DNA of 64,000 nucleotides from Telluria beijingensis (GTDB taxonomy: Bacteria; Pseudomonadota; Gammaproteobacteria; Burkholderiales; Burkholderiaceae_D). A program made the translations under genes and the position numbers. Shown here one piece after another: positions 1-64,000 of the stretch; position 1 is the first letter of the stretch; each line of letters starts with the position of its first letter. The stretch lies in contig NZ_CP132480.1 of the NCBI RefSeq assembly GCF_030770395.1, positions 2,495,979 through 2,559,978 of the forward strand, read 5' to 3'. The notes beneath the pieces were generated by a model. That model did no database searches, was not told where the DNA came from, and was given only the letters and a program-made list of their open reading frames with translations.

Positions 1-1722
1 GGCCACGGTGGTGAAGTAGGATGGCGCGACCTCGATGACATCGCCTTTCACCAATGGCCGGGCTGGCACATTGCCGCCGTTCGGGAAGCCGTCGGAGCCC
101 AGTTGGCGGTGCCCCGGATAGTCCTCGATCAGCATGGTGCAGCCGCCGTTGATGCCGGTCGGGTTGAACATGCGGCCATTCTGCGGATAGGGGGTTGGCT
201 TGCAGATCGGCACGTTGTTGTCGACCAGGCGGCGGCCAGTCATCCAGCCGTAGCCGGTCGATTCCGGATTGTCGAAGCTGCGGAAGAACACCGCCCCACC
301 CGGCAGGAAGTCGACCGTCGTGTACTCGTTGACGATCAGCCGCGGCTTGGTGACGCCGGCGACGCGGCTATCGTCGATGATCTCGATGCCCCAGGTGCGG
401 TTCTTGAAGTACTGCGGCACGAAGGTCAGGTAGTCGCCCGGTCCCTTGTCTTGCGGCAGGCCGGTGGCGGGATTGATCGTCTCGTTGGGACCGAAGCCGA
501 TTTCGTTCCAGTCCTCGCCGCGCTCGCGCGCATGGCGCCCCAGGCCGCGGGCGCCGAAGCGCGTCACCAGGGTGCCGTCGGGAAGCGAGAACTGCAGTGT
601 CTCGATCGCCTCGTTCGAGCCGGGCAGCGCGGTCCAGCCATTGCCGTTGGCCGGGTAGGGCAGGGCCGAGGTCGGGTTCTCGGGCATGGTGTTATCGCTG
701 CCCGGGCTCTTGAATTCGACTTCGAACAGCGAGTAGCCGTATTGCGAGGCGCGCTCCACGCCCTGCAGGCGCACGAAGCGCGTCACCGTGTTCAGGTTGA
801 AGAATTCCTCGACGCCGCCCTGGCCGTTGCCGACGTGGCGCAGCTGGGTCCATTCCTGGCCGTCGTTCGAGGTCAGGAGGGTGTATTGCTTGCCGTACGA
901 GGCTTCCCAGTTCAGCTTGATGTAGCCGAGCGCGGTGCGCTGGCCGAAGTCGAACTGGATCCAGGCGCCGTTTTCCGCCTGGCTGGACCAGCGCGTGCCC
1001 GGCTTGCCGTCGATCGCCATGCCGGCCGCCATGCTGCCGTTTTCCGGCGTCGACGAGGTGGCCGCGAGCGGCTTGATGGCCACGCCCGGCTTGGTCGGGT
1101 CGCCCGGCACCGGGTCCGGATCGGGCACGGGGTCGGGATCGGGGCCAGGCGCCGCCGGGGTGCCGGTGAAGGCCTGGATCTCGAGGATCGAATAGCCGTA
1201 CTGGCCGGCGCGCTTGATGCCCTGCATGCGCAGGTAACGGCCCTGGCCGTTCAGGCCAGTCAGGTCCTCGACGCCGCCCTGGCTGTCGTCGACCTTCTTG
1301 ATCGTCTTCCACTCGCTGCCGTCTTCCGACACCTGCAGCAGGTAGCTGCTGGCGTGCGCGTTTTCCCAGTCGATGCGCACGCGGGTGATGGTTTCGCTCC
1401 GGCCGAAGTCGAGCGCCAGGTACTCGTCGTCGGTGAAGCGACTGCCCCAGCGGGTGCCGGTATCGCCGTCGATCGCGGCCGGGCCGTCGAGGTCGCCGCG
1501 TTCGGCCGAGCTGGCCCAGGCTTTTTGTGGGGTGAGGGCGGTCTCGGTGTCGGCGAAGGCGCCGGCGACCGACCTGAACAGGCTCTTGCTGGCGCTTTCC
1601 ATCTGGGCGACGGGCGATTGCCCATCGCCGCCGCCGCAACCGGCGAGCAGCAGGGTGAGCGCGAGCGGCAGGCCGGGCATGCGGAGGCGGCCTGAGAACT
1701 GCCCGCGAGGCAGTTGGTTCAT
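1..1722 (-). CDS. Lipoprotein with two discoidin (F5/8 type C, CBM32-like) domains, 3' end outside window
   Basis: 574 residues are visible and the frame is still open at base 1. The ATG at 1722 follows AAGGAG and starts a lipoprotein signal with lipobox LLLAGC near residues 25-30 and a Gly-rich tether, so the protein is probably anchored in the outer membrane or periplasm. Two similar discoidin-like repeats follow, at about residues 50-185 and 205-345. Each has the AxDGxxGTRW...D-F-G signature and they are joined by a Pro-Asp repeat linker. Such modules usually bind sugars at the cell surface. I do not recognise the part after residue 350. A catalytic domain may lie beyond the window edge. 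A long open frame on the opposite strand here is a shadow. The lipoprotein and discoidin calls are firm, the substrate is unknown. Confidence 0.85.
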   Translation of the reverse strand, partial: MNQLPRGQFSGRLRMPGLPLALTLLLAGCGGGDGQSPVAQMESASKSLFRSVAGAFADTETALTPQKAWASSAERGDLDGPAAIDGDTGTRWGSRFTDDEYLALDFGRSETITRVRIDWENAHASSYLLQVSEDGSEWKTIKKVDDSQGGVEDLTGLNGQGRYLRMQGIKRAGQYGYSILEIQAFTGTPAAPGPDPDPVPDPDPVPGDPTKPGVAIKPLAATSSTPENGSMAAGMAIDGKPGTRWSSQAENGAWIQFDFGQRTALGYIKLNWEASYGKQYTLLTSNDGQEWTQLRHVGNGQGGVEEFFNLNTVTRFVRLQGVERASQYGYSLFEVEFKSPGSDNTMPENPTSALPYPANGNGWTALPGSNEAIETLQFSLPDGTLVTRFGARGLGRHARERGEDWNEIGFGPNETINPATGLPQDKGPGDYLTFVPQYFKNRTWGIEIIDDSRVAGVTKPRLIVNEYTTVDFLPGGAVFFRSFDNPESTGYGWMTGRRLVDNNVPICKPTPYPQNGRMFNPTGINGGCTMLIEDYPGHRQLGSDGFPNGGNVPARPLVKGDVIEVAPSYFTTVA

Positions 1723-2027
1723 GTGAAACTCCTTGATTGGATGTTGATCGGGTGGAGATCCTGCGCCGGCGGCAGCCGCCGTCCGCATGGCGCAAGTCCT
1801 GTTTTTCCGCGTGCCCTGAAGGCCGTGATCGAGTACCTTCCCCTTTGGATCAAGGGTGAATTGCTCTGTGGCAACTTTTAACGTTAAGATATCCGGCACG
1901 TCAATACGTGTCAAGCGTCCGCCGCATGCCGAACCACGTTTATCGCTGCTTATCTACGTTATGGGAGAGCAGTTGGATGCAGCTTGGCGTTGACGCCGGC
2001 GTGGGGCATCGCCAATAATCGAAGGTC
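1723..2027. other. Intergenic region between divergent genes
   Basis: This stretch separates the minus-strand lipoprotein from the plus-strand copper group and should hold both promoters. It is more AT-rich around 1860-1960. I see no convincing operator, RNA gene or small ORF in it. Confidence 0.4.
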
Positions 2028-2384
2028 ATGCACATCCTGCGCACATCGTCGTTGCTGGTCCGCCTGGTCCTGGCCTGGTTCGTCCTGACCCTGGGCGCGG
2101 CCAGCGCTGCGCCAATGGTGCAGTCGGGCAGCATGGCGCTGGTATGCTCCGAGGGCGGCGTCAAGCTGGTCAAGGTCGACCGCGATGGCGGCGCCGTGCA
2201 CGGCAAGGCGCATACGCTCGACTGTCCGCTGTGCCTTCCCGCCGCCTTGCCCTCCGCCGTCGCGGCGCCGCGCGAGCCCGTGCCGCAGCCTGCCGTGGGC
2301 GCGGCGCAGGTCGCCGTTGCCGCCCACCTTACCGCCAGCCCCGGCGCGCCATTGCCGCCGCGCGGGCCGCCTCATACCTCCTGA
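2028..2384 (+). CDS. Small secreted DUF2946-like protein of a copper cluster
   Basis: 118 residues with an N-terminal signal sequence (hydrophobic core VLAWFVLTLGAASA) followed by a mature part holding a CPLC pair in LDCPLCLP. This layout matches the DUF2946 family, which is commonly found beside copper-handling genes. The C-terminal third is Ala/Pro-rich and looks disordered. It is about 100 bp upstream of the SCO1 gene and in the same direction, so it is probably part of the same transcription unit. Its role in copper binding or delivery is inferred from the Cys pair and neighbours and has not been shown for this family in general. Confidence 0.6.
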   Translation: MHILRTSSLLVRLVLAWFVLTLGAASAAPMVQSGSMALVCSEGGVKLVKVDRDGGAVHGKAHTLDCPLCLPAALPSAVAAPREPVPQPAVGAAQVAVAAHLTASPGAPLPPRGPPHTS

Positions 2385-2487
2385 TGCATGCGAGCCGGCC
2401 TGGCGCCGGCAATGTCTTTACGCGCGTGCGCGGCGACCCCTTGTTGGGCCGCGCCGGCACGTCGCGCGATCAACCAGGAGTAGCAAG

Positions 2488-3111
2488 ATGAATCAAGAGA
2501 TTCCAACCCGCCGCGTGTCCACCGCGCGCCGCGCCTTCGTCCTGTCCGGCGCGGCCATCGCCCTGGGCGCGCTGGCTGGCTGCAACATCGGCGGACCGGT
2601 CAGCTTCAATGGCACCGACATCACCGGCGCCGATTTCGGCCGCGATTTCCGCCTCAAGGATCCATCCGGCCAGGAACGCACGCTGGCCGACTTCAAGGAC
2701 AAGGTGGTGCTGGTCTTCTTCGGTTTCACCCAGTGCCCGGACGTGTGCCCCACCGCGCTGGCGCGCGCCGCCGAGGTCAAGACCCTGCTCGGGCCGGACG
2801 GCGACCGCCTGCAGGTGCTGTTCGTCAGCGTCGACCCCGAGCGCGACACGCCCGAGGTGCTGGGTGCCTACACGGCAGCCTTCGACCCGACCTTCCTCGC
2901 CCTGTACGGCGACGCCGAGCGCCTGGCCGAGACCGCGAAGGAATTCAAGGTGATCTACCAGAAGGTGCCCACCGGCGATTCCTACACCATCGACCATACC
3001 TCGGTCACCTATGCCTTCGACACCGACGGCAAGCTGCGCCTGAAACTCTCGCACAGCCAGTCGGCAATCGAGTACGCTGCCGACGTGCGCAAGCTGCTGC
3101 ATGCGGCCTGA
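2488..3111 (+). CDS. SCO1/SenC/PrrC-family copper chaperone for cytochrome oxidase
   Basis: 207 residues. I chose ATG 2488, which follows CAGGAG, over an earlier in-frame start because the signal peptide then sits at the N-terminus. That signal has RRAFVLSG (Tat-like) and lipobox LAGC. The thioredoxin-fold domain has the copper ligands CPDVCP near residue 87 and the distal His in DHTS near residue 172, so all three SCO ligands are present. SCO proteins load the CuA centre of cytochrome c oxidase at the outer face of the inner membrane. The PCu(A)C gene starts 27 bp downstream, so the two are almost certainly co-transcribed, and this pairing is a known copper-delivery relay. Confidence 0.93.
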   Translation: MNQEIPTRRVSTARRAFVLSGAAIALGALAGCNIGGPVSFNGTDITGADFGRDFRLKDPSGQERTLADFKDKVVLVFFGFTQCPDVCPTALARAAEVKTLLGPDGDRLQVLFVSVDPERDTPEVLGAYTAAFDPTFLALYGDAERLAETAKEFKVIYQKVPTGDSYTIDHTSVTYAFDTDGKLRLKLSHSQSAIEYAADVRKLLHAA

Positions 3112-3138
3112 GCCAGATCCATCCACCAGGAGAACACC

Positions 3139-3612
3139 ATGAATCATTTCATCCGCACCTTCGCCGCGGCCGCCGTGCTGGCGGCGACCGCCGGTTCCGC
3201 CTTTGCCCAGGCCAACGTCAGCGTCAAGGACGCCTGGGTGCGCGCCACCGTGCCGCAGCAGAAGGCGACCGGCGCCTTCATGCAGTTGCAGGCGGCCAGC
3301 GACAGCAAATTCGTCTCAGCCAGCTCGCCGCTGACCCCGAACGTCGAGGTGCACGAGATGGCGATGCAGGGCGACGTCATGCGCATGCGCCAGGTGCAGT
3401 CGGTCGAGCTCCCTGCCGGCAAGACGGTCGAACTGAAACCCGGCGGCTACCACATCATGCTGATGAACCTGAAGGCCCAGGTGAAGGAGGGCGACACCGT
3501 GCCGTTCACCCTGGTGTTCGAGGGCAAGGATGGCAAGCGCGAGACGGTCGAGATCAAGGCGCCAGTCAAGGCGCTCAACAGCACCGCCAAGCCGGCGCAC
3601 GCGGGGCACTAA
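3139..3612 (+). CDS. PCu(A)C periplasmic copper chaperone
   Basis: 157 residues with a classical signal peptide ending at AFAQA. The mature part has the PCu(A)C Cu(I) ligand pattern: His and Met in VHEMAMQGDVMRMR, then GGYHIMLMN with His and Met. These correspond to the H(M)x10Mx21HxM motif of the family. The protein passes copper to SCO1 or directly to CuA. The start follows AGGAG. It ends in a short His-containing tail (AHAGH) that could add a metal site. It forms an operon with the SCO gene just upstream. Confidence 0.93.
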   Translation: MNHFIRTFAAAAVLAATAGSAFAQANVSVKDAWVRATVPQQKATGAFMQLQAASDSKFVSASSPLTPNVEVHEMAMQGDVMRMRQVQSVELPAGKTVELKPGGYHIMLMNLKAQVKEGDTVPFTLVFEGKDGKRETVEIKAPVKALNSTAKPAHAGH

Positions 3613-3766
3613 GCCTCATCCCTGTGCGGACTTGACCGGAAAACAACAGGCGGCAGTTCGGTTTCCCGGCAAACCAATCGTGCGCATGGTTCCGCTTCGT
3701 ACAATCGCGTGATTGCCGTAGGGCTCCCATCAGGAGCCGCGGCGCATTCATGCGAACGGAGCGGAT

Positions 3767-4420
3767 ATGTCACGAGCATCCTCACGGCTGCAGGTCGGCC
3801 ACGGCGAATGGGCGCTGCTGGCGGCGCTTACCGCCTGCCTGCCGGCCAGCCTGCTGTTGCCGGCGGCCTGGTCGCGCGAAGGCGGTCCGCTCGAAAGCCT
3901 GCAGGTAGCGCTGCTGGTCATGGGGTGTGTGCTGGCCCTGTCCATGGCGCTGCGCGCTTGGCCATTCCGGGTGGCCAGGCTGGCGCTTTGGGTCGCGCCG
4001 GTCTGGCTGCTGTTGGCGGGGCGCGAGCTGAGCTGGGGCAGGGAGTGGCTCGGTAACCTGGTGTGGCTGCAGTTGCTGGCCCGGCCCGGCGCCATCGTGC
4101 TGCTGGCCTGGTTGCTATTCAGCGCCTGGCGCGACCGGATCGACGAACCGCTGCGCGCCGCGTTCGCGCGCCGCACGCCATGGCTAGGCCTGCTCGTGGT
4201 GCTTGGCGGTGCAATGGGGGCAACCTGTGCTGAGGGGCATATGTCGTGTCACTTGCCGATGGCCGAACCGCATGCGCAGCTTTTTGAAGAGTTGTCCGAA
4301 CTGCTCGCCTACGGCGCTCTTTGCGTCATCCAGCATGTGGTTTTCCAGCAGCATGCGGCGCGCATCGCGGCATGGTCGAGCGCTCTGCCGGTCGAGGCCA
4401 AGGTCGAAGAAGCTGGTTAG
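3767..4420 (+). CDS. Polytopic membrane protein of unknown function
   Basis: 217 residues with about five hydrophobic segments (residues 16-35, 44-62, 65-85, 101-120, 136-155) and a last amphipathic or membrane stretch near 170-195. I do not recognise the family. The C-terminal part has a cluster of possible metal ligands or charged residues near the membrane: CAEGHMSCH, then EPHxQLFEELSE. The gene lies between the copper chaperones and heme O synthase, which suggests a link to oxidase or copper metabolism, but this is inference from position only. A GGCTCC-N5-GGAGCC hairpin precedes it at about 3721-3738. Confidence 0.6.
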   Translation: MSRASSRLQVGHGEWALLAALTACLPASLLLPAAWSREGGPLESLQVALLVMGCVLALSMALRAWPFRVARLALWVAPVWLLLAGRELSWGREWLGNLVWLQLLARPGAIVLLAWLLFSAWRDRIDEPLRAAFARRTPWLGLLVVLGGAMGATCAEGHMSCHLPMAEPHAQLFEELSELLAYGALCVIQHVVFQQHAARIAAWSSALPVEAKVEEAG

Positions 4421-4535
4421 CTATGGTGCCGATCCGGCAACTGGGACAATTTGCCCGTTTGTCCCTGGCCGGATTTCCACTACGATGTCGGGTTTTGGAT
4501 AAGGCCCGCGGTCCGCCAGCGCCGGTCGATCGATC

Positions 4536-5486
4536 ATGTCGAATTACAAAGTTGCCAATCTGGATACGGCCGACCTGGGCTTGTCGGCGCCGGCGGCGCC
4601 GTCGCTGGCGCGCCAGTGCGCCAGCATGTGCTCGCAGTACTGGACCCTGACCAAGCCGCGCATCACCATGCTGACGGTATTCTGCGCCGTCATCGGGAGC
4701 CTGCTGGCCAGCAGCGGTTTCCCCGGCTGGCGCGTGCTGGTGTCCAGTGCAAGCGGCATCTGGCTGCTGGCCGGCGCCGCCTTCGCCGTCAACTGCCTGC
4801 TCGAGGCGCGCGTCGACGCCCGCATGGCGCGCACCGCGCGCCGCGCCACGGCCAGCGGCAGCGTCACGCCGCTGCGGACCGTGCTGTTCTCGCTGGCGCT
4901 GGGTGGCGCTGGCGCCGCCCTGCTGTACACCCAGGTCAATGCCCTGACCATGTGGCTGACCCTGGGCACCTTCGTCGGCTACGCCTTCATCTATACCTTG
5001 CTGCTCAAGCCGAATACGCCGCAGAACATCGTCATCGGCGGTTTCGCCGGCGCCATGCCGCCGGCGCTGGGCTGGGCGGCGGTGGCCGGCGCCGTGCCGC
5101 TGGAAGCCTGGCTGCTGGTCCTGATCATCTTTCTTTGGACGCCGCCGCATTTCTGGGCCCTGGCCATGGCCCGCCGCGACGAGTATGCGCGCTCCGGCCT
5201 GCCGATGCTGCCAGTCACCCACGGCATGGCCCATACCGGCCAGCAGGTGTGGCGCTACAGCATCGCGCTGGCGGCCGGTACCGCGTTGCCGTGGGCGGTC
5301 GGGATGAGCGGGCCGTTCTACCTGGCGGCCGCCGTCGTCCTCAATGCCGTGTTCCTCCGGTTTGGCTGGCTGGTCCACAAGCACTACAGCGACCGCATCG
5401 CGATGCGTTCCTTTGCCTGGTCGATCGTCTACCTGGCCCTGCTGTTCGCTGCCTTGCTGGTCGATCACTACCTGCCAGCCTGGTGA
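4536..5486 (+). CDS. ctaB: Protoheme IX farnesyltransferase (heme O synthase)
   Basis: 316 residues of the UbiA prenyltransferase family with multiple membrane helices. The first Asp-rich catalytic site is [18 protein letters not shown] near residue 87. A second conserved region, [19 protein letters not shown], matches heme O synthases rather than ubiquinone or menaquinone enzymes. It transfers a farnesyl group to heme b to make heme O, which cytochrome oxidases use directly or after conversion to heme A. It fits with the SCO1 and PCu(A)C genes upstream as an oxidase-biogenesis neighbourhood. The N-terminus is about 35 residues longer than the minimal enzyme. Confidence 0.93.
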
Positions 5487-5560
5487 TGCCGTCAATTACG
5501 TGCATGTTTGCGTACGTTAGCGCACGGTCAAGGGGAATGCTAATATATTAAGCTGTTTGC

Positions 5561-7126
5561 ATGACAGCTCGATACCAACCCGACCCCATCATGCGGGTGC
5601 GCGGCAATCCGGCGCATCCATCGACTATTCCGAGCAAGCGGCCCACGACGGCCGAGCTGCTCACCCCGGCCGACGTCAGGGATAGCGCCGACCTGGCCCG
5701 TCTGCTCGACCAGCTGGGTTGCGGCGACGACCTGATCGTCGTCTCGAACCGGGCGCCATGCATCCATTCCCGCAGCGACGCCGGCATTGTCGCCCAGCGC
5801 CCGGCCGGCGGACTGGTCACCGCGCTCGAAGCGGTGTTGTCGAAGGAAGGCGGCTGCTGGATCGCCCATGGCAGCGGCAGCGCCGACCGCGAGACCTGCG
5901 ACGCCGCCGACCATGTCTTGCGCCAGCACCTGGACGCCCCGTACCGCCTGCGCCGCCTGTGGTTGTCCGACGCCGAGGTGGCCGGCTATTACGACGGCCT
6001 GGCCAACGAAGCGCTGTGGCCGCTGTGCCACCGTACCGATGTGCAGCCGACCTTCCGCCAGGCGGACTGGGACGAGTATGTGCGCGTCAACCAACGCTTT
6101 GCCGATGCCGTCGTGTCCGAGGCGGCCAGCCCGCGGCCGGTGGTGCTGGTCCAGGATTATCACCTGGCGCTGGTGCCGCAGATGGTGCGCGCGCAGTTGC
6201 CGGACGCGGTCATCATCCTGTTCTGGCATATTCCTTTTCCCGAGCCGAAGGTACTGGCGCGCTTTCCGTGGCGCGAGCAGATGATGGCCGGCCTGTCGGC
6301 CAGCACCGTGGTGGGCCTGCATACGCCGGCCGACCTGGCCAACTTCAGCATGTCGCGCGCGAGTAGCCACGGCGCCGGCGGCGGCGCGCACGCCGGCGCC
6401 TATCCGATCTCGATCGCCTGGCCGGCGCGCCAGGATGCGCCCGACCCGTCGTTGCGCGCGCGGATCGATGCACGCTTCGGTATCGCACCCGGCGTACGCC
6501 TGCTGGTGGGCGTCGATCGGATGGATTACACCAAGGGCATCCCGCAGCGCCTGCAAGCCTTCGAGCGGCTGCTGGAACAGCGGCCGGAACTGCGCGGCCA
6601 GGTCACCTTGCTGCAGATCGGCGCCCCGTGCCGCGGCGCGCTGCCGGCTTACCGGGAGATCGCGCGGCAGGTGGCCGAGTCGAGCGCGCGGATCAACGCC
6701 AGGTTCGGCCGGGCCGGCTGGCAACCCGTGGTCCTGCACGCTGCCAGCCTCGACGCGCACGCGGTGAACGAATGCTACCGCGCCGCCGACGTGTGCCTGG
6801 TGACCAGCCTGCACGACGGCATGAACCTGGTGGCGAAGGAATTCGTCGCCGCCCGCAACGATTTGCGCGGGGCGCTGGTGCTGAGCAGCCAGGCCGGCGC
6901 TGCGGCGGAATTGCAGCAGGCCCTGATCGTCGATCCGCGCGATATCGAGGGGATTGCGCGCGCGATCGGGCGCGCGCTGGACATGCCGCTGGACGAACAG
7001 GCGCTGCGCATGCGCGCGATGCGCGGCGTGGTCAGCCAGTTCACCGTGTTCAGGTGGGCGGCGCAGTTGCTGTCCGATGGTTTGCGGATCGCGGCTGGCC
7101 GTCGGGAACGGCGTCTTCTAGGCTGA
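5561..7126 (+). CDS. otsA: Alpha,alpha-trehalose-phosphate synthase (GT20)
   Basis: 521 residues. It joins glucose from UDP- or GDP-glucose to glucose-6-phosphate to give trehalose-6-phosphate, the first step of the OtsAB stress-protectant pathway. Visible signatures are VVSNRAP with a downstream GGL loop, QDYHLALVP, the FWHIPFPEP segment, GVDRMDYTKGIP, and HDGMNLVAKEF, all in family order. An extension of about 55 residues precedes the VVSNR strand and is absent from the E. coli enzyme. No otsB phosphatase lies next to it in this window. The 3' end overlaps the convergent GT2 gene by 9 bp, leaving no room for a terminator between them. Confidence 0.95.
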   Translation: MTARYQPDPIMRVRGNPAHPSTIPSKRPTTAELLTPADVRDSADLARLLDQLGCGDDLIVVSNRAPCIHSRSDAGIVAQRPAGGLVTALEAVLSKEGGCWIAHGSGSADRETCDAADHVLRQHLDAPYRLRRLWLSDAEVAGYYDGLANEALWPLCHRTDVQPTFRQADWDEYVRVNQRFADAVVSEAASPRPVVLVQDYHLALVPQMVRAQLPDAVIILFWHIPFPEPKVLARFPWREQMMAGLSASTVVGLHTPADLANFSMSRASSHGAGGGAHAGAYPISIAWPARQDAPDPSLRARIDARFGIAPGVRLLVGVDRMDYTKGIPQRLQAFERLLEQRPELRGQVTLLQIGAPCRGALPAYREIARQVAESSARINARFGRAGWQPVVLHAASLDAHAVNECYRAADVCLVTSLHDGMNLVAKEFVAARNDLRGALVLSSQAGAAAELQQALIVDPRDIEGIARAIGRALDMPLDEQALRMRAMRGVVSQFTVFRWAAQLLSDGLRIAAGRRERRLLG

Positions 7127-7828
7127 CAGTCCCGCATCCAGTCCCGCCGTCATCGCCAGCAAGGCATCCCCGAACCCGCCGCGCGCACGCGCATCGATGC
7201 GCGCGCTGGTGATCACGCGCGGCAGCGCGCTCCAGGCGACACTGGCGCCTGTCCCTTCCAGCGCCCGTACCAGCAACACGTCTTCGTGGCAGCCGACGGC
7301 GGCGAACCCGCCGGCCGCCAGGTAGGCGGCCGCGCTGACGCCGAGATTGGCGCCATGGATGTGACGGTGGCCGTCGCGATCCTGGTAGTGGAGAGCGAAA
7401 TGCTCGCGCAGGCGGCCCGCCATGGCGCAGTGCGCAGACCAGTCGTCGACCGTCACGGAGCCGCACACCGCGTCGACCCCCAGGCCCAGTTGCGCCACCA
7501 GCCATTGTGGGGAGACGCGGGTATCGGCGTCGGTGAAGGCCAGCCAGCGCGCACCGCGCTCGAGCAGGCGGCGGGCGCCGGCGGCGCGCGCGGCGCCAAC
7601 CTGGCGCGCGCCGATCTCGAGTACCTCCAGCACGCAGCCGGCGGCCTCGAAACGGCGCCGGTAGCGCGCGGCGACGGCGGCCGACCCGTCCGCGCAGGTG
7701 TCGAGCACGACGCAGACTGCGACCGGCTCGCCGGCCAGGCCCGGATGGCGCGCAGCGCGCAGCAGCGCGGCCAGGCAGGCGCCGAGGCAGGCTTCCTCGT
7801 CATGGGCGGGGATGGCGACGCCGATCAT
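7118..7828 (-). CDS. Family 2 glycosyltransferase
   Basis: 236 residues, GT-A fold. The N-terminus IGVAIPAHDEEACLGACL is the nucleotide-binding start of GT2 enzymes, and the metal-binding DxD appears as FTDADT near residue 99. It transfers a sugar to an unknown acceptor in the cytoplasm. The start ATG at 7828 overlaps the stop of the methyltransferase gene, so it is the last gene of a translationally coupled four-gene minus-strand cassette. No membrane anchor is visible. The acceptor could be the product of the preceding deacetylase and methyltransferase, which is inference. Confidence 0.88.
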   Translation of the reverse strand: MIGVAIPAHDEEACLGACLAALLRAARHPGLAGEPVAVCVVLDTCADGSAAVAARYRRRFEAAGCVLEVLEIGARQVGAARAAGARRLLERGARWLAFTDADTRVSPQWLVAQLGLGVDAVCGSVTVDDWSAHCAMAGRLREHFALHYQDRDGHRHIHGANLGVSAAAYLAAGGFAAVGCHEDVLLVRALEGTGASVAWSALPRVITSARIDARARGGFGDALLAMTAGLDAGLSA

Positions 7829-8412
7829 CGCGGGTTTCCTTCCTTTCTCCAGGTCTCGAGCAGGAAGCGTTCGTCGCGGTGGCGCAGCAGCGGCGCCAGG
7901 CCGGGCGTCGCGTGGGCGGCCCCGTGCACGGCGTCGGTCGCGCTGGCCCGGTCGTCGAAATCGCCCAGGTAGTGGCACATCAACAGTTCCCCGCCCGGCG
8001 CCAGGCAGGATGCGGCCGCGGCCAGCAGCGCGCCGACGTCGGCCAGGCCAAAGTAATAGGCAAGTTCACTCACCACGACGAGATCGAAGGTTTCCGTGCG
8101 CGGCCAGTCGTGCGGCAGGCGGCGCTGTTCGACGCGCACATTCCGGGCATCGGCTAGCCGCCGGCGCGCGGCGTCCACGGCGCTGGCGGCGCCGTCGCAG
8201 GCAACCAGGGACTCGCAGCGCAGGGCCAGCGCGGCGCTCATCTCGCCGTTGCCGCAGCCGGGTTCGAAGGCGCTGCGGTAGCGCGGCCGCGCCAGGCTCG
8301 CCAGGACCAGCGCGCGCTTGCGCTGTTCATACCAGGCGCCGCGCACGTCCCAGGGATCGTCGCTGGCGCTGTACAGGGCCTCGAAATGGCGCAGGCGGTC
8401 GGCGTCAACCAT
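7825..8412 (-). CDS. NodS-like SAM-dependent methyltransferase
   Basis: 195 residues. I chose the ATG at 8412 because the protein then begins with the HFEALYSASDDPWDVRGAWYEQRK segment typical of NodS-like N-methyltransferases. Longer frames upstream read through the deacetylase gene. SAM-binding motif I is FEPGCGNGEMS and a motif IV-like FDLVVVSELAYY follows. NodS methylates the free amino group of a de-N-acetylated sugar in Nod factor synthesis. The PIG-L deacetylase immediately upstream (8-bp overlap) would supply such an amine, so the pairing makes chemical sense, though the substrate here is unknown. Confidence 0.85.
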   Translation of the reverse strand: MVDADRLRHFEALYSASDDPWDVRGAWYEQRKRALVLASLARPRYRSAFEPGCGNGEMSAALALRCESLVACDGAASAVDAARRRLADARNVRVEQRRLPHDWPRTETFDLVVVSELAYYFGLADVGALLAAAASCLAPGGELLMCHYLGDFDDRASATDAVHGAAHATPGLAPLLRHRDERFLLETWRKEGNPR

Positions 8413-9178
8413 GGTCGTCCAGGTACAATTCGAATGGGTGGAGCACGCGTTCGATGGCGAAGCCCGGCAGGATCGGCGCCGCGCCGCTGCTGGCGTCGGG
8501 CTCGACCTGGCTGGTGAAGCAGGCCAGCGCGGCGCGCTTCTTCGCCACGGCGGACGCGGGCAGCGGCAGGCGCCGTGCCTGCGCCAGCGGCAGGCATCCG
8601 TCGCCCGGCGCGCTCCAGTGCCAGCCCCAGACCGGCGCCTGCAGCAGGCGCGCGCCGGCTTGCCGGCTTGTGACCATGCAGGCGCGGGCGCAGGCCTCGT
8701 GGTCGGGGTGGCCGTCGTGGCGCCAGGTGGTGATGACGATGTCGTCCTGCGCGAACAGCGGCGCCAGGCGACTAGCGAGTTCGCGTTCGGCGCCGCCCAC
8801 GCCGCCGTCCGGGATGCCGAGCCGCACCATGCGTGGCGCGTCGATGCCGAGGCAGGCCAGGGCGGCCACGGTCTCGTTCGCGCGCGCGAGGCGCAGGCGT
8901 TCGGGCGGCCAGTCGCTTGAACCAGGATGACTGGCCTCGCCATCGGTGACGGCCACGATCAGCGGCGTGTCTCCGCGCAGCGCGAGCAGGTGCAGCAGCG
9001 CGCCGCAGGCGAGGATCTCGTCGTCGGGATGCGGCGCCACCACCACCACGCGCCGGCCCGGCGGAATGATGGCATCGAGCGAGCAGAAAGGGACGGCGTT
9101 CAGCGCGGCGTCCAGCGCCCAGGCCCGGGCCGTGCTGCCGGCGCCGGCGATGTGGCGCGAGCGGCTCACAGCGTCCAT
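8405..9178 (-). CDS. PIG-L/LmbE family N-acetylglucosaminyl deacetylase-like hydrolase
   Basis: 257 residues. The zinc-binding signature AHPDDE appears in VVVVAPHPDDEILACGALL near residue 45 and the third ligand in WRHDGHPDHEA near 155. LmbE-type enzymes remove N-acyl groups from amino sugars or related conjugates. The start at 9178 overlaps the acyl-CoA dehydrogenase-like gene by 13 bp. Its role next to a methyltransferase and glycosyltransferase suggests modification of a small glycoconjugate. The substrate is not identifiable from sequence. Confidence 0.88.
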   Translation of the reverse strand: MDAVSRSRHIAGAGSTARAWALDAALNAVPFCSLDAIIPPGRRVVVVAPHPDDEILACGALLHLLALRGDTPLIVAVTDGEASHPGSSDWPPERLRLARANETVAALACLGIDAPRMVRLGIPDGGVGGAERELASRLAPLFAQDDIVITTWRHDGHPDHEACARACMVTSRQAGARLLQAPVWGWHWSAPGDGCLPLAQARRLPLPASAVAKKRAALACFTSQVEPDASSGAAPILPGFAIERVLHPFELYLDDHG

Positions 9179-10167
9179 GGCGCCTCCTGTCCATCGGCGA
9201 CCAGCCGGCCCAGCGCTTCCAGGTCGCGCTCGGCGTGGCTCTGGCGCAGGAACACCGGCAAGTCGGCGTACAGGCGGGCCAGGACCGGGTCCTTGCATAG
9301 CGGGGCGGCGCCCAGCGCGCGGCCGAAGGCGTCCAGCACCGTCGCGCAGGTGGCTTCGACGTGCAGGCGCAGCGCCAGCGCAAGCGCCATCGCATCGGCG
9401 CCGGGATCGCGGTCGATCGTGGCCGCCGTCTCGCGCATCAAGGCGGCGCTGCCCTCCAGGGCGACGGTCGCCCGTCCCAGTTGCGCCAGCCGGTGTGGAT
9501 CGTCGCGTCCGGCAAGGCGCTCGCGCAGCGCCGCGGCGAGCCGGGTCGCGGCCCCGAACCAGCAGGCGGCCACACCGGCGCCGCCATGCCAGAAGCCGGC
9601 GCGCGCCACATAGAAGCCGGGGCCGCCCAGCGGCGTGGCGAGCGCCCCGTCGAACAGCACGTCGACGCTGGCGGTATGGCCCATGCCGACCGCGTGCCAG
9701 CCGTCGCGCGTGACTTCGACGCCCGGTTGGCGCAAGTGCACCGCAGCCAGCAGCGGCGCGCCGTCCGGACTCCAGCAACTGACGACCGCGTGCGTCACGT
9801 CACGCGCGCCCGAACACCAAGCCTTGCGGCCGTGCAACGAGAAATGTCCGTTGCTGTTCGCCTGCAATACCAGGCGCGCGTCGGGCGGCTCGGCGCACCA
9901 GGTAGCCCACAGGGCGGCTGGCTGCTGCGCCCGGTCGGCAGCGCCGGCTTCGTGCAGGATGGCAAGGGCGTCGGTATGGCCTTCGAACAGCTTGGCCAAG
10001 CCCAGGTCGTGGGCGCCGGTGGCGGCCAGGCTGCGCCAGCGCTCGAGCGTGGCGCCACGGCCCGGCAGGGGCAGGCGGTCGAGGCCGGCGGCGACCAGGC
10101 GCGCCAGTGCGGTGGCGGGCCCGGCGTCCGCCAGGGAGGGAAGGACGTCCGCGATTCGGCTGTGCAT
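9166..10167 (-). CDS. Acyl-CoA dehydrogenase-like flavoprotein, first gene of the cassette
   Basis: 333 residues with the acyl-CoA dehydrogenase order: an N-terminal helical part, a beta-barrel middle segment (HGRKAWCSGARDVTHAVV, equivalent to the GxKxWITNG loop) and a C-terminal helical bundle. It is shorter than typical acyl-CoA dehydrogenases (about 380 residues), and I cannot identify a catalytic Glu with confidence, so the dehydrogenation may be atypical or lost. It is the promoter-proximal gene of the overlapping set with PIG-L, NodS-like and GT2 genes. AT-rich bases at 10168-10200 could hold the promoter. Confidence 0.75.
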   Translation of the reverse strand: MHSRIADVLPSLADAGPATALARLVAAGLDRLPLPGRGATLERWRSLAATGAHDLGLAKLFEGHTDALAILHEAGAADRAQQPAALWATWCAEPPDARLVLQANSNGHFSLHGRKAWCSGARDVTHAVVSCWSPDGAPLLAAVHLRQPGVEVTRDGWHAVGMGHTASVDVLFDGALATPLGGPGFYVARAGFWHGGAGVAACWFGAATRLAAALRERLAGRDDPHRLAQLGRATVALEGSAALMRETAATIDRDPGADAMALALALRLHVEATCATVLDAFGRALGAAPLCKDPVLARLYADLPVFLRQSHAERDLEALGRLVADGQEAPWTL

Positions 10168-10271
10168 GATACTTTTGTTGCAAAAATTTCATCCTACCAT
10201 GCACGGTAGAGATCGCCTGTCCGGTACGGCGCAAGCGTGCGGCCCGGCCCTTGAGGTGGCCGGGCGCGGCA

Positions 10272-10754
10272 TCAGCGGGCGGTGATGAACGGATCCCAGT
10301 CGATGTCGTAGTTGGTCGGGCGCAGGGTCCCGACCGTGACCCGCACCTGGATCTGGTAGGTCTGGCGGCCGGCATTCATCGCCTGGCCGATCCAGTAGCT
10401 GCCGTCGTTCGGGTCGGCCTGGATCGGATAGCCGACGTTGCCGAACACATTGCCCTGGGAGACGTTGAAGCCGGTGATGACGACCTTGTCGCCCGAGTTC
10501 ATGTCCATCGGGTAGACCGAGAAGCCGATCAGGCTGCCGACCGGGCACACGGTGCTCAGTTCCAGCGAGCCCTCGCCCGAGCTGTCCATGTTCAGCTGGT
10601 TGTCCATCATGTGGATGCCGGTGCCGACCGACTGGCCGTTGGTGGCGGCGATGTACGCGGTGTCGACGGCGATCGCGATCTGGGTCTGCGGCGCGGGCAT
10701 GGTGGCGCTCGGTTTCACGACGCGGACCGAAGCCATTTTTTTATCTGCGTTCAT
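10272..10754 (-). CDS. PixA/AidA-family inclusion body protein
   Basis: 160 residues with the family pattern: an N-terminal IAIAVDTAYIAATN strand, a D/N-rich centre, then PMDMNSGDKVVITGF and a C-terminal YQIQVRVT...YDIDWDPFI. PixA from Xenorhabdus forms crystalline inclusion bodies, and AidA of Ralstonia/Burkholderia is controlled by quorum sensing. The molecular function is unknown. A strong GGGAGGA site precedes the start and lies just after the stop of a small upstream ORF, suggesting co-expression. Confidence 0.82.
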   Translation of the reverse strand: MNADKKMASVRVVKPSATMPAPQTQIAIAVDTAYIAATNGQSVGTGIHMMDNQLNMDSSGEGSLELSTVCPVGSLIGFSVYPMDMNSGDKVVITGFNVSQGNVFGNVGYPIQADPNDGSYWIGQAMNAGRQTYQIQVRVTVGTLRPTNYDIDWDPFITAR

Positions 10755-10769
10755 GTGGTCCTCCCTGGT

Positions 10770-10955
10770 TTAGTTGACGGAAACGCTGGGGTTCAGGTTC
10801 AGCGTCATGCCGGACTGCCCTGGCAGCTGGACGTTGATGCCCATGTTGTAGCTGGCGTTTCCCGCGTTCTGGGCGGTACCGGTGAAGGTGGTGTTGTCGA
10901 TCCGCTGCGGCTGGCCGCTGGGGCCCCAGGCGTTGGAGTTGCCGATCGATTGCAT
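10770..10955 (-). CDS. Small Asn/Gly-rich protein upstream of the PixA/AidA gene
   Basis: A 61-residue frame starting MQSIGNSNAWGP and ending in NLNPSVSVN, rich in Asn, Gly, Ser and Gln with no Cys. It ends 15 bp before the PixA/AidA start and shares its direction. No good ribosome site is visible before the ATG, and the frame upstream looks non-coding, so the start is uncertain. It may be a companion of the inclusion-body protein or a remnant. I do not recognise a family. Confidence 0.45.
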   Translation of the reverse strand: MQSIGNSNAWGPSGQPQRIDNTTFTGTAQNAGNASYNMGINVQLPGQSGMTLNLNPSVSVN

Positions 10956-11064
10956 CTGGCGTCGTGTCGTTCCGCAATGCAAGTGCCGATGCCGCAACCC
11001 AAGGCACGGGGGCCTCAGCCGGAATACAGAGTGGCGGCCCCGGCCTTGCTGATACACTGGGGCC

Positions 11065-11610
11065 ATGCCATCCACAAGGTCTTCCAGCGCATCCATGAAT
11101 CTCCAGCTCAGCGACATCGGTCAAGCCATCCAGCTGGCGATTGCGCCGGTGTTCCTGCTCGCCGGGGTGGGCACGATGCTGATCGTGCTGACCAACCGGC
11201 TGGGTCGCCTGATCGACCGTAGCCGGATCCTTGACGACCGCCTGCGGGCGAATCCGGACACCGAATGCGTCAAGGAGCTGCTGAGCCTGCACCACCGCGC
11301 CGCGCTGCTCAATATCGCCATCACGGCCAGCACCGCCTGCGGCCTGCTGGTGTGCCTGGTGATTGCCATGCTGTTCCTGGGTGACACCACCGACCTGCCG
11401 CTGGACCAGTACATCGCCCTGTGCTTCATCGGCGGCATGCTGGCGCTGCTGGTCGGCTTCGTCTATTTCATGCGCGAGATCCTGATCTGCTGCACCTTCA
11501 TGCGCAGCCAGCAGATGCAGGTGATCGCCGCCTGCAATGCCCGGGTGGCGGGATGGTCGGCGAGTACGGAATGTGGAAGGGCCGGCAGGGACGCCGGCCC
11601 GGTGGGATGA
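11065..11610 (+). CDS. DUF2721 family membrane protein
   Basis: 181 residues (171 if the ATG at 11095 is used). Three hydrophobic helices are visible (residues about 23-45, 85-107, 115-140). A basic amphipathic segment NRLGRLIDRSRILDDRLR follows the first helix, as is typical of DUF2721. The function is unknown. The C-terminal coding end contains a perfect GGGCCGGC-N6-GCCGGCCC hairpin, so the last residues (GRAGRDAGPVG) are shaped by that element. Confidence 0.8.
   Translation: MPSTRSSSASMNLQLSDIGQAIQLAIAPVFLLAGVGTMLIVLTNRLGRLIDRSRILDDRLRANPDTECVKELLSLHHRAALLNIAITASTACGLLVCLVIAMLFLGDTTDLPLDQYIALCFIGGMLALLVGFVYFMREILICCTFMRSQQMQVIAACNARVAGWSASTECGRAGRDAGPVG
11579..11600. repeat. 8-bp GC-only hairpin at end of DUF2721 gene
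   Basis: GGGCCGGC and GCCGGCCC are perfect inverted arms separated by AGGGAC. The hairpin lies 8 bases before the stop codon. No T-run follows, so it is not a standard intrinsic terminator. It may slow ribosomes or protect the 3' end. Confidence 0.6.
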
Positions 11611-12078
11611 GAACCCAGGATTCTCCTCGACCAATCCAGCGAGGCACAGCAGGATCTGCAGGCGCGGCGCGACCGGACCCTTCGACCTGCTGGACTTGTG
11701 CAGAGCCTGCTCCCGGTCCAGCGCCCCATCGACTGCCGCAAAAGCATCGTTGGGGAATTGCTGGTTGACCTCTGCTATCAGAAACGTGAGCAAAATGTGC
11801 TCAGCGTTCTCTTCCTGCCCCGAACCGTCTTATTGACCGCCAGTAGCAGTGCCTGACGTTGCCGCCAGACGTGCCACGGGTAGCGCAGTATGCGTCGCGA
11901 GGACGCTACTTGCGAGCCCTCTTTCACCTGTAAGTTGGTAAGAAGTTGTTTTGCTAAACGCATTCGTGCATTCTAGTTTTTCCGCCTGGTTTTCACGGAA
12001 TAAATCAGCAATGCAAAAGTGCTGCATCTTGCCAGCCTACGTAGTGTCAGATACCGAAACCCGGCCATAGTTCCGCTA
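11611..12078. other. Intergenic region without a supported gene
   Basis: About 470 bp between the DUF2721 gene and a decayed cyclic-nucleotide-binding fragment. Short open frames occur on both strands, but none has a start with a ribosome site or a recognisable family. Base composition drops toward AT after 11900. I see no repeats or RNA signature. Confidence 0.4.
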
Positions 12079-12323
12079 CGTTCTGGTAGCTGCTACCCGG
12101 TGTTCGAGGCCGGCCAGGGCGCGCCCGCCGTGCTGTTCGTTCCGGGCGGCGAACTGCTGCTGCGGCGCCACCACGGTTCCGGCGTCAACCAGCCGATGGC
12201 GCTGCCGAGGCGCTGCGCATGTTCCTGATCGCGCAGGCGGAACTGGGCGAGCGCATCGTGCGCGCCCTGATCCTGCGCCGCGTGGCGCAGGTCCACCAGC
12301 ACCTGGCGGAGTTGCCGGCTTAG
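12079..12323 (+). pseudogene. Remnant of a cyclic-nucleotide-binding domain (thioredoxin-reductase-like fusion type)
   Basis: Two pieces in different frames read like one CNB domain. The first is VFEAGQ...LFVPGGELLLRR, the usual FxAGQ and G-E-L strands. After a frameshift/internal deletion near 12210 comes AEALRMFLIAQAELGERIVRALILRRV, the C-terminal helix of CNB domains that precede thioredoxin-reductase-like flavoproteins. It ends in TAG at 12321-12323. No flavoprotein part remains. The assignment rests on my recognition of the family pattern. The low-oxygen island 10 kb away is the kind of place such fusions occur, which is inference. Confidence 0.5.
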
Positions 12324-13264
12324 TTCTTGTTGCCCTGGCCCAGGTGGCGGTCGAGGAAGTTGCGCATCGCCTGCGCGATCTCGGCGCCATGGGTCTCGAT
12401 CGCGAAGTGGCCGCTGTCGACGAAACGCACCTCGGCGTTCGGATTGTCGCGCTTGAAGGCTTCCGCGCCGGGCGGCAGGAAGAAGGGATCGTTCTTGCCC
12501 CAGATGGCGAGCAGCGGCGGCTGGTGGCGGCGGAAATAGGCGTGCAGCAGCGGGTATTGCCTGACGTTCTGGCCGTAGTCGACCAGCAGGTCCATCTGCG
12601 GCTCGACGCCGATACGTTGCACCGCCTCATGGGCCAGCAGGTAGCCCTCGGGCGCGATGACGGTGGGATCCTTCACGCCCTCGGTGTATTGCCACTTGAG
12701 CATGTCGAGGGTATTGAACTTGCGCAGCGCTTCGCGGTTCTCGGGCGTCGGATCGGCCCAGGCCGCGCGCATCGGGGCCCAGCCGGGGCTCAGGCCCTCT
12801 TCATAGCCATTGCCGTTCTGGCTCACGATGGCCGTGATCTTTTCCGGATGGCGCACGGCCAGGCGCCAGCCGACCGGCGCGCCGTAGTCGAACACATAGA
12901 TGGCGTAGCGCTGCAGGCCCTTGGCGCTGGTAAAGGCGTCGATCACGTCGGCCAGGTTGTCGAAGGTGTACTTGAAACCCTGGTCGGTGCGGGTCAGGCC
13001 GAAGCCCGGCAGGTCGGGCGCGATTACGCGGTAGCCGGTGGCGAGCGCGGGAATCAGGTTGCGGAACATGTGCGACGAGGCGCCGAAGCCGTGCAGCAGC
13101 AGGACGGCCGGTGCGTCCTGCGGGCCGGCTTCGCGGTAGAACACTTCCGCGCCTTTTACCTGGACCGAGTCGTAGCGGACGGCGGTTACTTGTTCGGCGG
13201 CGACGGTGCTGCCCGCGCTGCCGATCACGGCGGCCATGAGAAGGGGGCGAAGTATGCTGTTCAT
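12320..13264 (-). CDS. Exported alpha/beta hydrolase with Asp nucleophile
   Basis: 314 residues from ATG 13264 (after GAAAGGAAG) with a signal peptide ending VAA. The fold has HGFGASSHMF (oxyanion loop), the nucleophile elbow VFDYGAPVGWRL with Asp in place of Ser, and the acid/base pair in GKNDPFF and DSGHF. An Asp nucleophile is the mark of haloalkane dehalogenases and epoxide hydrolases, so an ester hydrolase is less likely. The substrate is unknown. It is divergent from the CGNR regulator gene, whose product may control it. The two start regions share a 13-bp inverted repeat. Confidence 0.85.
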   Translation of the reverse strand: MNSILRPLLMAAVIGSAGSTVAAEQVTAVRYDSVQVKGAEVFYREAGPQDAPAVLLLHGFGASSHMFRNLIPALATGYRVIAPDLPGFGLTRTDQGFKYTFDNLADVIDAFTSAKGLQRYAIYVFDYGAPVGWRLAVRHPEKITAIVSQNGNGYEEGLSPGWAPMRAAWADPTPENREALRKFNTLDMLKWQYTEGVKDPTVIAPEGYLLAHEAVQRIGVEPQMDLLVDYGQNVRQYPLLHAYFRRHQPPLLAIWGKNDPFFLPPGAEAFKRDNPNAEVRFVDSGHFAIETHGAEIAQAMRNFLDRHLGQGNKN

Positions 13265-13267
13265 GAC

Positions 13268-13392
13268 GGTCTTCCTTTCGTAGTGGATCGAGATAACCTG
13301 TATTCGATGCTTTAAGGGGTTATGGGGCCAGTATTGCACGCTTTCCGTAACCGTTCAAGTATAATGTTGATGGTTATTGCGAAAGGAAGACC
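13268..13392. promoter_or_regulatory. Divergent promoter with 13-bp inverted repeat at both start codons
   Basis: GGTCTTCCTTTCG at 13268-13280 and CGAAAGGAAGACC at 13380-13392 are perfect inverted copies. Each contains the Shine-Dalgarno GAAAGGA of one of the two divergent genes. The arms could act as paired operators for the CGNR protein, or simply be two similar ribosome sites. The AT-rich centre (13281-13379) should hold the promoters. Confidence 0.5.
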
Positions 13393-13995
13393 ATGCTGGA
13401 GCACACACGAGAAGCCGCATCGACCGAGCCGCTGCTGGTGGCCGACCACCTTGCGCTCGACCTGCTCAATACCGAGGCGGGCAGCGGCGCGCTTTACGTC
13501 GAGTTCTGGAAAAGCGGCGAGGATGTCTTGCGCTGGCTGGCGCGTTGCGGGATCGATGGCGGCGCGCCGGGCAGCCGGCAGGCGATGGACGCCTTGCTGC
13601 TCGACGCCAGGGAGCTCAGGGCGCTCGCCCGCGGGCTGGTCGAACGCCGCAAACTGGGGGAGCGGGCCGATCCCGGCGACCTGATGCGGCTGAACCGCTA
13701 CCTGGCCGCGCTGCAATCGGTACCGGTGCTGGAGTGGGACGAGGACGGGCCGCGGCTGGAGCGGCGGCTGGCGCCGGGAGCGTTGGGGCAGGCACTGGGG
13801 CAGGTCGCCGAAGCGCTGGCCGGCCTGCTGGCCACCGGGCAGTTCGACTACGTGCGCCAGTGCGAGCATGCCGACTGCGTGCTGTGGTTCTATGACCGCA
13901 CCAAATCGCACCGCCGCCGCTGGTGCAGCATGGCCTTGTGCGGCAACCGGCACAAGGCGGCCGAGTTCCGCAGGCGCGGCCGCGCCGGCGCCTGA
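13393..13995 (+). CDS. ABATE/CGNR zinc-finger putative transcription regulator
   Basis: 200 residues. An N-terminal ABATE-like domain (ALDLLNTEAG...) is followed by a C-terminal CGNR zinc finger: CEHADC, then the basic RTKSHRRRWCS, then CGNRHKAAEF. The four Cys ligands are all present. CGNR proteins are predicted stress-linked regulators that bind DNA with the finger. The divergent hydrolase and shared inverted repeat suggest that pair as a target. The start follows GAAAGGAAG directly. Confidence 0.88.
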   Translation: MLEHTREAASTEPLLVADHLALDLLNTEAGSGALYVEFWKSGEDVLRWLARCGIDGGAPGSRQAMDALLLDARELRALARGLVERRKLGERADPGDLMRLNRYLAALQSVPVLEWDEDGPRLERRLAPGALGQALGQVAEALAGLLATGQFDYVRQCEHADCVLWFYDRTKSHRRRWCSMALCGNRHKAAEFRRRGRAGA

Positions 13996-14010
13996 GTCTC
14001 CGCGAATCGA

Positions 14011-14024
14011 CCAGTATTTACTGG
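14011..14024. promoter_or_regulatory. Palindrome CCAGTA-TT-TACTGG upstream of aldo/keto reductase
   Basis: A perfect 6-bp inverted repeat with a 2-base centre, 122 bp before the aldo/keto reductase start. It is a possible operator. No T-run follows, so a terminator for the CGNR gene is less likely. Confidence 0.35.
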
Positions 14025-14145
14025 CGTTGAAGGCTGGATGTCCCCATGATGCAGGTGTGCCCGATGGACGCGGGCCCGCCTGCGCCTGCAACGCTCCCGC
14101 GCGCACGGCGTACTCCTGGAGCGTCGACGACAACGAGGAGCGATC

Positions 14146-15195
14146 ATGAGCCTGAAAGACAAGCTGCCGGCGAACCCGCTGGGCTTCGGTACGGCGCCGC
14201 TTGGGAATATGTTCCGCAAGATCCCCGAGCAGGAAGCGGCGGACACCATTGACGCCGCCTGGCGCGCCGGGACGCGCTACTTCGATACGGCGCCGTTCTA
14301 CGGGGCCGGCCTGTCCGAGATCCGCCTCGGCGAACTGCTGGCGAAGTATCCGCGCGATGAATACGTGTTGAGCACCAAGGTCGGGCGCCTGATCCTGGAC
14401 GAGGTCGAAGACCCTGCCGCGCGCGATATGGGCGACAAGGGCGGCCTGTTCGGGCATGGCCGGCCGAACCGCATCGTCAACGACTACTCGACCGACGCCA
14501 CGCAGCGCTCGATCGAGGATAGTCTCAAGCGCCTGCGCACCGACCGCCTGGAGATCGTCTGGGTCCATGACATCGCCCAGGATTTCTATGGCGACGCCTG
14601 GCTGTCCTACTTCGAGCAGGCCCGCACCGGCGCCTTCCGGGTGCTGGACCGGCTGCGCGACGAAGGCGTGATCAAGGCCTGGGGCCTGGGCGTGAACCGG
14701 GTCGAGCCGTGCGAACTCACGCTCGACCTCGACGAAGCGCGGCCCGACGGCTTTTTGCTGGCCGGACGCTATACGCTGCTCGACCATGCGCGCGCACTGC
14801 AGCGCCTGATGCCGGCGGCGCACGCGCGCGGCGTGGAGATCGTGGTGGGCGGTCCATACAGCTCGGGCGTGCTGGTGGGCGGCACGCACTTCGAATACCA
14901 GCCGGCCTCGCCCGAGATCCTGGCGCGGGTGGCGCGGCTCCAGGCCCTGGCCGATCGCCACGGGGTGCCGATCAAGGCGGCCGGGCTGCAGTTCGCGCTG
15001 GCCAATCCGGCGGTGGCGGCGGTGATCCCGGGCGCAAGCCGGCCGGAGCGACTGGCCGAGGACCAGGCCGCGCTGGAGGCTGTCATCCCGTCCGCCTTCT
15101 GGCATGAACTGCGCGAACAGCGGCTGGTGGCGCCGGATGCGCCGCTTCCCATCGATACTCGAGGAGTTGCGGATTCGCCGCTTTCGAGAACTTGA
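14146..15195 (+). CDS. Aldo/keto reductase (D-threo-aldose dehydrogenase-like)
   Basis: 349 residues with the AKR catalytic set in order: Asp and Tyr in YFDTAPFYGAGLSE, Lys in VLSTKVGR, His in IVWVHDI. The N-terminus (NPLGFGTAPLGN) and length match the D-threo-aldose 1-dehydrogenase / pyridoxal dehydrogenase branch. It oxidises or reduces sugars or aldehydes with NAD(P). The last coding bases lie in the first copy of a 33-bp tandem repeat that continues toward the Rrf2 gene, so the tail residues VADSPLSRT may be recently added. The ATG follows an AGGAG site. Confidence 0.88.
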   Translation: MSLKDKLPANPLGFGTAPLGNMFRKIPEQEAADTIDAAWRAGTRYFDTAPFYGAGLSEIRLGELLAKYPRDEYVLSTKVGRLILDEVEDPAARDMGDKGGLFGHGRPNRIVNDYSTDATQRSIEDSLKRLRTDRLEIVWVHDIAQDFYGDAWLSYFEQARTGAFRVLDRLRDEGVIKAWGLGVNRVEPCELTLDLDEARPDGFLLAGRYTLLDHARALQRLMPAAHARGVEIVVGGPYSSGVLVGGTHFEYQPASPEILARVARLQALADRHGVPIKAAGLQFALANPAVAAVIPGASRPERLAEDQAALEAVIPSAFWHELREQRLVAPDAPLPIDTRGVADSPLSRT

Positions 15196-15243
15196 GGAGT
15201 TGCGGATTAGGCGGTTTCGGAAACTTGAGGAGTTGCGGTATCC
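15157..15243 (+). promoter_or_regulatory. 33-bp tandem repeat with AACT-N5-AGTT dyads before the Rrf2 gene
   Basis: Three copies begin at 15157, 15190 and 15223, the last partial. Copies 2 and 3 contain AACTTGAGGAGTT, a dyad with arms AACT and AGTT. Copy 1 has a slightly changed left arm. The 33-bp spacing is about three helical turns, so the dyads face the same side of the helix. The end lies 29 bp before the Rrf2-family start codon, which makes an autoregulatory operator array plausible. Confidence 0.55.
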
Positions 15244-15271
15244 TGACGGCTTGACTTAAGGAAGAATCCTG

Positions 15272-15694
15272 ATGAGAGCTGACTTTCGCCTGGCCCGCAT
15301 GCTGCACGTACTCGTGCATCTTCATGGACGTACTGAAACGACGAGTTCGGAGGAACTCGCCGAGATGCTGGGCACGAATCCGGTGCTGGTGCGCCGGATG
15401 ATGGGCGGACTGCGCGATGCCGGTTATGTGGTGTCGACTGCGGGCCGCAATGGGGGTTGGATGCTGGCGGCCGATCCTGACCGGATCACGGTGCTCGACG
15501 TCTATGAGGCGCTCGAGGAACCGGTGATTTTCGCGGTCGGTCCCAGCATCGACCATCCCGGCTGCGCGGTCGAGCAGGCGATCAATGGCGCGCTCGACGT
15601 GGCCCTGGCCCAGGCGGCGGGTGCCTTGCTACGTGAATTCGGACAGCGCCGGCTGTCCGAATTCCTGCCCAAGACTGCACCAGGGACGGCTTGA
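15272..15694 (+). CDS. Rrf2-family transcriptional regulator
   Basis: 140 residues with an N-terminal winged helix (LARMLHVLVHLHG, then TSSEELAEMLGTNPVLVRRMMGGLRDAGYV and the wing GRNGGWML). The [Fe-S] cluster cysteines found in IscR and NsrR are absent. The only Cys is in HPGCAVEQA. It therefore belongs to the cluster-free YwnA-like group that may sense by a single thiol or a ligand. Likely targets are its own promoter through the upstream 33-bp repeats and perhaps the aldo/keto reductase. Confidence 0.88.
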   Translation: MRADFRLARMLHVLVHLHGRTETTSSEELAEMLGTNPVLVRRMMGGLRDAGYVVSTAGRNGGWMLAADPDRITVLDVYEALEEPVIFAVGPSIDHPGCAVEQAINGALDVALAQAAGALLREFGQRRLSEFLPKTAPGTA

Positions 15695-15698
15695 CGCC

Positions 15699-18503
15699 TT
15701 ATTGACGTGGGCGCGCCTGCAGCGTGACCGACGCCGGCGCCAGGCCGTCGGCCGTCACCCGCACCGTGATCGGGCCGCTGGCGCCCGGCGTGGCGCGCAC
15801 GATGCCCAGCACCAGGCCATTGAAGGCGGCGCGCTCGCTCGACGGGAACGGCTCGAAGCTGGTCGGATCGCCATTATCGGTCGCCACCAGTTCGCCCGGG
15901 CCTTCGACCGTGAAGCGCACCCGCTGCATGCTGCGCGGCACGTCGATGCCGGCTTTATCCGCGATGCGCACGGTGACGAAGGACAGGTCGCGGCCGTCGC
16001 CGTCGATCGTCGTGCGGTCGGCGCTGGCCTGCAACGCGGCCGCCGCACCCGCCGTCTTGACGGAAGCGCGCGCCCATTCCTTGCCATTCCTGTAGCTCAC
16101 GACGCGCACCTCGCCCGGCTCATACTTGACCTCGTCCCAGCGCAGCCGGTAGGTGAGTGGCGCCTTCTTCTTGCGGCCCTGCGATTTGCCGTTGACGAAC
16201 AGTTCGGCTTCGTCGCCCGAGGTGAACACGTGCACCGGCGTGACCTGGCCCACCCGTTCCGGCCAGGTCCAGTGCGGCAGGATGTGGGCCATCTTGTGGT
16301 CCGGACGCCAGCGCGACTGGTACAGGTAATAACGGTCCTTCTTGAAGCCGGCCAGGTCGATGATGCCGGTGTAGGAGCTGCGCGCGCCGTAATACGGCGT
16401 CGGTTCGCCCAGGTAGTCGAAGCCGGTCCAGACGAATTCGCCGGCCACATAGGGGTGGCGGTCGAGCGCCGAGAACACCTTGTCGGCCGACGAGCCGAAA
16501 TCGACGGCGTACAGTTCATACGAGCTGACCTGCTGCAGCTTCGAATCGCCGCCGCGGCCGTCGCGCACGATGGAGCTGTTGGCCGGATGGACCGGGAAGA
16601 AGTACACCCCGCGGCTGCTGAATGCCGATGCCGATTCGCTGGTGAGGATCACCTTGTCCGGGAATTTGGCATGGAATGCCGGGTACTGCGGCGGCGTGCG
16701 GATGCGGTCGGTGCCCTCGAACTCGGGATCCTGGCGGATGCCTTCACCCTGGTAGTTCAGGCTGATCAGGTCCACCTCGGCCGGCAGCGGCATGTCCGGC
16801 TTGGCGTAGTTCATGGCGGTGGTGGTCGGGCGGGTCGGGTCTTCCTCGCGCGCGATCCCGTGCAGGCGGCGCGCGATCGCGGCGCCATCGGCGTCGGTGT
16901 ACTGCTCGCCGACCTCGTTCCCGATGCTCCACATGATGACCGACGGGTGATTGCGGTCGCGCCGGATCATCGAGCGCAGGTCCTGCTCATGCCAGTCGTC
17001 GAAGATCAGGTGGAAGTCGAGCGGCGTCTTCTTGCGCTGCCAGGAGTCGAACACCTCGTCGACCACCAGGATGCCCATGCGGTCGGTCAGTTCGAGCAGT
17101 TGCGGGTCGGGCGGGTTATGGCTCATGCGCAGGGCATTGGCGCCCATCTGCTGCAGCAATTCGAGCTGGCGCTCGGCCGCGCGCACATTGAAGGCCGAGC
17201 CCAGCGCGCCGAGGTCGTGGTGGTTGTTCACGCCGCGCAGCGCGATCTTCTCGCCGTTGACGAACACGCCTTCCTTGCCGTCGAAGCGCAGTGTGCGGAT
17301 GCCAAACGGCGTCTCGACGCGGTCGACCACGCGGCCATCCTGGCGCACGATGGTCACGGCCAGGTAGCGGTGCGGCTGCTGCGTGGGCAGCGGGCCCCAC
17401 AGGCGCGGCTTGGCCAGCGTCGTCGCGCCTTTCACGCTGGCGCTGGCGCCCGGGGCCACCGTCGTCGCGGCGGACGTGACGCGCGCCACCGGAGCGCCGG
17501 TCGCCTTGCCCTGGGCGTCGAGCACCAGCAGTTCGGTCACCACGTCGGCCTTGACCGGCGCGGCGCCCCTGTTGTCGAGGGTGACGCGCCAGGCGACCTG
17601 CGCCGATTCCTTCGATACCTGCGGCGTCGTGAGCTGTACACCCCACTGGCCGACGTGCAGCGGCGCGGTCTTGGTGATCCAGACATTGCGGTACAGGCCC
17701 GCGCCCGGATACCAGCGCGCCGATTCGGGCGTGTTGTCGAGACGGATCGCCACCTGGTTGCTGGCGCCCGGCGTCACGTACGGGGTGAGGTCGATGCGGA
17801 ACGAGTTGTAGCCATAGGGCCAGCCGCCGGCCAGGCGGCCATTGACCCAGACGCTGGCGTAGGCCATGGCGCCGTCGACGTCGAGGAAGATCGACTTGCC
17901 GCGGTCGGCGGCGCTCAGGTCGAGGGTCTTGCGGTACCAGGCCGGGCCCCAGGTCTTGAGGCGACCCATGCCGCCGTACGGTCCGGTTTCCAGGAATGGA
18001 CCGGCGATCGCCCAGTCGTGCGGCAGGCGCACCTGGGTCCAGGCGCTGTCGTCGAAGCCAAGGCGCGCGTAGGGCGCGTCGATGGCCGGGTCGGCCGCCG
18101 GCCGGGTATGGCGGCGGGACGGGTCCTTGATGAAGGCGTTGCCGCTCGGAAGGATCCAGGGTTTGAGGAGCGGGACGCCGGCGCGATCGACCTTCGCCGC
18201 CTGGTCGGGGCGGGCGTCGGCGTCCTTGCCGTCGGCCGACTTCGCGACTTCGGGGCGGACGTCGTACAGGTAGGGGGTCGAGTCGCCGCCCGGGTCACCG
18301 AGCGTAAAGCGCCAGCCGTCGTTGAAGCTGATGCGTTCGCGGGCTTGCTGTGGCGCTTGCCGGGTGGCTCCCTGCGCCGCGGCCGGGGCGCTTTGCAGCG
18401 CTGCGCCGAATGTGACCGCGATGAAGCTGACGGCGGCCACGGTGCCGAGCGATGGCCACGTTTGCTTGTCGCTGGCTGTGGATGTGTGCGGGTATGGTGT
18501 CAA
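15699..18503 (-). CDS. Exported glycoside hydrolase family 2 (beta-galactosidase-like)
   Basis: 934 residues from a TTG start at 18503, supported by GGAGGAG six bases upstream and by the signal peptide that follows (hydrophobic core, cut near APAAAQG). Domain order is an N-terminal jelly-roll (INDGWRF type), Ig-like, TIM barrel, then C-terminal Ig-like domains. The acid/base Glu is in SIGNEVGEQ near residue 526 and the nucleophile Glu in LTSESASAF near 621. It cleaves beta-linked galactosides or related sugars in the periplasm or outside. It stands beside a GH43 gene in the same direction, so both probably serve plant polysaccharide use. A long frame on the other strand is a shadow. Confidence 0.92.
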   Translation of the reverse strand: MTPYPHTSTASDKQTWPSLGTVAAVSFIAVTFGAALQSAPAAAQGATRQAPQQARERISFNDGWRFTLGDPGGDSTPYLYDVRPEVAKSADGKDADARPDQAAKVDRAGVPLLKPWILPSGNAFIKDPSRRHTRPAADPAIDAPYARLGFDDSAWTQVRLPHDWAIAGPFLETGPYGGMGRLKTWGPAWYRKTLDLSAADRGKSIFLDVDGAMAYASVWVNGRLAGGWPYGYNSFRIDLTPYVTPGASNQVAIRLDNTPESARWYPGAGLYRNVWITKTAPLHVGQWGVQLTTPQVSKESAQVAWRVTLDNRGAAPVKADVVTELLVLDAQGKATGAPVARVTSAATTVAPGASASVKGATTLAKPRLWGPLPTQQPHRYLAVTIVRQDGRVVDRVETPFGIRTLRFDGKEGVFVNGEKIALRGVNNHHDLGALGSAFNVRAAERQLELLQQMGANALRMSHNPPDPQLLELTDRMGILVVDEVFDSWQRKKTPLDFHLIFDDWHEQDLRSMIRRDRNHPSVIMWSIGNEVGEQYTDADGAAIARRLHGIAREEDPTRPTTTAMNYAKPDMPLPAEVDLISLNYQGEGIRQDPEFEGTDRIRTPPQYPAFHAKFPDKVILTSESASAFSSRGVYFFPVHPANSSIVRDGRGGDSKLQQVSSYELYAVDFGSSADKVFSALDRHPYVAGEFVWTGFDYLGEPTPYYGARSSYTGIIDLAGFKKDRYYLYQSRWRPDHKMAHILPHWTWPERVGQVTPVHVFTSGDEAELFVNGKSQGRKKKAPLTYRLRWDEVKYEPGEVRVVSYRNGKEWARASVKTAGAAAALQASADRTTIDGDGRDLSFVTVRIADKAGIDVPRSMQRVRFTVEGPGELVATDNGDPTSFEPFPSSERAAFNGLVLGIVRATPGASGPITVRVTADGLAPASVTLQARPRQ

Positions 18504-18555
18504 GTCTCCTCCAAAGATCGAATTGTTGTGGTTCAGCGATATCGTCCTTCAAGCC

Positions 18556-18580
18556 TACCATTTCATAACAGAAAATGGTA
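18556..18580. promoter_or_regulatory. Inverted repeat TACCATTT-N9-AAATGGTA upstream of the GH2 gene
   Basis: Perfect 8-bp arms, 53-77 bp before the GH2 start and just after the GH43 stop. It is AT-rich and lacks a GC stem or T-run, so an operator for sugar-dependent control is more likely than a terminator. Confidence 0.45.
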
Positions 18581-18604
18581 GCGCATAACATCCGATGTCG
18601 TGAA

Positions 18605-20314
18605 TCACTTCGGTGCGGATCCGGTGGCGCCCCATACATACGGCCCGATGATCGTGCCGGTGAAGCCGCCCGCCTTGCTGGTCGACAGGAAGGTCGCATC
18701 GACGTCGTTGCGCAGGACGCGCCTGACGCCGGCGGTGGTGTAGGCGAAGTGCATGCGTCCTCCATCGGCGCGGATGTCGAGGTCGATCGCGTCGCCATCG
18801 ACCGGCGCGCTGGCCAGCAGGCGGTCGGCGGCGGCTTTTTCGCGTACGTAGAGGGCCAGCACGGTGCGCCCTCCGATGCGGGTCAGGCCGTAGAACAGGT
18901 GCGAGGCGTCGCTCTGGTAGGCCACCAGGCCGGCGCGGTCGCCTTCGTGGGCGGGACGGAAACGCAGGCGCGTGCTGACCGTGGCGATATGGTGTTGCTG
19001 CCGGCGCGCCATGAAGGCCGGCGTGGCTTGCAGGTCGCCCAGCCGTCCGCGCGACTCCAGCACCAGGCGCCCGTCTTCCAGCCGGTGGAATGGCGTGGCC
19101 GGGGTGCGCACGCCGATCCAGGCATCGGCCAGCCGCGCGGCGTCGAACTCGTCGGTGTAGGCGAAGTCGCCCGACAGCGGCAGGGCTTGTTCTGGCTGCG
19201 CCGGCAGCGCCGGCCTGGTGGCGACGTAGGGGATCGGCTTGCCGTCTTCCAGGACCAGTGGCCAGTCGTCCGTCCACGTCACCGGCAGCAGGAAGGTCTC
19301 GCGGCCGATGTTGTACATGCCGTTCTGGTAGGGGCGGGTGGCCAGGAATGTGGCCCACCATTGGCCGTCCGGAGTCTGGACGAATTTCGCGTGTCCCGCC
19401 GACGTCACCGGGTTCGGGCGTGCCGGGTCGAGCTTGCGCTGGCTGAGGATGGGGTTGTTCGCATATGGCGTGAACGGGCCGCGCACGTTGGCCGAGCGGA
19501 ACACCACTTGCGAGTGGTTGTCGCCGGTGCCGCCCTCGGCCGCGATCAGGTAGTACCAGGCGCCGCGCCGGAAGATGTGCGGGCCTTCGATCCAGCTCGG
19601 CTCGGTCGTGATATCGACGCCGCCGTTGACCAGCAGGGTGCGCTCGCCCTTGACCGCCAGCGCGATCGGATCGAACTCCTGGACCCAGATGGCGCGGTGC
19701 CCGTCGTAGCGCGGCTTCTCGGCCGGCGCGTCGTTGCCGACCAGATAGACCTTGCCGTCGGCGTCCCAGAACAGGGAAGGATCGATGCCGCCGAAGGCCA
19801 GTTTGGCGGGTTCGGACCAGGGGCCTTCCGGCCTGGTCGCCGTCATGATCATGTTGCCGCCGCAGTCGACGCAGGTGGTGACCACGTAGAAGGTTCCCTT
19901 GTGATACGAAATGTCGGGGGCATAGATGCCGCGCGACGAACGCAGGCCCTGGAAGTTTGCTTGCGAAGGGCGGTTGATGACGTTGGCGATCTGGGTCCAG
20001 GCAGTGAGGTCGCGCGAGTGGAACAAGGGCAGTCCGGGGAAGTTCGTGAACGATGAATTGATCAGGTAATAGTCGTCCTCCACGCGCAATACCGATGGGT
20101 CGGGGTAGTAGCCGGACAGGATGGGGTTGCGATATTGGCCAGGGGTAGCAGAAGCCGTTTCCTGCGCCCGGCCTTCATAGCTGAAGCGATCGAACTGCGC
20201 AGTGGCGGGCGCTGCCGTGTGATGGTCGTCTTGGCCTGGGGTGGTGCAGGCGGCAAGCAAGGCTGCCAGGCCGGTCGTCGCAACGATGCCGGCGCGAGTA
20301 CGCGAAAAGAGCAT
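18605..20314 (-). CDS. Lipoprotein glycoside hydrolase family 43 (beta-xylosidase/arabinosidase-like)
   Basis: 569 residues from ATG 20314 (AAAGGA upstream), chosen over an earlier in-frame start because it puts the lipoprotein signal (lipobox LLAAC) at the N-terminus. The five-bladed propeller carries the Asp base in YYPDPSVL, the pKa-modulating Asp in GIDPSLFWD near residue 180 and the Glu acid in WIEGPHIF near residue 241. A C-terminal concanavalin-like domain follows from about residue 370, as in GH43 xylosidases. It removes xylose or arabinose side units of hemicellulose at the cell surface. The GH2 gene lies downstream in the same direction with its own probable operator. Confidence 0.92.
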   Translation of the reverse strand: MLFSRTRAGIVATTGLAALLAACTTPGQDDHHTAAPATAQFDRFSYEGRAQETASATPGQYRNPILSGYYPDPSVLRVEDDYYLINSSFTNFPGLPLFHSRDLTAWTQIANVINRPSQANFQGLRSSRGIYAPDISYHKGTFYVVTTCVDCGGNMIMTATRPEGPWSEPAKLAFGGIDPSLFWDADGKVYLVGNDAPAEKPRYDGHRAIWVQEFDPIALAVKGERTLLVNGGVDITTEPSWIEGPHIFRRGAWYYLIAAEGGTGDNHSQVVFRSANVRGPFTPYANNPILSQRKLDPARPNPVTSAGHAKFVQTPDGQWWATFLATRPYQNGMYNIGRETFLLPVTWTDDWPLVLEDGKPIPYVATRPALPAQPEQALPLSGDFAYTDEFDAARLADAWIGVRTPATPFHRLEDGRLVLESRGRLGDLQATPAFMARRQQHHIATVSTRLRFRPAHEGDRAGLVAYQSDASHLFYGLTRIGGRTVLALYVREKAAADRLLASAPVDGDAIDLDIRADGGRMHFAYTTAGVRRVLRNDVDATFLSTSKAGGFTGTIIGPYVWGATGSAPK

Positions 20315-20393
20315 GATGTCCTTTGAGATGAAGCGCCGCGGTCCTCGGCGGTGCATTGATGGAAAAGTAGAGCGCTATTCAAATTATGTTAGG

Positions 20394-20412
20394 CATTGTT
20401 ATCGAAACAATG
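20394..20412. promoter_or_regulatory. Palindrome CATTGTT-ATCGA-AACAATG upstream of the GH43 gene
   Basis: Perfect 7-bp arms with a 5-base centre, about 80 bp before the GH43 start in an AT-rich stretch. Its size and symmetry are those of a LacI/GalR- or GntR-type operator. The regulator is not in this window. Confidence 0.45.
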
Positions 20413-20756
20413 TCTGACTGCAACCACCTTTTCTGGGAATTGCAGCGGGCTGCAACGGTGCGTCGAGCCGCAATCTAAATATGTAACTAACCAACATGGA
20501 GATCCATATACTCCATCTGACGATCCGTTACCGACTCCGGACACATCCCACTTTAGAAACAGCCACCAGGAGAAGGGGAAGGCCTTCGTCGCCGCAGATG
20601 AGTTCGATTCGACTGAGACCCGTCTTACCGAACACGGGCGTCGCATGGCCGCGAATGTTCGTCAACCCTTCAGCCAGCAGGCGCGGGCACCATTTCGGGG
20701 ACCACTTCACCCACCATCCGCATCAGGCTGGTTCACTTCAGGTCGTTGGGGAACAG
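20413..20756. other. Gene-free stretch between GH43 promoter and phaC remnant
   Basis: About 340 bp in which open frames exist but none has a ribosome site or recognisable family. It may contain further unrecognisable decay products of the neighbouring phaC fragment. I see no repeats. Confidence 0.35.
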
Positions 20757-20890
20757 GGCTTCCGGTGGGCGGCGGGATTGGTGAGGATGAAATTCGATGG
20801 CGCCATCGCGTCGAGCAAATGGCGTACCACGAATGCCATGACATCGGTGCGATGCGGCGCCATGTCGTCGACGCCGCAGGTGGCGCTGGC
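20757..20890 (-). pseudogene. Fragment of a polyhydroxyalkanoate synthase (phaC)
   Basis: The minus strand reads MAPHRTDVMAFVVRHLLDAM and then APSNFILTNPAA before running into a stop after a likely frameshift. The segment (A/S)PSNFxxTNP is the hallmark N-terminal motif of class I PHA synthases, normally about 150 residues before the lipase box. Neither the rest of the enzyme nor a catalytic Cys is present. It lies directly downstream of the USP gene at 20909 in the same direction, so the ancestral locus probably had usp-phaC. Recognised by motif only. Confidence 0.5.
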
Positions 20891-20908
20891 TGCAGCAGCG
20901 TGCGTCGT

Positions 20909-21760
20909 TCAGTGTGCGATGAGCAGGGGAACGGGCGCGCGCGCCAGCAGCTCGCGCGTCACGCCTCCCAGCACCCATTCGCGATAGCGGCTGTGGCCAA
21001 AGGCGCCCGCCACGATCAGCCCGGCGCCGCTGTCGCGCGCGAGCGCCATCAGTGCCGTACCCTCGGTCGAGGTGGTGCGCTCGCGCACCACCTCGACCTG
21101 GACGCCATGCCGCGCGAGGTAGAGCGCCATGTCGGCGCCCGGTTGTTCGCCATGCCGGTCCGCGTGCTGGTCGGGGTTGATGATGGCCAACTGGACCATT
21201 GACGCCTGCTGTAGCAGCGGAAGTGCGGCGTGGATGGCGCGCAGTGCCTGCATGCCGCCATCCCAGCCGACCACGGCAACACCCGGAATCGCGGCATCGT
21301 GGTAGCCGGTGGGCACCACCAGCACAGGGCGCGCACCGTGCAGAGCGACGTATTCGGGCAGGTGGGTCGCGCGTCCCAGGCCAGCGTGCTCCGATTTGCC
21401 ATCGCCCTCCTGGCTGAGGATGACCAGATCGGCGTAGCGCGATTCGAGCAGCAGGGCAAAGGCGACATCGTCGTCGCTCGCGTGCGTTTCGGGCGACTCG
21501 ATGCCCAGGAGTGCGGCCTGTTGCAAGAACCCGGCAAGCCGCTGCTGAGCAGCGTCACGCAAACTTTGGAAATCGGCTGCCAGGAGCGGTGAGGGCGCAG
21601 CCATTGAGCCAGTCAGCACGGCGTAGTCGAGCCAGCTTACGCCGGTCGCGGTCATGCCGATCAGATGGGCGCCGTGGTCGGCGGCGAGCAGCGCGGCCGC
21701 TCTCAGGCGGCTTTCTTGCCCCGCCGCGCCATCGACGTATACGACGATCGTTCGGTACAT
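20909..21760 (-). CDS. Universal stress protein, tandem UspA domains
   Basis: 283 residues, about twice the single UspA domain. The first half begins MYRTIVVYVDGAAGQ and the second half begins VAVVGWDGGMQALRA and ends with the nucleotide-loop segment GAFGHSRYREWVLGGVTRELL followed by APVPLLIAH. The G-2x-G-9x-G(S/T) ATP-binding pattern is recognisable only in the second half. Start ATG 21760 follows AAGGAAGTGAC. An FNR box at 21877-21890 lies about 120 bp upstream, so it is probably induced at low oxygen. Such tandem USPs support survival without respiration in other bacteria. A phaC remnant follows it. Confidence 0.9.
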   Translation of the reverse strand: MYRTIVVYVDGAAGQESRLRAAALLAADHGAHLIGMTATGVSWLDYAVLTGSMAAPSPLLAADFQSLRDAAQQRLAGFLQQAALLGIESPETHASDDDVAFALLLESRYADLVILSQEGDGKSEHAGLGRATHLPEYVALHGARPVLVVPTGYHDAAIPGVAVVGWDGGMQALRAIHAALPLLQQASMVQLAIINPDQHADRHGEQPGADMALYLARHGVQVEVVRERTTSTEGTALMALARDSGAGLIVAGAFGHSRYREWVLGGVTRELLARAPVPLLIAH

Positions 21761-21876
21761 GTCACTTCCTTTCAAGCATGGCCTGCGCAAGGTGGAGAAA
21801 ACGCTGCGCTGTACCTTCCGGATGGCGGCAGCCAGGGAAACTGTAGAACATTTGAATGTACGCGTCATGCACGAGT

Positions 21877-21890
21877 TTGACGCTGATCAA
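21877..21890. promoter_or_regulatory. FNR box TTGAC-GCTG-ATCAA
   Basis: Nine of the ten consensus bases of TTGAT-N4-ATCAA match. With the site centred at -41.5, transcription of the minus-strand USP gene would begin near 21842, giving an 80-base leader. Confidence 0.75.
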
Positions 21891-22118
21891 ATTTGTCGCA
21901 CATTGAGCCAGGATGGTGGCGGCCGATTCAATCGCGGCGCGAGCGGGCAGATGCCGATTGCAGGCAGGGCACATCCACCAAGGTCGGCGATGGCGGTTGC
22001 ATGGACCAGTTGACCGGTACCGGCGCAGCGGGCCGGGTATCTGGCGGAATCGCAGCCGGGAGCCGCGTGCGGGAAAGCGGATCGCCTGCCGTGATGGGAA
22101 TAAAATTGTTGTCTTTAT

Positions 22119-22132
22119 TTGATGTGAGTCAA
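22119..22132. promoter_or_regulatory. FNR box TTGAT-GTGA-GTCAA
   Basis: Nine of the ten consensus bases match. A TTACAC -10-like element lies about 19 bp downstream, and the USP gene starts at 22205, giving a leader of about 30-40 bases. This is a normal class II FNR promoter layout. Confidence 0.8.
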
Positions 22133-22204
22133 ACAAAAATCTGATCCTGCGTTACACACTGAATTAAAACGCATGCAGTGCGGCTCCATCCGCCCAAGGC
22201 AACC

Positions 22205-22654
22205 ATGTTTCGTAAGATCCTCATACCCACCGACGGTTCCGCATTATCGGAAGAAGCGGCGTCCGCTGCCATCGCGCTGGCCCGTGGAAGCGGCGCTGAG
22301 ATCGTTGCACTGTGCGTCGCGCAGGAATGCGATCGGCCTGATGGGCCGGCAGACGAGGGCACGTGGGCGGCGCGACGCGAACGTGCCTTGAGCGCGGCGG
22401 CGCAACGTGCGGGCCGGATTGCGCGTCTCGCGCGGGAGGCAGGTGTCCCGCACAGCCTGGTAACCGCCATGGCGTCCTCGGAACACGATGAAATCATACG
22501 GATAGCGCTGGACTTGCACTGCGACCTGATCTTCCTGGCCGCGCACGGCCAATGCGGTGTCACCAGGCTGATCGCGGGGAGGGTGCCGCAGCTGGTGCTG
22601 GCCTATTCGCCCGTGCCGGTGATCATGTATCGCGGCAGCACGGTGCCTGCCTGA
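22205..22654 (+). CDS. Universal stress protein, single domain
   Basis: 149 residues. Starts MFRKILIPTDGSALSEEA, the classical UspA beginning, and ends FLAAHGQCGVTRLIAGRVPQLVLAYSPVPVIMY. The ATP loop is altered: where ATP-binding USPs have G-x2-G-x9-G-(S/T) it reads G-QC-G-VTRLIAGRV, so nucleotide binding is doubtful. It is the first of three consecutive plus-strand USP genes and has its own FNR box at 22119. The role is presumably in survival under oxygen limitation. Confidence 0.9.
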   Translation: MFRKILIPTDGSALSEEAASAAIALARGSGAEIVALCVAQECDRPDGPADEGTWAARRERALSAAAQRAGRIARLAREAGVPHSLVTAMASSEHDEIIRIALDLHCDLIFLAAHGQCGVTRLIAGRVPQLVLAYSPVPVIMYRGSTVPA

Positions 22655-22661
22655 ACCTATC

Positions 22662-22695
22662 CTGATCCATAACCTGAACTGATCCATAACCTGAA
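22662..22695 (+). repeat. 17-bp tandem duplication between USP genes
   Basis: Two perfect adjacent copies of CTGATCCATAACCTGAA, at 22662-22678 and 22679-22695, fill most of the 76-bp gap before the next USP gene. It may be a simple replication slippage product. Confidence 0.7.
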
Positions 22696-22730
22696 CGCCG
22701 GCGCCGCCGGCATCACGACTGGAGGCCAAT

Positions 22731-23168
22731 ATGGTCCAACGCATCCTCGTGCCGACCGATGGGTCGGATCTGTCCAAACGCGCCGCCATGGCCGCCATCG
22801 ACTTGGCCAAGCGGGTTGGCGCCGAGTTGGTCGCCATGACGGCCACACCCGAATTCCATGCCATCACTGCCAATCCCGAGATGCTGGAGCAGACGCGCGA
22901 GCAGTACGCGCGTTCAAGCAGGGATAGCGGCCAGCATGCGCTGGACCAGATCGCTGACGCCGCGCGCGCGGCCGGCGTGCCCTGCACATGCGTGCAAGTG
23001 GTGTCGGACGCTCCCCATGACGCCATCATCGCGGCGGCGCGGGAGCACCGCTGCGACCTGATCGCGATGGCATCGCATGGCCGCCGCGGTATCAAGGGTT
23101 TGCTGCTCGGCAGCGAGACCCAGAAGGTACTCGTGCACGGCGCCATCCCGGTGCTGGTATGCCGCTAG
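22731..23168 (+). CDS. Universal stress protein, ATP-binding type
   Basis: 145 residues. Begins MVQRILVPTDGSDLSKRA and carries the complete nucleotide loop MASHGRRGIKGLLLGSETQKVL (G-x2-G-x9-G-S), so ATP binding is expected, unlike in the preceding USP. A strong GGAGG precedes the ATG. It lies 76 bp after the previous USP with a 17-bp tandem repeat between and is probably transcribed from the 22119 FNR-box promoter. Confidence 0.93.
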   Translation: MVQRILVPTDGSDLSKRAAMAAIDLAKRVGAELVAMTATPEFHAITANPEMLEQTREQYARSSRDSGQHALDQIADAARAAGVPCTCVQVVSDAPHDAIIAAAREHRCDLIAMASHGRRGIKGLLLGSETQKVLVHGAIPVLVCR

Positions 23169-23187
23169 CTAGTGGCGGGAGCGGAGC

Positions 23188-23673
23188 GTGTTCACCCGTA
23201 TCCTGGTGCCCAGCGACGGATCGGCCGTCTCCCGCCTTGCGGCCGAGGCTGCGATCGACCTGGCGCAGGCCTGCGGCGCCGGCATCGTCGCCCTGTCGAT
23301 CGTGGTACCTGATGCGCCACTATTGGTCGAAGGCGGCTTGGTGCCCGACCCCGGTCAGCATGAAGAAGACCTGCTCGAGCGGGCTCACGGCGTGGTCGAT
23401 GCGCTCGAGAGGTCAGCGCTGCGCGCAGGCGTTGACTGCAAACCGGTAACCCGAATCGCGCCGGATGCCAGCCAGGCCATCGTCTTGGCCGCGTCCGACT
23501 ACGCCTGCGACCTGATCGTGATGGGATCGCACGGTCGGCGTGGCTTGAGCAGGTTATTGGCTGGCAGCGTGACGCAGGAAGTGCTTGCCAGCGCCACGGT
23601 GCCGGTCATGGTATTTCGGCCGGCCAGGCCGGACGAACAGACGCACACGGGTGCCGTCGACGACCTGGCGTGA
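23188..23673 (+). CDS. Universal stress protein, ATP-binding type, GTG start
   Basis: 161 residues starting at GTG 23188 (GGAGC upstream): VFTRILVPSDGSAVSRLA. The ATP loop MGSHGRRGLSRLLAGSVTQEVL is complete. A hydrophilic tail of about 15 residues follows the last strand. It sits 19 bp after the previous USP and 42 bp before the diguanylate cyclase start, so the four genes probably form one operon. Closely similar in sequence style to the 22731 copy, suggesting tandem duplication. Confidence 0.92.
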   Translation: MFTRILVPSDGSAVSRLAAEAAIDLAQACGAGIVALSIVVPDAPLLVEGGLVPDPGQHEEDLLERAHGVVDALERSALRAGVDCKPVTRIAPDASQAIVLAASDYACDLIVMGSHGRRGLSRLLAGSVTQEVLASATVPVMVFRPARPDEQTHTGAVDDLA

Positions 23674-23715
23674 TGACAGTGTGCGTTGGGCGCGCGCGAA
23701 ATAGGCGATGGCGAT

Positions 23716-24867
23716 ATGTGCGTGTGGCACGAGACAGAGACGAAGGCGGCCGGTGGCGCCTGGACCGCCATTCGCGCCGCAATGGGGGGCGCTGGAACTG
23801 TGCTCGATCCGGAAGACGAAAAGGCGTTCGGCACGGCGGTCGATCGCACGTTGTCGGACCTGTTGCCCGCGCTGGGACCGCTGTTCGGGCTTGCCGTGGT
23901 GGTGTTCACAGTATGGGATTTCTGGATCGCGCCGGCGCGCGCGCCGCTGACGGCAACGCTACGCTTGCTTCTCGTCCTGGCAGGCGCGATGGGGTATGGA
24001 CACTGGGGCGGGCGGCTCTCGGCGCCGGTCCGTTGCGCCCTGGTCTACATCTCGCATACCAGTGCGATGATTCTCAGTGCCGCACTCCTGCCGAACGGGC
24101 TGGTACTTGCCTTGCCCGCGATTAGCGGCGCAATGTTCCTGCTGGCCCTGGTCGAGCCGCGCCTCGGTCGCTTTTTTTGCATCACCTTGCCGCCGATGCT
24201 GCTGTTCATGCTGCTCGGCGCCCTGGAATTGTCCCAGCCGGCATTTGCCAGCAGCATGCTGGTCCATGCGGCCATGCTGCCTTTGGCGGCGGCAGTGTGC
24301 ATGACGCAAGGAAGGTGGCGGCGTGCCGCTTTTCTCGGTGAACGGGCCCTCGCGCATGCGGCTCATCACGACAGCCTCAGCGGCGTGTTTGCGCGCGGCT
24401 ACCTGGTCGAACTGGGGAACCATGACGTCGCCCTGGCCAAGCGTCATGGGCGTCCGCTGGCAATCGGCATGGTCGATATCGACTACTTCAAGCGGGTCAA
24501 CGACAGCTTCGGGCATGCCGCAGGCGATTTGTTGCTGTGCGCGGTCAGCAAAGCCTGTTGCGCCCAATTGCGGGCCAGCGACTACTTCGGGAGAATCGGC
24601 GGCGAGGAATTCGTCTGCGTCATGCCGGAGACGACTGAAGACGATGCGCTGGCGTGCGCCGAGCGGATGCGCGCCGCAGTGGCCGCGATCCGGATCGAGA
24701 CGGCTTCAGGAATTCTGGGATGCACGATCAGCGTCGGCATCGCGGCGTTGCAGCGGGAACATGCCGACTTTGACGGTCTGCTCGCGGCGGCCGATAGCGC
24801 CATGTACCGGGCCAAGACGAGCGGCCGCAATCGCGTCGTGCTGGCGGCGCCGCGCCTTTGCTACTGA
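23716..24867 (+). CDS. Membrane-bound diguanylate cyclase (GGDEF)
   Basis: 383 residues from ATG 23716. Earlier non-ATG starts in frame are possible and no start has a strong ribosome site. About six hydrophobic helices occupy residues 50-200 and form a membrane sensor of unknown ligand. The GGDEF domain has the active loop RIGGEEF near residue 295 and an intact inhibitory site RASD five residues before it, so product inhibition by c-di-GMP is expected. It makes c-di-GMP from GTP. The 3' end overlaps a minus-strand FNR-like remnant by 7 bp. The same convergent arrangement recurs at 45.1 kb with the cyclase decayed and FNR intact. Confidence 0.9.
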   Translation: MCVWHETETKAAGGAWTAIRAAMGGAGTVLDPEDEKAFGTAVDRTLSDLLPALGPLFGLAVVVFTVWDFWIAPARAPLTATLRLLLVLAGAMGYGHWGGRLSAPVRCALVYISHTSAMILSAALLPNGLVLALPAISGAMFLLALVEPRLGRFFCITLPPMLLFMLLGALELSQPAFASSMLVHAAMLPLAAAVCMTQGRWRRAAFLGERALAHAAHHDSLSGVFARGYLVELGNHDVALAKRHGRPLAIGMVDIDYFKRVNDSFGHAAGDLLLCAVSKACCAQLRASDYFGRIGGEEFVCVMPETTEDDALACAERMRAAVAAIRIETASGILGCTISVGIAALQREHADFDGLLAAADSAMYRAKTSGRNRVVLAAPRLCY

Positions 24868-24962
24868 CTGACCAGTGGCTTGTCCGCCGTGTCTGCCAAG
24901 AGCGAATGCACGTGCCTGCGATCGAGCAGCTCGATGTTTTGCAGTTGAAGCCGCCACGCCCC
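24861..24962 (-). pseudogene. C-terminal remnant of an FNR/CRP-type regulator
   Basis: The minus frame ending at 24861 reads WRLQLQNIELLDRRHVHSLL and then ADTADKPLVSQ, then stop. It lines up with the C-terminus of the intact FNR of this window (IALDKREIELLDPGRLEALL). Upstream of it the frame loses any likeness to a helix-turn-helix. Position supports homology: it converges on and overlaps the cyclase gene, exactly as the intact FNR converges on the cyclase remnant at 45.1 kb. Confidence 0.55.
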
Positions 24963-25144
24963 CCATTCCTTGGACTCGCCGTCCTTGCCGCCCGCGGGGC
25001 ACTGGTCGGCCTCGAATTGCGCACATGGCTGGCACTGCGGATGGCGTCGCGCCCGCCTCAACTGCCTGGACGAGCCGCCGGGCACCTGGAATAGCTGCTG
25101 CACCACGTTATTTCTACGAAGTCTACTCACCGCAGTTTGAACTT

Positions 25145-25158
25145 TTGATCTCAGTCAA
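25145..25158. promoter_or_regulatory. FNR box TTGAT-CTCA-GTCAA
   Basis: Nine of ten consensus bases. The predicted start of transcription is near 25193, just before the first usable ATG of the hemerythrin-like gene, so the message would be nearly leaderless or start at a later ATG (25224 or 25263). Confidence 0.8.
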
Positions 25159-25202
25159 ACTCAGTGCAATATATTACGAGCACACTGCGATCTCTTAAAT
25201 CG

Positions 25203-25685
25203 ATGTCAAGGCCGATCTCTCTCATGACTTCAATACCGCGATTGCCTCGACGCCCGCACACCATGATCCAGGCGCTGGTACTGACTCTGGACCGCCTGTC
25301 GGTCCAGGTTGGCCAGACGGCACACGCGCCGGACAAGTCCCTTGCAGGCGCGTTGTGTGGTCTGGTCGCATCGGTCGAACGTGCTTTTCGCCAGGAGGAT
25401 GCGCTGATGGAAGAAACCGGATATCGCGGCTTGCACGTGCAACGGAAGGACAATGCGCCGATCTTGTGCGCCTTGCGTCGTGCTGACGCGCGGGTCGAAC
25501 ACGGTGATATGGCGATCGGTCGCGAGATGATTGCTGCATTGCCGGGACTGCTGTCCCTGCACCGGACGACGGCGCTCGGTATGCTCAACCACAGCATGGG
25601 CGGTGATCGAGGGTGCGTGGTCATGCGCAGTGGCCGGATCCGCATCCGGACGGCCCCGCGGTACCGGCCAGGGCGGGGGCAGTGA
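25203..25685 (+). CDS. Hemerythrin-like (HHE-type) protein lacking most iron ligands
   Basis: 160 residues if ATG 25203 is used. The start is uncertain and an upstream GTG at 25164 would lie before the expected transcription start. The core VERAFRQEDALMEETGYRGL and the later LPGLLSLHRTT follow the bacteriohemerythrin helix pattern (HFxxEExLM...GYP...H...H). However, the first His is replaced and the HxxxH pair is reduced to one His, so a di-iron O2 site is unlikely. The stop overlaps the USP start (TGATG), so the two are translationally coupled. A decayed second copy of both genes lies at 48.9-49.5 kb. Confidence 0.65.
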   Translation: MSRPISLMTSIPRLPRRPHTMIQALVLTLDRLSVQVGQTAHAPDKSLAGALCGLVASVERAFRQEDALMEETGYRGLHVQRKDNAPILCALRRADARVEHGDMAIGREMIAALPGLLSLHRTTALGMLNHSMGGDRGCVVMRSGRIRIRTAPRYRPGRGQ

Positions 25686-26518
25686 TGAATTACCGATCCA
25701 TGCTAGTGCATGCGGACTTGTCACGTCATGCGACCGAACGCCACCGACTTGCGGCCCGGCTGGCCAGTGCGCACGATGCGCACCTGATCGCCGTCGCCGC
25801 GACAGGCGTGTCGCGTGCGGTGTTTCCTCATGGCTATCAGGCTGCTGCAGGAAGCCTTGAAGAGAGTTATTTCGAGCCGCTGCGCGACAGCGCGACGCAA
25901 GCGCTGGATCGCTTCGACGCCATCGCCCTCCAGACGGGAGTCGCGCACGAGACCCGCCTTGTCTGGGACCTGGCCAGCGATGCGCTCGCCCGGATGGCGC
26001 GGTTCGTCGACCTGGCGGTGGTGAGCCAGTACGATCCCGACGAAGCGCTGACCGAGCCGGGGTGGCGCATCCCCGAATACGTCGCGATCACAAGTGCCTG
26101 TCCGGTACTGGTGCTGCCATGTGCCGGCGCGACCGACACTGGCCGCCACATCCTGGTTGCCTGGGACGGTAGCAGGGAGTCCTCGGCCGCGCTGAAGGCG
26201 GCGCTCCCGATGATGCGGCGCGCGGCGCGCGTCAGTATCGTGTCTTTCCGCTCTCCGGACGATGGCGATATCCTGGACGCCCGCTGTCAGACCGATCTGG
26301 CCGCCTTCCTGGCTCGCCACGAGGCTTGCGCCGATATCCTTGCGCTTGACCGTCATATTGACCACGGACAGGCCTTGCTCGCCATGACCCAGGAAGAGGC
26401 TGTCGACCTGATCGTGATGGGCTGCTACGGACACTCGCAGTTCCGCGAACTGTTCCTGGGCGGCGTGACCAGGACGGTCCTGCGCGAGACAAGCGTTCCC
26501 GTGCTGATGGCGCGCTGA
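25685..26518 (+). CDS. Universal stress protein, tandem UspA domains
   Basis: 277 residues. N-terminal domain MNYRSMLVHADLSRHATERH, second domain HILVAWDGSRESSAAL ending MGCYGHSQFRELFLGGVTRTVL and TSVPVLMAR. It has the same two-domain plan as the USP at 20909, including the GHSxxRE...GGVTR signature. Its start overlaps the stop of the hemerythrin-like gene. Expression probably comes from the 25145 FNR box. A truncated paralogue at 49250-49525 shares a long conserved segment (WDLASDALAR is identical in both). Confidence 0.9.
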   Translation: MNYRSMLVHADLSRHATERHRLAARLASAHDAHLIAVAATGVSRAVFPHGYQAAAGSLEESYFEPLRDSATQALDRFDAIALQTGVAHETRLVWDLASDALARMARFVDLAVVSQYDPDEALTEPGWRIPEYVAITSACPVLVLPCAGATDTGRHILVAWDGSRESSAALKAALPMMRRAARVSIVSFRSPDDGDILDARCQTDLAAFLARHEACADILALDRHIDHGQALLAMTQEEAVDLIVMGCYGHSQFRELFLGGVTRTVLRETSVPVLMAR

Positions 26519-26699
26519 GGTCCAGGCGGCGACGCGGCCAACATCGTCATGGGTGTCCTGGTTCAACCACCTTCGCCAGCTGGAACCGCTGGGCTGTATA
26601 GCGCCAGCTGATGCTGAGGCAAACCATCGCAAGCAACCGGGCAGACAAGCCATGCCGGCCTGACTCACACTAGCCGGCCTCCACGAACGCGGGGGCGAT

Positions 26700-26792
26700 T
26701 CAGCCGGGATTGCTCAGCACTTTGAGCAGGGCACAGGCCTGTGCGGCGGCAGCCTGCATGTCTTGCAGGTTCAGGCGGGCTGGGCTCGGCAT
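26700..26792 (-). pseudogene. Truncated ArsR-family regulator N-terminus
   Basis: A 30-codon minus-strand frame reads MPSPARLNLQDMQAAAAQAC and then ALLKVLSNPG before a stop. QAxALLKxLSNPDRL is the usual first helix of ArsR/SmtB regulators of the BigR type, and here the frame stops exactly where DRLLLL should follow. No downstream helix-turn-helix is visible in other frames. It is most likely the broken end of a deleted regulator gene. Confidence 0.5.
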
Positions 26793-26936
26793 GTCGTCTT
26801 CATCGCTTCCGTGCGATTCGACGTATCACAGTACATTACATTTCCAGGTAGATCGACGGTCGGCCGACTGGCAGGGTGCACAGTCCCGTTGCTGCCCTAT
26901 TGCGTTGGAGTGCAAACACAATAGCGTCGGAGCAAT

Positions 26937-26950
26937 TTGATATCGATCAA
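26937..26950. promoter_or_regulatory. Consensus FNR box TTGAT-ATCG-ATCAA
   Basis: All ten consensus bases match. It lies 178 bp before the SYLF gene and faces the SYLF-Hsp20-PFK group. The long leader contains T-rich DNA just downstream of the box. Confidence 0.82.
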
Positions 26951-27127
26951 AAATCCATTGGTTTTTTTACTTTTCAGTCAGCTGCCATCATCCAGGAACC
27001 GAGGCCTGGCTTACACTAACACCGTTGGGGGACTTGTTCCAGCCATTGAGAATCCGGTGCCGGGCCATGCTGCCGCGACCAGTTTCAGAAGCAACCTCCC
27101 GCCGTCGAGATGAGGGGCCATGCATCA

Positions 27128-27865
27128 ATGAGAAACCAAGCACGCGTAGTGTGCGTCGCGGTATGCCTGTCCGTCGTGGCCATGGCGTTTCCGCGCCCAG
27201 GCGCACTCGCGCAAGCAACCGCCAACGCCGCCGCATCGCAGCCGGGGCGCTCGACACCTGCCAACCGCCACGCGGCGGCAGCCCGGAAGCGTGTTGCGGA
27301 GGCAGCCGCGGTAGTGGCCAGGATGGAAGAGGTGCCGCGCCTACGGCAGTTGCTGCGGCAGGCCAAAGGCGTTTTCATCGTGCCGCATTATGGCCGTTCG
27401 GCGCTGGGCCTAGGGGTCGAGGGCGGGTCCGGGGTGCTTCTCGCCAGACGGCAGGACAACAGCTGGAGCGATCCGGCCTTCTTTTACCTCGGAAGTATTT
27501 CTCTCGGCGCACAGGCCGGAGCGCAGGGTGGACCGGTTGCGATCGTGCTCAACAACGATGCGGTGCTTGCCAAGTTCTTCCAGAACACGGATTTCTCGCT
27601 CAACGGGGACACCGGTCTGAAGGTGCTGAACTGGGCCGGCTTTATCGAGGGAAAGGCCGGTGCCGGCGATGTCGTCGTGTGGAGCGGCACCGAAAGCTTG
27701 TTCGGCAACGCGGCGGCCATCAGCGTCAACGGAATCCGCTACAGCCAGACGGCGACGACCGCCTACTACGATCGCATCGTCACGGCGCAGGATGTCATGG
27801 CAGGAAAGTTCAGCAATGCGCAGGCCGATCCGCTGAAGCTGGCGCTGGCGAATGCCTCCAGGTGA
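27128..27865 (+). CDS. SYLF (YSC84/DUF500) lipid-binding domain protein, exported
   Basis: 245 residues. A signal peptide ending ALAQA is followed by an Ala-rich helix and the SYLF domain from about residue 75: RLRQLLRQAKGVFIVPHYGRSALGLGVEGGSGVLL, then SFYLGSISLGAQAGAQGG type strands and the C-terminal AYYDR...TAQDVMAGKFSN. In eukaryotes SYLF binds phosphoinositides. In bacteria it is a periplasmic domain of unknown role. ATG 27128 has AGGGG upstream. An in-frame ATG 18 bp earlier is possible. It heads the group with Hsp20 and PFK under an FNR box. Confidence 0.9.
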   Translation: MRNQARVVCVAVCLSVVAMAFPRPGALAQATANAAASQPGRSTPANRHAAAARKRVAEAAAVVARMEEVPRLRQLLRQAKGVFIVPHYGRSALGLGVEGGSGVLLARRQDNSWSDPAFFYLGSISLGAQAGAQGGPVAIVLNNDAVLAKFFQNTDFSLNGDTGLKVLNWAGFIEGKAGAGDVVVWSGTESLFGNAAAISVNGIRYSQTATTAYYDRIVTAQDVMAGKFSNAQADPLKLALANASR

Positions 27866-27928
27866 CGCCGACCCGGCCCGCGCGGTCTAGAAACAATCAG
27901 TAGTCGACTCACACAAAGGGAGGATGTC

Positions 27929-28372
27929 ATGAACAGATTAACGCGCTTTGACCCGTTCAACGAGATAACCCGTTTCGAGCCGTTCCGTAACATGGACGAG
28001 TTCTTCAATGATTTGCGCATGGTGCCGGGCTGGCGTGGCCCCGAAGCGCAACCGCGGATTCGCGTCGACGTGGCAGAAACCGAGCAGGCGTACACCTTGA
28101 AGGCGGAGATTCCTGGCGTGAACAAAGACGATATCAAGGTTGCCGTAGAGGGAAACCAGGTAACCCTGACCGCCGAGGTTCGCCAGGAAAAGGATGAGAA
28201 GACCGAGAACACGCTGCGCAGCGAACGCTACTTCGGTGTACAGACGCGCAGCTTCACCCTGCCGCAAGACGTCGACGACGCCAATGCACAGGCCATGTAC
28301 AAGGACGGCATCCTGGAGCTGACCCTGCCCAAGAAGCCGGGAACCGCCCGCAGACAGCTGCAGATCCAGTAA
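27929..28372 (+). CDS. Small heat shock protein (Hsp20/alpha-crystallin)
   Basis: 147 residues. The alpha-crystallin domain spans about residues 42-135 with the usual IRVDVAETEQAYTLKAEIPGV start and the conserved YKDGILELTLPKK end (AxxxxGxLxLxxPK). The short C-terminal tail holds an I-x-I-like QLQIQ. It holds unfolded proteins in an ATP-independent manner. The gene follows a GGGAGG site, 63 bp after the SYLF gene. Hsp20 is also a marker of the mycobacterial dormancy regulon, which this island resembles. Confidence 0.95.
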   Translation: MNRLTRFDPFNEITRFEPFRNMDEFFNDLRMVPGWRGPEAQPRIRVDVAETEQAYTLKAEIPGVNKDDIKVAVEGNQVTLTAEVRQEKDEKTENTLRSERYFGVQTRSFTLPQDVDDANAQAMYKDGILELTLPKKPGTARRQLQIQ

Positions 28373-28444
28373 TCGCGAGGGCAGCGGGCCGCCGAACCCG
28401 GCGGCCCCGCAATAGAAAAGTCGTGCACGACGAGGCGCTGATTC

Positions 28445-29599
28445 ATGGATCCTGTCATCAGGCGAATTGCCATCTCCACAGGAGGGGGCGACGCTCCCGG
28501 GCTCAACGCCGTAATCCGCGCGGTCGTGCTTGCTGCAGACCAGCTTGGTTGGGAATGCCATGGTATCCGGGACGGCTTCAATGGACTGCTCGCCCCCGAG
28601 CACTGCCTCGGCGAACCGGTTCTACGCCTGTCGACCGATGCCGTGCACGGCATCGGCCATCTCGGCGGCACGATCCTCGGCAGCACTAACCGGGGCAACC
28701 CGATGCGCTATCCAAAGAGTGGGAGCGGCGGGCCCATCGAACAGGATCGCACCGACGAGCTGGTTGGTCTTTGCCGCCAATGCGGCTTCGATGCCCTGAT
28801 CGTTGTCGGGGGCGACGGCTCGATGAGCATCGCCGATTGCCTGCGGCGCAAAGGACTGCGGGTGATCGGCGTACCCAAGACGATCGACAACGATCTCGAC
28901 CGCACCTTCCAGACTTTCGGTTTCGACTCCGCAGTAGGATTCGCGACCGAATGCATCGACCGTCTGCACACCACGGCGGATAGCCAGCACCGCGTAATGG
29001 TTGTCGAAGTGATGGGACGCTACGCTGGCTGGATTGCGCTGCACGCGGGCCTGGCGGCGGGCGCGCATGCGATCCTGCTTCCCGAAATCCCGTTCTGTCT
29101 CGATACGGTGGCGCAGGCCATCGCGAAACGCGACGCTGCCGGGCGGCGCCACTCCGTCGTCGTGGTGGCTGAAGGCGCACAGCCGCTCGGGCGGCGGCGT
29201 GAGCTGCTCGCGGCCGCCGGGGCCGGCCAGGCCGAGCGCCTGGGCGGCATTGGCGCCTGGGTCGAAGCGGGACTCGGCAGCCGTACAGGCAAGGAATGCC
29301 GCAACGTGGTGCTGGGCCATCTGCTGCGCGGCGGACGCCCTTCCGCATTCGACCGCGTCATCGCATCGCGCTTCGGGGCAGCGGCAGTCAGGATCCTGGC
29401 ACGCGGCGAGCAGGGCGTGATGGTGGCGCTGGACGGGGATGGCATCGTAAGCGTGCCCCTGGCCGAGGTTGCCGGCCGCAGCAGGCGGGTTCCCATCGAC
29501 GGCGATACGGTGCACACCGTGCGCGAGCTCGGCATCTGCCTTGGCGAGCGTAATGGGCGGAGCCCGGACAAAATGGACGCTGGCCAGCCGCGCTGGTGA
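28445..29599 (+). CDS. pfkA: 6-phosphofructokinase, GGDGS + PKTIDND type
   Basis: 384 residues of the PfkA family. Seen motifs are STGGGDAPGLNAVIR (phosphate loop), GGDGSMSIA (position 104-equivalent is Gly, which favours ATP), PKTIDNDLDRTF (Lys at the 124-equivalent, as in PPi-linked and group III enzymes) and MGRYAGWIA. This mix is typical of group III PFKs that usually use ATP. It phosphorylates fructose-6-phosphate, the committing step of Embden-Meyerhof glycolysis, which many Burkholderiales lack. Its place after Hsp20 under FNR control suggests fermentative ATP supply at low oxygen. Confidence 0.92.
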   Translation: MDPVIRRIAISTGGGDAPGLNAVIRAVVLAADQLGWECHGIRDGFNGLLAPEHCLGEPVLRLSTDAVHGIGHLGGTILGSTNRGNPMRYPKSGSGGPIEQDRTDELVGLCRQCGFDALIVVGGDGSMSIADCLRRKGLRVIGVPKTIDNDLDRTFQTFGFDSAVGFATECIDRLHTTADSQHRVMVVEVMGRYAGWIALHAGLAAGAHAILLPEIPFCLDTVAQAIAKRDAAGRRHSVVVVAEGAQPLGRRRELLAAAGAGQAERLGGIGAWVEAGLGSRTGKECRNVVLGHLLRGGRPSAFDRVIASRFGAAAVRILARGEQGVMVALDGDGIVSVPLAEVAGRSRRVPIDGDTVHTVRELGICLGERNGRSPDKMDAGQPRW

Positions 29600-29639
29600 A
29601 CGCAGGATTCCGAAGCTTGCTTCGCCCATGCTGGCAAAT

Positions 29640-29653
29640 TTGATCCGAATCAA
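29640..29653. promoter_or_regulatory. Consensus FNR box TTGAT-CCGA-ATCAA of the hydrogenase operon
   Basis: All ten consensus bases match, 71 bp upstream of hypC. With the site at -41.5, transcription would start near 29688 and leave a 36-base leader. This single promoter could serve the whole hyp-hyd-exporter run to 44.9 kb. Confidence 0.85.
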
Positions 29654-29723
29654 ACGAAGAAGCCCGAGCTTGCGAGAGTATTTGTTTAATCTCCATCCGC
29701 GTTGTCGGGTACAAGGTGTTGGC

Positions 29724-30023
29724 ATGTGCCTTGCCGTACCAATGGAAGTACTGAAAATCGAGGACGGGACTGCCTGGTGCAGCGCAAGCGGCATACGGCG
29801 TGCAGTCAGCCTGTACTTGCTCCCGTCCGATGCGGTCGCGCCGGGTGACTTCGTGCTCGTCCATGTGGGATACGCCATCCAGAAGATCGTCGCGCATGAG
29901 GCAAGGACGACCTGGGAGCTCATCGACCGGATGCAGGGGGTGGAAATCCCGAAACGCGATGCACGAACTTTCGATCAGCAGGGCGCTGCTCGACCAGCTT
30001 GCCGGCCTGGTAAGGCAACATAA
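29724..30023 (+). CDS. hypC: [NiFe] hydrogenase maturation chaperone HypC
   Basis: 99 residues starting MCLAVPMEVLKIEDG. Cys2 is the invariant residue that carries the Fe(CN)2CO unit with HypD. The OB-fold core ends at DFVLVHVGYAIQKI, as expected. The C-terminal extension of about 25 residues beyond the usual 75-80 runs into the hypA start region and overlaps it by 65 bp. HypC delivers the iron centre to the large subunit precursor. First gene of the operon, downstream of an FNR box. Confidence 0.92.
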   Translation: MCLAVPMEVLKIEDGTAWCSASGIRRAVSLYLLPSDAVAPGDFVLVHVGYAIQKIVAHEARTTWELIDRMQGVEIPKRDARTFDQQGAARPACRPGKAT

Positions 30024-30309
30024 TGCCACTGGTGTCAGCGCCATTACCTTGTGCATCGGGCCGCTGTCAGGGATCGAGCCAGCACTGTTGCGGGCAGCCT
30101 ACATGCAGTCCCGCAAGCAGACCGTCGCCGAGCATGCGGACCTGATCATCCTGCCTGCCGCGGTACGCGTGCTATGCCAGGAGTGCGCCGCCGTGTCCGA
30201 GGCCACGCCGGCGCGGCTGACATGCGCGGCATGCGCGTGCTCCCGGACGCGCCTGCTGAGTGGTGACGAGATGTTGCTGGAAAGTGTAGACCTGGAGTTC
30301 GGCGCCTGA
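29959..30309 (+). CDS. hypA: Hydrogenase nickel insertion protein HypA
   Basis: 116 residues beginning MHELSISRALLDQL. His2 is the nickel ligand. The zinc site has two Cys pairs: CQEC and CAAC with about 14 residues between, followed by an extra Cys. It hands nickel to the large subunit together with HypB. The ATG lies inside the 3' end of hypC in another frame (65-bp overlap), so translation is coupled. Confidence 0.93.
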   Translation: MHELSISRALLDQLAGLVRQHNATGVSAITLCIGPLSGIEPALLRAAYMQSRKQTVAEHADLIILPAAVRVLCQECAAVSEATPARLTCAACACSRTRLLSGDEMLLESVDLEFGA

Positions 30310-30336
30310 GCCGGCCGCCTTGTGAAAGGAATCCTC

Positions 30337-31089
30337 ATGTGCGCAGATTGTGGCTGTGGAGCAAGCGAGGCGGACAAGACGCCACACTACGTGCCACTGG
30401 CGCGGAGCAGCTCGAGGGTGAAGGTCATGCGCGGCCTGCTGTGCGAGAACGACCGGGCAGCCGGGCACAACAGGCGGCATTTCGACCTCCACCAGACCCT
30501 GGCCATCAACCTCATGTCATCCCCGGGCGCCGGCAAGACCGCCTTGCTCGAGGCCAGCATCGAGGCGCTGTCGGCCACCTTCCGGATCGCGGTCATAGTC
30601 GGCGACCTGGAAACCGACAACGATGCCCGCCGCATCCGGGCCAAGGGCGTGCCTGTGGTGCAGATCACGACGGGAAGCGCCTGCCACCTCGACGCGGCAA
30701 TGGTCCACGACGCCTGGCACCAGCTGCGCAACGAGCCGGTCGATCTCCTGTTTATCGAGAACGTGGGCAACCTCGTATGCCCAGCCAGCTTCGCTCTTGG
30801 CCAGCATGCCGACGTGATCCTGCTGTCCGTCCCCGAAGGCGACGACAAGCCGGCCAAGTACCCGGTCATGTTCCGCTGCGCCGACCTCATGCTGATTACG
30901 AAGATCGACCTCCTGCCTTACCTCGCGGACTTCGTGCCGGAACGCGCGCAGCGCTACATGAATGAGATTGGCAACCCTGCACCGACCCTGGCGACCTCTT
31001 CCCGCGATGGCACCGGCATGGACGAATGGTTCGGTTGGTTGCGCCGGCTGCATGCGGCGCAGGGCCACCCGGCAGAGGTTGCAACATGA
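30337..31089 (+). CDS. hypB: Hydrogenase maturation GTPase HypB
   Basis: 250 residues from ATG 30337, which has GAAAGGA upstream. The N-terminal high-affinity nickel motif is MCADCGCG (CxxCxC). There is no His-rich storage stretch. The P-loop is NLMSSPGAGKTALLE, followed by VGDLETDNDARR and the NKxD-like TKIDLLPY. GTP hydrolysis drives nickel delivery with HypA. The stop overlaps the hypD start (ATGA). Confidence 0.94.
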   Translation: MCADCGCGASEADKTPHYVPLARSSSRVKVMRGLLCENDRAAGHNRRHFDLHQTLAINLMSSPGAGKTALLEASIEALSATFRIAVIVGDLETDNDARRIRAKGVPVVQITTGSACHLDAAMVHDAWHQLRNEPVDLLFIENVGNLVCPASFALGQHADVILLSVPEGDDKPAKYPVMFRCADLMLITKIDLLPYLADFVPERAQRYMNEIGNPAPTLATSSRDGTGMDEWFGWLRRLHAAQGHPAEVAT

Positions 31090-32207
31090 GCGTCACGGCG
31101 CTGCAATGGCTGAACGAGATCGCGCGACTTCCCCTGCCCGATCGCGTCCGGATCATGAACGTCTGCGGCGGCCACGAGCGTACCGTCGCGATGGCGGGTC
31201 TCCGCACCGTCCTGCCGCCGCAAGTCGAGATCATCCCCGGCCCCGGCTGCCCCGTCTGCGTGTGTCCGGAACAGGACATCCACGATGCGATCCGCTTGGC
31301 GCTCGACCATGGGGTGATCCTGCTGGCATTCGGCGACATGCTGCGGGTGCCCGGCAACCTGCCCAAAGGCGAGGTACGGTCGCTCGAGCAGGCGCGCGGG
31401 GCGGGCGCCGATGTGCGGCCGATCGCCAGTCCGCTGGAGGCGGTCGCGGTCGCGCGCGCCAATCCGGCCCGTCCCGTGGTGTTCTTCGCGGCCGGTTTCG
31501 AGACCACCACGGCGCCGGTCGCCGCGATGCTGCTCGACGCGCCGCCGGCCAACCTGTTCCTGCTGCTGTCGGCGCGCCGCACCTCGCCCACGGTGGCCAT
31601 GCTGCTGGAATCGGAGCGGCCTTCCTTCGACGCCCTGCTGGCCCCGGGCCATGTCTGCGCCGTCATGGGACAGGAGGAGTGGGGCTTCGTGGTCGATCGG
31701 CATGCGGTCCCGGCGGCGGTGGCCGGGTTCACGCCGGACAGTCTGCTGGCGGCGACTTATTCGGTGTTGCGGCAGATCGTCGAGGGCCGCTGTTTCCTGG
31801 ACAATTGCTACCCACAGGTGGTGCAAGCGGGAGGGAACCCATTCGCGCAGCGCCAGCTGCTGCAGGCGATGGACGTCATCGATGCGCAATGGCGCGGGAT
31901 CGGCACGATCCCGAAGTCCGGCTACCGGATTGGGCAGGCCTTCGCCGCGCACGACGCGCGCCTGCGATTTCCGACTGCGCCCACTGCGGCCGGGACGACG
32001 CGGCCACGTGCCGGACAGATGCCGCCCGGCTGCGATTGCGCCAAGGTGGTGCTGGGCAAGATCTACCCCGACCATTGCCGCCTGTACGGACGGGCCTGCA
32101 CCCCGCGGGCACCTATTGGTCCCTGCATGGTGTCCGACGAAGGCGCCTGCCGGATCTGGTGGACGAGCCGGGCGCGCAGCCCGGTGCTGGCCGCGAGCGG
32201 AGAGTAG
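31086..32207 (+). CDS. hypD: Hydrogenase maturation protein HypD
   Basis: 373 residues. The N-terminal CGGHE (in RIMNVCGGHERT) and GPGCPVC motifs bind the iron precursor with HypC. GFETTTAP follows. The C-terminal [4Fe-4S] cysteines are in CFLDNCYPQVV, GCDCAKV, HCRLYGRACTP and IGPCMVSDEGAC. It assembles the Fe(CN)2CO unit. Start overlaps hypB. Confidence 0.94.
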   Translation: MSVTALQWLNEIARLPLPDRVRIMNVCGGHERTVAMAGLRTVLPPQVEIIPGPGCPVCVCPEQDIHDAIRLALDHGVILLAFGDMLRVPGNLPKGEVRSLEQARGAGADVRPIASPLEAVAVARANPARPVVFFAAGFETTTAPVAAMLLDAPPANLFLLLSARRTSPTVAMLLESERPSFDALLAPGHVCAVMGQEEWGFVVDRHAVPAAVAGFTPDSLLAATYSVLRQIVEGRCFLDNCYPQVVQAGGNPFAQRQLLQAMDVIDAQWRGIGTIPKSGYRIGQAFAAHDARLRFPTAPTAAGTTRPRAGQMPPGCDCAKVVLGKIYPDHCRLYGRACTPRAPIGPCMVSDEGACRIWWTSRARSPVLAASGE

Positions 32208-32210
32208 GGC

Positions 32211-34484
32211 ATGGACAGCGCCGGCGCCGGCAGCCTGCAGGAACCCGGTGGCGAGAGCCAGGCCTGCCGCTGGCTGCTGACCGGGCGCGTGCAGGGGGTG
32301 GGCTTCCGGCCCTTCGTGTACCGACTGGCCCGGGCCTACGGCATTCGTGGCTACGTGCATAATGTCGCAGGACAGGTCGTGATCGTCGGCGAAGCCGGAG
32401 CGGCGGCGCTCGCGCAGTTCGGCCACGCGCTGCTGGCCCAGGCCCCTCGGCTTGCGCTCCCGCGCATCGCGTCCTGCGCCAACTGCGCGCCGGTCGGATT
32501 CGCCGACTTCCGGATCGTGCCCAGCGAGCAGGCGCGCGAGCGCGAGCTTCATCTGCCTCCCGATTGCTTCTGCTGCGATGATTGCCTGAGCGAGCTTGGT
32601 GATCCCGCTGACCGCCGCTATCGCTATCCCTTCATTAACTGCACGCAGTGCGGGCCGCGCTACACGCTCATCACGGGCATGCCCTATGACCGCGAGAATA
32701 CGACCATGCGCGAGTTCGCCATGTGCCCGCTGTGCCGCGCGGAGTACGAGGATCCCGGGAACCGCCGTTTCCATGCCGAGCCGATCGCTTGTCCCGCCTG
32801 CGGTCCGCAATTGTGCTTCCACGCGCCAGGTTCCCCCGCGATCGATAACACGCAAGCGGCGCTGGCCGCCTGCGCCGCACAGATTGCCGCTGGCCGGATT
32901 GTCGCCGTCAAGGGCATCGGGGGCTACCACCTGATGGCCGATGCCACCAGCGAAAGTACGGTGGCCCGGCTGCGTGAACGCAAGCGGCGGCCGCACAAGC
33001 CGCTGGCGCTGATGCTGCCTGCCGGCGCGGCGCGAATCCGGTCGCTGCTCGATATCGACGAGGCCGGCTACGCGGTGCTGGCCGGTCCGCTCCGGCCGAT
33101 CCTGCTGGCACGGCCGCGAACGGGTGGGCCCCTTGCGCCGAATATCGCGTCGGGCCTGCACGAAGTGGGGGCGATGCTGGCCTACAGTCCGCTGCACCAC
33201 CTCCTGATCGAGGCCGCTGGCGTACCGCTGGTGGCCACCTCCGCCAATCTCAGCGGGGAGCCGGTCCTGACCGAGGCGGACGAGGTCGAGGCGCGGCTCG
33301 CCGGGGTCGCCGACGGTTATCTCCACCACGGGCGGCGTATAGCGCGGCCGGCGGACGACCCGGTGTTCAGGATGATCGCGGGCAGGCCGCGCCCGATCCG
33401 CCTGGGACGCGGCGCCGCACCCATCGACCTCGCGCTCCCGTTTCCGCTGCCTGGCCCGGTCCTGGCCGCCGGCAGCCAGACGAAGAACACGCTGGCGCTG
33501 GGCTGGGTGGCGCGCGCAGCGATGTCGCCCCATATCGGCGACCTCGACAGCGCACGCGCCATGGACGTCTTCCAGCAGACGGCGGCCGACATGGCGGCTC
33601 TCCAGGGCATCTCGCCGGCGGCGATCGCCTGCGATGCGCACCCCGGTTTCGCCAGTACCCGCTGGGCCGCCGGCACGGGACTGCCATTGATCAAGGTTTG
33701 GCACCACCACGCCCATGCGTCGGCGCTGGCGGCGGAACATCCGGATGTCGACGCCTGGCTGGTCTTCACCTGGGATGGCGTTGGTCTCGGGATGGACGGA
33801 ACCCTGTGGGGCGGCGAAGCGTTCTCCGGTATGCCGGGTCGCTGGCGGCGCGTGGCGACGTTGCGGCCGCTGCGCATTGTCGGCGCCGGGCTGGCAGCGC
33901 GGCAACTCTGGCGCAGCGCGGCCGCCATGTGCTGGGATGCGGGCCACGCATGGCGTTCCGAGCGGTACGGGCTCCTGCGGCATGCATGGCGCAGGCAGCT
34001 CAACTGTCATACGAGCTCGGCCGCCGGACGGCTGTTCGATGGCGCCGCGGTGCTGCTGGGCCTGCTGGAAGAAGGTGATTTCGAGGGGCAGGGACCGATG
34101 TGGCTGGAGGCCGCCGCGGACCGGAACAAGGGCGCGGCACTGCCCCTGCCGGTGGCGAGAAATGCCACTGGTCTGTGGGAACTGGATTGGCGTCCAGTGC
34201 TGCCCATGCTGCTTGATGCGAGCCGACCGTCGGGCGAGCGTGCCGCGGTCTTCCAGGCCAGCCTTGCAAGCGGCCTGCTGGCACAGGCGCACGCGCTGCG
34301 AAGGGACACCGGGGTGCGCCGGGTCGGCCTGTGCGGGGGCGTGTTCCAGAACCGTTGGCTTACCGGGCAGGTCGTCGGCCTGCTGGCCGGGGACGGCTTC
34401 GATGTGCGGCTGGCCGAGCGGCTGCCATGCAACGACGCGGCGCTCTCCTTCGGGCAGCTGGTGGAAGCGGGAGCACGGCCATGA
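32211..34484 (+). CDS. hypF: Carbamoyltransferase HypF
   Basis: 757 residues, full length. The domains in order are acylphosphatase-like (GRVQGVGFRPFVYRLA, residues about 20-100), two zinc fingers (CCDDC to CTQC and CPLC to CPAC, about 120-195), a YrdC-like domain (about 210-390) and a Kae1-like domain with the metal-binding HHHAHA near residue 500. It converts carbamoyl phosphate and ATP into carbamoyl adenylate and transfers the group to the HypE C-terminal Cys, giving the CN ligands. Its stop overlaps the hypE ATG. Confidence 0.95.
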   Translation: MDSAGAGSLQEPGGESQACRWLLTGRVQGVGFRPFVYRLARAYGIRGYVHNVAGQVVIVGEAGAAALAQFGHALLAQAPRLALPRIASCANCAPVGFADFRIVPSEQARERELHLPPDCFCCDDCLSELGDPADRRYRYPFINCTQCGPRYTLITGMPYDRENTTMREFAMCPLCRAEYEDPGNRRFHAEPIACPACGPQLCFHAPGSPAIDNTQAALAACAAQIAAGRIVAVKGIGGYHLMADATSESTVARLRERKRRPHKPLALMLPAGAARIRSLLDIDEAGYAVLAGPLRPILLARPRTGGPLAPNIASGLHEVGAMLAYSPLHHLLIEAAGVPLVATSANLSGEPVLTEADEVEARLAGVADGYLHHGRRIARPADDPVFRMIAGRPRPIRLGRGAAPIDLALPFPLPGPVLAAGSQTKNTLALGWVARAAMSPHIGDLDSARAMDVFQQTAADMAALQGISPAAIACDAHPGFASTRWAAGTGLPLIKVWHHHAHASALAAEHPDVDAWLVFTWDGVGLGMDGTLWGGEAFSGMPGRWRRVATLRPLRIVGAGLAARQLWRSAAAMCWDAGHAWRSERYGLLRHAWRRQLNCHTSSAAGRLFDGAAVLLGLLEEGDFEGQGPMWLEAAADRNKGAALPLPVARNATGLWELDWRPVLPMLLDASRPSGERAAVFQASLASGLLAQAHALRRDTGVRRVGLCGGVFQNRWLTGQVVGLLAGDGFDVRLAERLPCNDAALSFGQLVEAGARP

Positions 34485-35488
34485 CGCCCAACAGCCGCAT
34501 CCAGCTAGCGCACGGCAACGGCGGCCGCCTGATGCGCGAGCTGATCGAAACGGTCTTCGTGCGCCATCTTGCAAACCCCTGCCTGGATACGGACCTCGAT
34601 GGCGCCACGGTGCCGCTGCGCGCCGGTCATATCGTGCTCAGTACTGACGCCTTCACCGTACAGCCCCTCGAGTTCCCCGGTGGCGACATCGGCAAGCTGG
34701 CCGTCAACGGCACGGTCAACGACCTGGCCGTCGCCGGCGCCACGCCGCAGTACCTGACGCTCAACGCCATCATCGAGGAGGGCTTCGCGATTGAGCAACT
34801 GGACCGGATCGTGCTTGGCATCGCGCGCGCCGCGCGCGCCGCGCAGGTGGCCGTGGTCGCGGGCGACACCAAGGTAGTGCGGCGCGGCGAAGCCAGCGGC
34901 CTTTACCTCGCCACCACCGGCGTCGGCCTGCGGCCCGATGGGCTGCGGCTGGGCATGGCACACGTGAAGGAAGGCGATCGGATCCTCGTCAGCGGGCCGG
35001 TGGGCGACCACGGTACTGCGGTGCTGCTGGCACGCGAGGAGTTCGGGCTGGCGGGCGAACTGAAGTCCGACTGTGCCAATGTGATTGGCCTGGCACAGGC
35101 GCTGCTGCCGATTAGGGGCCTGCGCTTCATGCGCGACCCGACGCGCGGCGGGCTGGCGACCGTCTGTCACGAACTGTGCCGCGGGACCGGACTCGGCATC
35201 GTGCTCGGCGAGTCCGCCATCCCCGTCTTTCCGGAGGTGCGCGCCGTTTGCGACATGCTTGGCTACGACCCACTCTATCTCGCGTGCGAAGGCCGCGTCG
35301 TTGCCGTGGTGGCCGCGCACGCCGCCGCCGCCGCGCTGACCGCGTGGCGCAGCCTGCCCGAGGGACGCGAGTCGGCGATCGTCGGCGCCGTTTCCGGCGA
35401 ACGGCGCTGCGTGATGCTGCGAACCGCCCTTGGCGGCGAGCGCTATCTCGAAGAACTGGAAGACGATCCGCTGCCGCGGATCTGCTAA
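34481..35488 (+). CDS. hypE: Hydrogenase maturation protein HypE
   Basis: 335 residues of the PurM/ThiL-like fold: LAHGNGGRLM at the start, STDAFTVQPLEFPGGDIG (ATP-binding loop), NDLAVAGA and RDPTRGGLA. It ends in PRIC, the invariant C-terminal Cys that is carbamoylated by HypF and dehydrated to thiocyanate. All key features are intact. Overlaps hypF by 4 bp and leads into the structural genes 12 bp later. Confidence 0.95.
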   Translation: MTPNSRIQLAHGNGGRLMRELIETVFVRHLANPCLDTDLDGATVPLRAGHIVLSTDAFTVQPLEFPGGDIGKLAVNGTVNDLAVAGATPQYLTLNAIIEEGFAIEQLDRIVLGIARAARAAQVAVVAGDTKVVRRGEASGLYLATTGVGLRPDGLRLGMAHVKEGDRILVSGPVGDHGTAVLLAREEFGLAGELKSDCANVIGLAQALLPIRGLRFMRDPTRGGLATVCHELCRGTGLGIVLGESAIPVFPEVRAVCDMLGYDPLYLACEGRVVAVVAAHAAAAALTAWRSLPEGRESAIVGAVSGERRCVMLRTALGGERYLEELEDDPLPRIC

Positions 35489-35500
35489 GCGAGGATCGCC

Positions 35501-36619
35501 ATGGACAGCGCACAGGCCTATTTCATGCCGCGGGCACGGCTACAGGACCTGATCGATTCGCTTGCCGCCGCCGGCTACCAGTGCATGGGGCCCAAGGCGC
35601 GCGACGGTGCCATCGTGTTCGAAGCGCTGGCGGACGCAAGCGAACTCCCGACCGGCATGCGCGACCACCAGGAGCCGGGCAGCTACCGGCTGACCGACAC
35701 CGGCAGCCCGCGCGCGTTCGCCTGGGCTAACGGTCCCCAGGCCCTGAAACCGCTCCTTTTCGCGCCCAGCGAGGTATTGTGGCGTGCCCGGCGCCGTCTG
35801 GACGGGGGGCTCGATTTCGGCAGCGATGCGCCGCAGGTCCGGCCGCTGGCGGTGTTCGGGGTCCGGGCCTGCGATCTTGCCGCGCTGGCGATCCAGGACC
35901 AGCATTTCGTGCAAGGGGCGCATGGCGCGGCGCCCGATCCCTTCTACCGGATGCGGCGCGACGGCTTGTTCCTGGTCGCCGTCAACTGCAGCCATCCGGC
36001 CTCGACCTGCTTCTGCGTCTCGACCGGCGATGGGCCGCGCGCGACCCATGGCTTCGATCTTGCACTCGACGAACGGGACGACGGCTTCCTGGTCGAAGCG
36101 GGAAGCGAGCGGGGACGGGCCGTGCTGGAAGGCCTGGCGCTGGCCGCCGCGCTGCCCGCGCAGCTGGCCGAGGCGCGGGAACAGACGGCAAGGGCGGAAC
36201 AGGCCATGACGCGCAGCCTGCCGGGTAGGAACCTGCGCGCCTCCCTGTTTGCAAACCTCGAGCATCCGCGCTGGGACGAGGTCGCCGACCGTTGCCTCTC
36301 GTGCGGAAACTGTACGTCGGTATGCCCGACCTGCTTCTGCCACAGCGAGCCAGAGCGGCCACGCATCGACGGCGGCGAGTCGGTCCACGCGCGCGAGTGG
36401 GACTCCTGCTTCACCCGCGGCCACAGCCACATCCACGGCCTGACGGTGCGTCCCGACACCCGGACGCGCTACCGCCAGTGGCTCACGCACAAGCTGGGCA
36501 GCTGGCACGACCAGTTCGGCCGCAGCGGCTGCATCGGCTGTGGACGCTGCATCGCCTGGTGCCCGGTCGGGATCGACATCACGGAAGAAGCCGGCGCGAT
36601 CTGCAGGAGCGGACCGTGA
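35501..36619 (+). CDS. hydB: Hydrogenase iron-sulfur subunit, group 3b/sulfhydrogenase beta-like
   Basis: 372 residues. The N-terminal part ([15 protein letters not shown], then [11 protein letters not shown]) and the C-terminal pair of [4Fe-4S] motifs, [14 protein letters not shown] near residue 267 and [14 protein letters not shown] near residue 346, match the beta subunit (HydB/HyhB) of group 3b [NiFe] hydrogenases. It relays electrons between the hydrogenase module and the FAD/NAD(P) subunit. The next gene starts inside its stop (GTGA). Confidence 0.9.
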
Positions 36620-37446
36620 ACCCGCATCTGCCCGCCGAAGCCGAGGTCGTCGAGCGGATACAGGAATCGGCTTCGGTGTTCACCCTGCGGCTCAGGCTGT
36701 GCGATCAGGCAGTCCGCGAAGGCTACCGCTTCGATCCCGGCCAGTTCAACATGCTATATCTGTACGGCGCAGGCGAAGTACCGATCTCGATCGTCTCCGA
36801 CCCGGAAGAGCCCGAGCATCTGCTGCACACCATCCGCGAGGTCGGGCGCGTCACCCATGGCATGGCCCGGCTACGCACGGGCGAGCGCATCGGCCTGCGC
36901 GGTCCCTACGGGCGGGGGTGGCCCCTGGCGCTGGCACAGGACCGCGACGTGCTGGTGCTGACGGGCGGGCTCGGCTGTGCGCCAGTCGTTTCCGTCATCA
37001 ATCACATCGTCCTGCGCCGGCCCGAGTTCGGGCGGCTGACGATCATCCAGGGGGTCAAGCATGCCGAAGATTTGCTGTGGCGCGAGCGCTATGCCGCCTG
37101 GGCGGGCCTGGCCGACACCCAGGTCCTGCTCTCGGCCGATCATGGCGGCCCCCTTTGGCCCTGGCACGTCGGCCTGGTGACCGGGGTATTCGACGAGGCC
37201 CGGATCGAGACCGGGCAGACCCTGGTGATGATGTGCGGGCCGGAGGGCATGATGCGCGCCAGCGCAAGGGAGCTTGCCTTGCGCGGCGTGGAGGAGGGCA
37301 ATATCTGGCTCAGCATGGAGCGCAACATGCATTGCGCGCTCGGCCACTGCGGCCATTGCCAGTACGGCGGGTCCTTCGTGTGCCGCCAGGGGCCGGTGTT
37401 CTCCTATCCTGAGATCAAGCCGCTGTTCGATGTCTGGGGATTCTGA
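36616..37446 (+). CDS. hydG: Hydrogenase FAD/NAD(P)-binding subunit, sulfhydrogenase gamma-like
   Basis: 276 residues from GTG 36616, which overlaps the previous stop. The fold is ferredoxin-reductase-like: an FAD domain ([17 protein letters not shown]), the NAD(P) domain with [14 protein letters not shown], then MMCGPEGMM and a C-terminal [2Fe-2S] cluster [13 protein letters not shown]...C. It lets the hydrogenase exchange electrons with NAD(P)H, so the complex is bidirectional in principle. Stop overlaps hydD (TGATG). Confidence 0.92.
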
Positions 37447-38225
37447 TGAAGCCGCGTATCGCCGTTCATAAATTCAGTTCCTGCGATGGTTGCCAGCTCG
37501 CCTTTCTCAACCTCGGGGAAACGCTCTTGCTGCTGCCGCAACTGGTCGACATCGTGCACTTCGCGGAAGCCGGACCGGTAGCGGCGGACGAAGCGGTGGA
37601 TGTCGCGTTCGTCGAGGGAAGCATTTCGACCCCGCACGACCTCGAGCGCATCCGCCAGGTGCGGGCCAGCGCCACCTGGCTGGTGACGATCGGCGCCTGC
37701 GCGACCGCGGGCGGGGTGCAGGCGCTGCGCGGGATGGCCGACGCCAAGGCGTGGGTGCAGGGCATCTACGCCAGTCCGGAGTATGTCGAGACCCTGGTCA
37801 GTTCCACGCCGATCGCGCGGCACGTCAAGGTCGATCTCGAACTCTGGGGTTGTCCGGTCAACGGCAGGCAAGTGCTGGGCGCCCTGCGCGCCCTGCTGTC
37901 AGGCGTGATGCCGCCGGAAGAAGAAGACAAGGTCTGCCTCGAGTGCAAGCGCCGCCAGTATGTCTGCGTCATGGTAGCGCAGGGATCTCCCTGCATGGGA
38001 CCGGTCACGCGCACCGGATGCGGCGCCCTGTGTCCCTCGTTTGGACGTGACTGCTACGGCTGCTACGGGCCCGCCGAGAATCTGAATACCCGGTCGCTGT
38101 CTCGCTGGCTGGAAGGACTGGGACTGGTCAGGGAAGAAGTCGCGCGCCGCTACCTGTTCATCAACAATGGCGCGCCGGCTTTCCGCAAGGCGGGCCTGGA
38201 AGCGACGGGAGCCGAAGATGAATGA
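37446..38225 (+). CDS. hydD: [NiFe] hydrogenase small subunit, group 3b-like
   Basis: 259 residues without a Tat signal, so the enzyme is cytoplasmic. The proximal cluster ligands start at CDGCQLAFLN, then GACATAGG and LWGCPVNG. The distal Cys-rich part (CLECKRRQYVCVM, GSPCMGPVTRTGCGALCP, CYGCYGP) carries two more clusters. This matches the delta subunit of sulfhydrogenase-type enzymes. Overlaps hydA by 8 bp. Confidence 0.92.
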   Translation: MKPRIAVHKFSSCDGCQLAFLNLGETLLLLPQLVDIVHFAEAGPVAADEAVDVAFVEGSISTPHDLERIRQVRASATWLVTIGACATAGGVQALRGMADAKAWVQGIYASPEYVETLVSSTPIARHVKVDLELWGCPVNGRQVLGALRALLSGVMPPEEEDKVCLECKRRQYVCVMVAQGSPCMGPVTRTGCGALCPSFGRDCYGCYGPAENLNTRSLSRWLEGLGLVREEVARRYLFINNGAPAFRKAGLEATGAEDE

Positions 38226-39516
38226 CAAGCGCACGGTCGGCATCCGGGTACCGGTATTGGCCCGGGTGGAAGGCGAGGGCGCGCTCGAGATCGACATCGC
38301 GGACGGCCGGATTGCCAGCCTCAGGCTGCGCATCTATGAGCCGCCGCGCCTGTTCGAGAAGTTCCTCCAGGGGCGCGCCTGGCACGAGGTGCCAGACATG
38401 GTGGCGCGTATCTGCGGGATCTGCCCGGTCGCCTACCAGATGAGTGCCGTGCATGCGCTGGAGCGCATCTTCGGGATCGATCCCGGCCCCTGGGTGCGGG
38501 CGATGCGCAGGGTGATGTATTGCGGCGAATGGATAGAGAGCCACTGCCTGCACATCCACCTGCTGGCGGCGCCTGACTTCCTGGGCTGCAGCAGTGTCAT
38601 CGAGCTGGCGCAGGACCATCCGGACCAAGTGCGGCGCGGGCTGGCCCTGCAGGCCCTCGGCAACGACCTGATCCGGCTGCTTGGTGCGCGCTCGGTGCAT
38701 CCAGTCGGCGTGCGGGTCGGTGGCTTCCACCATGCGCCAGCGCCGCAAGCGGCAGCGGCGCTGTGCCAGCGGCTGCGGGAGGCCCTGCCGGAAGCGCAGG
38801 CGCTGCTGGCCTGGACCGCGGCGCTGCCGCTGCCGGACAGCGCGCAGCAGTTTCCCAGCGTCGCCCTGCACCATCCGCACGAGTATCCGATGAACGAGGG
38901 CCGCATCGTGTCCAGCCAGGGGCTCGACATCGGCGCGGACGACTACGAAAGCCGCTTCGCCGAACACCAGGTGCCGCACTCTACAGCCCTGCACAGCCTG
39001 CTGCAGGGGCAGGCCTACCTGGTCGGGCCGCTCGCCCGTGTCAACCTGAACCATCATCTTCTGCCGGAACCCGTGCGCGCGGGGCTGGCCGCGGCCGGGA
39101 TCCCCTTCCCCAGTTCGAATGTCTTCCACAGCATCGTGGCGCGCGCCGCTGAAGTGTGGTGCGCCTTGCTGGAGGCGCTCCGGCTCCTGGAGCAATACCG
39201 CTTGCCTGATGCGCCATGGGCGGAGATCATCCCGCGTGCCGGCATCGGGATGGCATGCACCGAGGCTCCACGCGGCATCCTGTGGCACCGCTACGAGACC
39301 GACGGCGACGGAATCATCCGGCGGGCGCGGATCGTCCCGCCGACCAGCCAGAACCAGGCACGGATCGAACAGGACCTCTTGCAATCGCTCGAGGATTTCG
39401 GCCTGGACCGTCCCGACGACGAGCTGCGCCGGCGTGGAGAGACTGTGATCCGCAACTACGATCCCTGCATCTCCTGCGCGACACACTTCCTCACGCTTGC
39501 GGTGCGGCGCCGATGA
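38218..39516 (+). CDS. hydA: [NiFe] hydrogenase large subunit, group 3b-like
   Basis: 432 residues. The nickel ligands are in RICGICPVAYQ (L1) near residue 64 and DPCISCATH (L2) near the C-terminus. The tail FLTLAVRRR after the His is the peptide removed by the maturation protease encoded next. The lack of a membrane anchor and the hydBGDA order place it in cytoplasmic NAD(P)-linked group 3b rather than groups 1 or 2. It can oxidise H2 or dispose of excess reductant as H2. ATG 38218 is preferred over an upstream in-frame start that would lie deep in hydD. Confidence 0.93.
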   Translation: MNDKRTVGIRVPVLARVEGEGALEIDIADGRIASLRLRIYEPPRLFEKFLQGRAWHEVPDMVARICGICPVAYQMSAVHALERIFGIDPGPWVRAMRRVMYCGEWIESHCLHIHLLAAPDFLGCSSVIELAQDHPDQVRRGLALQALGNDLIRLLGARSVHPVGVRVGGFHHAPAPQAAAALCQRLREALPEAQALLAWTAALPLPDSAQQFPSVALHHPHEYPMNEGRIVSSQGLDIGADDYESRFAEHQVPHSTALHSLLQGQAYLVGPLARVNLNHHLLPEPVRAGLAAAGIPFPSSNVFHSIVARAAEVWCALLEALRLLEQYRLPDAPWAEIIPRAGIGMACTEAPRGILWHRYETDGDGIIRRARIVPPTSQNQARIEQDLLQSLEDFGLDRPDDELRRRGETVIRNYDPCISCATHFLTLAVRRR

Positions 39517-39980
39517 GCCGGGTCCGCATCATCGGCATCGGCTCCGCCTGCGGCGACGACCGTATCGGCTGGGACGCCATCGCGGCGCTGGAGGCCGGCG
39601 GCATGTCGGGACGCTACCCGGCCGGCTCGGTCGAAGCCTGCCGCTGCGAGCGGCCGGCCGAACTGCTGGCGCTGCTGCGCGACGTGGATGCCATCATCCT
39701 GGTCGACGCGCTGCAAAGCGGAGCCCGCCCCGGCACGGTCAGGAAGCTCGACCCCCATGCGCTGGCGGCGTCGCCCGGCTCGGTGTCGAGCCACGGCTTC
39801 AGCGTGGCCGAGAGTATCGCCCTCGGCCGGGTGCTCGCCATCCTGCCCCCGATCCTGCTGGTGTACGGCGTGGAGGCGGGTCAGGCGGCGCCAGGCACCG
39901 AGCCGGACCCGGCGGTCCGCGCCGCCATCCCGGGCTTGCTCGACACGATCGCCGACGATCTCGGCCGGATTATCCGATGA
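39513..39980 (+). CDS. Hydrogenase maturation endopeptidase (HycI/HyaD family)
   Basis: 155 residues. The N-terminal IGIGSACGDDRIGWDA holds the first Asp that binds nickel in HybD-type proteases. VDALQSG carries the second Asp and SSHGFSVAESIAL the His. It trims the C-terminal peptide of the large subunit after nickel insertion. It overlaps hydA by 4 bp and the HlyD gene by 4 bp, so maturation and the following exporter are in one coupled message. Confidence 0.9.
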   Translation: MSRVRIIGIGSACGDDRIGWDAIAALEAGGMSGRYPAGSVEACRCERPAELLALLRDVDAIILVDALQSGARPGTVRKLDPHALAASPGSVSSHGFSVAESIALGRVLAILPPILLVYGVEAGQAAPGTEPDPAVRAAIPGLLDTIADDLGRIIR

Positions 39981-41050
39981 AGCGCCCGTGGCTGCGCCGG
40001 CTGGGCCTCGCGCTCGCGTCGTTACTGCTGGGTGGCGCGGCCTTCTACGGCTGGCGCGCGACCCAGCCGCGCGGGCCCGGACCAGGTTTCGTCAGCGGAA
40101 ACGGGCGCGTGGAGGCCATCGAGATCGACATCGCATCGAGGCAGGCAGGCCGCGTCGCCGAGATCCTGGTCGACGAGGGCGACCTCGTCAGGCGCGGCCA
40201 GGTGGTCGCGCGCATGGACCTGCAGTCACTGCAGGCGCAGCGTGCCGAATCCGTGGTCAGGGAGCGGCAGGCACGCGACGCCGTCGCCGGCACCCAGGCC
40301 CAGCTGGCCATGCGCCGCGGCGAAGAAGCGGCGGCCGCGGCGATGGTCGTTCAGCGCCTGAGCGAACTGGAGGCGGCCGAGCGCCGGCTGCAGCGTTCCA
40401 CTGCGCTGGCCGGGAAGGGCGCCATCGCGACCCAGGAACTCGATGACGATTACGCCCGCGTGCGCAGCATCGGCGCGGCCGTGGAGGCGGCGCGCGCCCA
40501 GCGCCAGGCCGCCGGCGCCGCCATCGCGTCGGCGCAGGCCCAGTTGGTCGGCGCACGCTCGGCCGTGCTGGTCGCCGAGGCAACCACGGCGCGTGTCGAC
40601 GCCGAACTACGGGAGGGTGTCCTCACTGCGCCGCGCGCAGGCCGCATCCAGTACCGGTTGGCCCAGCCCGGCGAAGTCGTGGCGGGTGGCGGGAAGGTGC
40701 TGAACCTGATCGACCTGACCGACGTGTACATGAGCTTTTTCGTACCAGAGACCGCCGCCGGCCGGATCGCCCTGGGCACCGAGGTGCGCCTGCAGCTGGA
40801 CGCGGTGCCCGACTTTGTGGTGCCCGCCACGGTCAGCTACGTCGCCAGTGTCGCCCAGTTCACCCCCAAAACCGTCGAAACCGCCAGCGAGCGCCAGAAG
40901 CTGATGTTCCGCGTCAAGGCCCAGGTCGACCGCCGGATACTGGAGCGCTATGCCGGCCACGTCAAGGCCGGAGTGCCTGGGGTGGCCTGGATACGGCTCG
41001 ACGACAGGCAGCCCTGGCCGCCCGAGCTGGCGCTGCGGGAGACCCGATGA
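39977..41050 (+). CDS. HlyD-family periplasmic adaptor (YhiI-like)
   Basis: 357 residues. One N-terminal membrane helix (residues 8-26), a lipoyl half-motif ([23 protein letters not shown]), a long Ala/Gln/Arg-rich coiled coil (about 75-215), the second lipoyl half ([20 protein letters not shown]) and a beta-barrel. It joins an inner-membrane ABC exporter to an outer component. The start lies inside the hydrogenase protease stop. HlyD-RbbA-YhhJ is the gene order of E. coli yhiI-rbbA-yhhJ. Confidence 0.88.
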
Positions 41051-43761
41051 ACGCAGGGAGCGCCCCGGCGGCCCGCGTCTCCGGCCTGCGCATGCGCTAC
41101 CGGCAGGTCGTGGCGCTGGACGACATCTCGCTCGAGATTCCGGCCGGCAAGGTCACCGGCTTCATCGGGCCAGACGGGGTAGGTAAATCCAGCCTGCTGG
41201 CGGTGCTGGCCGGCGCCCGCCGGATCCAGCAGGGCAGCGTGGAAGTGCTGGGAGGCGACATGTGCAAGGCCCGCTTCCGTGCCCGGGTCTGCCCGCGGAT
41301 CGCCTACCTTCCGCAAGGCCTGGGCAGGAACCTGTATCCGACCCTGTCGGTCGAGGAGAACCTGCAATTTTTCGCGCGCCTGTTCGGTCATGATGCACGC
41401 GACCGGCGCGAGCGCATCGACCTGCTCGCCAGGAGCACCGGCCTCCATCCCTTTCTCGCCCGGCCGACAGGACAGCTGTCGGGAGGAATGAAACAGAAGC
41501 TTGGGCTGTGCTGCGCCCTGATCCACGATCCCGACCTGCTGCTGCTGGACGAGCCGACCACCGGCGTCGATCCGCTGGCGCGGGCGCAGTTCTGGGACCT
41601 GATCGGTGCGATCCGCGCGAGCCGCCCGGAGCTGACGGTGCTGGTCGCCACGGCCTACATGGATGAAGCCGCGCGCTTCGACCGGCTGGTGGCGCTCGAC
41701 GGCGGCCGGATCCTGGCGTCCGGCACGCCGGGCGACTTGCTGGCGCGGACCGGGGCCGCGAGCCTGGAACAGGCCTTCGTCCGGCTGCTGCCGGACACGC
41801 GGGGCGCCAGATCGGAGCCCCCGGCGCCAAGGCTGCGGCTGGATGCGGGGCAGGGCGAAGCGGCCACCGAGGCAACGTGCCTGTCGCGCCGCTTCGGCGG
41901 CTTCGTCGCGGTCAGGGAAGTCAGTTTCCGGATCGCGCGCGGCGAGATCTTCGGTTTCATCGGATCGAACGGCTGCGGCAAGACCACTACCATGAAGATG
42001 CTGGCCGGCCTGCTCGCGCCCAGCAGCGGCGAGCTGCGTGTATTCGGCCAGCGTCCGCGCGGATTCGATGCCGCCACCAGGCGGCGCGTGGGCTATATGT
42101 CGCAGGGCTTCTCGCTCTACCAGGAGCTCACTGTACGCCAGAACCTGCTGCTGCATGCAGGCCTGTTCGACCTGCCCGAGGCGAGCATCGCCCCGCGTTG
42201 CGCCGCCGTGGCCCGGCGCTTTGGGCTGGAAGCAGTGCTGGATGCCCTGCCGGGTGGTCTGCCGCTGGGTGTACGGCAGCGCCTGTCGCTGGCCGTGGCG
42301 CTGGTGCACGGACCGGAGCTGCTGATCCTCGACGAACCGACCTCCGGGGTGGATCCGGTCGCGCGCGACGGCTTCTGGGAACAGTTGCTGCAGCTGTCGC
42401 GCCAGGATGGGGTGACGATCTTCGTGTCGACGCACTTCATGAACGAGGCCGAGCGCTGCGACCGGGTCGCCCTGATGCATGCCGGCGTCGTGCTGGCCAG
42501 CGGCACGCCGCGGTCCTTGTGCGCGGAACGCAACGCGGCCTCGCTGGAAGAGGCGTTCATTGGCTGGCTGCGCCAGGCCGACGACAGCCCGGCGCCGGTG
42601 GCGCCGCCGCCGCGGCCGATGCCGGTCCGTCGCGGCGGCGACTGGCTGGGGCGGGCGGGCAGCTATTGCCGGCGCGAATCGCTGGAGCTGCGGCGCGACC
42701 CCGTGCGCGCCGCTCTGGCGATGCTCGGATCGCTGCTCCTGATGATCGTGATCGGCTACGGGATCAGCATGGATGTCGAGAACCTGCGGTATGCCGTCCT
42801 CGACCGTGACCAGACCGTGCTCAGCCGCGATTACGCGCTCAACCTGTCGGGCTCGCGCTACTTCGTCGAGCGCGCTCCGCTGTCGAGCTACGAGGAGCTG
42901 GACCGGCGCATGCGTTCGGGCGAGCTGGCCCTGGCCATCGAGATCCCGCCCGGCTTCGCACGGGCGGTCGGGCGCCGGACCCCGGTCCAGGTGGGCGCCT
43001 GGATCGATGGGGCGAACCCGGTGCGGGCCGAAACGGTGGACGGTTTCGTGCAGGGCATGCATCAGCACTGGCTCGTCACCCGGTCCGCACGCACCGGCCG
43101 GGTGCCGGAAAGGAGTGCTGTGGCGGTGGAAACCCGCTTCCGCTACAACCCGGACGTGCGCAGCATGCCGGCCATGGTGCCCGCGATCATCGCCTTGCTG
43201 CTGCTGAACCTGCCGGCGATGCAAGCCGCACTTGCCGTCGTGCGCGAGAAAGAAATGGGCTCGATCGTCAACCTGTATGTCACGCCGGTGAGGCGCAGCG
43301 AGTTCCTGATCGGCAAACAGGCGCCCTATGTGGCGCTGGCGATGCTGAACTTCGTCCTGATGACGCTGCTTGCCGTGGCCGTCCTCGGCGTGCCGCTCAA
43401 GGGCAGTATGGCGACCCTGGCACTGGCGGCCTTCCTGTTCTGCATCTGCTCGACAGGGATCGGTCTGCTCGCTTCCACCTTTACCCGCAGCCAGATCGGC
43501 GCCATCTTCTTCACGATGATCGGGACCATGCTGCCCGCCATTCAGTACGCCGGACTGATCAACCCGGTCACGGCCCTGGAGGGAGCGGGCCGGCTGCTCG
43601 GCGAAGCCTACCCGGCCTCGCACATGCTGACCATTAGCCGCGGCGTGTTCGGCAAGGCCCTTGCCATTGCCGACCTGGCGCCGGACTTCCTGGCCCTGCT
43701 GGCGGCAATCCCCGTGATCCTCGGCCTCGCGATTGCGGTGCTACCGAAGCAGGAGCGCTGA
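41047..43761 (+). CDS. rbbA: ABC transporter with two ATPase domains fused to an ABC-2 permease (RbbA-like)
   Basis: 904 residues, nearly the size of E. coli RbbA. First ATPase: GPDGVGKSS (Walker A), LSGGMKQKL (signature), [13 protein letters not shown]. Second ATPase from about residue 275: [10 protein letters not shown], a degenerate signature [22 protein letters not shown]. From about residue 540 an ABC-2 type permease follows with a large extracytoplasmic loop and about six helices. RbbA was described as a ribosome-bound ATPase, and its family is otherwise drug- or envelope-export like. Overlaps the HlyD gene by 4 bp. Confidence 0.9.
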
Positions 43762-43762
43762 C

Positions 43763-44890
43763 ATGGCCGGTGTCTCGCTGAGGAAGATCGGCCGGCTCGG
43801 CATCAAGGAGCTGTGGAGCCTGCTGCGCGATCCGGTGATGCTGATCCTGATCGTCTACTCCTTCACAGGGGGAGTCTACGTGGCGTCCACCGCCCAGCCG
43901 GATACGCTATCGCGCGCTGCGCTCGCCATCGTCGATGAGGACGGGTCGCCGCTGTCCGTGCGCATTCGGGAAGTGTTTGCGCCACCGCAGTTCATGCCTC
44001 CCGATCTGATCACACTCGACCAGGCCGATGTCCGTCTCGACCGCGGACGCGCGACCTTCGTGCTGGTGATACCGGCCGGTTTCCAGCGCCGCGTCCTGGC
44101 CGGGCGGGACGCGGCACTGCAACTGAACGTCGATGCCACCCGGATGAGCCAGGCGTTCACCGGCAGCGCCTATATACAGCAGATCGCGCTGGGGGAAGTC
44201 GCCACCTTCCTCCAGGGGGTGCGCCTGCAGCCTCGTCCGGCGGTCGAGCTGAGCATCCGTGCCCGCTTCAATCCGGCCCTCGCCCCATCCTGGTTCGGCG
44301 GCCTGATGGAAGTGGTAAACAACATCACCATGCTGTCGGTGATCCTTACCGGCGCCGCTCTGATCCGCGAACGCGAGCACGGCACTGTCGAGCATCTGCT
44401 GGTGATGCCTGTGACGCCGCTCGAACTGATGCTGGCCAAGTCCTGGTCGATGGCGGCGGTCGTGCTACTGGCCGCGCTGACGGCGCTTCTGCTGGTCCTG
44501 GGAAGCCTGCTCAAGGTCGAGGTGCAGGGTTCGGTCGTGCTGTTCGCCATCGGCGCGGCGCTACACCTGTTCGCGACCACCTCCCTCGGCCTGCTGATGG
44601 CGACCGTGGCGCGCAATATGCCGCAGTTCGGCCTGCTGGTGATCCTGGCGCTCCTGCCGCTCGAGATGCTGTCCGGCGCGAATACACCGCGCGAGAGCAT
44701 CCCGGCCGGCCTGCGCGAGCTGATGCTGCTGGCCCCTACCACGCATTTCGTCGAACTGAGCCAGGCCATCCTGTTTCGCGGCGCCGGCATTGGCACGGTG
44801 TGGACCTCGTTCCTGGCGTTGCTGGCGATCGGTGCGGCGCTGTTCGGCCTGGCGCTGTCGCGCTTTTCGCAAGCGATGCGGCAGGGCTGA
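43763..44890 (+). CDS. ABC-2 type permease (YhhJ-like)
   Basis: 375 residues from ATG 43763 (AGGAGCG upstream, 1 base after the rbbA stop). One N-terminal helix, a loop of about 130 residues outside the membrane, then five helices in the C-terminal half with the ABC-2 signature EREHGTVEHLLVMPVTPLELMLAKSW. It forms the second half of the exporter channel with the RbbA permease domain. It is the last gene of the FNR-controlled run that starts at hypC. The exported substrate is unknown. Confidence 0.9.
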   Translation: MAGVSLRKIGRLGIKELWSLLRDPVMLILIVYSFTGGVYVASTAQPDTLSRAALAIVDEDGSPLSVRIREVFAPPQFMPPDLITLDQADVRLDRGRATFVLVIPAGFQRRVLAGRDAALQLNVDATRMSQAFTGSAYIQQIALGEVATFLQGVRLQPRPAVELSIRARFNPALAPSWFGGLMEVVNNITMLSVILTGAALIREREHGTVEHLLVMPVTPLELMLAKSWSMAAVVLLAALTALLLVLGSLLKVEVQGSVVLFAIGAALHLFATTSLGLLMATVARNMPQFGLLVILALLPLEMLSGANTPRESIPAGLRELMLLAPTTHFVELSQAILFRGAGIGTVWTSFLALLAIGAALFGLALSRFSQAMRQG

Positions 44891-44995
44891 CCGGCTGAAC
44901 AGGCGTCCGGGAGCCCGCCGTAGGAAAGTCGCTTGCAGTGCTGAACGACGACTGCGATCAGATTCGATACCCCGAACGGGAGGATAGGATGCACG

Positions 44996-45147
44996 ATCGG
45001 TATCGGTATCGGTATCGGCATTGCAGCATTAACCCAGGAAATGGCGAATTCGGCGCCCTGCTCGCAGCGGCAGATTTTGCCTTATATCGGGCGAAATCAA
45101 GCGGCCGTGACCGCGTGGTGCTGGCGTCGCATCATTCCTCTTCGTGA
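44996..45147 (+). pseudogene. C-terminal remnant of a GGDEF domain
   Basis: One frame reads GIGIGIAALTQEMANS, and after a one-base shift near 45045 the next reads FGALLAAADFALYRAKSSGR then DRVVLASHHSSS and stop. The intact cyclase at 24.8 kb has SVGIAALQRE...LLAAADSAMYRAKTSGR, so this is the tail of a paralogue. A hexanucleotide run (TATCGG repeated) at its left end marks the break. Its stop overlaps the FNR gene by 16 bp, mirroring the 24.86 kb junction. Confidence 0.75.
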
Positions 45148-45908
45148 CTGACGCCCGGTTCACCGGGCGCGGCCGACAGCAGCGCTTCGAGGCGTCCAGG
45201 GTCGAGCAGCTCGATCTCGCGCTTGTCCAGCGCGATCCAGTGCTCGTCGCGGAAGCGGCCCAGCAAGCGACTGATGCTTTCGATCGTCAAGCCAAGGTAG
45301 TTTCCCATGTCGGCGCGCGACATGCGCAGGCGGAAGCGCCGTCCGGAATAGCCGCGTTCGGCATAGCGTGCGGACAGATCCAGTAGCAGGGTGGCGAGAC
45401 GCTCCGCACCGCTCATGTCCGCATGCAGCAACGCATTTTGCTCACGCACGATCTCGTGGCTCAGGGCGGCATGGAACCGCTGCATCAAGGGCAGTGATTC
45501 ATGCATCGATTCCTGAAACCTGCTGTAAGGGATCTCGCATACTTCGCTGTCTTCAAGTGCGACCGTGGTGCAGGCATGCCGTCCGGCATAGATGGCGTCG
45601 AGCCCGAGCAATTCGCCGGCCATGTAGAAACCGGTGACATGCGGATGGCCCCGGTGGTCGGGTCGCGACGACTTCAGGTGGCCGAAGCGGACCGCATAGA
45701 TCATGGCAAACGGCTGGTCCTTGCGGAACAGGACCTCGTCGCGCGCCAGGCGCCGCCGGTATCCGACCAGTTTGTCGAGTCGAAGGATATCCAGGGTGCC
45801 GATGCCGGACGGCAGGCACGCGTTGCGCGCCACGCAGCGGGAACAGATCACCGCTGTTGACTGCGGGATCGGCGCACGAGTTTCGGCATGGAACGTCATA
45901 TCGTTCAT
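45132..45908 (-). CDS. fnr: FNR, oxygen-sensing [4Fe-4S] transcription regulator
   Basis: 258 residues from ATG 45908, which follows GGGAGGACCT. Two nearby ATGs are alternatives. The cluster ligands are Cys22, Cys25, Cys31 (C-x2-C-x5-C) and Cys124 in SEVCEIPY, matching the E. coli FNR set. The cyclic-nucleotide-binding-like fold is followed by the helix-turn-helix SRADMGNYLGLTIESISRLL, whose ExxSR reads TTGAT. Without oxygen it dimerises and activates promoters with TTGAT-N4-ATCAA sites, seven of which lie in this island. The box at 46056 may also regulate fnr itself. A remnant of a second copy lies at 24.86 kb. Confidence 0.95.
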   Translation of the reverse strand: MNDMTFHAETRAPIPQSTAVICSRCVARNACLPSGIGTLDILRLDKLVGYRRRLARDEVLFRKDQPFAMIYAVRFGHLKSSRPDHRGHPHVTGFYMAGELLGLDAIYAGRHACTTVALEDSEVCEIPYSRFQESMHESLPLMQRFHAALSHEIVREQNALLHADMSGAERLATLLLDLSARYAERGYSGRRFRLRMSRADMGNYLGLTIESISRLLGRFRDEHWIALDKREIELLDPGRLEALLSAAPGEPGVSHEEE

Positions 45909-46229
45909 AGGTCCTCCCATGTGCCAGGAGTGGCTCGTGGGTCAGTATCGGATAGGGTGGCCGATCAGGCAAGGCGCATGTGGGACCATGCCCCCTTGCC
46001 TTTGGCATAGGTCCAGGCAGGAGGAAGCCCTCCCTCGTATGTTTTTTGCTGATTTTTGATTTGGATCAAACGCATGCCAGGACAGTGCGGATGCTGCCGA
46101 TTTAAAGTTGGCGGCACCGGTGGGCGGTTGAACGGGGAGGGCAATGTACACACAAATAGTTGGTGGCATGGCGTGCCGCGGGGCGGAGCGATACCGTGTT
46201 AAGCCACGGCATCGGCAAGACCGGCTCGG
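45909..46229. other. Divergent intergenic region between fnr and the P-type ATPase gene
   Basis: 320 bp with one FNR box near the middle (listed separately). The rest shows no supported gene. A GGGAGG ribosome site for fnr lies at the left edge. Confidence 0.5.
46056..46069. promoter_or_regulatory. Consensus FNR box TTGAT-TTGG-ATCAA
   Basis: All ten consensus bases match. It is nearly equidistant from fnr (minus) and the P-type ATPase gene (plus), so it may act on either or both. For the ATPase a -41.5 placement predicts a 126-base leader. Confidence 0.83.
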
Positions 46230-48773
46230 ATGATGCCTGACGCACCAGAGATCGCTCCACGAGGCCTGACCGGTGACGAAGCCGCGCGCCGCCTTTTTCG
46301 GGACGGCCCCAACCAGTTGCCCGACGCCGGCGGAAGGCGCTGGCAGCGGATCGCCGCCGATGCCGCGCGCGAACCGATGTACCTGCTTCTCGCTGGCGCG
46401 GCTGTCCTCTACCTGCTGCTGGGCGAAGCGCGCGAAGGCGCTTTCCTGCTCGGCATGGTTGTCCTGATACTCTGCATGACCCTGTTCCAGGAGGGGCGTA
46501 CCGAGCGAGCACTACAAGCCCTACGAGACCTGAGTTCGCCGACTGCACTGGTATGGCGCGACGGCAGTGTGCGACGCATTCCAGCGAACGACCTGGTCGA
46601 AGGCGACGTGATCGAATTGTACGAGGGGGATCGTGTACCTGCCGATGCGTCGCTGTTGACGGCGGCCGGACTGATGGTGGACGAATCCTTGTTGACGGGT
46701 GAATCGGTCCCCGTAGGCAAGCTGGCCGCGCCTGAGGGAAGTCCTCCGGCCACCCCCGGCGGTGCCGACCAGCCATGGGTGTATTCCGGAACGCTGGTCG
46801 TGCAGGGCCACGGACTGGCGCGCGTCAGCGCCACCGGCGCACGCAGCGAGATCGGGCGCATCGGCGCGGCGCTTGGCGGGATCGCCGCACCACCCGGACG
46901 CCTGCAGCGCGAGACTGCGCAGCTGGCGCGCCGCTTTGCGCTGTTGGGTGGGGCAGTCAGTGCCATGCTGGTCGGGCTGCTGCTGCTCCGTGGCAGTGAG
47001 CTGGTGCAGGCGCTGCTCGCCGGTATCGCCTTGTCGATGTCGATGCTGCCGGAGGAGTTCCCTGTCATTCTCACGGTGTTTCCCGCCATCGGGGCGTGGC
47101 GGCTGGCGCGCAGCCAGGTCCTGACACGTCGTCTGTCGGCCATTGAGATCCTTGGCTCGACATCGGTTTTGTGCGTCGACAAGACTGGCACCTTGACGGA
47201 GAATCGCATGGCCGTGGCCCGGCTGTGGGAGAGCGGCGTCGCCTACGATCCCGCCTCGGGTGCGCCGATGCCGGCGCCGCACCGCGAGCTGCTGCAGACG
47301 GCCTTGCGGGCCAGCCGCGGGCCAGGCAGCGATCCGATGGAAGCCGCGTTCTGGCGCCTGGCTGCCAATGTCCTGCCTGAGGGCGGAGCCCTGCCGGCGA
47401 GCTGGTCGTTAGTGCATGAGTACGGGCTGACCTCGCAACGGCCGGCCCTGGTGCATGTGTGGGACCGCGGCGACGGCACGGTCCTGGTGGCGGCAAAAGG
47501 GGCTCCCGAGATGGTAGTGGCGTTATGCAGCGCGGCCGCGCCCTTGCGCGAGAAGGTCCTGGCTGCCGCTGCGGAGATGGCCGCCGCAGGGCTGCGGGTG
47601 CTGGCGGTGGCGCAGGCGTCCACTGCGAATGGACCATGGCCGGAGGATCCCGCCGGCTTCGGACTCGAACTGGTCGGCCTGATAGCGCTGGCCGATCCGC
47701 TGCGCGCCGACATCCCGGATGCCGTGGCCGCATGCCGGGCAGCAGGTCTGCGCATCGTGATGATTACAGGCGATCATCCCGAGACCGCGCGCGCGATCGC
47801 GCGCCAGGCCGGTATGGGTGCCGGCGAGGCGCTCACGGGGGCACAGATCGCGGCGCTGGAGACCGAGGCGCTGGCGCGCCGCCTCCACGGCATCGACGTC
47901 TGTGCGCGCATCGCGCCACAACAGAAGCTCGACATCGTACAGGCTCTGCAGCGTGGCGGCGCCGTCGTCGCCATGACCGGGGACGGTGTCAACGACGCAC
48001 CGGCCCTCCGTGCCGCCAATGTCGGCGTCGCGATGGGACGGCGCGGCACCGACGTCGCGCGCGAGGCAGCCGAGCTGACCCTCCTTGACGACCGCTTCGC
48101 TTCACTCGTCGAGGCAATCGCGTCTGGTCGCCGAATCTTCGGCAACATGCGCAAGTCGATGTGCTATGTGTTGGCGATGCATGTGCCGATCGCGGGGATG
48201 GCCCTGCTTCCGGTACTGCTGGGCTGGCCGGTCATGCTGTATCCGCTCCATATCGTCTTCCTCGAGCTGGTCATCGATCCCGCCTGTTCGCTGGCCTTCG
48301 AAAAAGAGCCTCCCGAGAAAGACCTGATGCGCAGGCCACCGCGCGCGGCGGGAGAATCGCTGTTCGGCCAGGAAGCCGTCGTCAGCGCACTGGTACAGGG
48401 TGTCTGGGTGCTGGCGCTCCTGATCGCGTTGTATGGCTGGGCACTGTCTCAGCTGCCCGAATCCGAAGCGCGCACGGTCGCCTTCGCAGGACTGGTCCTG
48501 TGCAACCTGGCCCTGCTGATGTCGAACCGCCAGCGCGATGGTGTCGGCGGGATCCTTCGGGTCGCCAATCCGGTGTTCTGGGGGATTGTCGTGGTGGCGC
48601 TGTTGCTGCTCGCGCTGGCAATCTACCTGCCGGCCGCCGCCGCGATGCTGCGGCTGGCGCCGCCGGCATCCTCAACCCTCTTGGCAGCCGGCCTGGCGGC
48701 GGCGGTGGCGCTGGCCGGTCTCGAGCTGCGCAAATGGGGAGTGGGGCGCCTGCGTCGACGAGTGGACGTCTAG
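46230..48773 (+). CDS. P2-like P-type cation-transporting ATPase
   Basis: 847 residues without an N-terminal metal-binding domain. Actuator motif DESLLTGESVPV, M4 motif PEEFPVI near residue 273 (where Ca pumps have PEGLP), phosphorylation site DKTGTLTEN with Asp near 317, hinge MTGDGVNDAPAL, and a C-terminal set of six helices. This is the Ca2+/Mg2+-type branch, but the altered M4 makes the ion uncertain. It follows an FNR box and is followed by another. Mycobacterial DosR controls a comparable pump (CtpF). Confidence 0.9.
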   Translation: MMPDAPEIAPRGLTGDEAARRLFRDGPNQLPDAGGRRWQRIAADAAREPMYLLLAGAAVLYLLLGEAREGAFLLGMVVLILCMTLFQEGRTERALQALRDLSSPTALVWRDGSVRRIPANDLVEGDVIELYEGDRVPADASLLTAAGLMVDESLLTGESVPVGKLAAPEGSPPATPGGADQPWVYSGTLVVQGHGLARVSATGARSEIGRIGAALGGIAAPPGRLQRETAQLARRFALLGGAVSAMLVGLLLLRGSELVQALLAGIALSMSMLPEEFPVILTVFPAIGAWRLARSQVLTRRLSAIEILGSTSVLCVDKTGTLTENRMAVARLWESGVAYDPASGAPMPAPHRELLQTALRASRGPGSDPMEAAFWRLAANVLPEGGALPASWSLVHEYGLTSQRPALVHVWDRGDGTVLVAAKGAPEMVVALCSAAAPLREKVLAAAAEMAAAGLRVLAVAQASTANGPWPEDPAGFGLELVGLIALADPLRADIPDAVAACRAAGLRIVMITGDHPETARAIARQAGMGAGEALTGAQIAALETEALARRLHGIDVCARIAPQQKLDIVQALQRGGAVVAMTGDGVNDAPALRAANVGVAMGRRGTDVAREAAELTLLDDRFASLVEAIASGRRIFGNMRKSMCYVLAMHVPIAGMALLPVLLGWPVMLYPLHIVFLELVIDPACSLAFEKEPPEKDLMRRPPRAAGESLFGQEAVVSALVQGVWVLALLIALYGWALSQLPESEARTVAFAGLVLCNLALLMSNRQRDGVGGILRVANPVFWGIVVVALLLLALAIYLPAAAAMLRLAPPASSTLLAAGLAAAVALAGLELRKWGVGRLRRRVDV

Positions 48774-48786
48774 GCATTTATCATTT

Positions 48787-48800
48787 TTGATTTGCATCAA
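48787..48800. promoter_or_regulatory. Consensus FNR box TTGAT-TTGC-ATCAA
   Basis: All ten consensus bases match. It lies 14 bp after the ATPase stop and 65 bp before the decayed hemerythrin-like copy, in the place equivalent to the 25145 box. The site is intact although the genes it served are broken. Confidence 0.83.
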
Positions 48801-48864
48801 ACACATTCCAGCATGACGCGCACAGGCAGCTTAGGGTGGAACACGATCACAACAGGGCCGGACC

Positions 48865-49249
48865 ATGTTCTCAAACTTGCTGCTGACAACACATTCGCAT
48901 GGGAGTGTGCATGCGATGCCGCTTGCCCGCAACCGACTGCCAAAAATGCGGAAGGCCGCGCTGGAGCCGGACGAGCGGTTCTCGGAAGCAGCGGTTCTCG
49001 GAAGCTTTTGCGAAGCCGATGCACGGCGTCGAGTGCACCTTCCGCCACGAAAAGACGCTGATGGAGGCCGCAGGGCATCCTGGCCTCCGGGACCGGCGCC
49101 GGGACAACGCGGCGCTCCTTGGCGCCCTGCGCCACGCAGCTTCCCGGGTCGAAGCTGGAACCATGCGCTCGGTCGCGAGGTGATCGCGGCATTGCCTGGG
49201 CTGATGTCCCCCTATCTGCTTCGGACCTCTCCACTACAGCGCAACACGG
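48865..49249 (+). pseudogene. Frameshifted second copy of the hemerythrin-like gene
   Basis: The piece VECTFRHEKTLMEAAGHPGL and DRRRDNAALLGALRHAASRVEAGTM aligns with the 25.2 kb gene (25 of 46 residues identical by my count). It then shifts frame near 49170 to GREVIAALPGLMSP, which matches GREMIAALPGLLS of the intact copy. At least one more shift separates the N-terminal part starting at ATG 48865. No single frame encodes the protein. Confidence 0.75.
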
Positions 49250-49525
49250 GTGATCGCGCATGTCGACCGGATCGCGGAGGAAGAGGGCGTGACGCATGAA
49301 TCCCGCATGGTCTGGGACCTGGCCAGCGATGCCCTCGCCAGGCAGGCACGGTTCAGCGACCTGGTCGTCGTCAACCAGGACGACCTGACGGGAGCGCTGG
49401 CCGACATGATCGGGCGCATACACGAGTACGTTGCCTTCACCAGTGCCGGCCCGGTGCTTGTCGTGCCATGTGCGCCGGTCGCACTGGATTCGGGCCAGCA
49501 TGTACTGCTTGGATTGCAGTCCTGA
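49250..49525 (+). pseudogene. Truncated second copy of the tandem USP gene
   Basis: The frame reads THESRMVWDLASDALARQAR, then FSDLVVVNQDDLTGAL and EYVAFTSAGPVLVVPCAP, and stops soon after at the start of the second UspA domain. Against the USP at 25685, 25 of 36 residues of the central segment are identical by my count. About 80 N-terminal residues and the whole second domain are missing. A short protein could be made, but the fold would be incomplete. Confidence 0.75.
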
Positions 49526-49569
49526 AGTGTTCGCCATGAATACAACGTGCATCTTGTGCGGAGGTACTT

Positions 49570-49871
49570 GTGGAGTCGCTCAAACAATTTGGAACAGGAC
49601 TGCGGAAGGCGAGGAAGAGTTGGGTCTGACACAAGAGGATTCTTCGGTAGTCTCGAGTCGAACCTATCTCAGCAGTCTGGAGCGCGGGATTAAAGCCCCT
49701 GGAATTACAAAGATCGACGAAATCACAGCGGTTCCGGGTGTACATCTGCTGTCTTTACTTGCGTTCGCATGTCTGCCGGCAGACGCTGCAGGGCGGAAGA
49801 AACTTATTTCTCAGGTGGTAGCTGACCTGGAATCGTTCAACGATCAGGGCGACAGTCGCGATTCCCGGTAA
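49570..49871 (+). pseudogene. Frameshifted XRE-family helix-turn-helix regulator
   Basis: From GTG 49570 one frame gives VESLKQFGTGLRKARKS and then stops. From 49617 the -1 frame continues ELGLTQED...SSRTYLSSLERG then IKAPGITKIDEITAVPGVHL and LPADAAGRKKLISQVVADLE. Together they make a normal small XRE regulator (RKxLGLTQE...SRTYLSxLERG). A single lost base near 49617 explains the break. Several unusual substitutions in the helix region (EDSSVVSS) suggest it is no longer under selection. Confidence 0.65.
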
Positions 49872-50436
49872 GCAAACGTCCGGGAGACTGGATGGCTCGA
49901 AAGGTAGCAGTCCTGGCGTACTGTGATGCGATTGAACGCACATGAGGATCTCCAAGGGGTAACATGGTAGTCGGCTTGTATTCCGGCCAAACTTCCGACG
50001 CATGCGTGTTGAGCTGTCCAAGCTGATCGGCGCGCTCATTCGCCTGACAGTTGCCGCAGAAATGCATGACTGCACGAGGAGCCGCGCAAACCTCGTGGAC
50101 ACGAGCAAACCGCGCTTGGAGCGTGATGGGCAAGGCAAGGCTGGAGCACAAGCGGCAGAGATGCGAAATGAAACCTGGCCATCGGTGCGACAGGGCTGAC
50201 TTCGAGCAGTTGCTTTCGAAAGGCTACCGCAAGCTTTTTAGATTGGATCGCTGCAGCGTTGGCGCAGGTCGCCGAGGGGACGACAACGAGCGGCGCACTA
50301 TTCGCATAATCTATATTATGTTAAATACGATCTATTGATTCCACTTCACGGGTCTTATCAAAGCCGGGCAACCACCTCACCGTCCTTACAGCACCAGCCT
50401 GGACCGGACAGTCCGATCGCCACCATCCGGCCACCA
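49872..50436. other. Gene-free region at right edge of the island
   Basis: 565 bp with lower GC than its surroundings. Short frames on both strands lack ribosome sites and family likeness. A CATAAT-CTAT-ATTATG dyad lies at 50305-50320. No transposase or integrase fragment is recognisable. Confidence 0.4.
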
Positions 50437-51315
50437 TCACGCCATCCAGATCACCGCCGACGCATCGTCCGCAGCCTTCACTGCACGCACGCCGGTGCCG
50501 CCAACGACCGCTTCGTGCGTGCGCAGTTCGTCGAGCATCGCCGGCAACCCACGCTCCACGCAAGCGCCCATCAACCCTGCGTCCGTATAGCGCCCATAAA
50601 AATCGACCAGCCGATAAAAGCCATCCGTCATGACGAGCAGGCTCGAACCCGGCGCCAGCTCGACATCGCGGACGCGTGCCTGGAACGCACCATTCGGCTG
50701 CACGCACAGCACCGCCGGCGCCGGCTGCGTGTTCTGGAATTCGCGCCGCGCACGCAGCATCGGCAGCATCCGTTCGCGCCGCTGCTCGGGGTCGGCAAGG
50801 CCTTCGCCGCGCAGTCTGGCGATCTCGGCCTGCAGCACGGCATCCTGCGGATTCACGAAAGGATCGAGATCGATACAGGCACCGTCTGAAGTTCGCAGCA
50901 GGCTCTTGCAATCGCCCAGCGCGTACAGCCTGGCGCCGAGGACGCCGTCGCGCTCCACGATCCGCACCCAGGTCATGGCTGCGATCGGCCACGCATGCAG
51001 CGGCACCGTTGCTGGCCCGGCCAGGCGTTCGAAGTCGGCGGACACCGCATCGATCGCGGCATGCACGCAATCCTGCTGGCTGCGCCCAGGCGCCAGTTCC
51101 CGTTCCATCGCCGCCGTGAACGCCTGGACGAACCAGGCCACGTCACCCTCGATGGCATCGAGGTAGTCCCGCTCGGCCACGGAAGTGCCGCCATCGATCA
51201 CCAGGATGTCCGTGGCGCCTGCATGACCAAAGACAGCGACGTGGTCGTCATTACGTTGCGAAACGGCGCCGGCCGAAATATGCGCTATGTTCATTGGATG
51301 TGGCTGGTTTATCAT
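50437..51315 (-). CDS. PP2C-family protein phosphatase-like protein
   Basis: 292 residues (285 if the second ATG at 51294 is the start). The PP2C metal-binding Asp residues appear as VIDGGTS near residue 41, MTDGFYRL near 230 and DDASAVIW at the C-terminus. Motif spacing is divergent from classical PP2C (DGMGG is reduced to DGGTS). It would remove phosphate from Ser/Thr or be a non-enzymatic member. No kinase gene lies nearby. Genes on both sides are unrelated, so it is probably monocistronic. Confidence 0.75.
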   Translation of the reverse strand: MINQPHPMNIAHISAGAVSQRNDDHVAVFGHAGATDILVIDGGTSVAERDYLDAIEGDVAWFVQAFTAAMERELAPGRSQQDCVHAAIDAVSADFERLAGPATVPLHAWPIAAMTWVRIVERDGVLGARLYALGDCKSLLRTSDGACIDLDPFVNPQDAVLQAEIARLRGEGLADPEQRRERMLPMLRARREFQNTQPAPAVLCVQPNGAFQARVRDVELAPGSSLLVMTDGFYRLVDFYGRYTDAGLMGACVERGLPAMLDELRTHEAVVGGTGVRAVKAADDASAVIWMA

Positions 51316-51654
51316 GTCTCCGGGACTCTACCCGCGCCGACAGCAGAGGACAAGCGTCAAAGCCCGTCTCCCGCATCTAACTCGACAATATTATCCGTAA
51401 TGTCGAGTTAGGTTTCGTGGTGATTCGGGTAGTTCGCAGCCGTGACAACCGACTATCAGCTAGCCGCGCTCACGTTCATCCGTTGGGCTATGCTCATCCA
51501 AATAATCAAGCCGCGCTGTCATCGAGCCACTCTACAAATTTAGCGTCCGCCCCGTTCGCTACCAATGGCATGAATAGGCGTCTGCATGTAACGCGGTCAC
51601 GATGCACTGACTTCGCTCACCCAGGTTGCGCCACGATCCAGGCCCGTCGACGCC
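51316..51654. other. Intergenic region with a strong palindrome
   Basis: 340 bp between the PP2C gene and the GGDEF-EAL gene. Apart from the palindrome at 51377-51411 (listed separately), I see only unconvincing short frames. Confidence 0.4.
51377..51411. repeat. 35-bp palindrome CTAACTCGACA-N13-TGTCGAGTTAG
   Basis: Perfect 11-bp arms. Allowing a 3-base bulge, the arms extend to CTAACTCGACA...TTA and TAATGTCGAGTTAG around a TCCG centre. The shape is that of a recombinase core site, a small mobile palindrome or a strong operator. It has no T-run. Copy number in the genome would tell which. Confidence 0.6.
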
Positions 51655-54147
51655 TTATTGCGGCGCCCCCCCAACCCCGCGTCCAACCGCGCCCTTCCCG
51701 GCCACGCTCGCCAGCCATGCATCGAACTCCGGCGCCGGAACCGGCCGCGCATGCAGGAAACCTTGCGCCATGTCGCAGCCGTGGGCGATTAGGAAGGCCT
51801 GCTCGGCCTCGGTCTCCACCCCCTCGGCCACCACCATCAGGCGCAGGCTGCGCGCCATGGCCAGCGCCGCCACGACCACCCCTGCCCGTTCGGCATCGGT
51901 GTCGACGTCGGTCACCAGCGATTTGTCGACCTTGAGTTCGTCCGGCCGCAGCCGGCTGATATAGCCGAGCGACGAGTAGCCGGTGCCGAAATCGTCGATC
52001 GCCACCAGCACCCCGAGCGCCTTGAGAGCGGCCAGGGTGTCGCGCGTGTGTTCGGTGTCGGCCAATTGATTCTGCTCGGTGATCTCGATGCACAGGCAGC
52101 GCGGGTCCAGGCCGGTGGCGCGCAGCGCGGCGTCGACCGCCGGCACCAGGCGGCCAGACTTGAACTGGGCCGGCGTGACGTTGACCCCGACCCGCAGGCC
52201 GGGGGCGCCGTCGGCGTTCCAGCGGACGGCCTGGCGGCAGGCCTCGACGATGGTCCAGGCGCCGATCTCCTCGCCCATCGACGATTCCTCGAGCATCGGC
52301 AGGAACAGGTCGGGCATCAGGAGACCCAGCTCGGGATGGTGCCAGCGCAACAGCGCCTCGGCCGCCGCCGGGCGGCCGTCGGCCAGCGTCACGATCGGCT
52401 GGTAGAACATCTCGAGCTCGCCCCGCTCGAGCGCCAGCCGCAGGCCCGCGCCCAGGCGCACCCGCATCTCCATGCGCGCCGTGAGTTCGGGACGGTAGAA
52501 CTGGACGTTGTTGCGGCCCTCCCCCTTCGCCTGGTACAGGGCGCTGTCGGCGAAACGCAGCAGGGTTCGGAAGTCTTGCGCGTCGTCCGGGAACAGGCTC
52601 ACGCCCATGCTGACCGCCAGCCGCACCTCGTGGCCGTTGAAATGCAGCGGGCGCGCGCATTCATGGCGCAGCTTGTTGGTCAGCACGATCACGTCGCGCG
52701 TGTCGGCCACCTCGGACAGCACCACCACGAACTCGTCGCCGCCCAGGCGGCCCACGATGTCGATCGCACGCACGCTGCGGGTCAGGCGGGTCGCCAGTTC
52801 CTTGAGCACCTGGTCGCCGACCTCGTGTCCATAAGTGTCGTTGATGTGCTTGAAGTAGTCGAGATCGATGAACGCCACCGCCAGCCGGGCGCCGCGGCGG
52901 CGCGCCACGGCCAGCTCGCGCTCGACCTGTTCGCTCAGCATGGCGCGGTTGGCGACCCCGGTCAGGGCGTCGTGGTGGGCCAGGTGGGCCAGCTCTTCTT
53001 CGGCGCGCTTGCGTTCGGTGACGTCGTTCACCTGGATCAGGTAGTGCTCGGGCTCGTGGTTGGCCGCCAGCAGGGTCGCCGATACCAGCGCCCACACCGT
53101 GCGGCCGTCCCGGGGGCGGTAGCGCCGCTCGTACTGCACGGCCTCGCTGCGGCCGGACAGCAGGTCTTGCTGGTATTCGCGCTCGATCGCATTGTCGCCG
53201 CTGTCGCCGAAGCTGTCCTGCGAGGCGCCCACCAGTTCGTCGGCCGGCGCGCCCAGCAGGCGGCACATGGCGCGGTTGACCCGCACGTAGCGGTTGTCGC
53301 GGTCGACCAGCGCCAGCCCCAGCGGCGCATTGTCGAAGGCGCTGCGAAAGCGCTGTTCGCTGCGCGCCAGGCGCAGCTCGGCCGCCACCCGCTCGCGCTC
53401 GTCGTGCAGCACGATGGCGGTGCCCATCGGGTGGGCGCGCTCGTCGCAGATCGGGCCGGCCGAGTAGTCGACCGGGATGCGCTGCCCTTCGCGGGTTACC
53501 AGCACCGCCGCGCCGCTGCGCGCCATGCAGTCGTCGCCGCCCAGCCCGACCGCGTCGCCGGTGTCGTCCTCGAGGCGCACCAGCTCGGCTGCGCTGTGCC
53601 CGCGCAGGAGCCCGGCGCCGAGCAGGTGCTCGGCGGCCGGATTGGCCAGGCCGACCAGGCCGTCGGCATCGGTCGCGATCACGGCGTCGCCCACCCCATG
53701 CAACACTGACGTCAGCCAGCGTTCCTTGTCGCGCAGCGCGCGCTCGACGTCGGCCTTGCGCAGCGCGACTTCGATCACGGCGCGCAGTTCGCGTCCCTGG
53801 AACGGCTTGGTGAGATAGCCATAGGGCATGGCCTCGGCGGCCCGCTCGACCGTCTGGTCGTCGCTGTAGGCGGTCAGGAACAGGATCGGGATCTGCAGCT
53901 CGGCGCCGATCGTGGCCGCGGCCGCGATGCCGTCCATTTCTCCCTTGAGGACCACGTCCATCAGCACCAGGTCGGGCCGGTCGGCGCGCGCCCGTTCGAT
54001 GGCGTCGAGGCCGTTGTCGACGCAGGCGCAGATCCGGTAGCCCATGTCGCGCAACTGGCCGGCGATATCCATGGCGACCACGGATTCGTCCTCGACCACC
54101 AGCAAGGTCGGTCGGTCCTGGAGTACGCCGGGTATGGTTTGCAGCAT
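51655..54147 (-). CDS. Response regulator with PAS-PAS-GGDEF-EAL output
   Basis: 830 residues: receiver domain (1-125, phospho-Asp in LVLMDVVLKG near 62), two PAS domains (about 145-265 and 285-405), GGDEF (about 415-575, active loop RLGGDEF, inhibitory RAID present) and EAL (about 580-820 with EALLRW, NVTPAQF, EITE, IDDFGTGYSSL, EGVET). Both c-di-GMP synthesis and breakdown look chemically possible. The partner histidine kinase gene ends upstream with an 8-bp gap in the same direction, so phosphorylation probably tunes c-di-GMP level. Confidence 0.93.
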   Translation of the reverse strand: MLQTIPGVLQDRPTLLVVEDESVVAMDIAGQLRDMGYRICACVDNGLDAIERARADRPDLVLMDVVLKGEMDGIAAAATIGAELQIPILFLTAYSDDQTVERAAEAMPYGYLTKPFQGRELRAVIEVALRKADVERALRDKERWLTSVLHGVGDAVIATDADGLVGLANPAAEHLLGAGLLRGHSAAELVRLEDDTGDAVGLGGDDCMARSGAAVLVTREGQRIPVDYSAGPICDERAHPMGTAIVLHDERERVAAELRLARSEQRFRSAFDNAPLGLALVDRDNRYVRVNRAMCRLLGAPADELVGASQDSFGDSGDNAIEREYQQDLLSGRSEAVQYERRYRPRDGRTVWALVSATLLAANHEPEHYLIQVNDVTERKRAEEELAHLAHHDALTGVANRAMLSEQVERELAVARRRGARLAVAFIDLDYFKHINDTYGHEVGDQVLKELATRLTRSVRAIDIVGRLGGDEFVVVLSEVADTRDVIVLTNKLRHECARPLHFNGHEVRLAVSMGVSLFPDDAQDFRTLLRFADSALYQAKGEGRNNVQFYRPELTARMEMRVRLGAGLRLALERGELEMFYQPIVTLADGRPAAAEALLRWHHPELGLLMPDLFLPMLEESSMGEEIGAWTIVEACRQAVRWNADGAPGLRVGVNVTPAQFKSGRLVPAVDAALRATGLDPRCLCIEITEQNQLADTEHTRDTLAALKALGVLVAIDDFGTGYSSLGYISRLRPDELKVDKSLVTDVDTDAERAGVVVAALAMARSLRLMVVAEGVETEAEQAFLIAHGCDMAQGFLHARPVPAPEFDAWLASVAGKGAVGRGVGGAPQ

Positions 54148-54155
54148 GATCGGTC

Positions 54156-56339
54156 CTATTCTGGCGCCGCCATGTGGCTGGCACCGCGCTGGCCATTGCG
54201 TCCCGCATGGAAGACCAGCGTAATGCAGGCCCCTCCCCGGTTCTCGAGAACAAGTGTGGCGTGCATTTGCTCGCGCAAGGCATCAACGAGTCTTAGACCA
54301 AGAGTTTGCGAAGAGGTTCGGTCGGCGATTGGCGGCAGGCCGATGCCATCGTCCCTGACCGTCAGCCGCAACAGCGGATCTTCCCTGTCTTCACCGGGGT
54401 CTTTCGCCAGCGAGATCCATATGGTGCCGCGCTTCCCGTCCGGAAACGCATGCTTGAGGCTGTTCGAGACCAGCTCGTTGAGCAGCAGCCCGAGCGGTAC
54501 CGCCAGGTCAAGGCCAACGTCGACCGGCGCTACGTCGAGCGCGAGCGCGATGCCCCGCTGGCGGGCAGAGCCGGCGCTGGCCAGCTGGGCGCACAGCTCG
54601 CCGACGTAGTCGTCGAGACGGATGGTGCCCAGGGTGCGCGACTGGTACAGCCGCTCGTGGACCAGGGACATGGCGCGTACACGGTCGGCGGCCTCCAGCA
54701 ATGCCCGCTGGGCGCGGCCATCTTTCAGGGTCCGCGCTTGCAGGTTGAACAGGCTGATGACGAGTTGCAGATTGTTCTTGACCCGGTGGTACAGCTCCTT
54801 GAGCAGCGTATTCTTGTCGTCCAGTGCCTGGCGCAGTGCTTCTTCCTGCTCCCAGCCGGCGCTGACGTCGCGCACCGTCACGATCAGCAGTGCGCGCTCG
54901 GGTAGCGGATTGGCGATGGCGTCCGCCGGAAACGTGCTGCCGTCGTGGCGTACGCCGCGCAGACGGGTCGTGCCGGCCATCCCTGTGTGCGCCGGCGCCG
55001 TGAGCAGGCGCGCGCAGACCGGCTCCGGCACGGCGCTGGAATCGACCAGCAATGCATCCAGCGCCAGCCCCTCGAGCCCGCTGGGGGCATGGCCGAACAT
55101 CCGCTCGGCCTGGGCATTGGCGCGGCTGACGAGGCAATCTGGTGCAACCAGGAAAATCCCGTCCGGCGTCGCTTCGAAGATCCCGCGGAGGAAGGCTTCG
55201 CTGCGCTCGACGGCGCGCTTGGCGTTGCGCACGGCGCGCTCGGCGCATTCGGCCTCGTCGCGCTGCACGGTGCGCTCGCGCAGCAGCGCGGCCGCCTGCA
55301 CCAGCGCGTGGCCGACGTCCAGCGCTTCGTCGAGCGGGAGCGGCGGCAGCACCACCTGCTCGCCGTGCCCGAGGGCGATGGCGGGCCGCACCAGGCCACG
55401 CAGCGCCGCCTCGATACGGGCGCCGATCAGCGTCACCAGCGCCGCGCCGAGCACCAGCAGTGCGCAACCGCCCACCACGATCCATTCGAGCGCGTGCCAC
55501 AGGTTGGCGTTGAGGGCCCCGCGCTGGAGCGCGATCGCCACTGTCCAGTCCGACACAGACGAGCGGCTGAACACGGTGACCACGCCCGCGCCGTCCATAC
55601 CCGGCTCGTAGACCGCGCCTTCCGGGCCGAGCGCAAATCCGGCCGCCAGCGCGGAACCGGCATGCCGGCCCACCTCGGCCCGCAAGGCCCTGCTGCTCCA
55701 CACGATGCGGTCCTTGCCGTCGTAGATCGTGACGGCGGCGCCAGGCGGCGCCTGCTGGCGTTCGATGATGTTGCCCAGGCGCTCGCCAAAATACTGCATC
55801 GACAGCACGTAGCGCACCTGGCCGTCGCGCACCACCGGCACGTCGACGCTGCTCAGCAGGCGGTTGACGGTCGGTCCCAGGTACAGGTCGGACACCATCG
55901 GGCGCGCACTGTCGAACACCTTGCGGACCTCGCCGGCATTGCCGTGGGGGGGGAGCGGCGTGCCGAAGCGCAGGCCGGTATTGATCACCTGGCGCAGGCT
56001 GGCGTCCGAGGCCACCAGCACGTTGCCGGGCCGGGCGTGCAGCACCTCGATCGCCTGGGCCTGGAAGGCGCGCAGGTCGTGGGCGTCCAGGCTGGGCGAG
56101 GTCGCCAGCGCCTCCAGGGCCGCGCGCGCGCTGCTCAGTTCACGATCGATGGCCTGCATCAGTGCCCGCGACACGTCCTGCGAGGCGCGTTCGATGCCGG
56201 CCCGCTCTCTTGCATACGAGTGCAGGAACAGCGCGACCACCGCGATCGTGGTCGGGACGATGAAGGCCGCGAGCAGCAAGGCCAGCCATTGGCGGATGGT
56301 GGGCGCGCGGCGCAGGGGGAACGACAGGCCCATGCGCAT
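54156..56339 (-). CDS. Membrane histidine kinase (HisKA_2 type) with extracytoplasmic sensor and PAS
   Basis: 727 residues. Helix 1 at residues 17-42, a periplasmic dCache-like sensor (about 45-285), helix 2 at about 290-312, a HAMP-like linker, PAS (about 375-490), then the phospho-acceptor helix LLKELYHRVKNNLQLVISLF with His near 515 and an HATPase domain (NELVSNSLKHAFP, DDGIGLP, TLGLRLVDAL). HisKA_2 kinases usually pair with stand-alone receivers. Here the partner gene directly downstream encodes the REC-GGDEF-EAL protein. Confidence 0.92.
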   Translation of the reverse strand: MRMGLSFPLRRAPTIRQWLALLLAAFIVPTTIAVVALFLHSYARERAGIERASQDVSRALMQAIDRELSSARAALEALATSPSLDAHDLRAFQAQAIEVLHARPGNVLVASDASLRQVINTGLRFGTPLPPHGNAGEVRKVFDSARPMVSDLYLGPTVNRLLSSVDVPVVRDGQVRYVLSMQYFGERLGNIIERQQAPPGAAVTIYDGKDRIVWSSRALRAEVGRHAGSALAAGFALGPEGAVYEPGMDGAGVVTVFSRSSVSDWTVAIALQRGALNANLWHALEWIVVGGCALLVLGAALVTLIGARIEAALRGLVRPAIALGHGEQVVLPPLPLDEALDVGHALVQAAALLRERTVQRDEAECAERAVRNAKRAVERSEAFLRGIFEATPDGIFLVAPDCLVSRANAQAERMFGHAPSGLEGLALDALLVDSSAVPEPVCARLLTAPAHTGMAGTTRLRGVRHDGSTFPADAIANPLPERALLIVTVRDVSAGWEQEEALRQALDDKNTLLKELYHRVKNNLQLVISLFNLQARTLKDGRAQRALLEAADRVRAMSLVHERLYQSRTLGTIRLDDYVGELCAQLASAGSARQRGIALALDVAPVDVGLDLAVPLGLLLNELVSNSLKHAFPDGKRGTIWISLAKDPGEDREDPLLRLTVRDDGIGLPPIADRTSSQTLGLRLVDALREQMHATLVLENRGGACITLVFHAGRNGQRGASHMAAPE

Positions 56340-56433
56340 GACCGAGATCGGCGCCGGCCCGGGTGCGGGCCGGATCGTCCCTTACTTTAGGCGCGCGTGG
56401 GTGCGACGGCAAGCAGGCGCGGCGCGGTGCGGG

Positions 56434-58200
56434 CTACCGGTTCTGGTAACCGCCGAAATGAGGCACCGGACTCCACGATGGAGAAACCGCCGGCAGCGCC
56501 GGAGCCAGCTTCTCGAATTCCCCTGCCCCATACACGACCTGCCCATTCACGACCGTGAGCACGCTCTCCAGGTCCTTGATCTTCTCGACGTCCATCGTGA
56601 AGTAATCCTGCGGCAGCACCGCGAAGTCGGCGTACTGGCCGACGGCGAGCCGGCCCTTGACGTCTTCCTCGCCGCTCATCCAGGCGCTGCCCCGTGTCAT
56701 CAGCTGCAGCGCTTCGTGGCGCGACAACACGTCCCTGGCCTGCCAGGTGGACAGCCCCCCGGCGGTCTTGCCGGTCACTGCCCAGTAGATCGACGGCCAC
56801 GGACCGTAGCTGCTGACGCGGGTGCCGTCGGTGCCCAGGCCCACCGGCAGCCCGAGGTCGAGCATCTTGCGGATCGGCGGCAGTTGCCGGGTCTGGGCGC
56901 CGTAGCGCTTCCAGTAGGCTTCGCCCTGGAAGTACAGGCGGTTCTGCACCGCCACGCCGCCGCCGAGCGCCTTGATGCGTTTCAGCTGGTCGTCGGTGAC
57001 GGTTTCGGCATGGTCGACGATCCAGCGCAGGCCATTCAGGGGCGTGCTGCGATTGACTTTCTCGAGCACGGCCAGGTCGCGCTCGATGCTTTCGCCATAG
57101 GTGGCATGGATGCGGAACGGCCAGCGGTTCTTCACGAGCAGCGTCACCACGCGTTCCAGTTCGCCTTCCATATGGTGCGGCAGCTCGGGACGCGGTTCCA
57201 GGAAGTTTTCGAAATCGGCCGCGCTCGACACCAGGTTCTCGCCCGCACCTTCGGTGGTGAAACCGTTCGCATAGAACATGTGGTCGTTCCGGTTCGGCTT
57301 GGTCATTTTGATCCAGCGCTCATAGTCCTCGAGTTCCTTGCCCGCCTTTTGCGCGAACAGGTAGTACGAGGTGCGCACGCTAAGCTTGCCTTCCTTCGCC
57401 AGTTCGATCGTCACGCCGTAGTCGTCCGGATAGGCTTGCCCGCCGCCGCCGGCATCGACGGCGCTGGTCATGCCCAGGCGGTTCAGGTCGCGGTAGAAAT
57501 GCAAGGTCGAATTGCGCTGGTCGGCACGCTCGAGCTTGTTGGTCTTGGCCAGGGTCGAGTACAAAATCATCGCATTCGGCTTGGCCAGCAGCAGGCCGGT
57601 CGGCTTGCCGGCGGCGTCCAGTTCCAGTTCGCCGTCCAGGTACTTGGTATCCTTGCTGTAGCCGAGCGTCTCGATGCCTTTGCGGTTGAGGAAGGCCTTG
57701 CCGTACAAATACAGGATGAAGACCGGCTTGTCCGGCACCGCGGCATTGATCTCGGCCAGGGTCGGCAAGCGCTTCTCTTCAAACTGGTGCTCGCTCCAGC
57801 CGCCCACGACCTTGACCCACTGGCCCTCGGGCGTGCGCGCCGCCTGCTCCTTGAGCATCTCCATCGCGCGCTTCAGGCTGCGCACGCCGTCCCAGCGCAC
57901 TTCCATATTGTAGTTGAGCCCCGCGCGGATCACGTGGGTATGGGAGTCGTTCAGCCCCGGGATCACGGTGCGCCCGCCCAGGTCGAGCACCCGGGTGTCT
58001 TTTTGCCGCAGGCGCAGCACCGCGTCGTTGCTGCCGGCGGCGGCGATCTTGCCGTCCTTGACCGCGAGCGCCTGGACGAACTCGCCCTCGCGGGCCATGG
58101 TAGCGATCTTGCCGTTGGTAACGATCAGGTCGGCCTGGGCCTGGGCGGCCGAGGCGGCGAGCAGGCCGGCGGCGAGCAGCGCGAGGGACAGTTTGTTCAT
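56434..58200 (-). CDS. Exported YtcJ-like amidohydrolase
   Basis: 588 residues with a signal peptide (LALLAAGLLAASAAQAQA). A composite beta domain at both ends surrounds a metal-dependent TIM barrel. Metal ligands are in NDSHTHVIRAG near residue 88, RIHATYGES, VDHAETV and GLGTDGTRVSS. This is the YtcJ/amidohydrolase-3 branch, which hydrolyses amide bonds of unknown substrates. The start at 58200 is preferred because the signal peptide is N-terminal there. A long frame on the opposite strand is a shadow. Confidence 0.9.
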   Translation of the reverse strand: MNKLSLALLAAGLLAASAAQAQADLIVTNGKIATMAREGEFVQALAVKDGKIAAAGSNDAVLRLRQKDTRVLDLGGRTVIPGLNDSHTHVIRAGLNYNMEVRWDGVRSLKRAMEMLKEQAARTPEGQWVKVVGGWSEHQFEEKRLPTLAEINAAVPDKPVFILYLYGKAFLNRKGIETLGYSKDTKYLDGELELDAAGKPTGLLLAKPNAMILYSTLAKTNKLERADQRNSTLHFYRDLNRLGMTSAVDAGGGGQAYPDDYGVTIELAKEGKLSVRTSYYLFAQKAGKELEDYERWIKMTKPNRNDHMFYANGFTTEGAGENLVSSAADFENFLEPRPELPHHMEGELERVVTLLVKNRWPFRIHATYGESIERDLAVLEKVNRSTPLNGLRWIVDHAETVTDDQLKRIKALGGGVAVQNRLYFQGEAYWKRYGAQTRQLPPIRKMLDLGLPVGLGTDGTRVSSYGPWPSIYWAVTGKTAGGLSTWQARDVLSRHEALQLMTRGSAWMSGEEDVKGRLAVGQYADFAVLPQDYFTMDVEKIKDLESVLTVVNGQVVYGAGEFEKLAPALPAVSPSWSPVPHFGGYQNR

Positions 58201-58423
58201 GGATGGACTCCGGTGGTTGGATGGCGTCCAGTATCGGCGGCGGAGGCCGATGTTGAAAAGCGGATAATTTTGACGATGGCGTTCGAATCCATCGACTCTC
58301 GAGCGCCGACCCGTCCTGTGCGGATGGCTCGAGGGGCGCGCACGGCAGGCGGACAGCGGTTTGCGCGCGATCCCTGGCTGCGTGACAATGGGTTCACACG
58401 AACTGATCATTCAAAGGAAGAGC

Positions 58424-58702
58424 ATGAATATCACGGTCCAGAATACCGTCCCCGATACCGCGCGCATCACCCTGGTCGGCGAGCTGCAGGATGGCAGCTT
58501 CAAGGCGAAAGTGATGACCGAGACCGCCGTGCCCTACACGCCCTACTGGGACAATCTGCTCGAGCAGCGCATCGTCTACATCCAGCCCGACGACGAACAG
58601 CTGAAAGCGATCCTGGCGGCGCTCAACAAGCGTCGTCTGTCACTCGACGAGTTGCAGAATTTCGGCAGCTCGGACGGAGGGTCGTCGTCGATTCCTGTCT
58701 GA
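58424..58702 (+). CDS. Small conserved-looking hypothetical protein
   Basis: 92 residues from ATG 58424 (AAAGGAAG upstream). Mixed alpha/beta composition, no signal peptide, no Cys, Ser/Gly-rich tail (SSDGGSSS). I do not recognise a family. The good ribosome site and the codon use support a real gene. It stands alone between the amidohydrolase promoter and a REPIN-like element. Confidence 0.6.
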   Translation: MNITVQNTVPDTARITLVGELQDGSFKAKVMTETAVPYTPYWDNLLEQRIVYIQPDDEQLKAILAALNKRRLSLDELQNFGSSDGGSSSIPV

Positions 58703-58762
58703 TCCTAATAGCGTTAAGTTACGAATAGCCACCACGTCGTTATCGCCACTGGAGGTAACGAC

Positions 58763-58841
58763 TTCCCGCGAAGGCGGGAACCCGAGTTCTGCTAACGTCG
58801 TCGAAACGCTCGCAAAAATTAGGTTCCCGCCTTCGCGGGAA
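58763..58841. repeat. REPIN-like pair of inverted 19-bp palindromic repeats
   Basis: TTCCCGCGAAGGCGGGAAC at 58763-58781 and its exact reverse complement at 58823-58841 are separated by 41 bp. Each arm has its own CCCGC-GAAG-GCGGG hairpin. Two REP hairpins in opposite orientation form a REPIN, a non-autonomous element spread by a RAYT transposase. None is in this window. Confidence 0.7.
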
Positions 58842-58898
58842 CGACGGTTTTTACGCTAACTTGACGCCACTACGGTCTGATTCAGATTTCGCGGGTAG

Positions 58899-60083
58899 CT
58901 ACAGGATACTCTTGCCGCCGGAACCCAGGATCTCGTCGTGCCGGTCCTTGTCGGTCTTGTGCAGGTAGCCGGCAGTGGTGGCGATATTGGCGTGGCCGGC
59001 GGTATCCTGCAGGGTCTTGAGCTGCACCCCGCTATTGGCATGGTTGGTGAGCATGCTGTGGCGTAGCCAGTGGGGCGAAGCCTGGCGCAGCATGGCGGCG
59101 CTGTCGCCGTCGCCCTGCGCGGCAGCCTCGCCGGCGGCCAGTTGGAAGATTGCCTTCAGGGCTTCGGCGGCGGCCTCGTCGGTCACACGCACGTGGTCGC
59201 GGGTGCGGCTCGACAGCACCAGCGGCATGCGGTCGCCGCGGCTGGTCTGTTCGAGCAGGCCGTAGGCGCGCCGGTAGTCGCGGTAGGCCGCCAGCGTGGC
59301 CGGCGGCACCGGCAGCCGGCGCGGCTTGTTGCCCTTGCCCAGCACGTCGAGCCACCAGCGGCCATCGCCCTCGCTGTAGACCGAACCCATGCGGGCCCCG
59401 ACGATCTCGTTCAGGCGCGCGCCGGTCTGGGCGAAGGCGATCAGCAGGAAGCGGTCGCGCGCGCGCTGGCGGGCCGCCGCCTCGGAATCGGACTGGCGCG
59501 CCTCGGCCGCCGCCAGCGCATGGGCGATCGCGGCCGGCGTGAGGTAACGCGTGATGCGCCCGGTGTGCGGTGCGCGGACGTTGCGCACCAGGCGCGCCGG
59601 ATTGCGGCGGAGGTAGCCGGTGTGCTCGGCATAGGCCAGCAAGCCCTTGATGGCGATCATCGACTGGCGCCGGCTGGTGTCGGACAGCGGGCCGGAGAAC
59701 GGCCGGTAGCGCGGATCGTTGCGCGGCCACTTGGTGGTGCATACCCAGTCGGGCGGCGGATTGCGGATGAACTCTTTATATGCGTTCAGGTCGGCCACGG
59801 TCAGCTGCTCGAAGGTCTTCTGCGCTTCTTCGCGGCACCAGGTCAGGAAGCGGTACAGCTCTTTCTGCAGGTTGGCGATCGACTTGGGGCCCAGCTCGCC
59901 GTGCGAGATATATTCGCGCGCCAGTTCGGCATCGTTGCCGGCCGACGTGACCGGTTCGTCATCCACGCCCCGGTAGATGCCAGGCCGGCTCGCGGCAGCC
60001 TGGTCGGGTGCGGCTTCGGGATAGGGCTCGAGGTCGATCGGCAGGAAGGCTGGCATGGCATGGACACGCAGGCGCGTGCGCAT
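58899..60083 (-). CDS. Tyrosine recombinase/integrase with LexA-type promoter site
   Basis: 394 residues. The SAM-like N-terminal domain (about 60-165) contains AREYISHGELGPKSIANLQK. The catalytic domain has Arg in TGARLNEIV near residue 220, Lys in LGKGNKPRRLP near 251, HWLRHSM (His and Arg) near 340, GHANI (His) near 365 and the Tyr in TAGYLHK near 372, so the active site is complete. It cuts and rejoins DNA at an unknown site. It is not obviously an integron integrase, because the extra IntI helix is not visible. A LexA box overlaps its promoter. No phage or other mobile genes surround it. Confidence 0.9.
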   Translation of the reverse strand: MRTRLRVHAMPAFLPIDLEPYPEAAPDQAAASRPGIYRGVDDEPVTSAGNDAELAREYISHGELGPKSIANLQKELYRFLTWCREEAQKTFEQLTVADLNAYKEFIRNPPPDWVCTTKWPRNDPRYRPFSGPLSDTSRRQSMIAIKGLLAYAEHTGYLRRNPARLVRNVRAPHTGRITRYLTPAAIAHALAAAEARQSDSEAAARQRARDRFLLIAFAQTGARLNEIVGARMGSVYSEGDGRWWLDVLGKGNKPRRLPVPPATLAAYRDYRRAYGLLEQTSRGDRMPLVLSSRTRDHVRVTDEAAAEALKAIFQLAAGEAAAQGDGDSAAMLRQASPHWLRHSMLTNHANSGVQLKTLQDTAGHANIATTAGYLHKTDKDRHDEILGSGGKSIL

Positions 60084-60097
60084 GCGCGGGGCGTTAA

Positions 60098-60113
60098 CTG
60101 TATGGATATACAG
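60098..60113 (-). promoter_or_regulatory. LexA (SOS) box CTGT-N8-ACAG
   Basis: CTGTATGGATATACAG is a perfect match to CTGT-N8-ACAG and lies 15 bp upstream of the recombinase start. A TGCTATACT extended -10-like element read on the minus strand overlaps it. LexA binding here would block the promoter until DNA damage. Confidence 0.75.
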
Positions 60114-60161
60114 TATAGCACCCTGTTCCCGGATACTGGAAGAGCCAGTCTTCGTCCCGGA

Positions 60162-60500
60162 TCAAACCTGGTGCGTTGCCATCTGGCGGCATTCCTCGGC
60201 GCAGCGCCTGCAGGCGGCGGCACAATCCTGGCAATGCTGGGCCTCGTGCTTTCCGCATTCGTCGGCACACATCGCACAGACTTCGGCGCAGGCCGCGCAC
60301 ACCGCGGCGGCGGCCGGCCCGCCGCGCGTCATCATGGCCGCCGCCAGGCGGCAGAGCTGGGCGCAGTCGATATCCAGCGCAATGCAGCGCGCCATCATCT
60401 TGACGTCTTCTTCGCGCAGGCAGGCGCCGGCGCAGGTGTCGCAGGCGTCGGCACAGTCGTTACAAGCGGCAATACAGGAATCGTAGGCCAGGCGATGCAT
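60162..60500 (-). CDS. Cys-rich four-helix bundle copper-storage protein (Csp/DUF326)
   Basis: 112 residues from ATG 60500, the ATG best spaced from GGAGGA. Cys residues recur every 3-4 positions along four helices (CIAACNDCADACDTCAGAC, then CAACAEVCAMCADECGKH, then HCQDCAAACRRCAEEC), as in Csp proteins that fill their core with Cu(I). No signal peptide, so it is a cytosolic Csp3-like form. Lies upstream of the recombinase in the same direction, with a separate LexA-type promoter between them. Confidence 0.9.
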   Translation of the reverse strand: MHRLAYDSCIAACNDCADACDTCAGACLREEDVKMMARCIALDIDCAQLCRLAAAMMTRGGPAAAAVCAACAEVCAMCADECGKHEAQHCQDCAAACRRCAEECRQMATHQV

Positions 60501-60676
60501 CGTCATTCCTCCATCCAATGTATGGATTCACCTTAGCATCCGCCGCGTTCCACTCGCGCACGATACTGTCAGGCACGCTCTAGGGAGATCGTCCTACATG
60601 GAAAGGCCGCGCTGGCCGATAGCCGTCCTCGCCGGCGTTGACGAGAATGGAGCGACAGACACCCAGGAGACCAACC

Positions 60677-61087
60677 ATGAACCAGCCAGCAAGCAACCCA
60701 TCCAGCAATCCATCGAACCAGGATGACGGCACCGTAACGGTCGGCGTCGGCGGCCTGACCAGCGGACAGCAAGGCGCCACCCCTACCCACGAGACCCAGG
60801 AGGAAACCGGCGGCAACGGCGGCCCCGGCCTGACGCGCAACCAGTCCGGCCCTTATGTGAACGCCCCTGACGGCAGCGAAGAGTTGGCGCCCGGCGCAGT
60901 CGAGGCCAATGCCGACGATGGCCAGGCTGCGGCCCGTACCGAATCGGTAGACGCTGCAATGACCCATGCCAATCCAGGCGCCCAGGATACCCGCGCCAGC
61001 CAGGCAGGCACACGGGAGACCGGTCTGGGAACGCCGGAAACCGGCGGCAACCAGAGTGAAGCCGACCTGCCCACGGCCCGCCCCTGA
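60677..61087 (+). CDS. Hydrophilic, probably disordered protein of unknown function
   Basis: 136 residues from ATG 60677 (AGGAG upstream), almost devoid of aromatic and large hydrophobic residues and rich in Gly, Asn, Gln, Thr, Ala and Glu. No signal peptide or repeats of fixed length. Such compositions occur in hydrophilin-like stress proteins, but I cannot assign a family. The stop codon is shared by a 14-bp palindrome with the convergent pnuC stop. Confidence 0.6.
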   Translation: MNQPASNPSSNPSNQDDGTVTVGVGGLTSGQQGATPTHETQEETGGNGGPGLTRNQSGPYVNAPDGSEELAPGAVEANADDGQAAARTESVDAAMTHANPGAQDTRASQAGTRETGLGTPETGGNQSEADLPTARP

Positions 61088-61094
61088 TCAGGGG
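61081..61094. repeat. Palindrome CCCCTGATCAGGGG covering two convergent stop codons
   Basis: A perfect 14-bp palindrome contains the TGA of the plus-strand gene and the TGA of pnuC on the minus strand. The 3' ends abut with no intergenic base. It could help end both transcripts but has no T-run. Confidence 0.6.
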
Positions 61095-61660
61095 TCGATC
61101 CGCTGCCGCCTTGCGAGCCGTGTCCACCACACCCAGGACACGATCGCATTCACCCAGAAGCACAGGTAGAGGAAGGCCGTGAGGTGCAAGCCGCGGCTGT
61201 AGTACAGCGGCGCCGCGATGGTATTGACGAGCAGCCAAACCGGCCAGTTCTCGATGCGCCGCTGCATCATCAACAGCTGGGCAATGACGCTGAATACCAG
61301 CACCGCCGAATCGATGAAGGGTGCGTAGGCGTCGGTGTAGAAATGCAGCAGCGCGCCATAGGCGGCGCTGGCGGCGATGCCCGCCGGGACCATCCAGGCC
61401 AGCGTGCGCCAACCGGCGTGGGTGATCGGCAGCGGCGCGCCGTGATTGCCGTGCAGCCAGCGCCACCAGCCGAGCACGCCCGTGCCGACGAAGAAGGCTT
61501 GCAGCAAGACGTCGGCGTACAGACGGTTCCGGGCGAACAGGATGCCGAACAGCGTGCAGCCGACGATACCGGTCCACCAGGTATGGACGTTGTTGCGGCC
61601 GGCCAGGAAAATGGCGGCCGCCGTGAAGGCGTTGGCCGCCAGTTCGAGCAGGCTGGGCAT
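61088..61660 (-). CDS. pnuC: Nicotinamide riboside/mononucleotide transporter PnuC
   Basis: 190 residues with about seven hydrophobic helices. The PnuC signature is seen in NNVHTWWTGIVGCTLFGILF near residue 23, FVGTGVLGWWRWLHG near 57 and ENWPVWLLVNTIAAPLYYSRG near 135. It takes up vitamin B3 precursors for NAD synthesis by facilitated diffusion. The de novo NAD gene nadB is 0.7 kb away, so two NAD supply routes are neighbours. Confidence 0.92.
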   Translation of the reverse strand: MPSLLELAANAFTAAAIFLAGRNNVHTWWTGIVGCTLFGILFARNRLYADVLLQAFFVGTGVLGWWRWLHGNHGAPLPITHAGWRTLAWMVPAGIAASAAYGALLHFYTDAYAPFIDSAVLVFSVIAQLLMMQRRIENWPVWLLVNTIAAPLYYSRGLHLTAFLYLCFWVNAIVSWVWWTRLARRQRIDP

Positions 61661-61736
61661 GGTATGCGCTTGCAGTATGCGGGACCGCTACTGTAGGCGA
61701 GATTCGTGCCCCTCGGCAAGGCGCTACCGCCCGATG

Positions 61737-62231
61737 CTACAGCTTGATGGTGCCGTGCTCGCCGTCCACGTCGGGCTGGGTGCCGGTCACGGCCGCCTTG
61801 GCCATGGCGAACAGGCGCACCATCTTGCTATCGTTCGAATCCCAGTATTCGGCGGCGTGCGGATCGACCCGCACCAGCACGGCGTGCTGGTCTTCCGGTC
61901 CGGCCGGGAACCAGGCTTGCACCATCGGGTTCCAGAACTTCTGCACCTGGACGCGGTCCACCACCCGTTCGGCGCGGCCGCTGACCGAAACGTAGGTGCT
62001 GTTCTCGTTATCGGCGAAGCTGACGTTGACTTCTGGCTGGTGCGCGATGCTGTCCCACAGCTCGGTCGTCGAATTGACGAAGAACCACAGGCCGCCCTCG
62101 GCATCGACGTCCTGCTTCGTCATCGGCTGGCTGACCAGGTGGTCGTACTGGTCGCGGAAGGTGAACATGGCGAAGCGCATCGAGCCGATCCGGTCGGCGA
62201 GCGCGGCTGCGTGGTGGCGGTCTGCGGTCAT
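61737..62231 (-). CDS. PNPOx-fold general stress protein (GSP26-like)
   Basis: 164 residues of the split-barrel flavin-binding fold: MRFAMFTFRDQYDHLVSQPM, then GGLWFFVNSTTELWDSI, VNVSFADNENSTYVSVSGRAERV and a C-terminal EYWDSNDSKMVRLFAMAKAAVTG. It matches the pyridoxamine phosphate oxidase-related general stress proteins that bind FMN or FAD without known catalysis. Divergent from nadB across a 172-bp gap that should carry both promoters. Confidence 0.88.
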   Translation of the reverse strand: MTADRHHAAALADRIGSMRFAMFTFRDQYDHLVSQPMTKQDVDAEGGLWFFVNSTTELWDSIAHQPEVNVSFADNENSTYVSVSGRAERVVDRVQVQKFWNPMVQAWFPAGPEDQHAVLVRVDPHAAEYWDSNDSKMVRLFAMAKAAVTGTQPDVDGEHGTIKL

Positions 62232-62403
62232 GGCGTGTCCTTGATGGATGAGTAAAACCTTATCCTAGCCACCATCAGGCCGCTTTTCGGTGCGCGGCCG
62301 TACGGTGGCGGCGCGGTGGTGCATCTGCCGTAAGCGCTGCCGCCCCTGACGTCAAGACGGTAAATCGCTTATAGTGATGCCTCTTTACAAATATGACATT
62401 GCC

Positions 62404-64000
62404 ATGAAATTCGACGTCGCGATCGTCGGCAGCGGCCTGGCCGGCCTCTCCGTTGCCCTGCACCTGGCGCAGACCCGCAAGGTCGCCATCATCTCCAAGC
62501 GCGCCCTGCTCGATGGCGCCAGCAGCTGGGCCCAGGGCGGCATCGCCGCGGTGCTCGATTCCGGCGATAGCCATGGCCAGCACATCGACGACACCCTGGT
62601 CGCCGGCGCCGGCCTGTGCGACGAAGGCGCGACCCGCACCATCGTCGAGGGCGGCCGCGCCGCCATCGAGTGGCTGATCGACCAGGGCGTGCCGTTCACC
62701 CGCGACGCCACGGCCGAACTGGGCTTCCACCTGACCCGCGAGGGCGGCCACAGCCAGCGCCGCATCATCCACGCCGCCGACGCCACCGGCCAGGCGGTGC
62801 AGGCGACGCTGGAACAGAAGGTGCGCGCGCACCCGAACATCGCGCTGTTCGAACACCACGTGGCGATCGACGTCATCACCGCCGACAAGCTGGCCGTGCC
62901 GGCGCCTGGCGGCCAGCCACGCTGTCATGGCCTGTACGTGCAGGACATCCAGAGCGGCGCGGTGCTGACCTTCGAGGCCGGGCACACCGTGCTGGCCACC
63001 GGCGGCGCCGGCAAGGTCTACCTGTACACCACCAATCCCGACACCGCCACCGGCGACGGCATTGCGATGGCCTGGCGCGCCGGCTGCCGGGTGTCGAACA
63101 TGGAATTCATCCAGTTCCATCCGACCTGCCTGTACCACCCATACGCCAAGTCCTTCCTGATCACCGAGGCGATCCGTGGCGAAGGCGGCCTGCTGAAACT
63201 GCCGCGCGAGGCCGGCGCACTGGCCGGCACCCGCTTCATGCCGGCCCACGACGAGCGCGGCGAACTGGCTCCGCGCGACGTGGTCGCGCGCGCCATCGAC
63301 TTCGAGATGAAGAAGCGCGGGCTCGACCACGTCGACCTGGACATCAGCCACCAGGACCCTGAATTCCTCAAGGAGCACTTCCCGACCATCCACGCGCGCT
63401 GCCTCGAGCTCGGGATCGACATCACGCGCGAGCCGATTCCCGTGGTGCCGGCCGTGCACTTCACCTGCGGCGGCATCGTGACCGACCTGGCGGGCCGCAC
63501 CGACATTCCCGGCCTGTACGCGGTCGGCGAGACCGCCTGCACCGGGCTACACGGCGCCAACCGCCTGGCCAGCAATTCGCTGCTCGAGTGCGTGGTGGTG
63601 GGCCGCGCCTGCGCCGAACACATCGCCGCCAGCAGCCCGGTCGAGAACCCGGCGCTGCCGGCCTGGGACGAGAGCCGGGTCACGAATGCCGACGAAGAAG
63701 TCGTCATCGCCCACAACTGGGACGAGTTGCGCCGCTTCATGTGGAATTACGTCGGCATCGTGCGCACCACCAAGCGCCTCGAGCGCGCCCAGCACCGGAT
63801 CGAGCTGCTCAAGGAAGAGATCGACGAGTATTACCGCAACTTCCGCATCACGCCCGACCTGCTGGAACTGCGCAACCTGGTCGAGGTGGCGCACCTGATC
63901 GTGCGCAGCGCGCTGTCGCGCCACGAAAGCCGCGGCCTGCATTATTCGCGCGATTTCCCGGACACGCTACCCAAGGCCCTGCCGAGCGTGCTGGCGCCGC
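62404..64000 (+). CDS. nadB: L-aspartate oxidase, 3' end outside window
   Basis: 532 codons are visible and the frame is open at the window end. The FAD site is DVAIVGSGLAGLSVALHLA. The signature SSWAQGGIAAVL, the active-site region FIQFHPTCLY, RGEGG and HFTCGGI, GLYAVGETACTGLHGANRLASNS are all intact. It oxidises L-aspartate to iminoaspartate, the first step of de novo NAD synthesis, and can use fumarate instead of oxygen. A continuing C-terminal helical domain begins near residue 440. Start ATG 62404 fits the family N-terminus MKFDVAIVGSG. Confidence 0.95.
   Translation, partial: MKFDVAIVGSGLAGLSVALHLAQTRKVAIISKRALLDGASSWAQGGIAAVLDSGDSHGQHIDDTLVAGAGLCDEGATRTIVEGGRAAIEWLIDQGVPFTRDATAELGFHLTREGGHSQRRIIHAADATGQAVQATLEQKVRAHPNIALFEHHVAIDVITADKLAVPAPGGQPRCHGLYVQDIQSGAVLTFEAGHTVLATGGAGKVYLYTTNPDTATGDGIAMAWRAGCRVSNMEFIQFHPTCLYHPYAKSFLITEAIRGEGGLLKLPREAGALAGTRFMPAHDERGELAPRDVVARAIDFEMKKRGLDHVDLDISHQDPEFLKEHFPTIHARCLELGIDITREPIPVVPAVHFTCGGIVTDLAGRTDIPGLYAVGETACTGLHGANRLASNSLLECVVVGRACAEHIAASSPVENPALPAWDESRVTNADEEVVIAHNWDELRRFMWNYVGIVRTTKRLERAQHRIELLKEEIDEYYRNFRITPDLLELRNLVEVAHLIVRSALSRHESRGLHYSRDFPDTLPKALPSVLAP

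Follow-up and report, generated by a model that had tools for sequence, protein, structure and literature searches.

Layout of the two copies

The window analysed here is the whole 64 kb stretch at 2495979–2559978 of a 6.02 Mb genome in one contig. It contains two regions, A and B, which at the sequence level are two collinear copies of one module (Table 1). Copy A, at 22.7–26.5 kb, is composed of two universal stress protein (USP) genes, an intact diguanylate cyclase gene, a hemerythrin-like gene and a gene for a double-domain USP. Copy B, at 44.95–49.51 kb, is composed of a 3′ fragment of the cyclase gene, an intact FNR gene, an intact P-type ATPase gene, a frame-shifted hemerythrin-like gene and a USP fragment, the order given by the first-pass annotation. 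A blastn comparison of the whole window yields three collinear matches between the copies, and the translated cyclase, hemerythrin-like and USP pieces are concordant with them. Pairwise nucleotide and protein alignment bears out the two module copies noted earlier, with E values down to 5e-30. The frames for the cyclase, the hemerythrin-like protein and the double USP are open in copy A, and those for FNR (262 residues) and the P-type ATPase (847 residues) are open in copy B. The convergent cyclase and fnr genes overlap at their 3′ ends in both copies, as had been noted, by 7 bases in A (24861–24867) and 16 bases in B (45132–45147).

Table 1. Positions in the window of the genes, gene remnants, FNR-box sites and mutual matches of copies A and B
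Feature	Position	Strand	Evidence or remark
A, single-domain universal stress protein	22731–23168	+	Pfam Usp 7.5e-31
A, second single-domain universal stress protein	23188–23673	+	Pfam Usp 4.9e-31
A, diguanylate cyclase, intact (GGEEF, residue 305)	23686–24867	+	Pfam GGDEF 1.7e-38; motif
A, probable 3′ stub of fnr-like gene	24861–24935, right end approximate	-	Shuffles; stop overlaps cyclase stop
A, 3′ stub of P-type ATPase gene	24936–25091, left end approximate	+	Shuffles against B and relatives
A, FNR-box-like site	25145–25158	+	1 mismatch; 79 bases before hemerythrin-like start
A, hemerythrin-like protein lacking most metal ligands	25224–25685	+	NCBIfam 3.5e-6, below cut-offs; alignments
A, double-domain universal stress protein	25685–26518	+	Pfam Usp 4.3e-16 (ORF 25613–26518)
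B, 3′ cyclase fragment, two frames	44954–45147	+	Cyclase residues about 334–388
B, intact FNR-type regulator, Cys 26/29/35/117/128	45132–45920	-	Pfam cNMP_binding, HTH_Crp_2
B, FNR-box site between fnr and ATPase gene	46056–46069	+	Exact
B, P2-like P-type ATPase, intact (DKTGT, residue 317)	46230–48773	+	Pfam E1-E2_ATPase, Cation_ATPase_N, _C; motif
B, FNR-box site	48787–48800	+	Exact; 78 bases before broken hemerythrin-like start
B, broken hemerythrin-like gene	48865–49215, right end approximate	+	Similarity spread over two frames
B, double USP gene fragment	49220–49511	+	Residues 63–159 of A's 277; 59% identity, E 1.6e-28
A/B match 1	24718–24850 / 44987–45130		blastn, 71%, E 1e-12
A/B match 2	25448–25557 / 49102–49210		blastn, 73%, E 2e-9
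A/B match 3	25936–26124 / 49285–49473		blastn, 76%, E 5e-30

In copy A, the start codon (ATG) of the double USP gene overlaps the stop codon of the hemerythrin-like gene. The label hemerythrin-like denotes a distant resemblance, since the Pfam hemerythrin score is 14.6 bits against a curated cut-off of 25.3. In an alignment with 15 family members, inspected by eye, the full His/Glu/Asp set of iron ligands is absent, and most of the positions that we take to be ligand positions are changed.

In copy B, the regulator has the cyclic-nucleotide-binding fold (PF00027) and the Crp-type helix–turn–helix (PF13545), both above the Pfam cut-off. Judged by the cysteine spacing of the E. coli FNR pattern, it carries an N-terminal cysteine cluster and a further cysteine, consistent with an oxygen-labile cluster. 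Its score of 182.8 bits lies under the cut-off of 228 for the NCBIfam Fnr subfamily, so it is FNR-like and not Fnr proper. The ATPase is P2-like by its phosphorylation motif and its E1-E2, HAD and cation-ATPase N- and C-terminal domains; the NCBIfam P-type subfamily model scores above its cut-off and every ion-specific model below its own. ABC transporter genes occupy 39.7–44.9 kb, and copy B begins about 64 bases past them. On the other side, the DNA from 49512 has its counterparts at other places in two related genomes (G068 and G019), and a collinear run against a different region of G068, at 75–85% identity, begins at 50445. Copy B thus lies close to the right-hand border of an island.

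A probable fnr stub and an ATPase stub in copy A

The short interval between the cyclase and hemerythrin-like genes of copy A appears to contain the remains of two genes. The fnr-like stub matches the tail of copy B's fnr with a score that shuffled sequences attain in 1 of 2000 cases as protein and in 6 of 2000 as DNA. Against the tails of other FNRs, the counts per 1000 shuffles are 3 for G017, 40 for G072, 54 for the main FNR of the genome, 172 for G021 and 486 for G035, and the stub is closest to copy B's FNR (score 19 versus 8–10). An exact 14-base match lies 55 bases past the cyclase stop in both copies, although on its own it has an E value of 0.28. The adjoining ATPase stub, from about 24936, scores against copy B's ATPase tail above all 2000 shuffles. 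It is not closest to copy B (score 27, versus 32 for G061 and 31 for G072), so the similarities of the two stubs point in both directions. The longer piece 24870–25091 lies beyond all 1000 shuffles for eight of nine ATPases, the exception being G016 with 13. Read in the ATPase frame, 24870–24935 is at chance level against the ATPases of copy B and G061 (528 and 434 of 2000 shuffles), but it matches the G014 ATPase moderately (8 of 2000), so the junction, and hence the fnr stub, is not certain.

A probable fnr stub extends from 24861 to about 24935 and comprises at best some 75 bases of fnr. The first-pass annotation had placed an FNR remnant at 24861–24962; its part up to about 24935 is fnr-like, and the rest is the 3′ end of an ATPase gene on the plus strand. 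Likewise, the order described earlier for copy A holds for the cyclase, FNR box, hemerythrin-like gene and double USP, but with a shorter FNR remnant and with the ATPase stub overlooked. The whole open frame 24861–25130 reaches 12 of 1000 shuffles against copy B's FNR and 82–729 of 1000 against five other FNRs. A vestigial N-terminal cysteine motif in this frame was rejected, because its first 52 residues are at shuffle level against six FNRs (152 of 1000 at the lowest) and the sequence past about 24936 belongs to the ATPase gene, whose 3′ end lies there on the opposite strand. A single deletion of some 3.4 kb, corresponding to about 45215–48645 of copy B, may have taken out fnr and the ATPase gene together.

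FNR boxes and proposed regulation

With at most one mismatch, the window contains eight FNR-box sites where 0.34 are expected. Besides those in Table 1, further boxes lie before a Ysc84-type gene (26937) and after a PFK gene (29640). Exact sites number 16 in the whole genome (6.0 Mb), of which four fall in the window, and a control pattern gave none. Thirteen loci of relatives hold 36 sites with at most one mismatch (control, 0), several of them before usp, hemerythrin-like or ATPase genes and several at a position similar to that of copy A's site; among these 13 loci, no box was found in L084 and none before the hemerythrin-like gene in L077. As predicted sites, the boxes are thus at matching places in A, B and the relatives.

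We propose that the FNR of copy B senses oxygen via its N-terminal cysteines and would act on the boxes before the hemerythrin-like–USP gene pair of copy A, the ATPase gene of copy B and neighbouring operons. The regulator kept in B plausibly drives the effectors kept in A. The main FNR of the genome, encoded elsewhere (53% identity), could alternatively drive the same boxes, which counts against such cross-copy control.

The module in related genomes

We searched 62 genomes of the same genus, including the window's own (G000). Module-type FNR (at least 58% identity, E up to 1e-60) occurs in six of them (G000, G017, G019, G035, G021 and G072), module-type ATPase (at least 73%, E up to 1e-200) in nine and module-type cyclase (at least 56%, E up to 1e-70) in eleven. 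A complete module, for which related genomes were to be checked, does occur: G072 has the whole set as a single block, in the order usp, usp, cyclase, convergent fnr, ATPase gene, 3.6 kb, hemerythrin-like gene and USP gene, and the matched stretches have no internal stop. G035 and G021 have cyclase, convergent fnr and ATPase genes with a more distant USP gene, and the stretches read in these two genomes gave no hemerythrin-like match. G017 has cyclase and convergent fnr genes, an ATPase remnant and USP. In G014, G016, G027, G061 (split over two contigs) and G003 (without a hemerythrin-like match), the cyclase and ATPase genes occur without fnr, and in G081 neither fnr nor the ATPase gene was found between the cyclase and hemerythrin-like genes. 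A single-domain USP match lies directly upstream of the cyclase in 10 of the 11 module-cyclase loci of relatives, G003 being the exception. The closest of 20 genomes by rpoB is the sister species G068 (97% identity, support 100/100), where module-type FNR or ATPase was not found at the thresholds used. Absence of single members is thus frequent in relatives, which indicates that one kept copy of each gene is no strict need.

Origin of the second copy and timing of decay

The divergence between A and B is about that of the same genes between species. For the USP piece, DNA identity is 203/303 (0.670) between A and B, lower than between B and G081 (219/306, 0.716) or A and G035 (213/303, 0.703); for the hemerythrin-like piece it is 182/319 (0.571), lower than between B and G081 (0.639). 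The cyclase piece is the only one in which A is closest to B (117/183, 0.639; next, 0.623), and there A itself is closer to G021 (0.691). The trees neither join nor separate the copies firmly. A and B are sisters with support 45/89 in a concatenated DNA tree of B's stretches and 78/43 in the cyclase DNA tree, the cyclase and hemerythrin-like remnants alone being too short for a firm tree. The hemerythrin-like and USP DNA trees place A and B apart, without rejecting A+B (AU p 0.384 and 0.43). In the best USP protein tree, B pairs with G021/G035 (89/84) and A joins a seven-genome clade (86/90), and A+B again stays acceptable (AU p 0.375 over all columns and 0.257 over B's columns). Cyclase A falls outside a group made up of the ten other module cyclases (97/95), with a grouping with G021+G035 weakly rejected (AU p 0.039), whereas ATPase B groups with these two (55/64). 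A recent duplication is rejected on this divergence, and the segmental duplication in this lineage assumed by the first-pass annotation is not borne out. Paired genes in unrelated clades, named there as the contrary outcome, appear only in part: the USP protein tree splits the copies, but A+B stays acceptable in the USP and hemerythrin-like trees (AU p 0.26–0.43).

The decayed pieces of copy B have an excess of third-position changes relative to the relatives (ratio 1.9–3.7), which suggests that they stayed under gene-like selection during most of the time since their separation and decayed late. This timing is not firm, since the third-position values include changes on the relative's branch. 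The ratio of A's open hemerythrin-like gene (1.4–1.6) is lower than that of B's broken piece (2.1–2.4), so the gene in A may be under weak constraint or in decay as well. A copy that had already diverged when it arrived late would fit late decay somewhat better than a pair retained over a long time.

For the second copy, we slightly favour transfer, with a related species as donor and the same island as target, over an old duplication. That B is a xenologous module from another species of the genus, with the redundancy then settled gene by gene, is quite possible and is offered tentatively. It competes with a segmental, tandem-like duplication within the lineage followed by complementary loss, in which A, the transporter cluster and B form a head-to-tail repeated unit with its junction inside the cyclase gene. 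Such a duplication, which we regard as possible though doubtful, agrees with the position of B after the ABC genes, as ABC transporter genes also lie downstream of the module USP in five relatives (G072, G081, G061, G016 and G027). The acceptable A+B sister grouping, joined in the concatenated and cyclase DNA trees, the closeness of B's cyclase piece to A and that of A's fnr stub to B's FNR speak for it as well. However, the lower A–B identity of the USP and hemerythrin-like pieces, the ATPase stub closer to other genomes, the pairing of B's USP with G021/G035 and the different placements of cyclase A and ATPase B relative to these two genomes speak against it. Alternatively, B may have been a fragment on arrival, its cyclase and USP genes cut beforehand; A's fnr and ATPase genes would then have been lost later, and in B mainly the hemerythrin-like gene would have decayed, by small changes. 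The left end of B inside the cyclase gene so near the ABC genes, and its right end at 49511/49512, next to DNA that G068 and G019 carry at other places, would be explained in this way, but the split of the cyclase fragment over two frames and missing sequence between the hemerythrin-like and USP pieces indicate decay in B too, and the flanking DNA may postdate the truncation; we consider this alternative rather unlikely.

A further alternative is that A derives from an fnr-less module, with the cyclase gene followed directly by the ATPase gene, so that what resembles an fnr stub would be an antisense match by chance. This order exists in the five relatives named above, in which the ends of the cyclase and ATPase matches are about 17–75 bases apart and leave no room for fnr; the shortness of A's fnr stub and the moderate G014 match would also agree. 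It is nevertheless improbable given the shared 14-base match, the shuffle results of the stub against B, the chance-level scores of 24870–24935 against the ATPases of B and G061, and the opposite-strand stop, which overlaps the cyclase stop as in fnr-bearing relatives. That the resemblance of A and B reflects chance or common domain types has a negligible probability: further USP and GGDEF domains do exist elsewhere in the window, but the three collinear DNA matches, the ATPase stub and the single-block relative already contradict it.

Probable complementary loss in a low-oxygen module

Together, A and B make up about one complete set. We consider it likely that they are two old copies of one low-oxygen module that underwent complementary loss; the homology, gene order, ATPase stub and open frames are established from sequence. 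The anciently separated copies would each have carried usp, usp, cyclase, convergent fnr, P-type ATPase, hemerythrin-like and double USP genes, the last five of which, cyclase to double USP, were probably all intact in each copy at one time. A stub or gene of each of the five is present in both copies, that of fnr in A being short. With the copies presumably redundant, either copy of a gene would have been dispensable. In A, a single deletion would have brought the remaining ends of fnr and the ATPase gene together; in B, the cyclase and USP genes would have been trimmed back and the hemerythrin-like gene put out of frame. One open frame per gene remains for the five genes, at two places 20 kb apart. 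The survival of different members in each copy, claimed from the outset, is supported, and the ATPase stub with its putative deletion extends the complementarity to five genes. As both ends of B are cut off, a full second copy may never have existed at this place.

The locus is a compact natural experiment in how bacteria resolve redundancy between two copies of a regulon, with the regulator and ATPase retained in B and the effectors in A, and it illustrates that short gene stubs can reveal whether a copy was once complete. If B is xenologous, the outcome would be a hybrid regulon, with resident promoters now under the control of an oxygen regulator that came from outside.

The single-locus modules of ten relatives (G072, G035, G021, G017, G014, G016, G027, G061, G003 and G081) have genes, order and FNR boxes as here, and the stop overlap of A and B recurs in all four relatives examined that have fnr beside the cyclase (16 bases in G072; 4 bases each in G035, G017 and G021). 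In contrast to G072, with one block, and to the other relatives, with spread or incomplete sets, the window's genome splits the set over two decayed copies. The lxa (low-oxygen-activated) locus of Burkholderia cenocepacia, a low-oxygen cluster rich in USP genes, may be a comparable system. Reciprocal gene loss between duplicates is known from yeast after whole-genome duplication. As in yeast, different members survive in each copy; unlike in yeast, the loss concerns a short module on one bacterial chromosome, and an origin by duplication is not established here. The present case illustrates well a type of event that is already known, and is neat rather than revolutionary.

Module genes in the window and in related genomes

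In copy A, the open hemerythrin-like gene may be under weak constraint, because its third-codon-position excess (1.4-1.6) lies below that of the other open module genes (1.8-3.4). The closest relative of the intact FNR-type regulator of copy B is that of the same-genus genome G019 (L070:12917-13596), with 72% over 201 residues. This gene lies in two frames, split close to its end, and therefore the G019 FNR also looks broken. The N-terminal cysteine motif is present in the window's FNR and in those of G072, G035 and G017; in the module FNR of G021 (L073:9865-10617) it is apparently absent. In G017, just ~104 residues of the P-type ATPase remain between fnr and the USP gene (L067:10584-10892), apparently a separate loss, and a second usp-usp-cyclase set is found on a different contig.

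Features in and around the module copies
Feature	Coordinates	Position
Hemerythrin-like gene, open	25224-25685	Copy A
Phosphofructokinase gene, then HypF-like and HypE-like genes and four-gene NiFe hydrogenase	28445-39516	Between copies
Short stretch, weak HTH match	49512-50009	Abuts end of copy B
Phage-integrase-family gene	58899-60083	Inside flank collinear with G068

Surroundings of the copies

The short stretch abutting copy B has a counterpart in G068, by rpoB the nearest among 20 genomes compared, at a different location (84%), and one in G019 (92% over 165 bases) at the end of the same contig that carries the G019 low-oxygen genes. The hydrogenase block is matched at 76% by a 10 kb block in G017 (contig C12). 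The window's four-gene NiFe hydrogenase shows likeness to NAD(P)-dependent sulfhydrogenase; its alpha subunit scores 235.7 bits, under the equivalog cut-off of 700.
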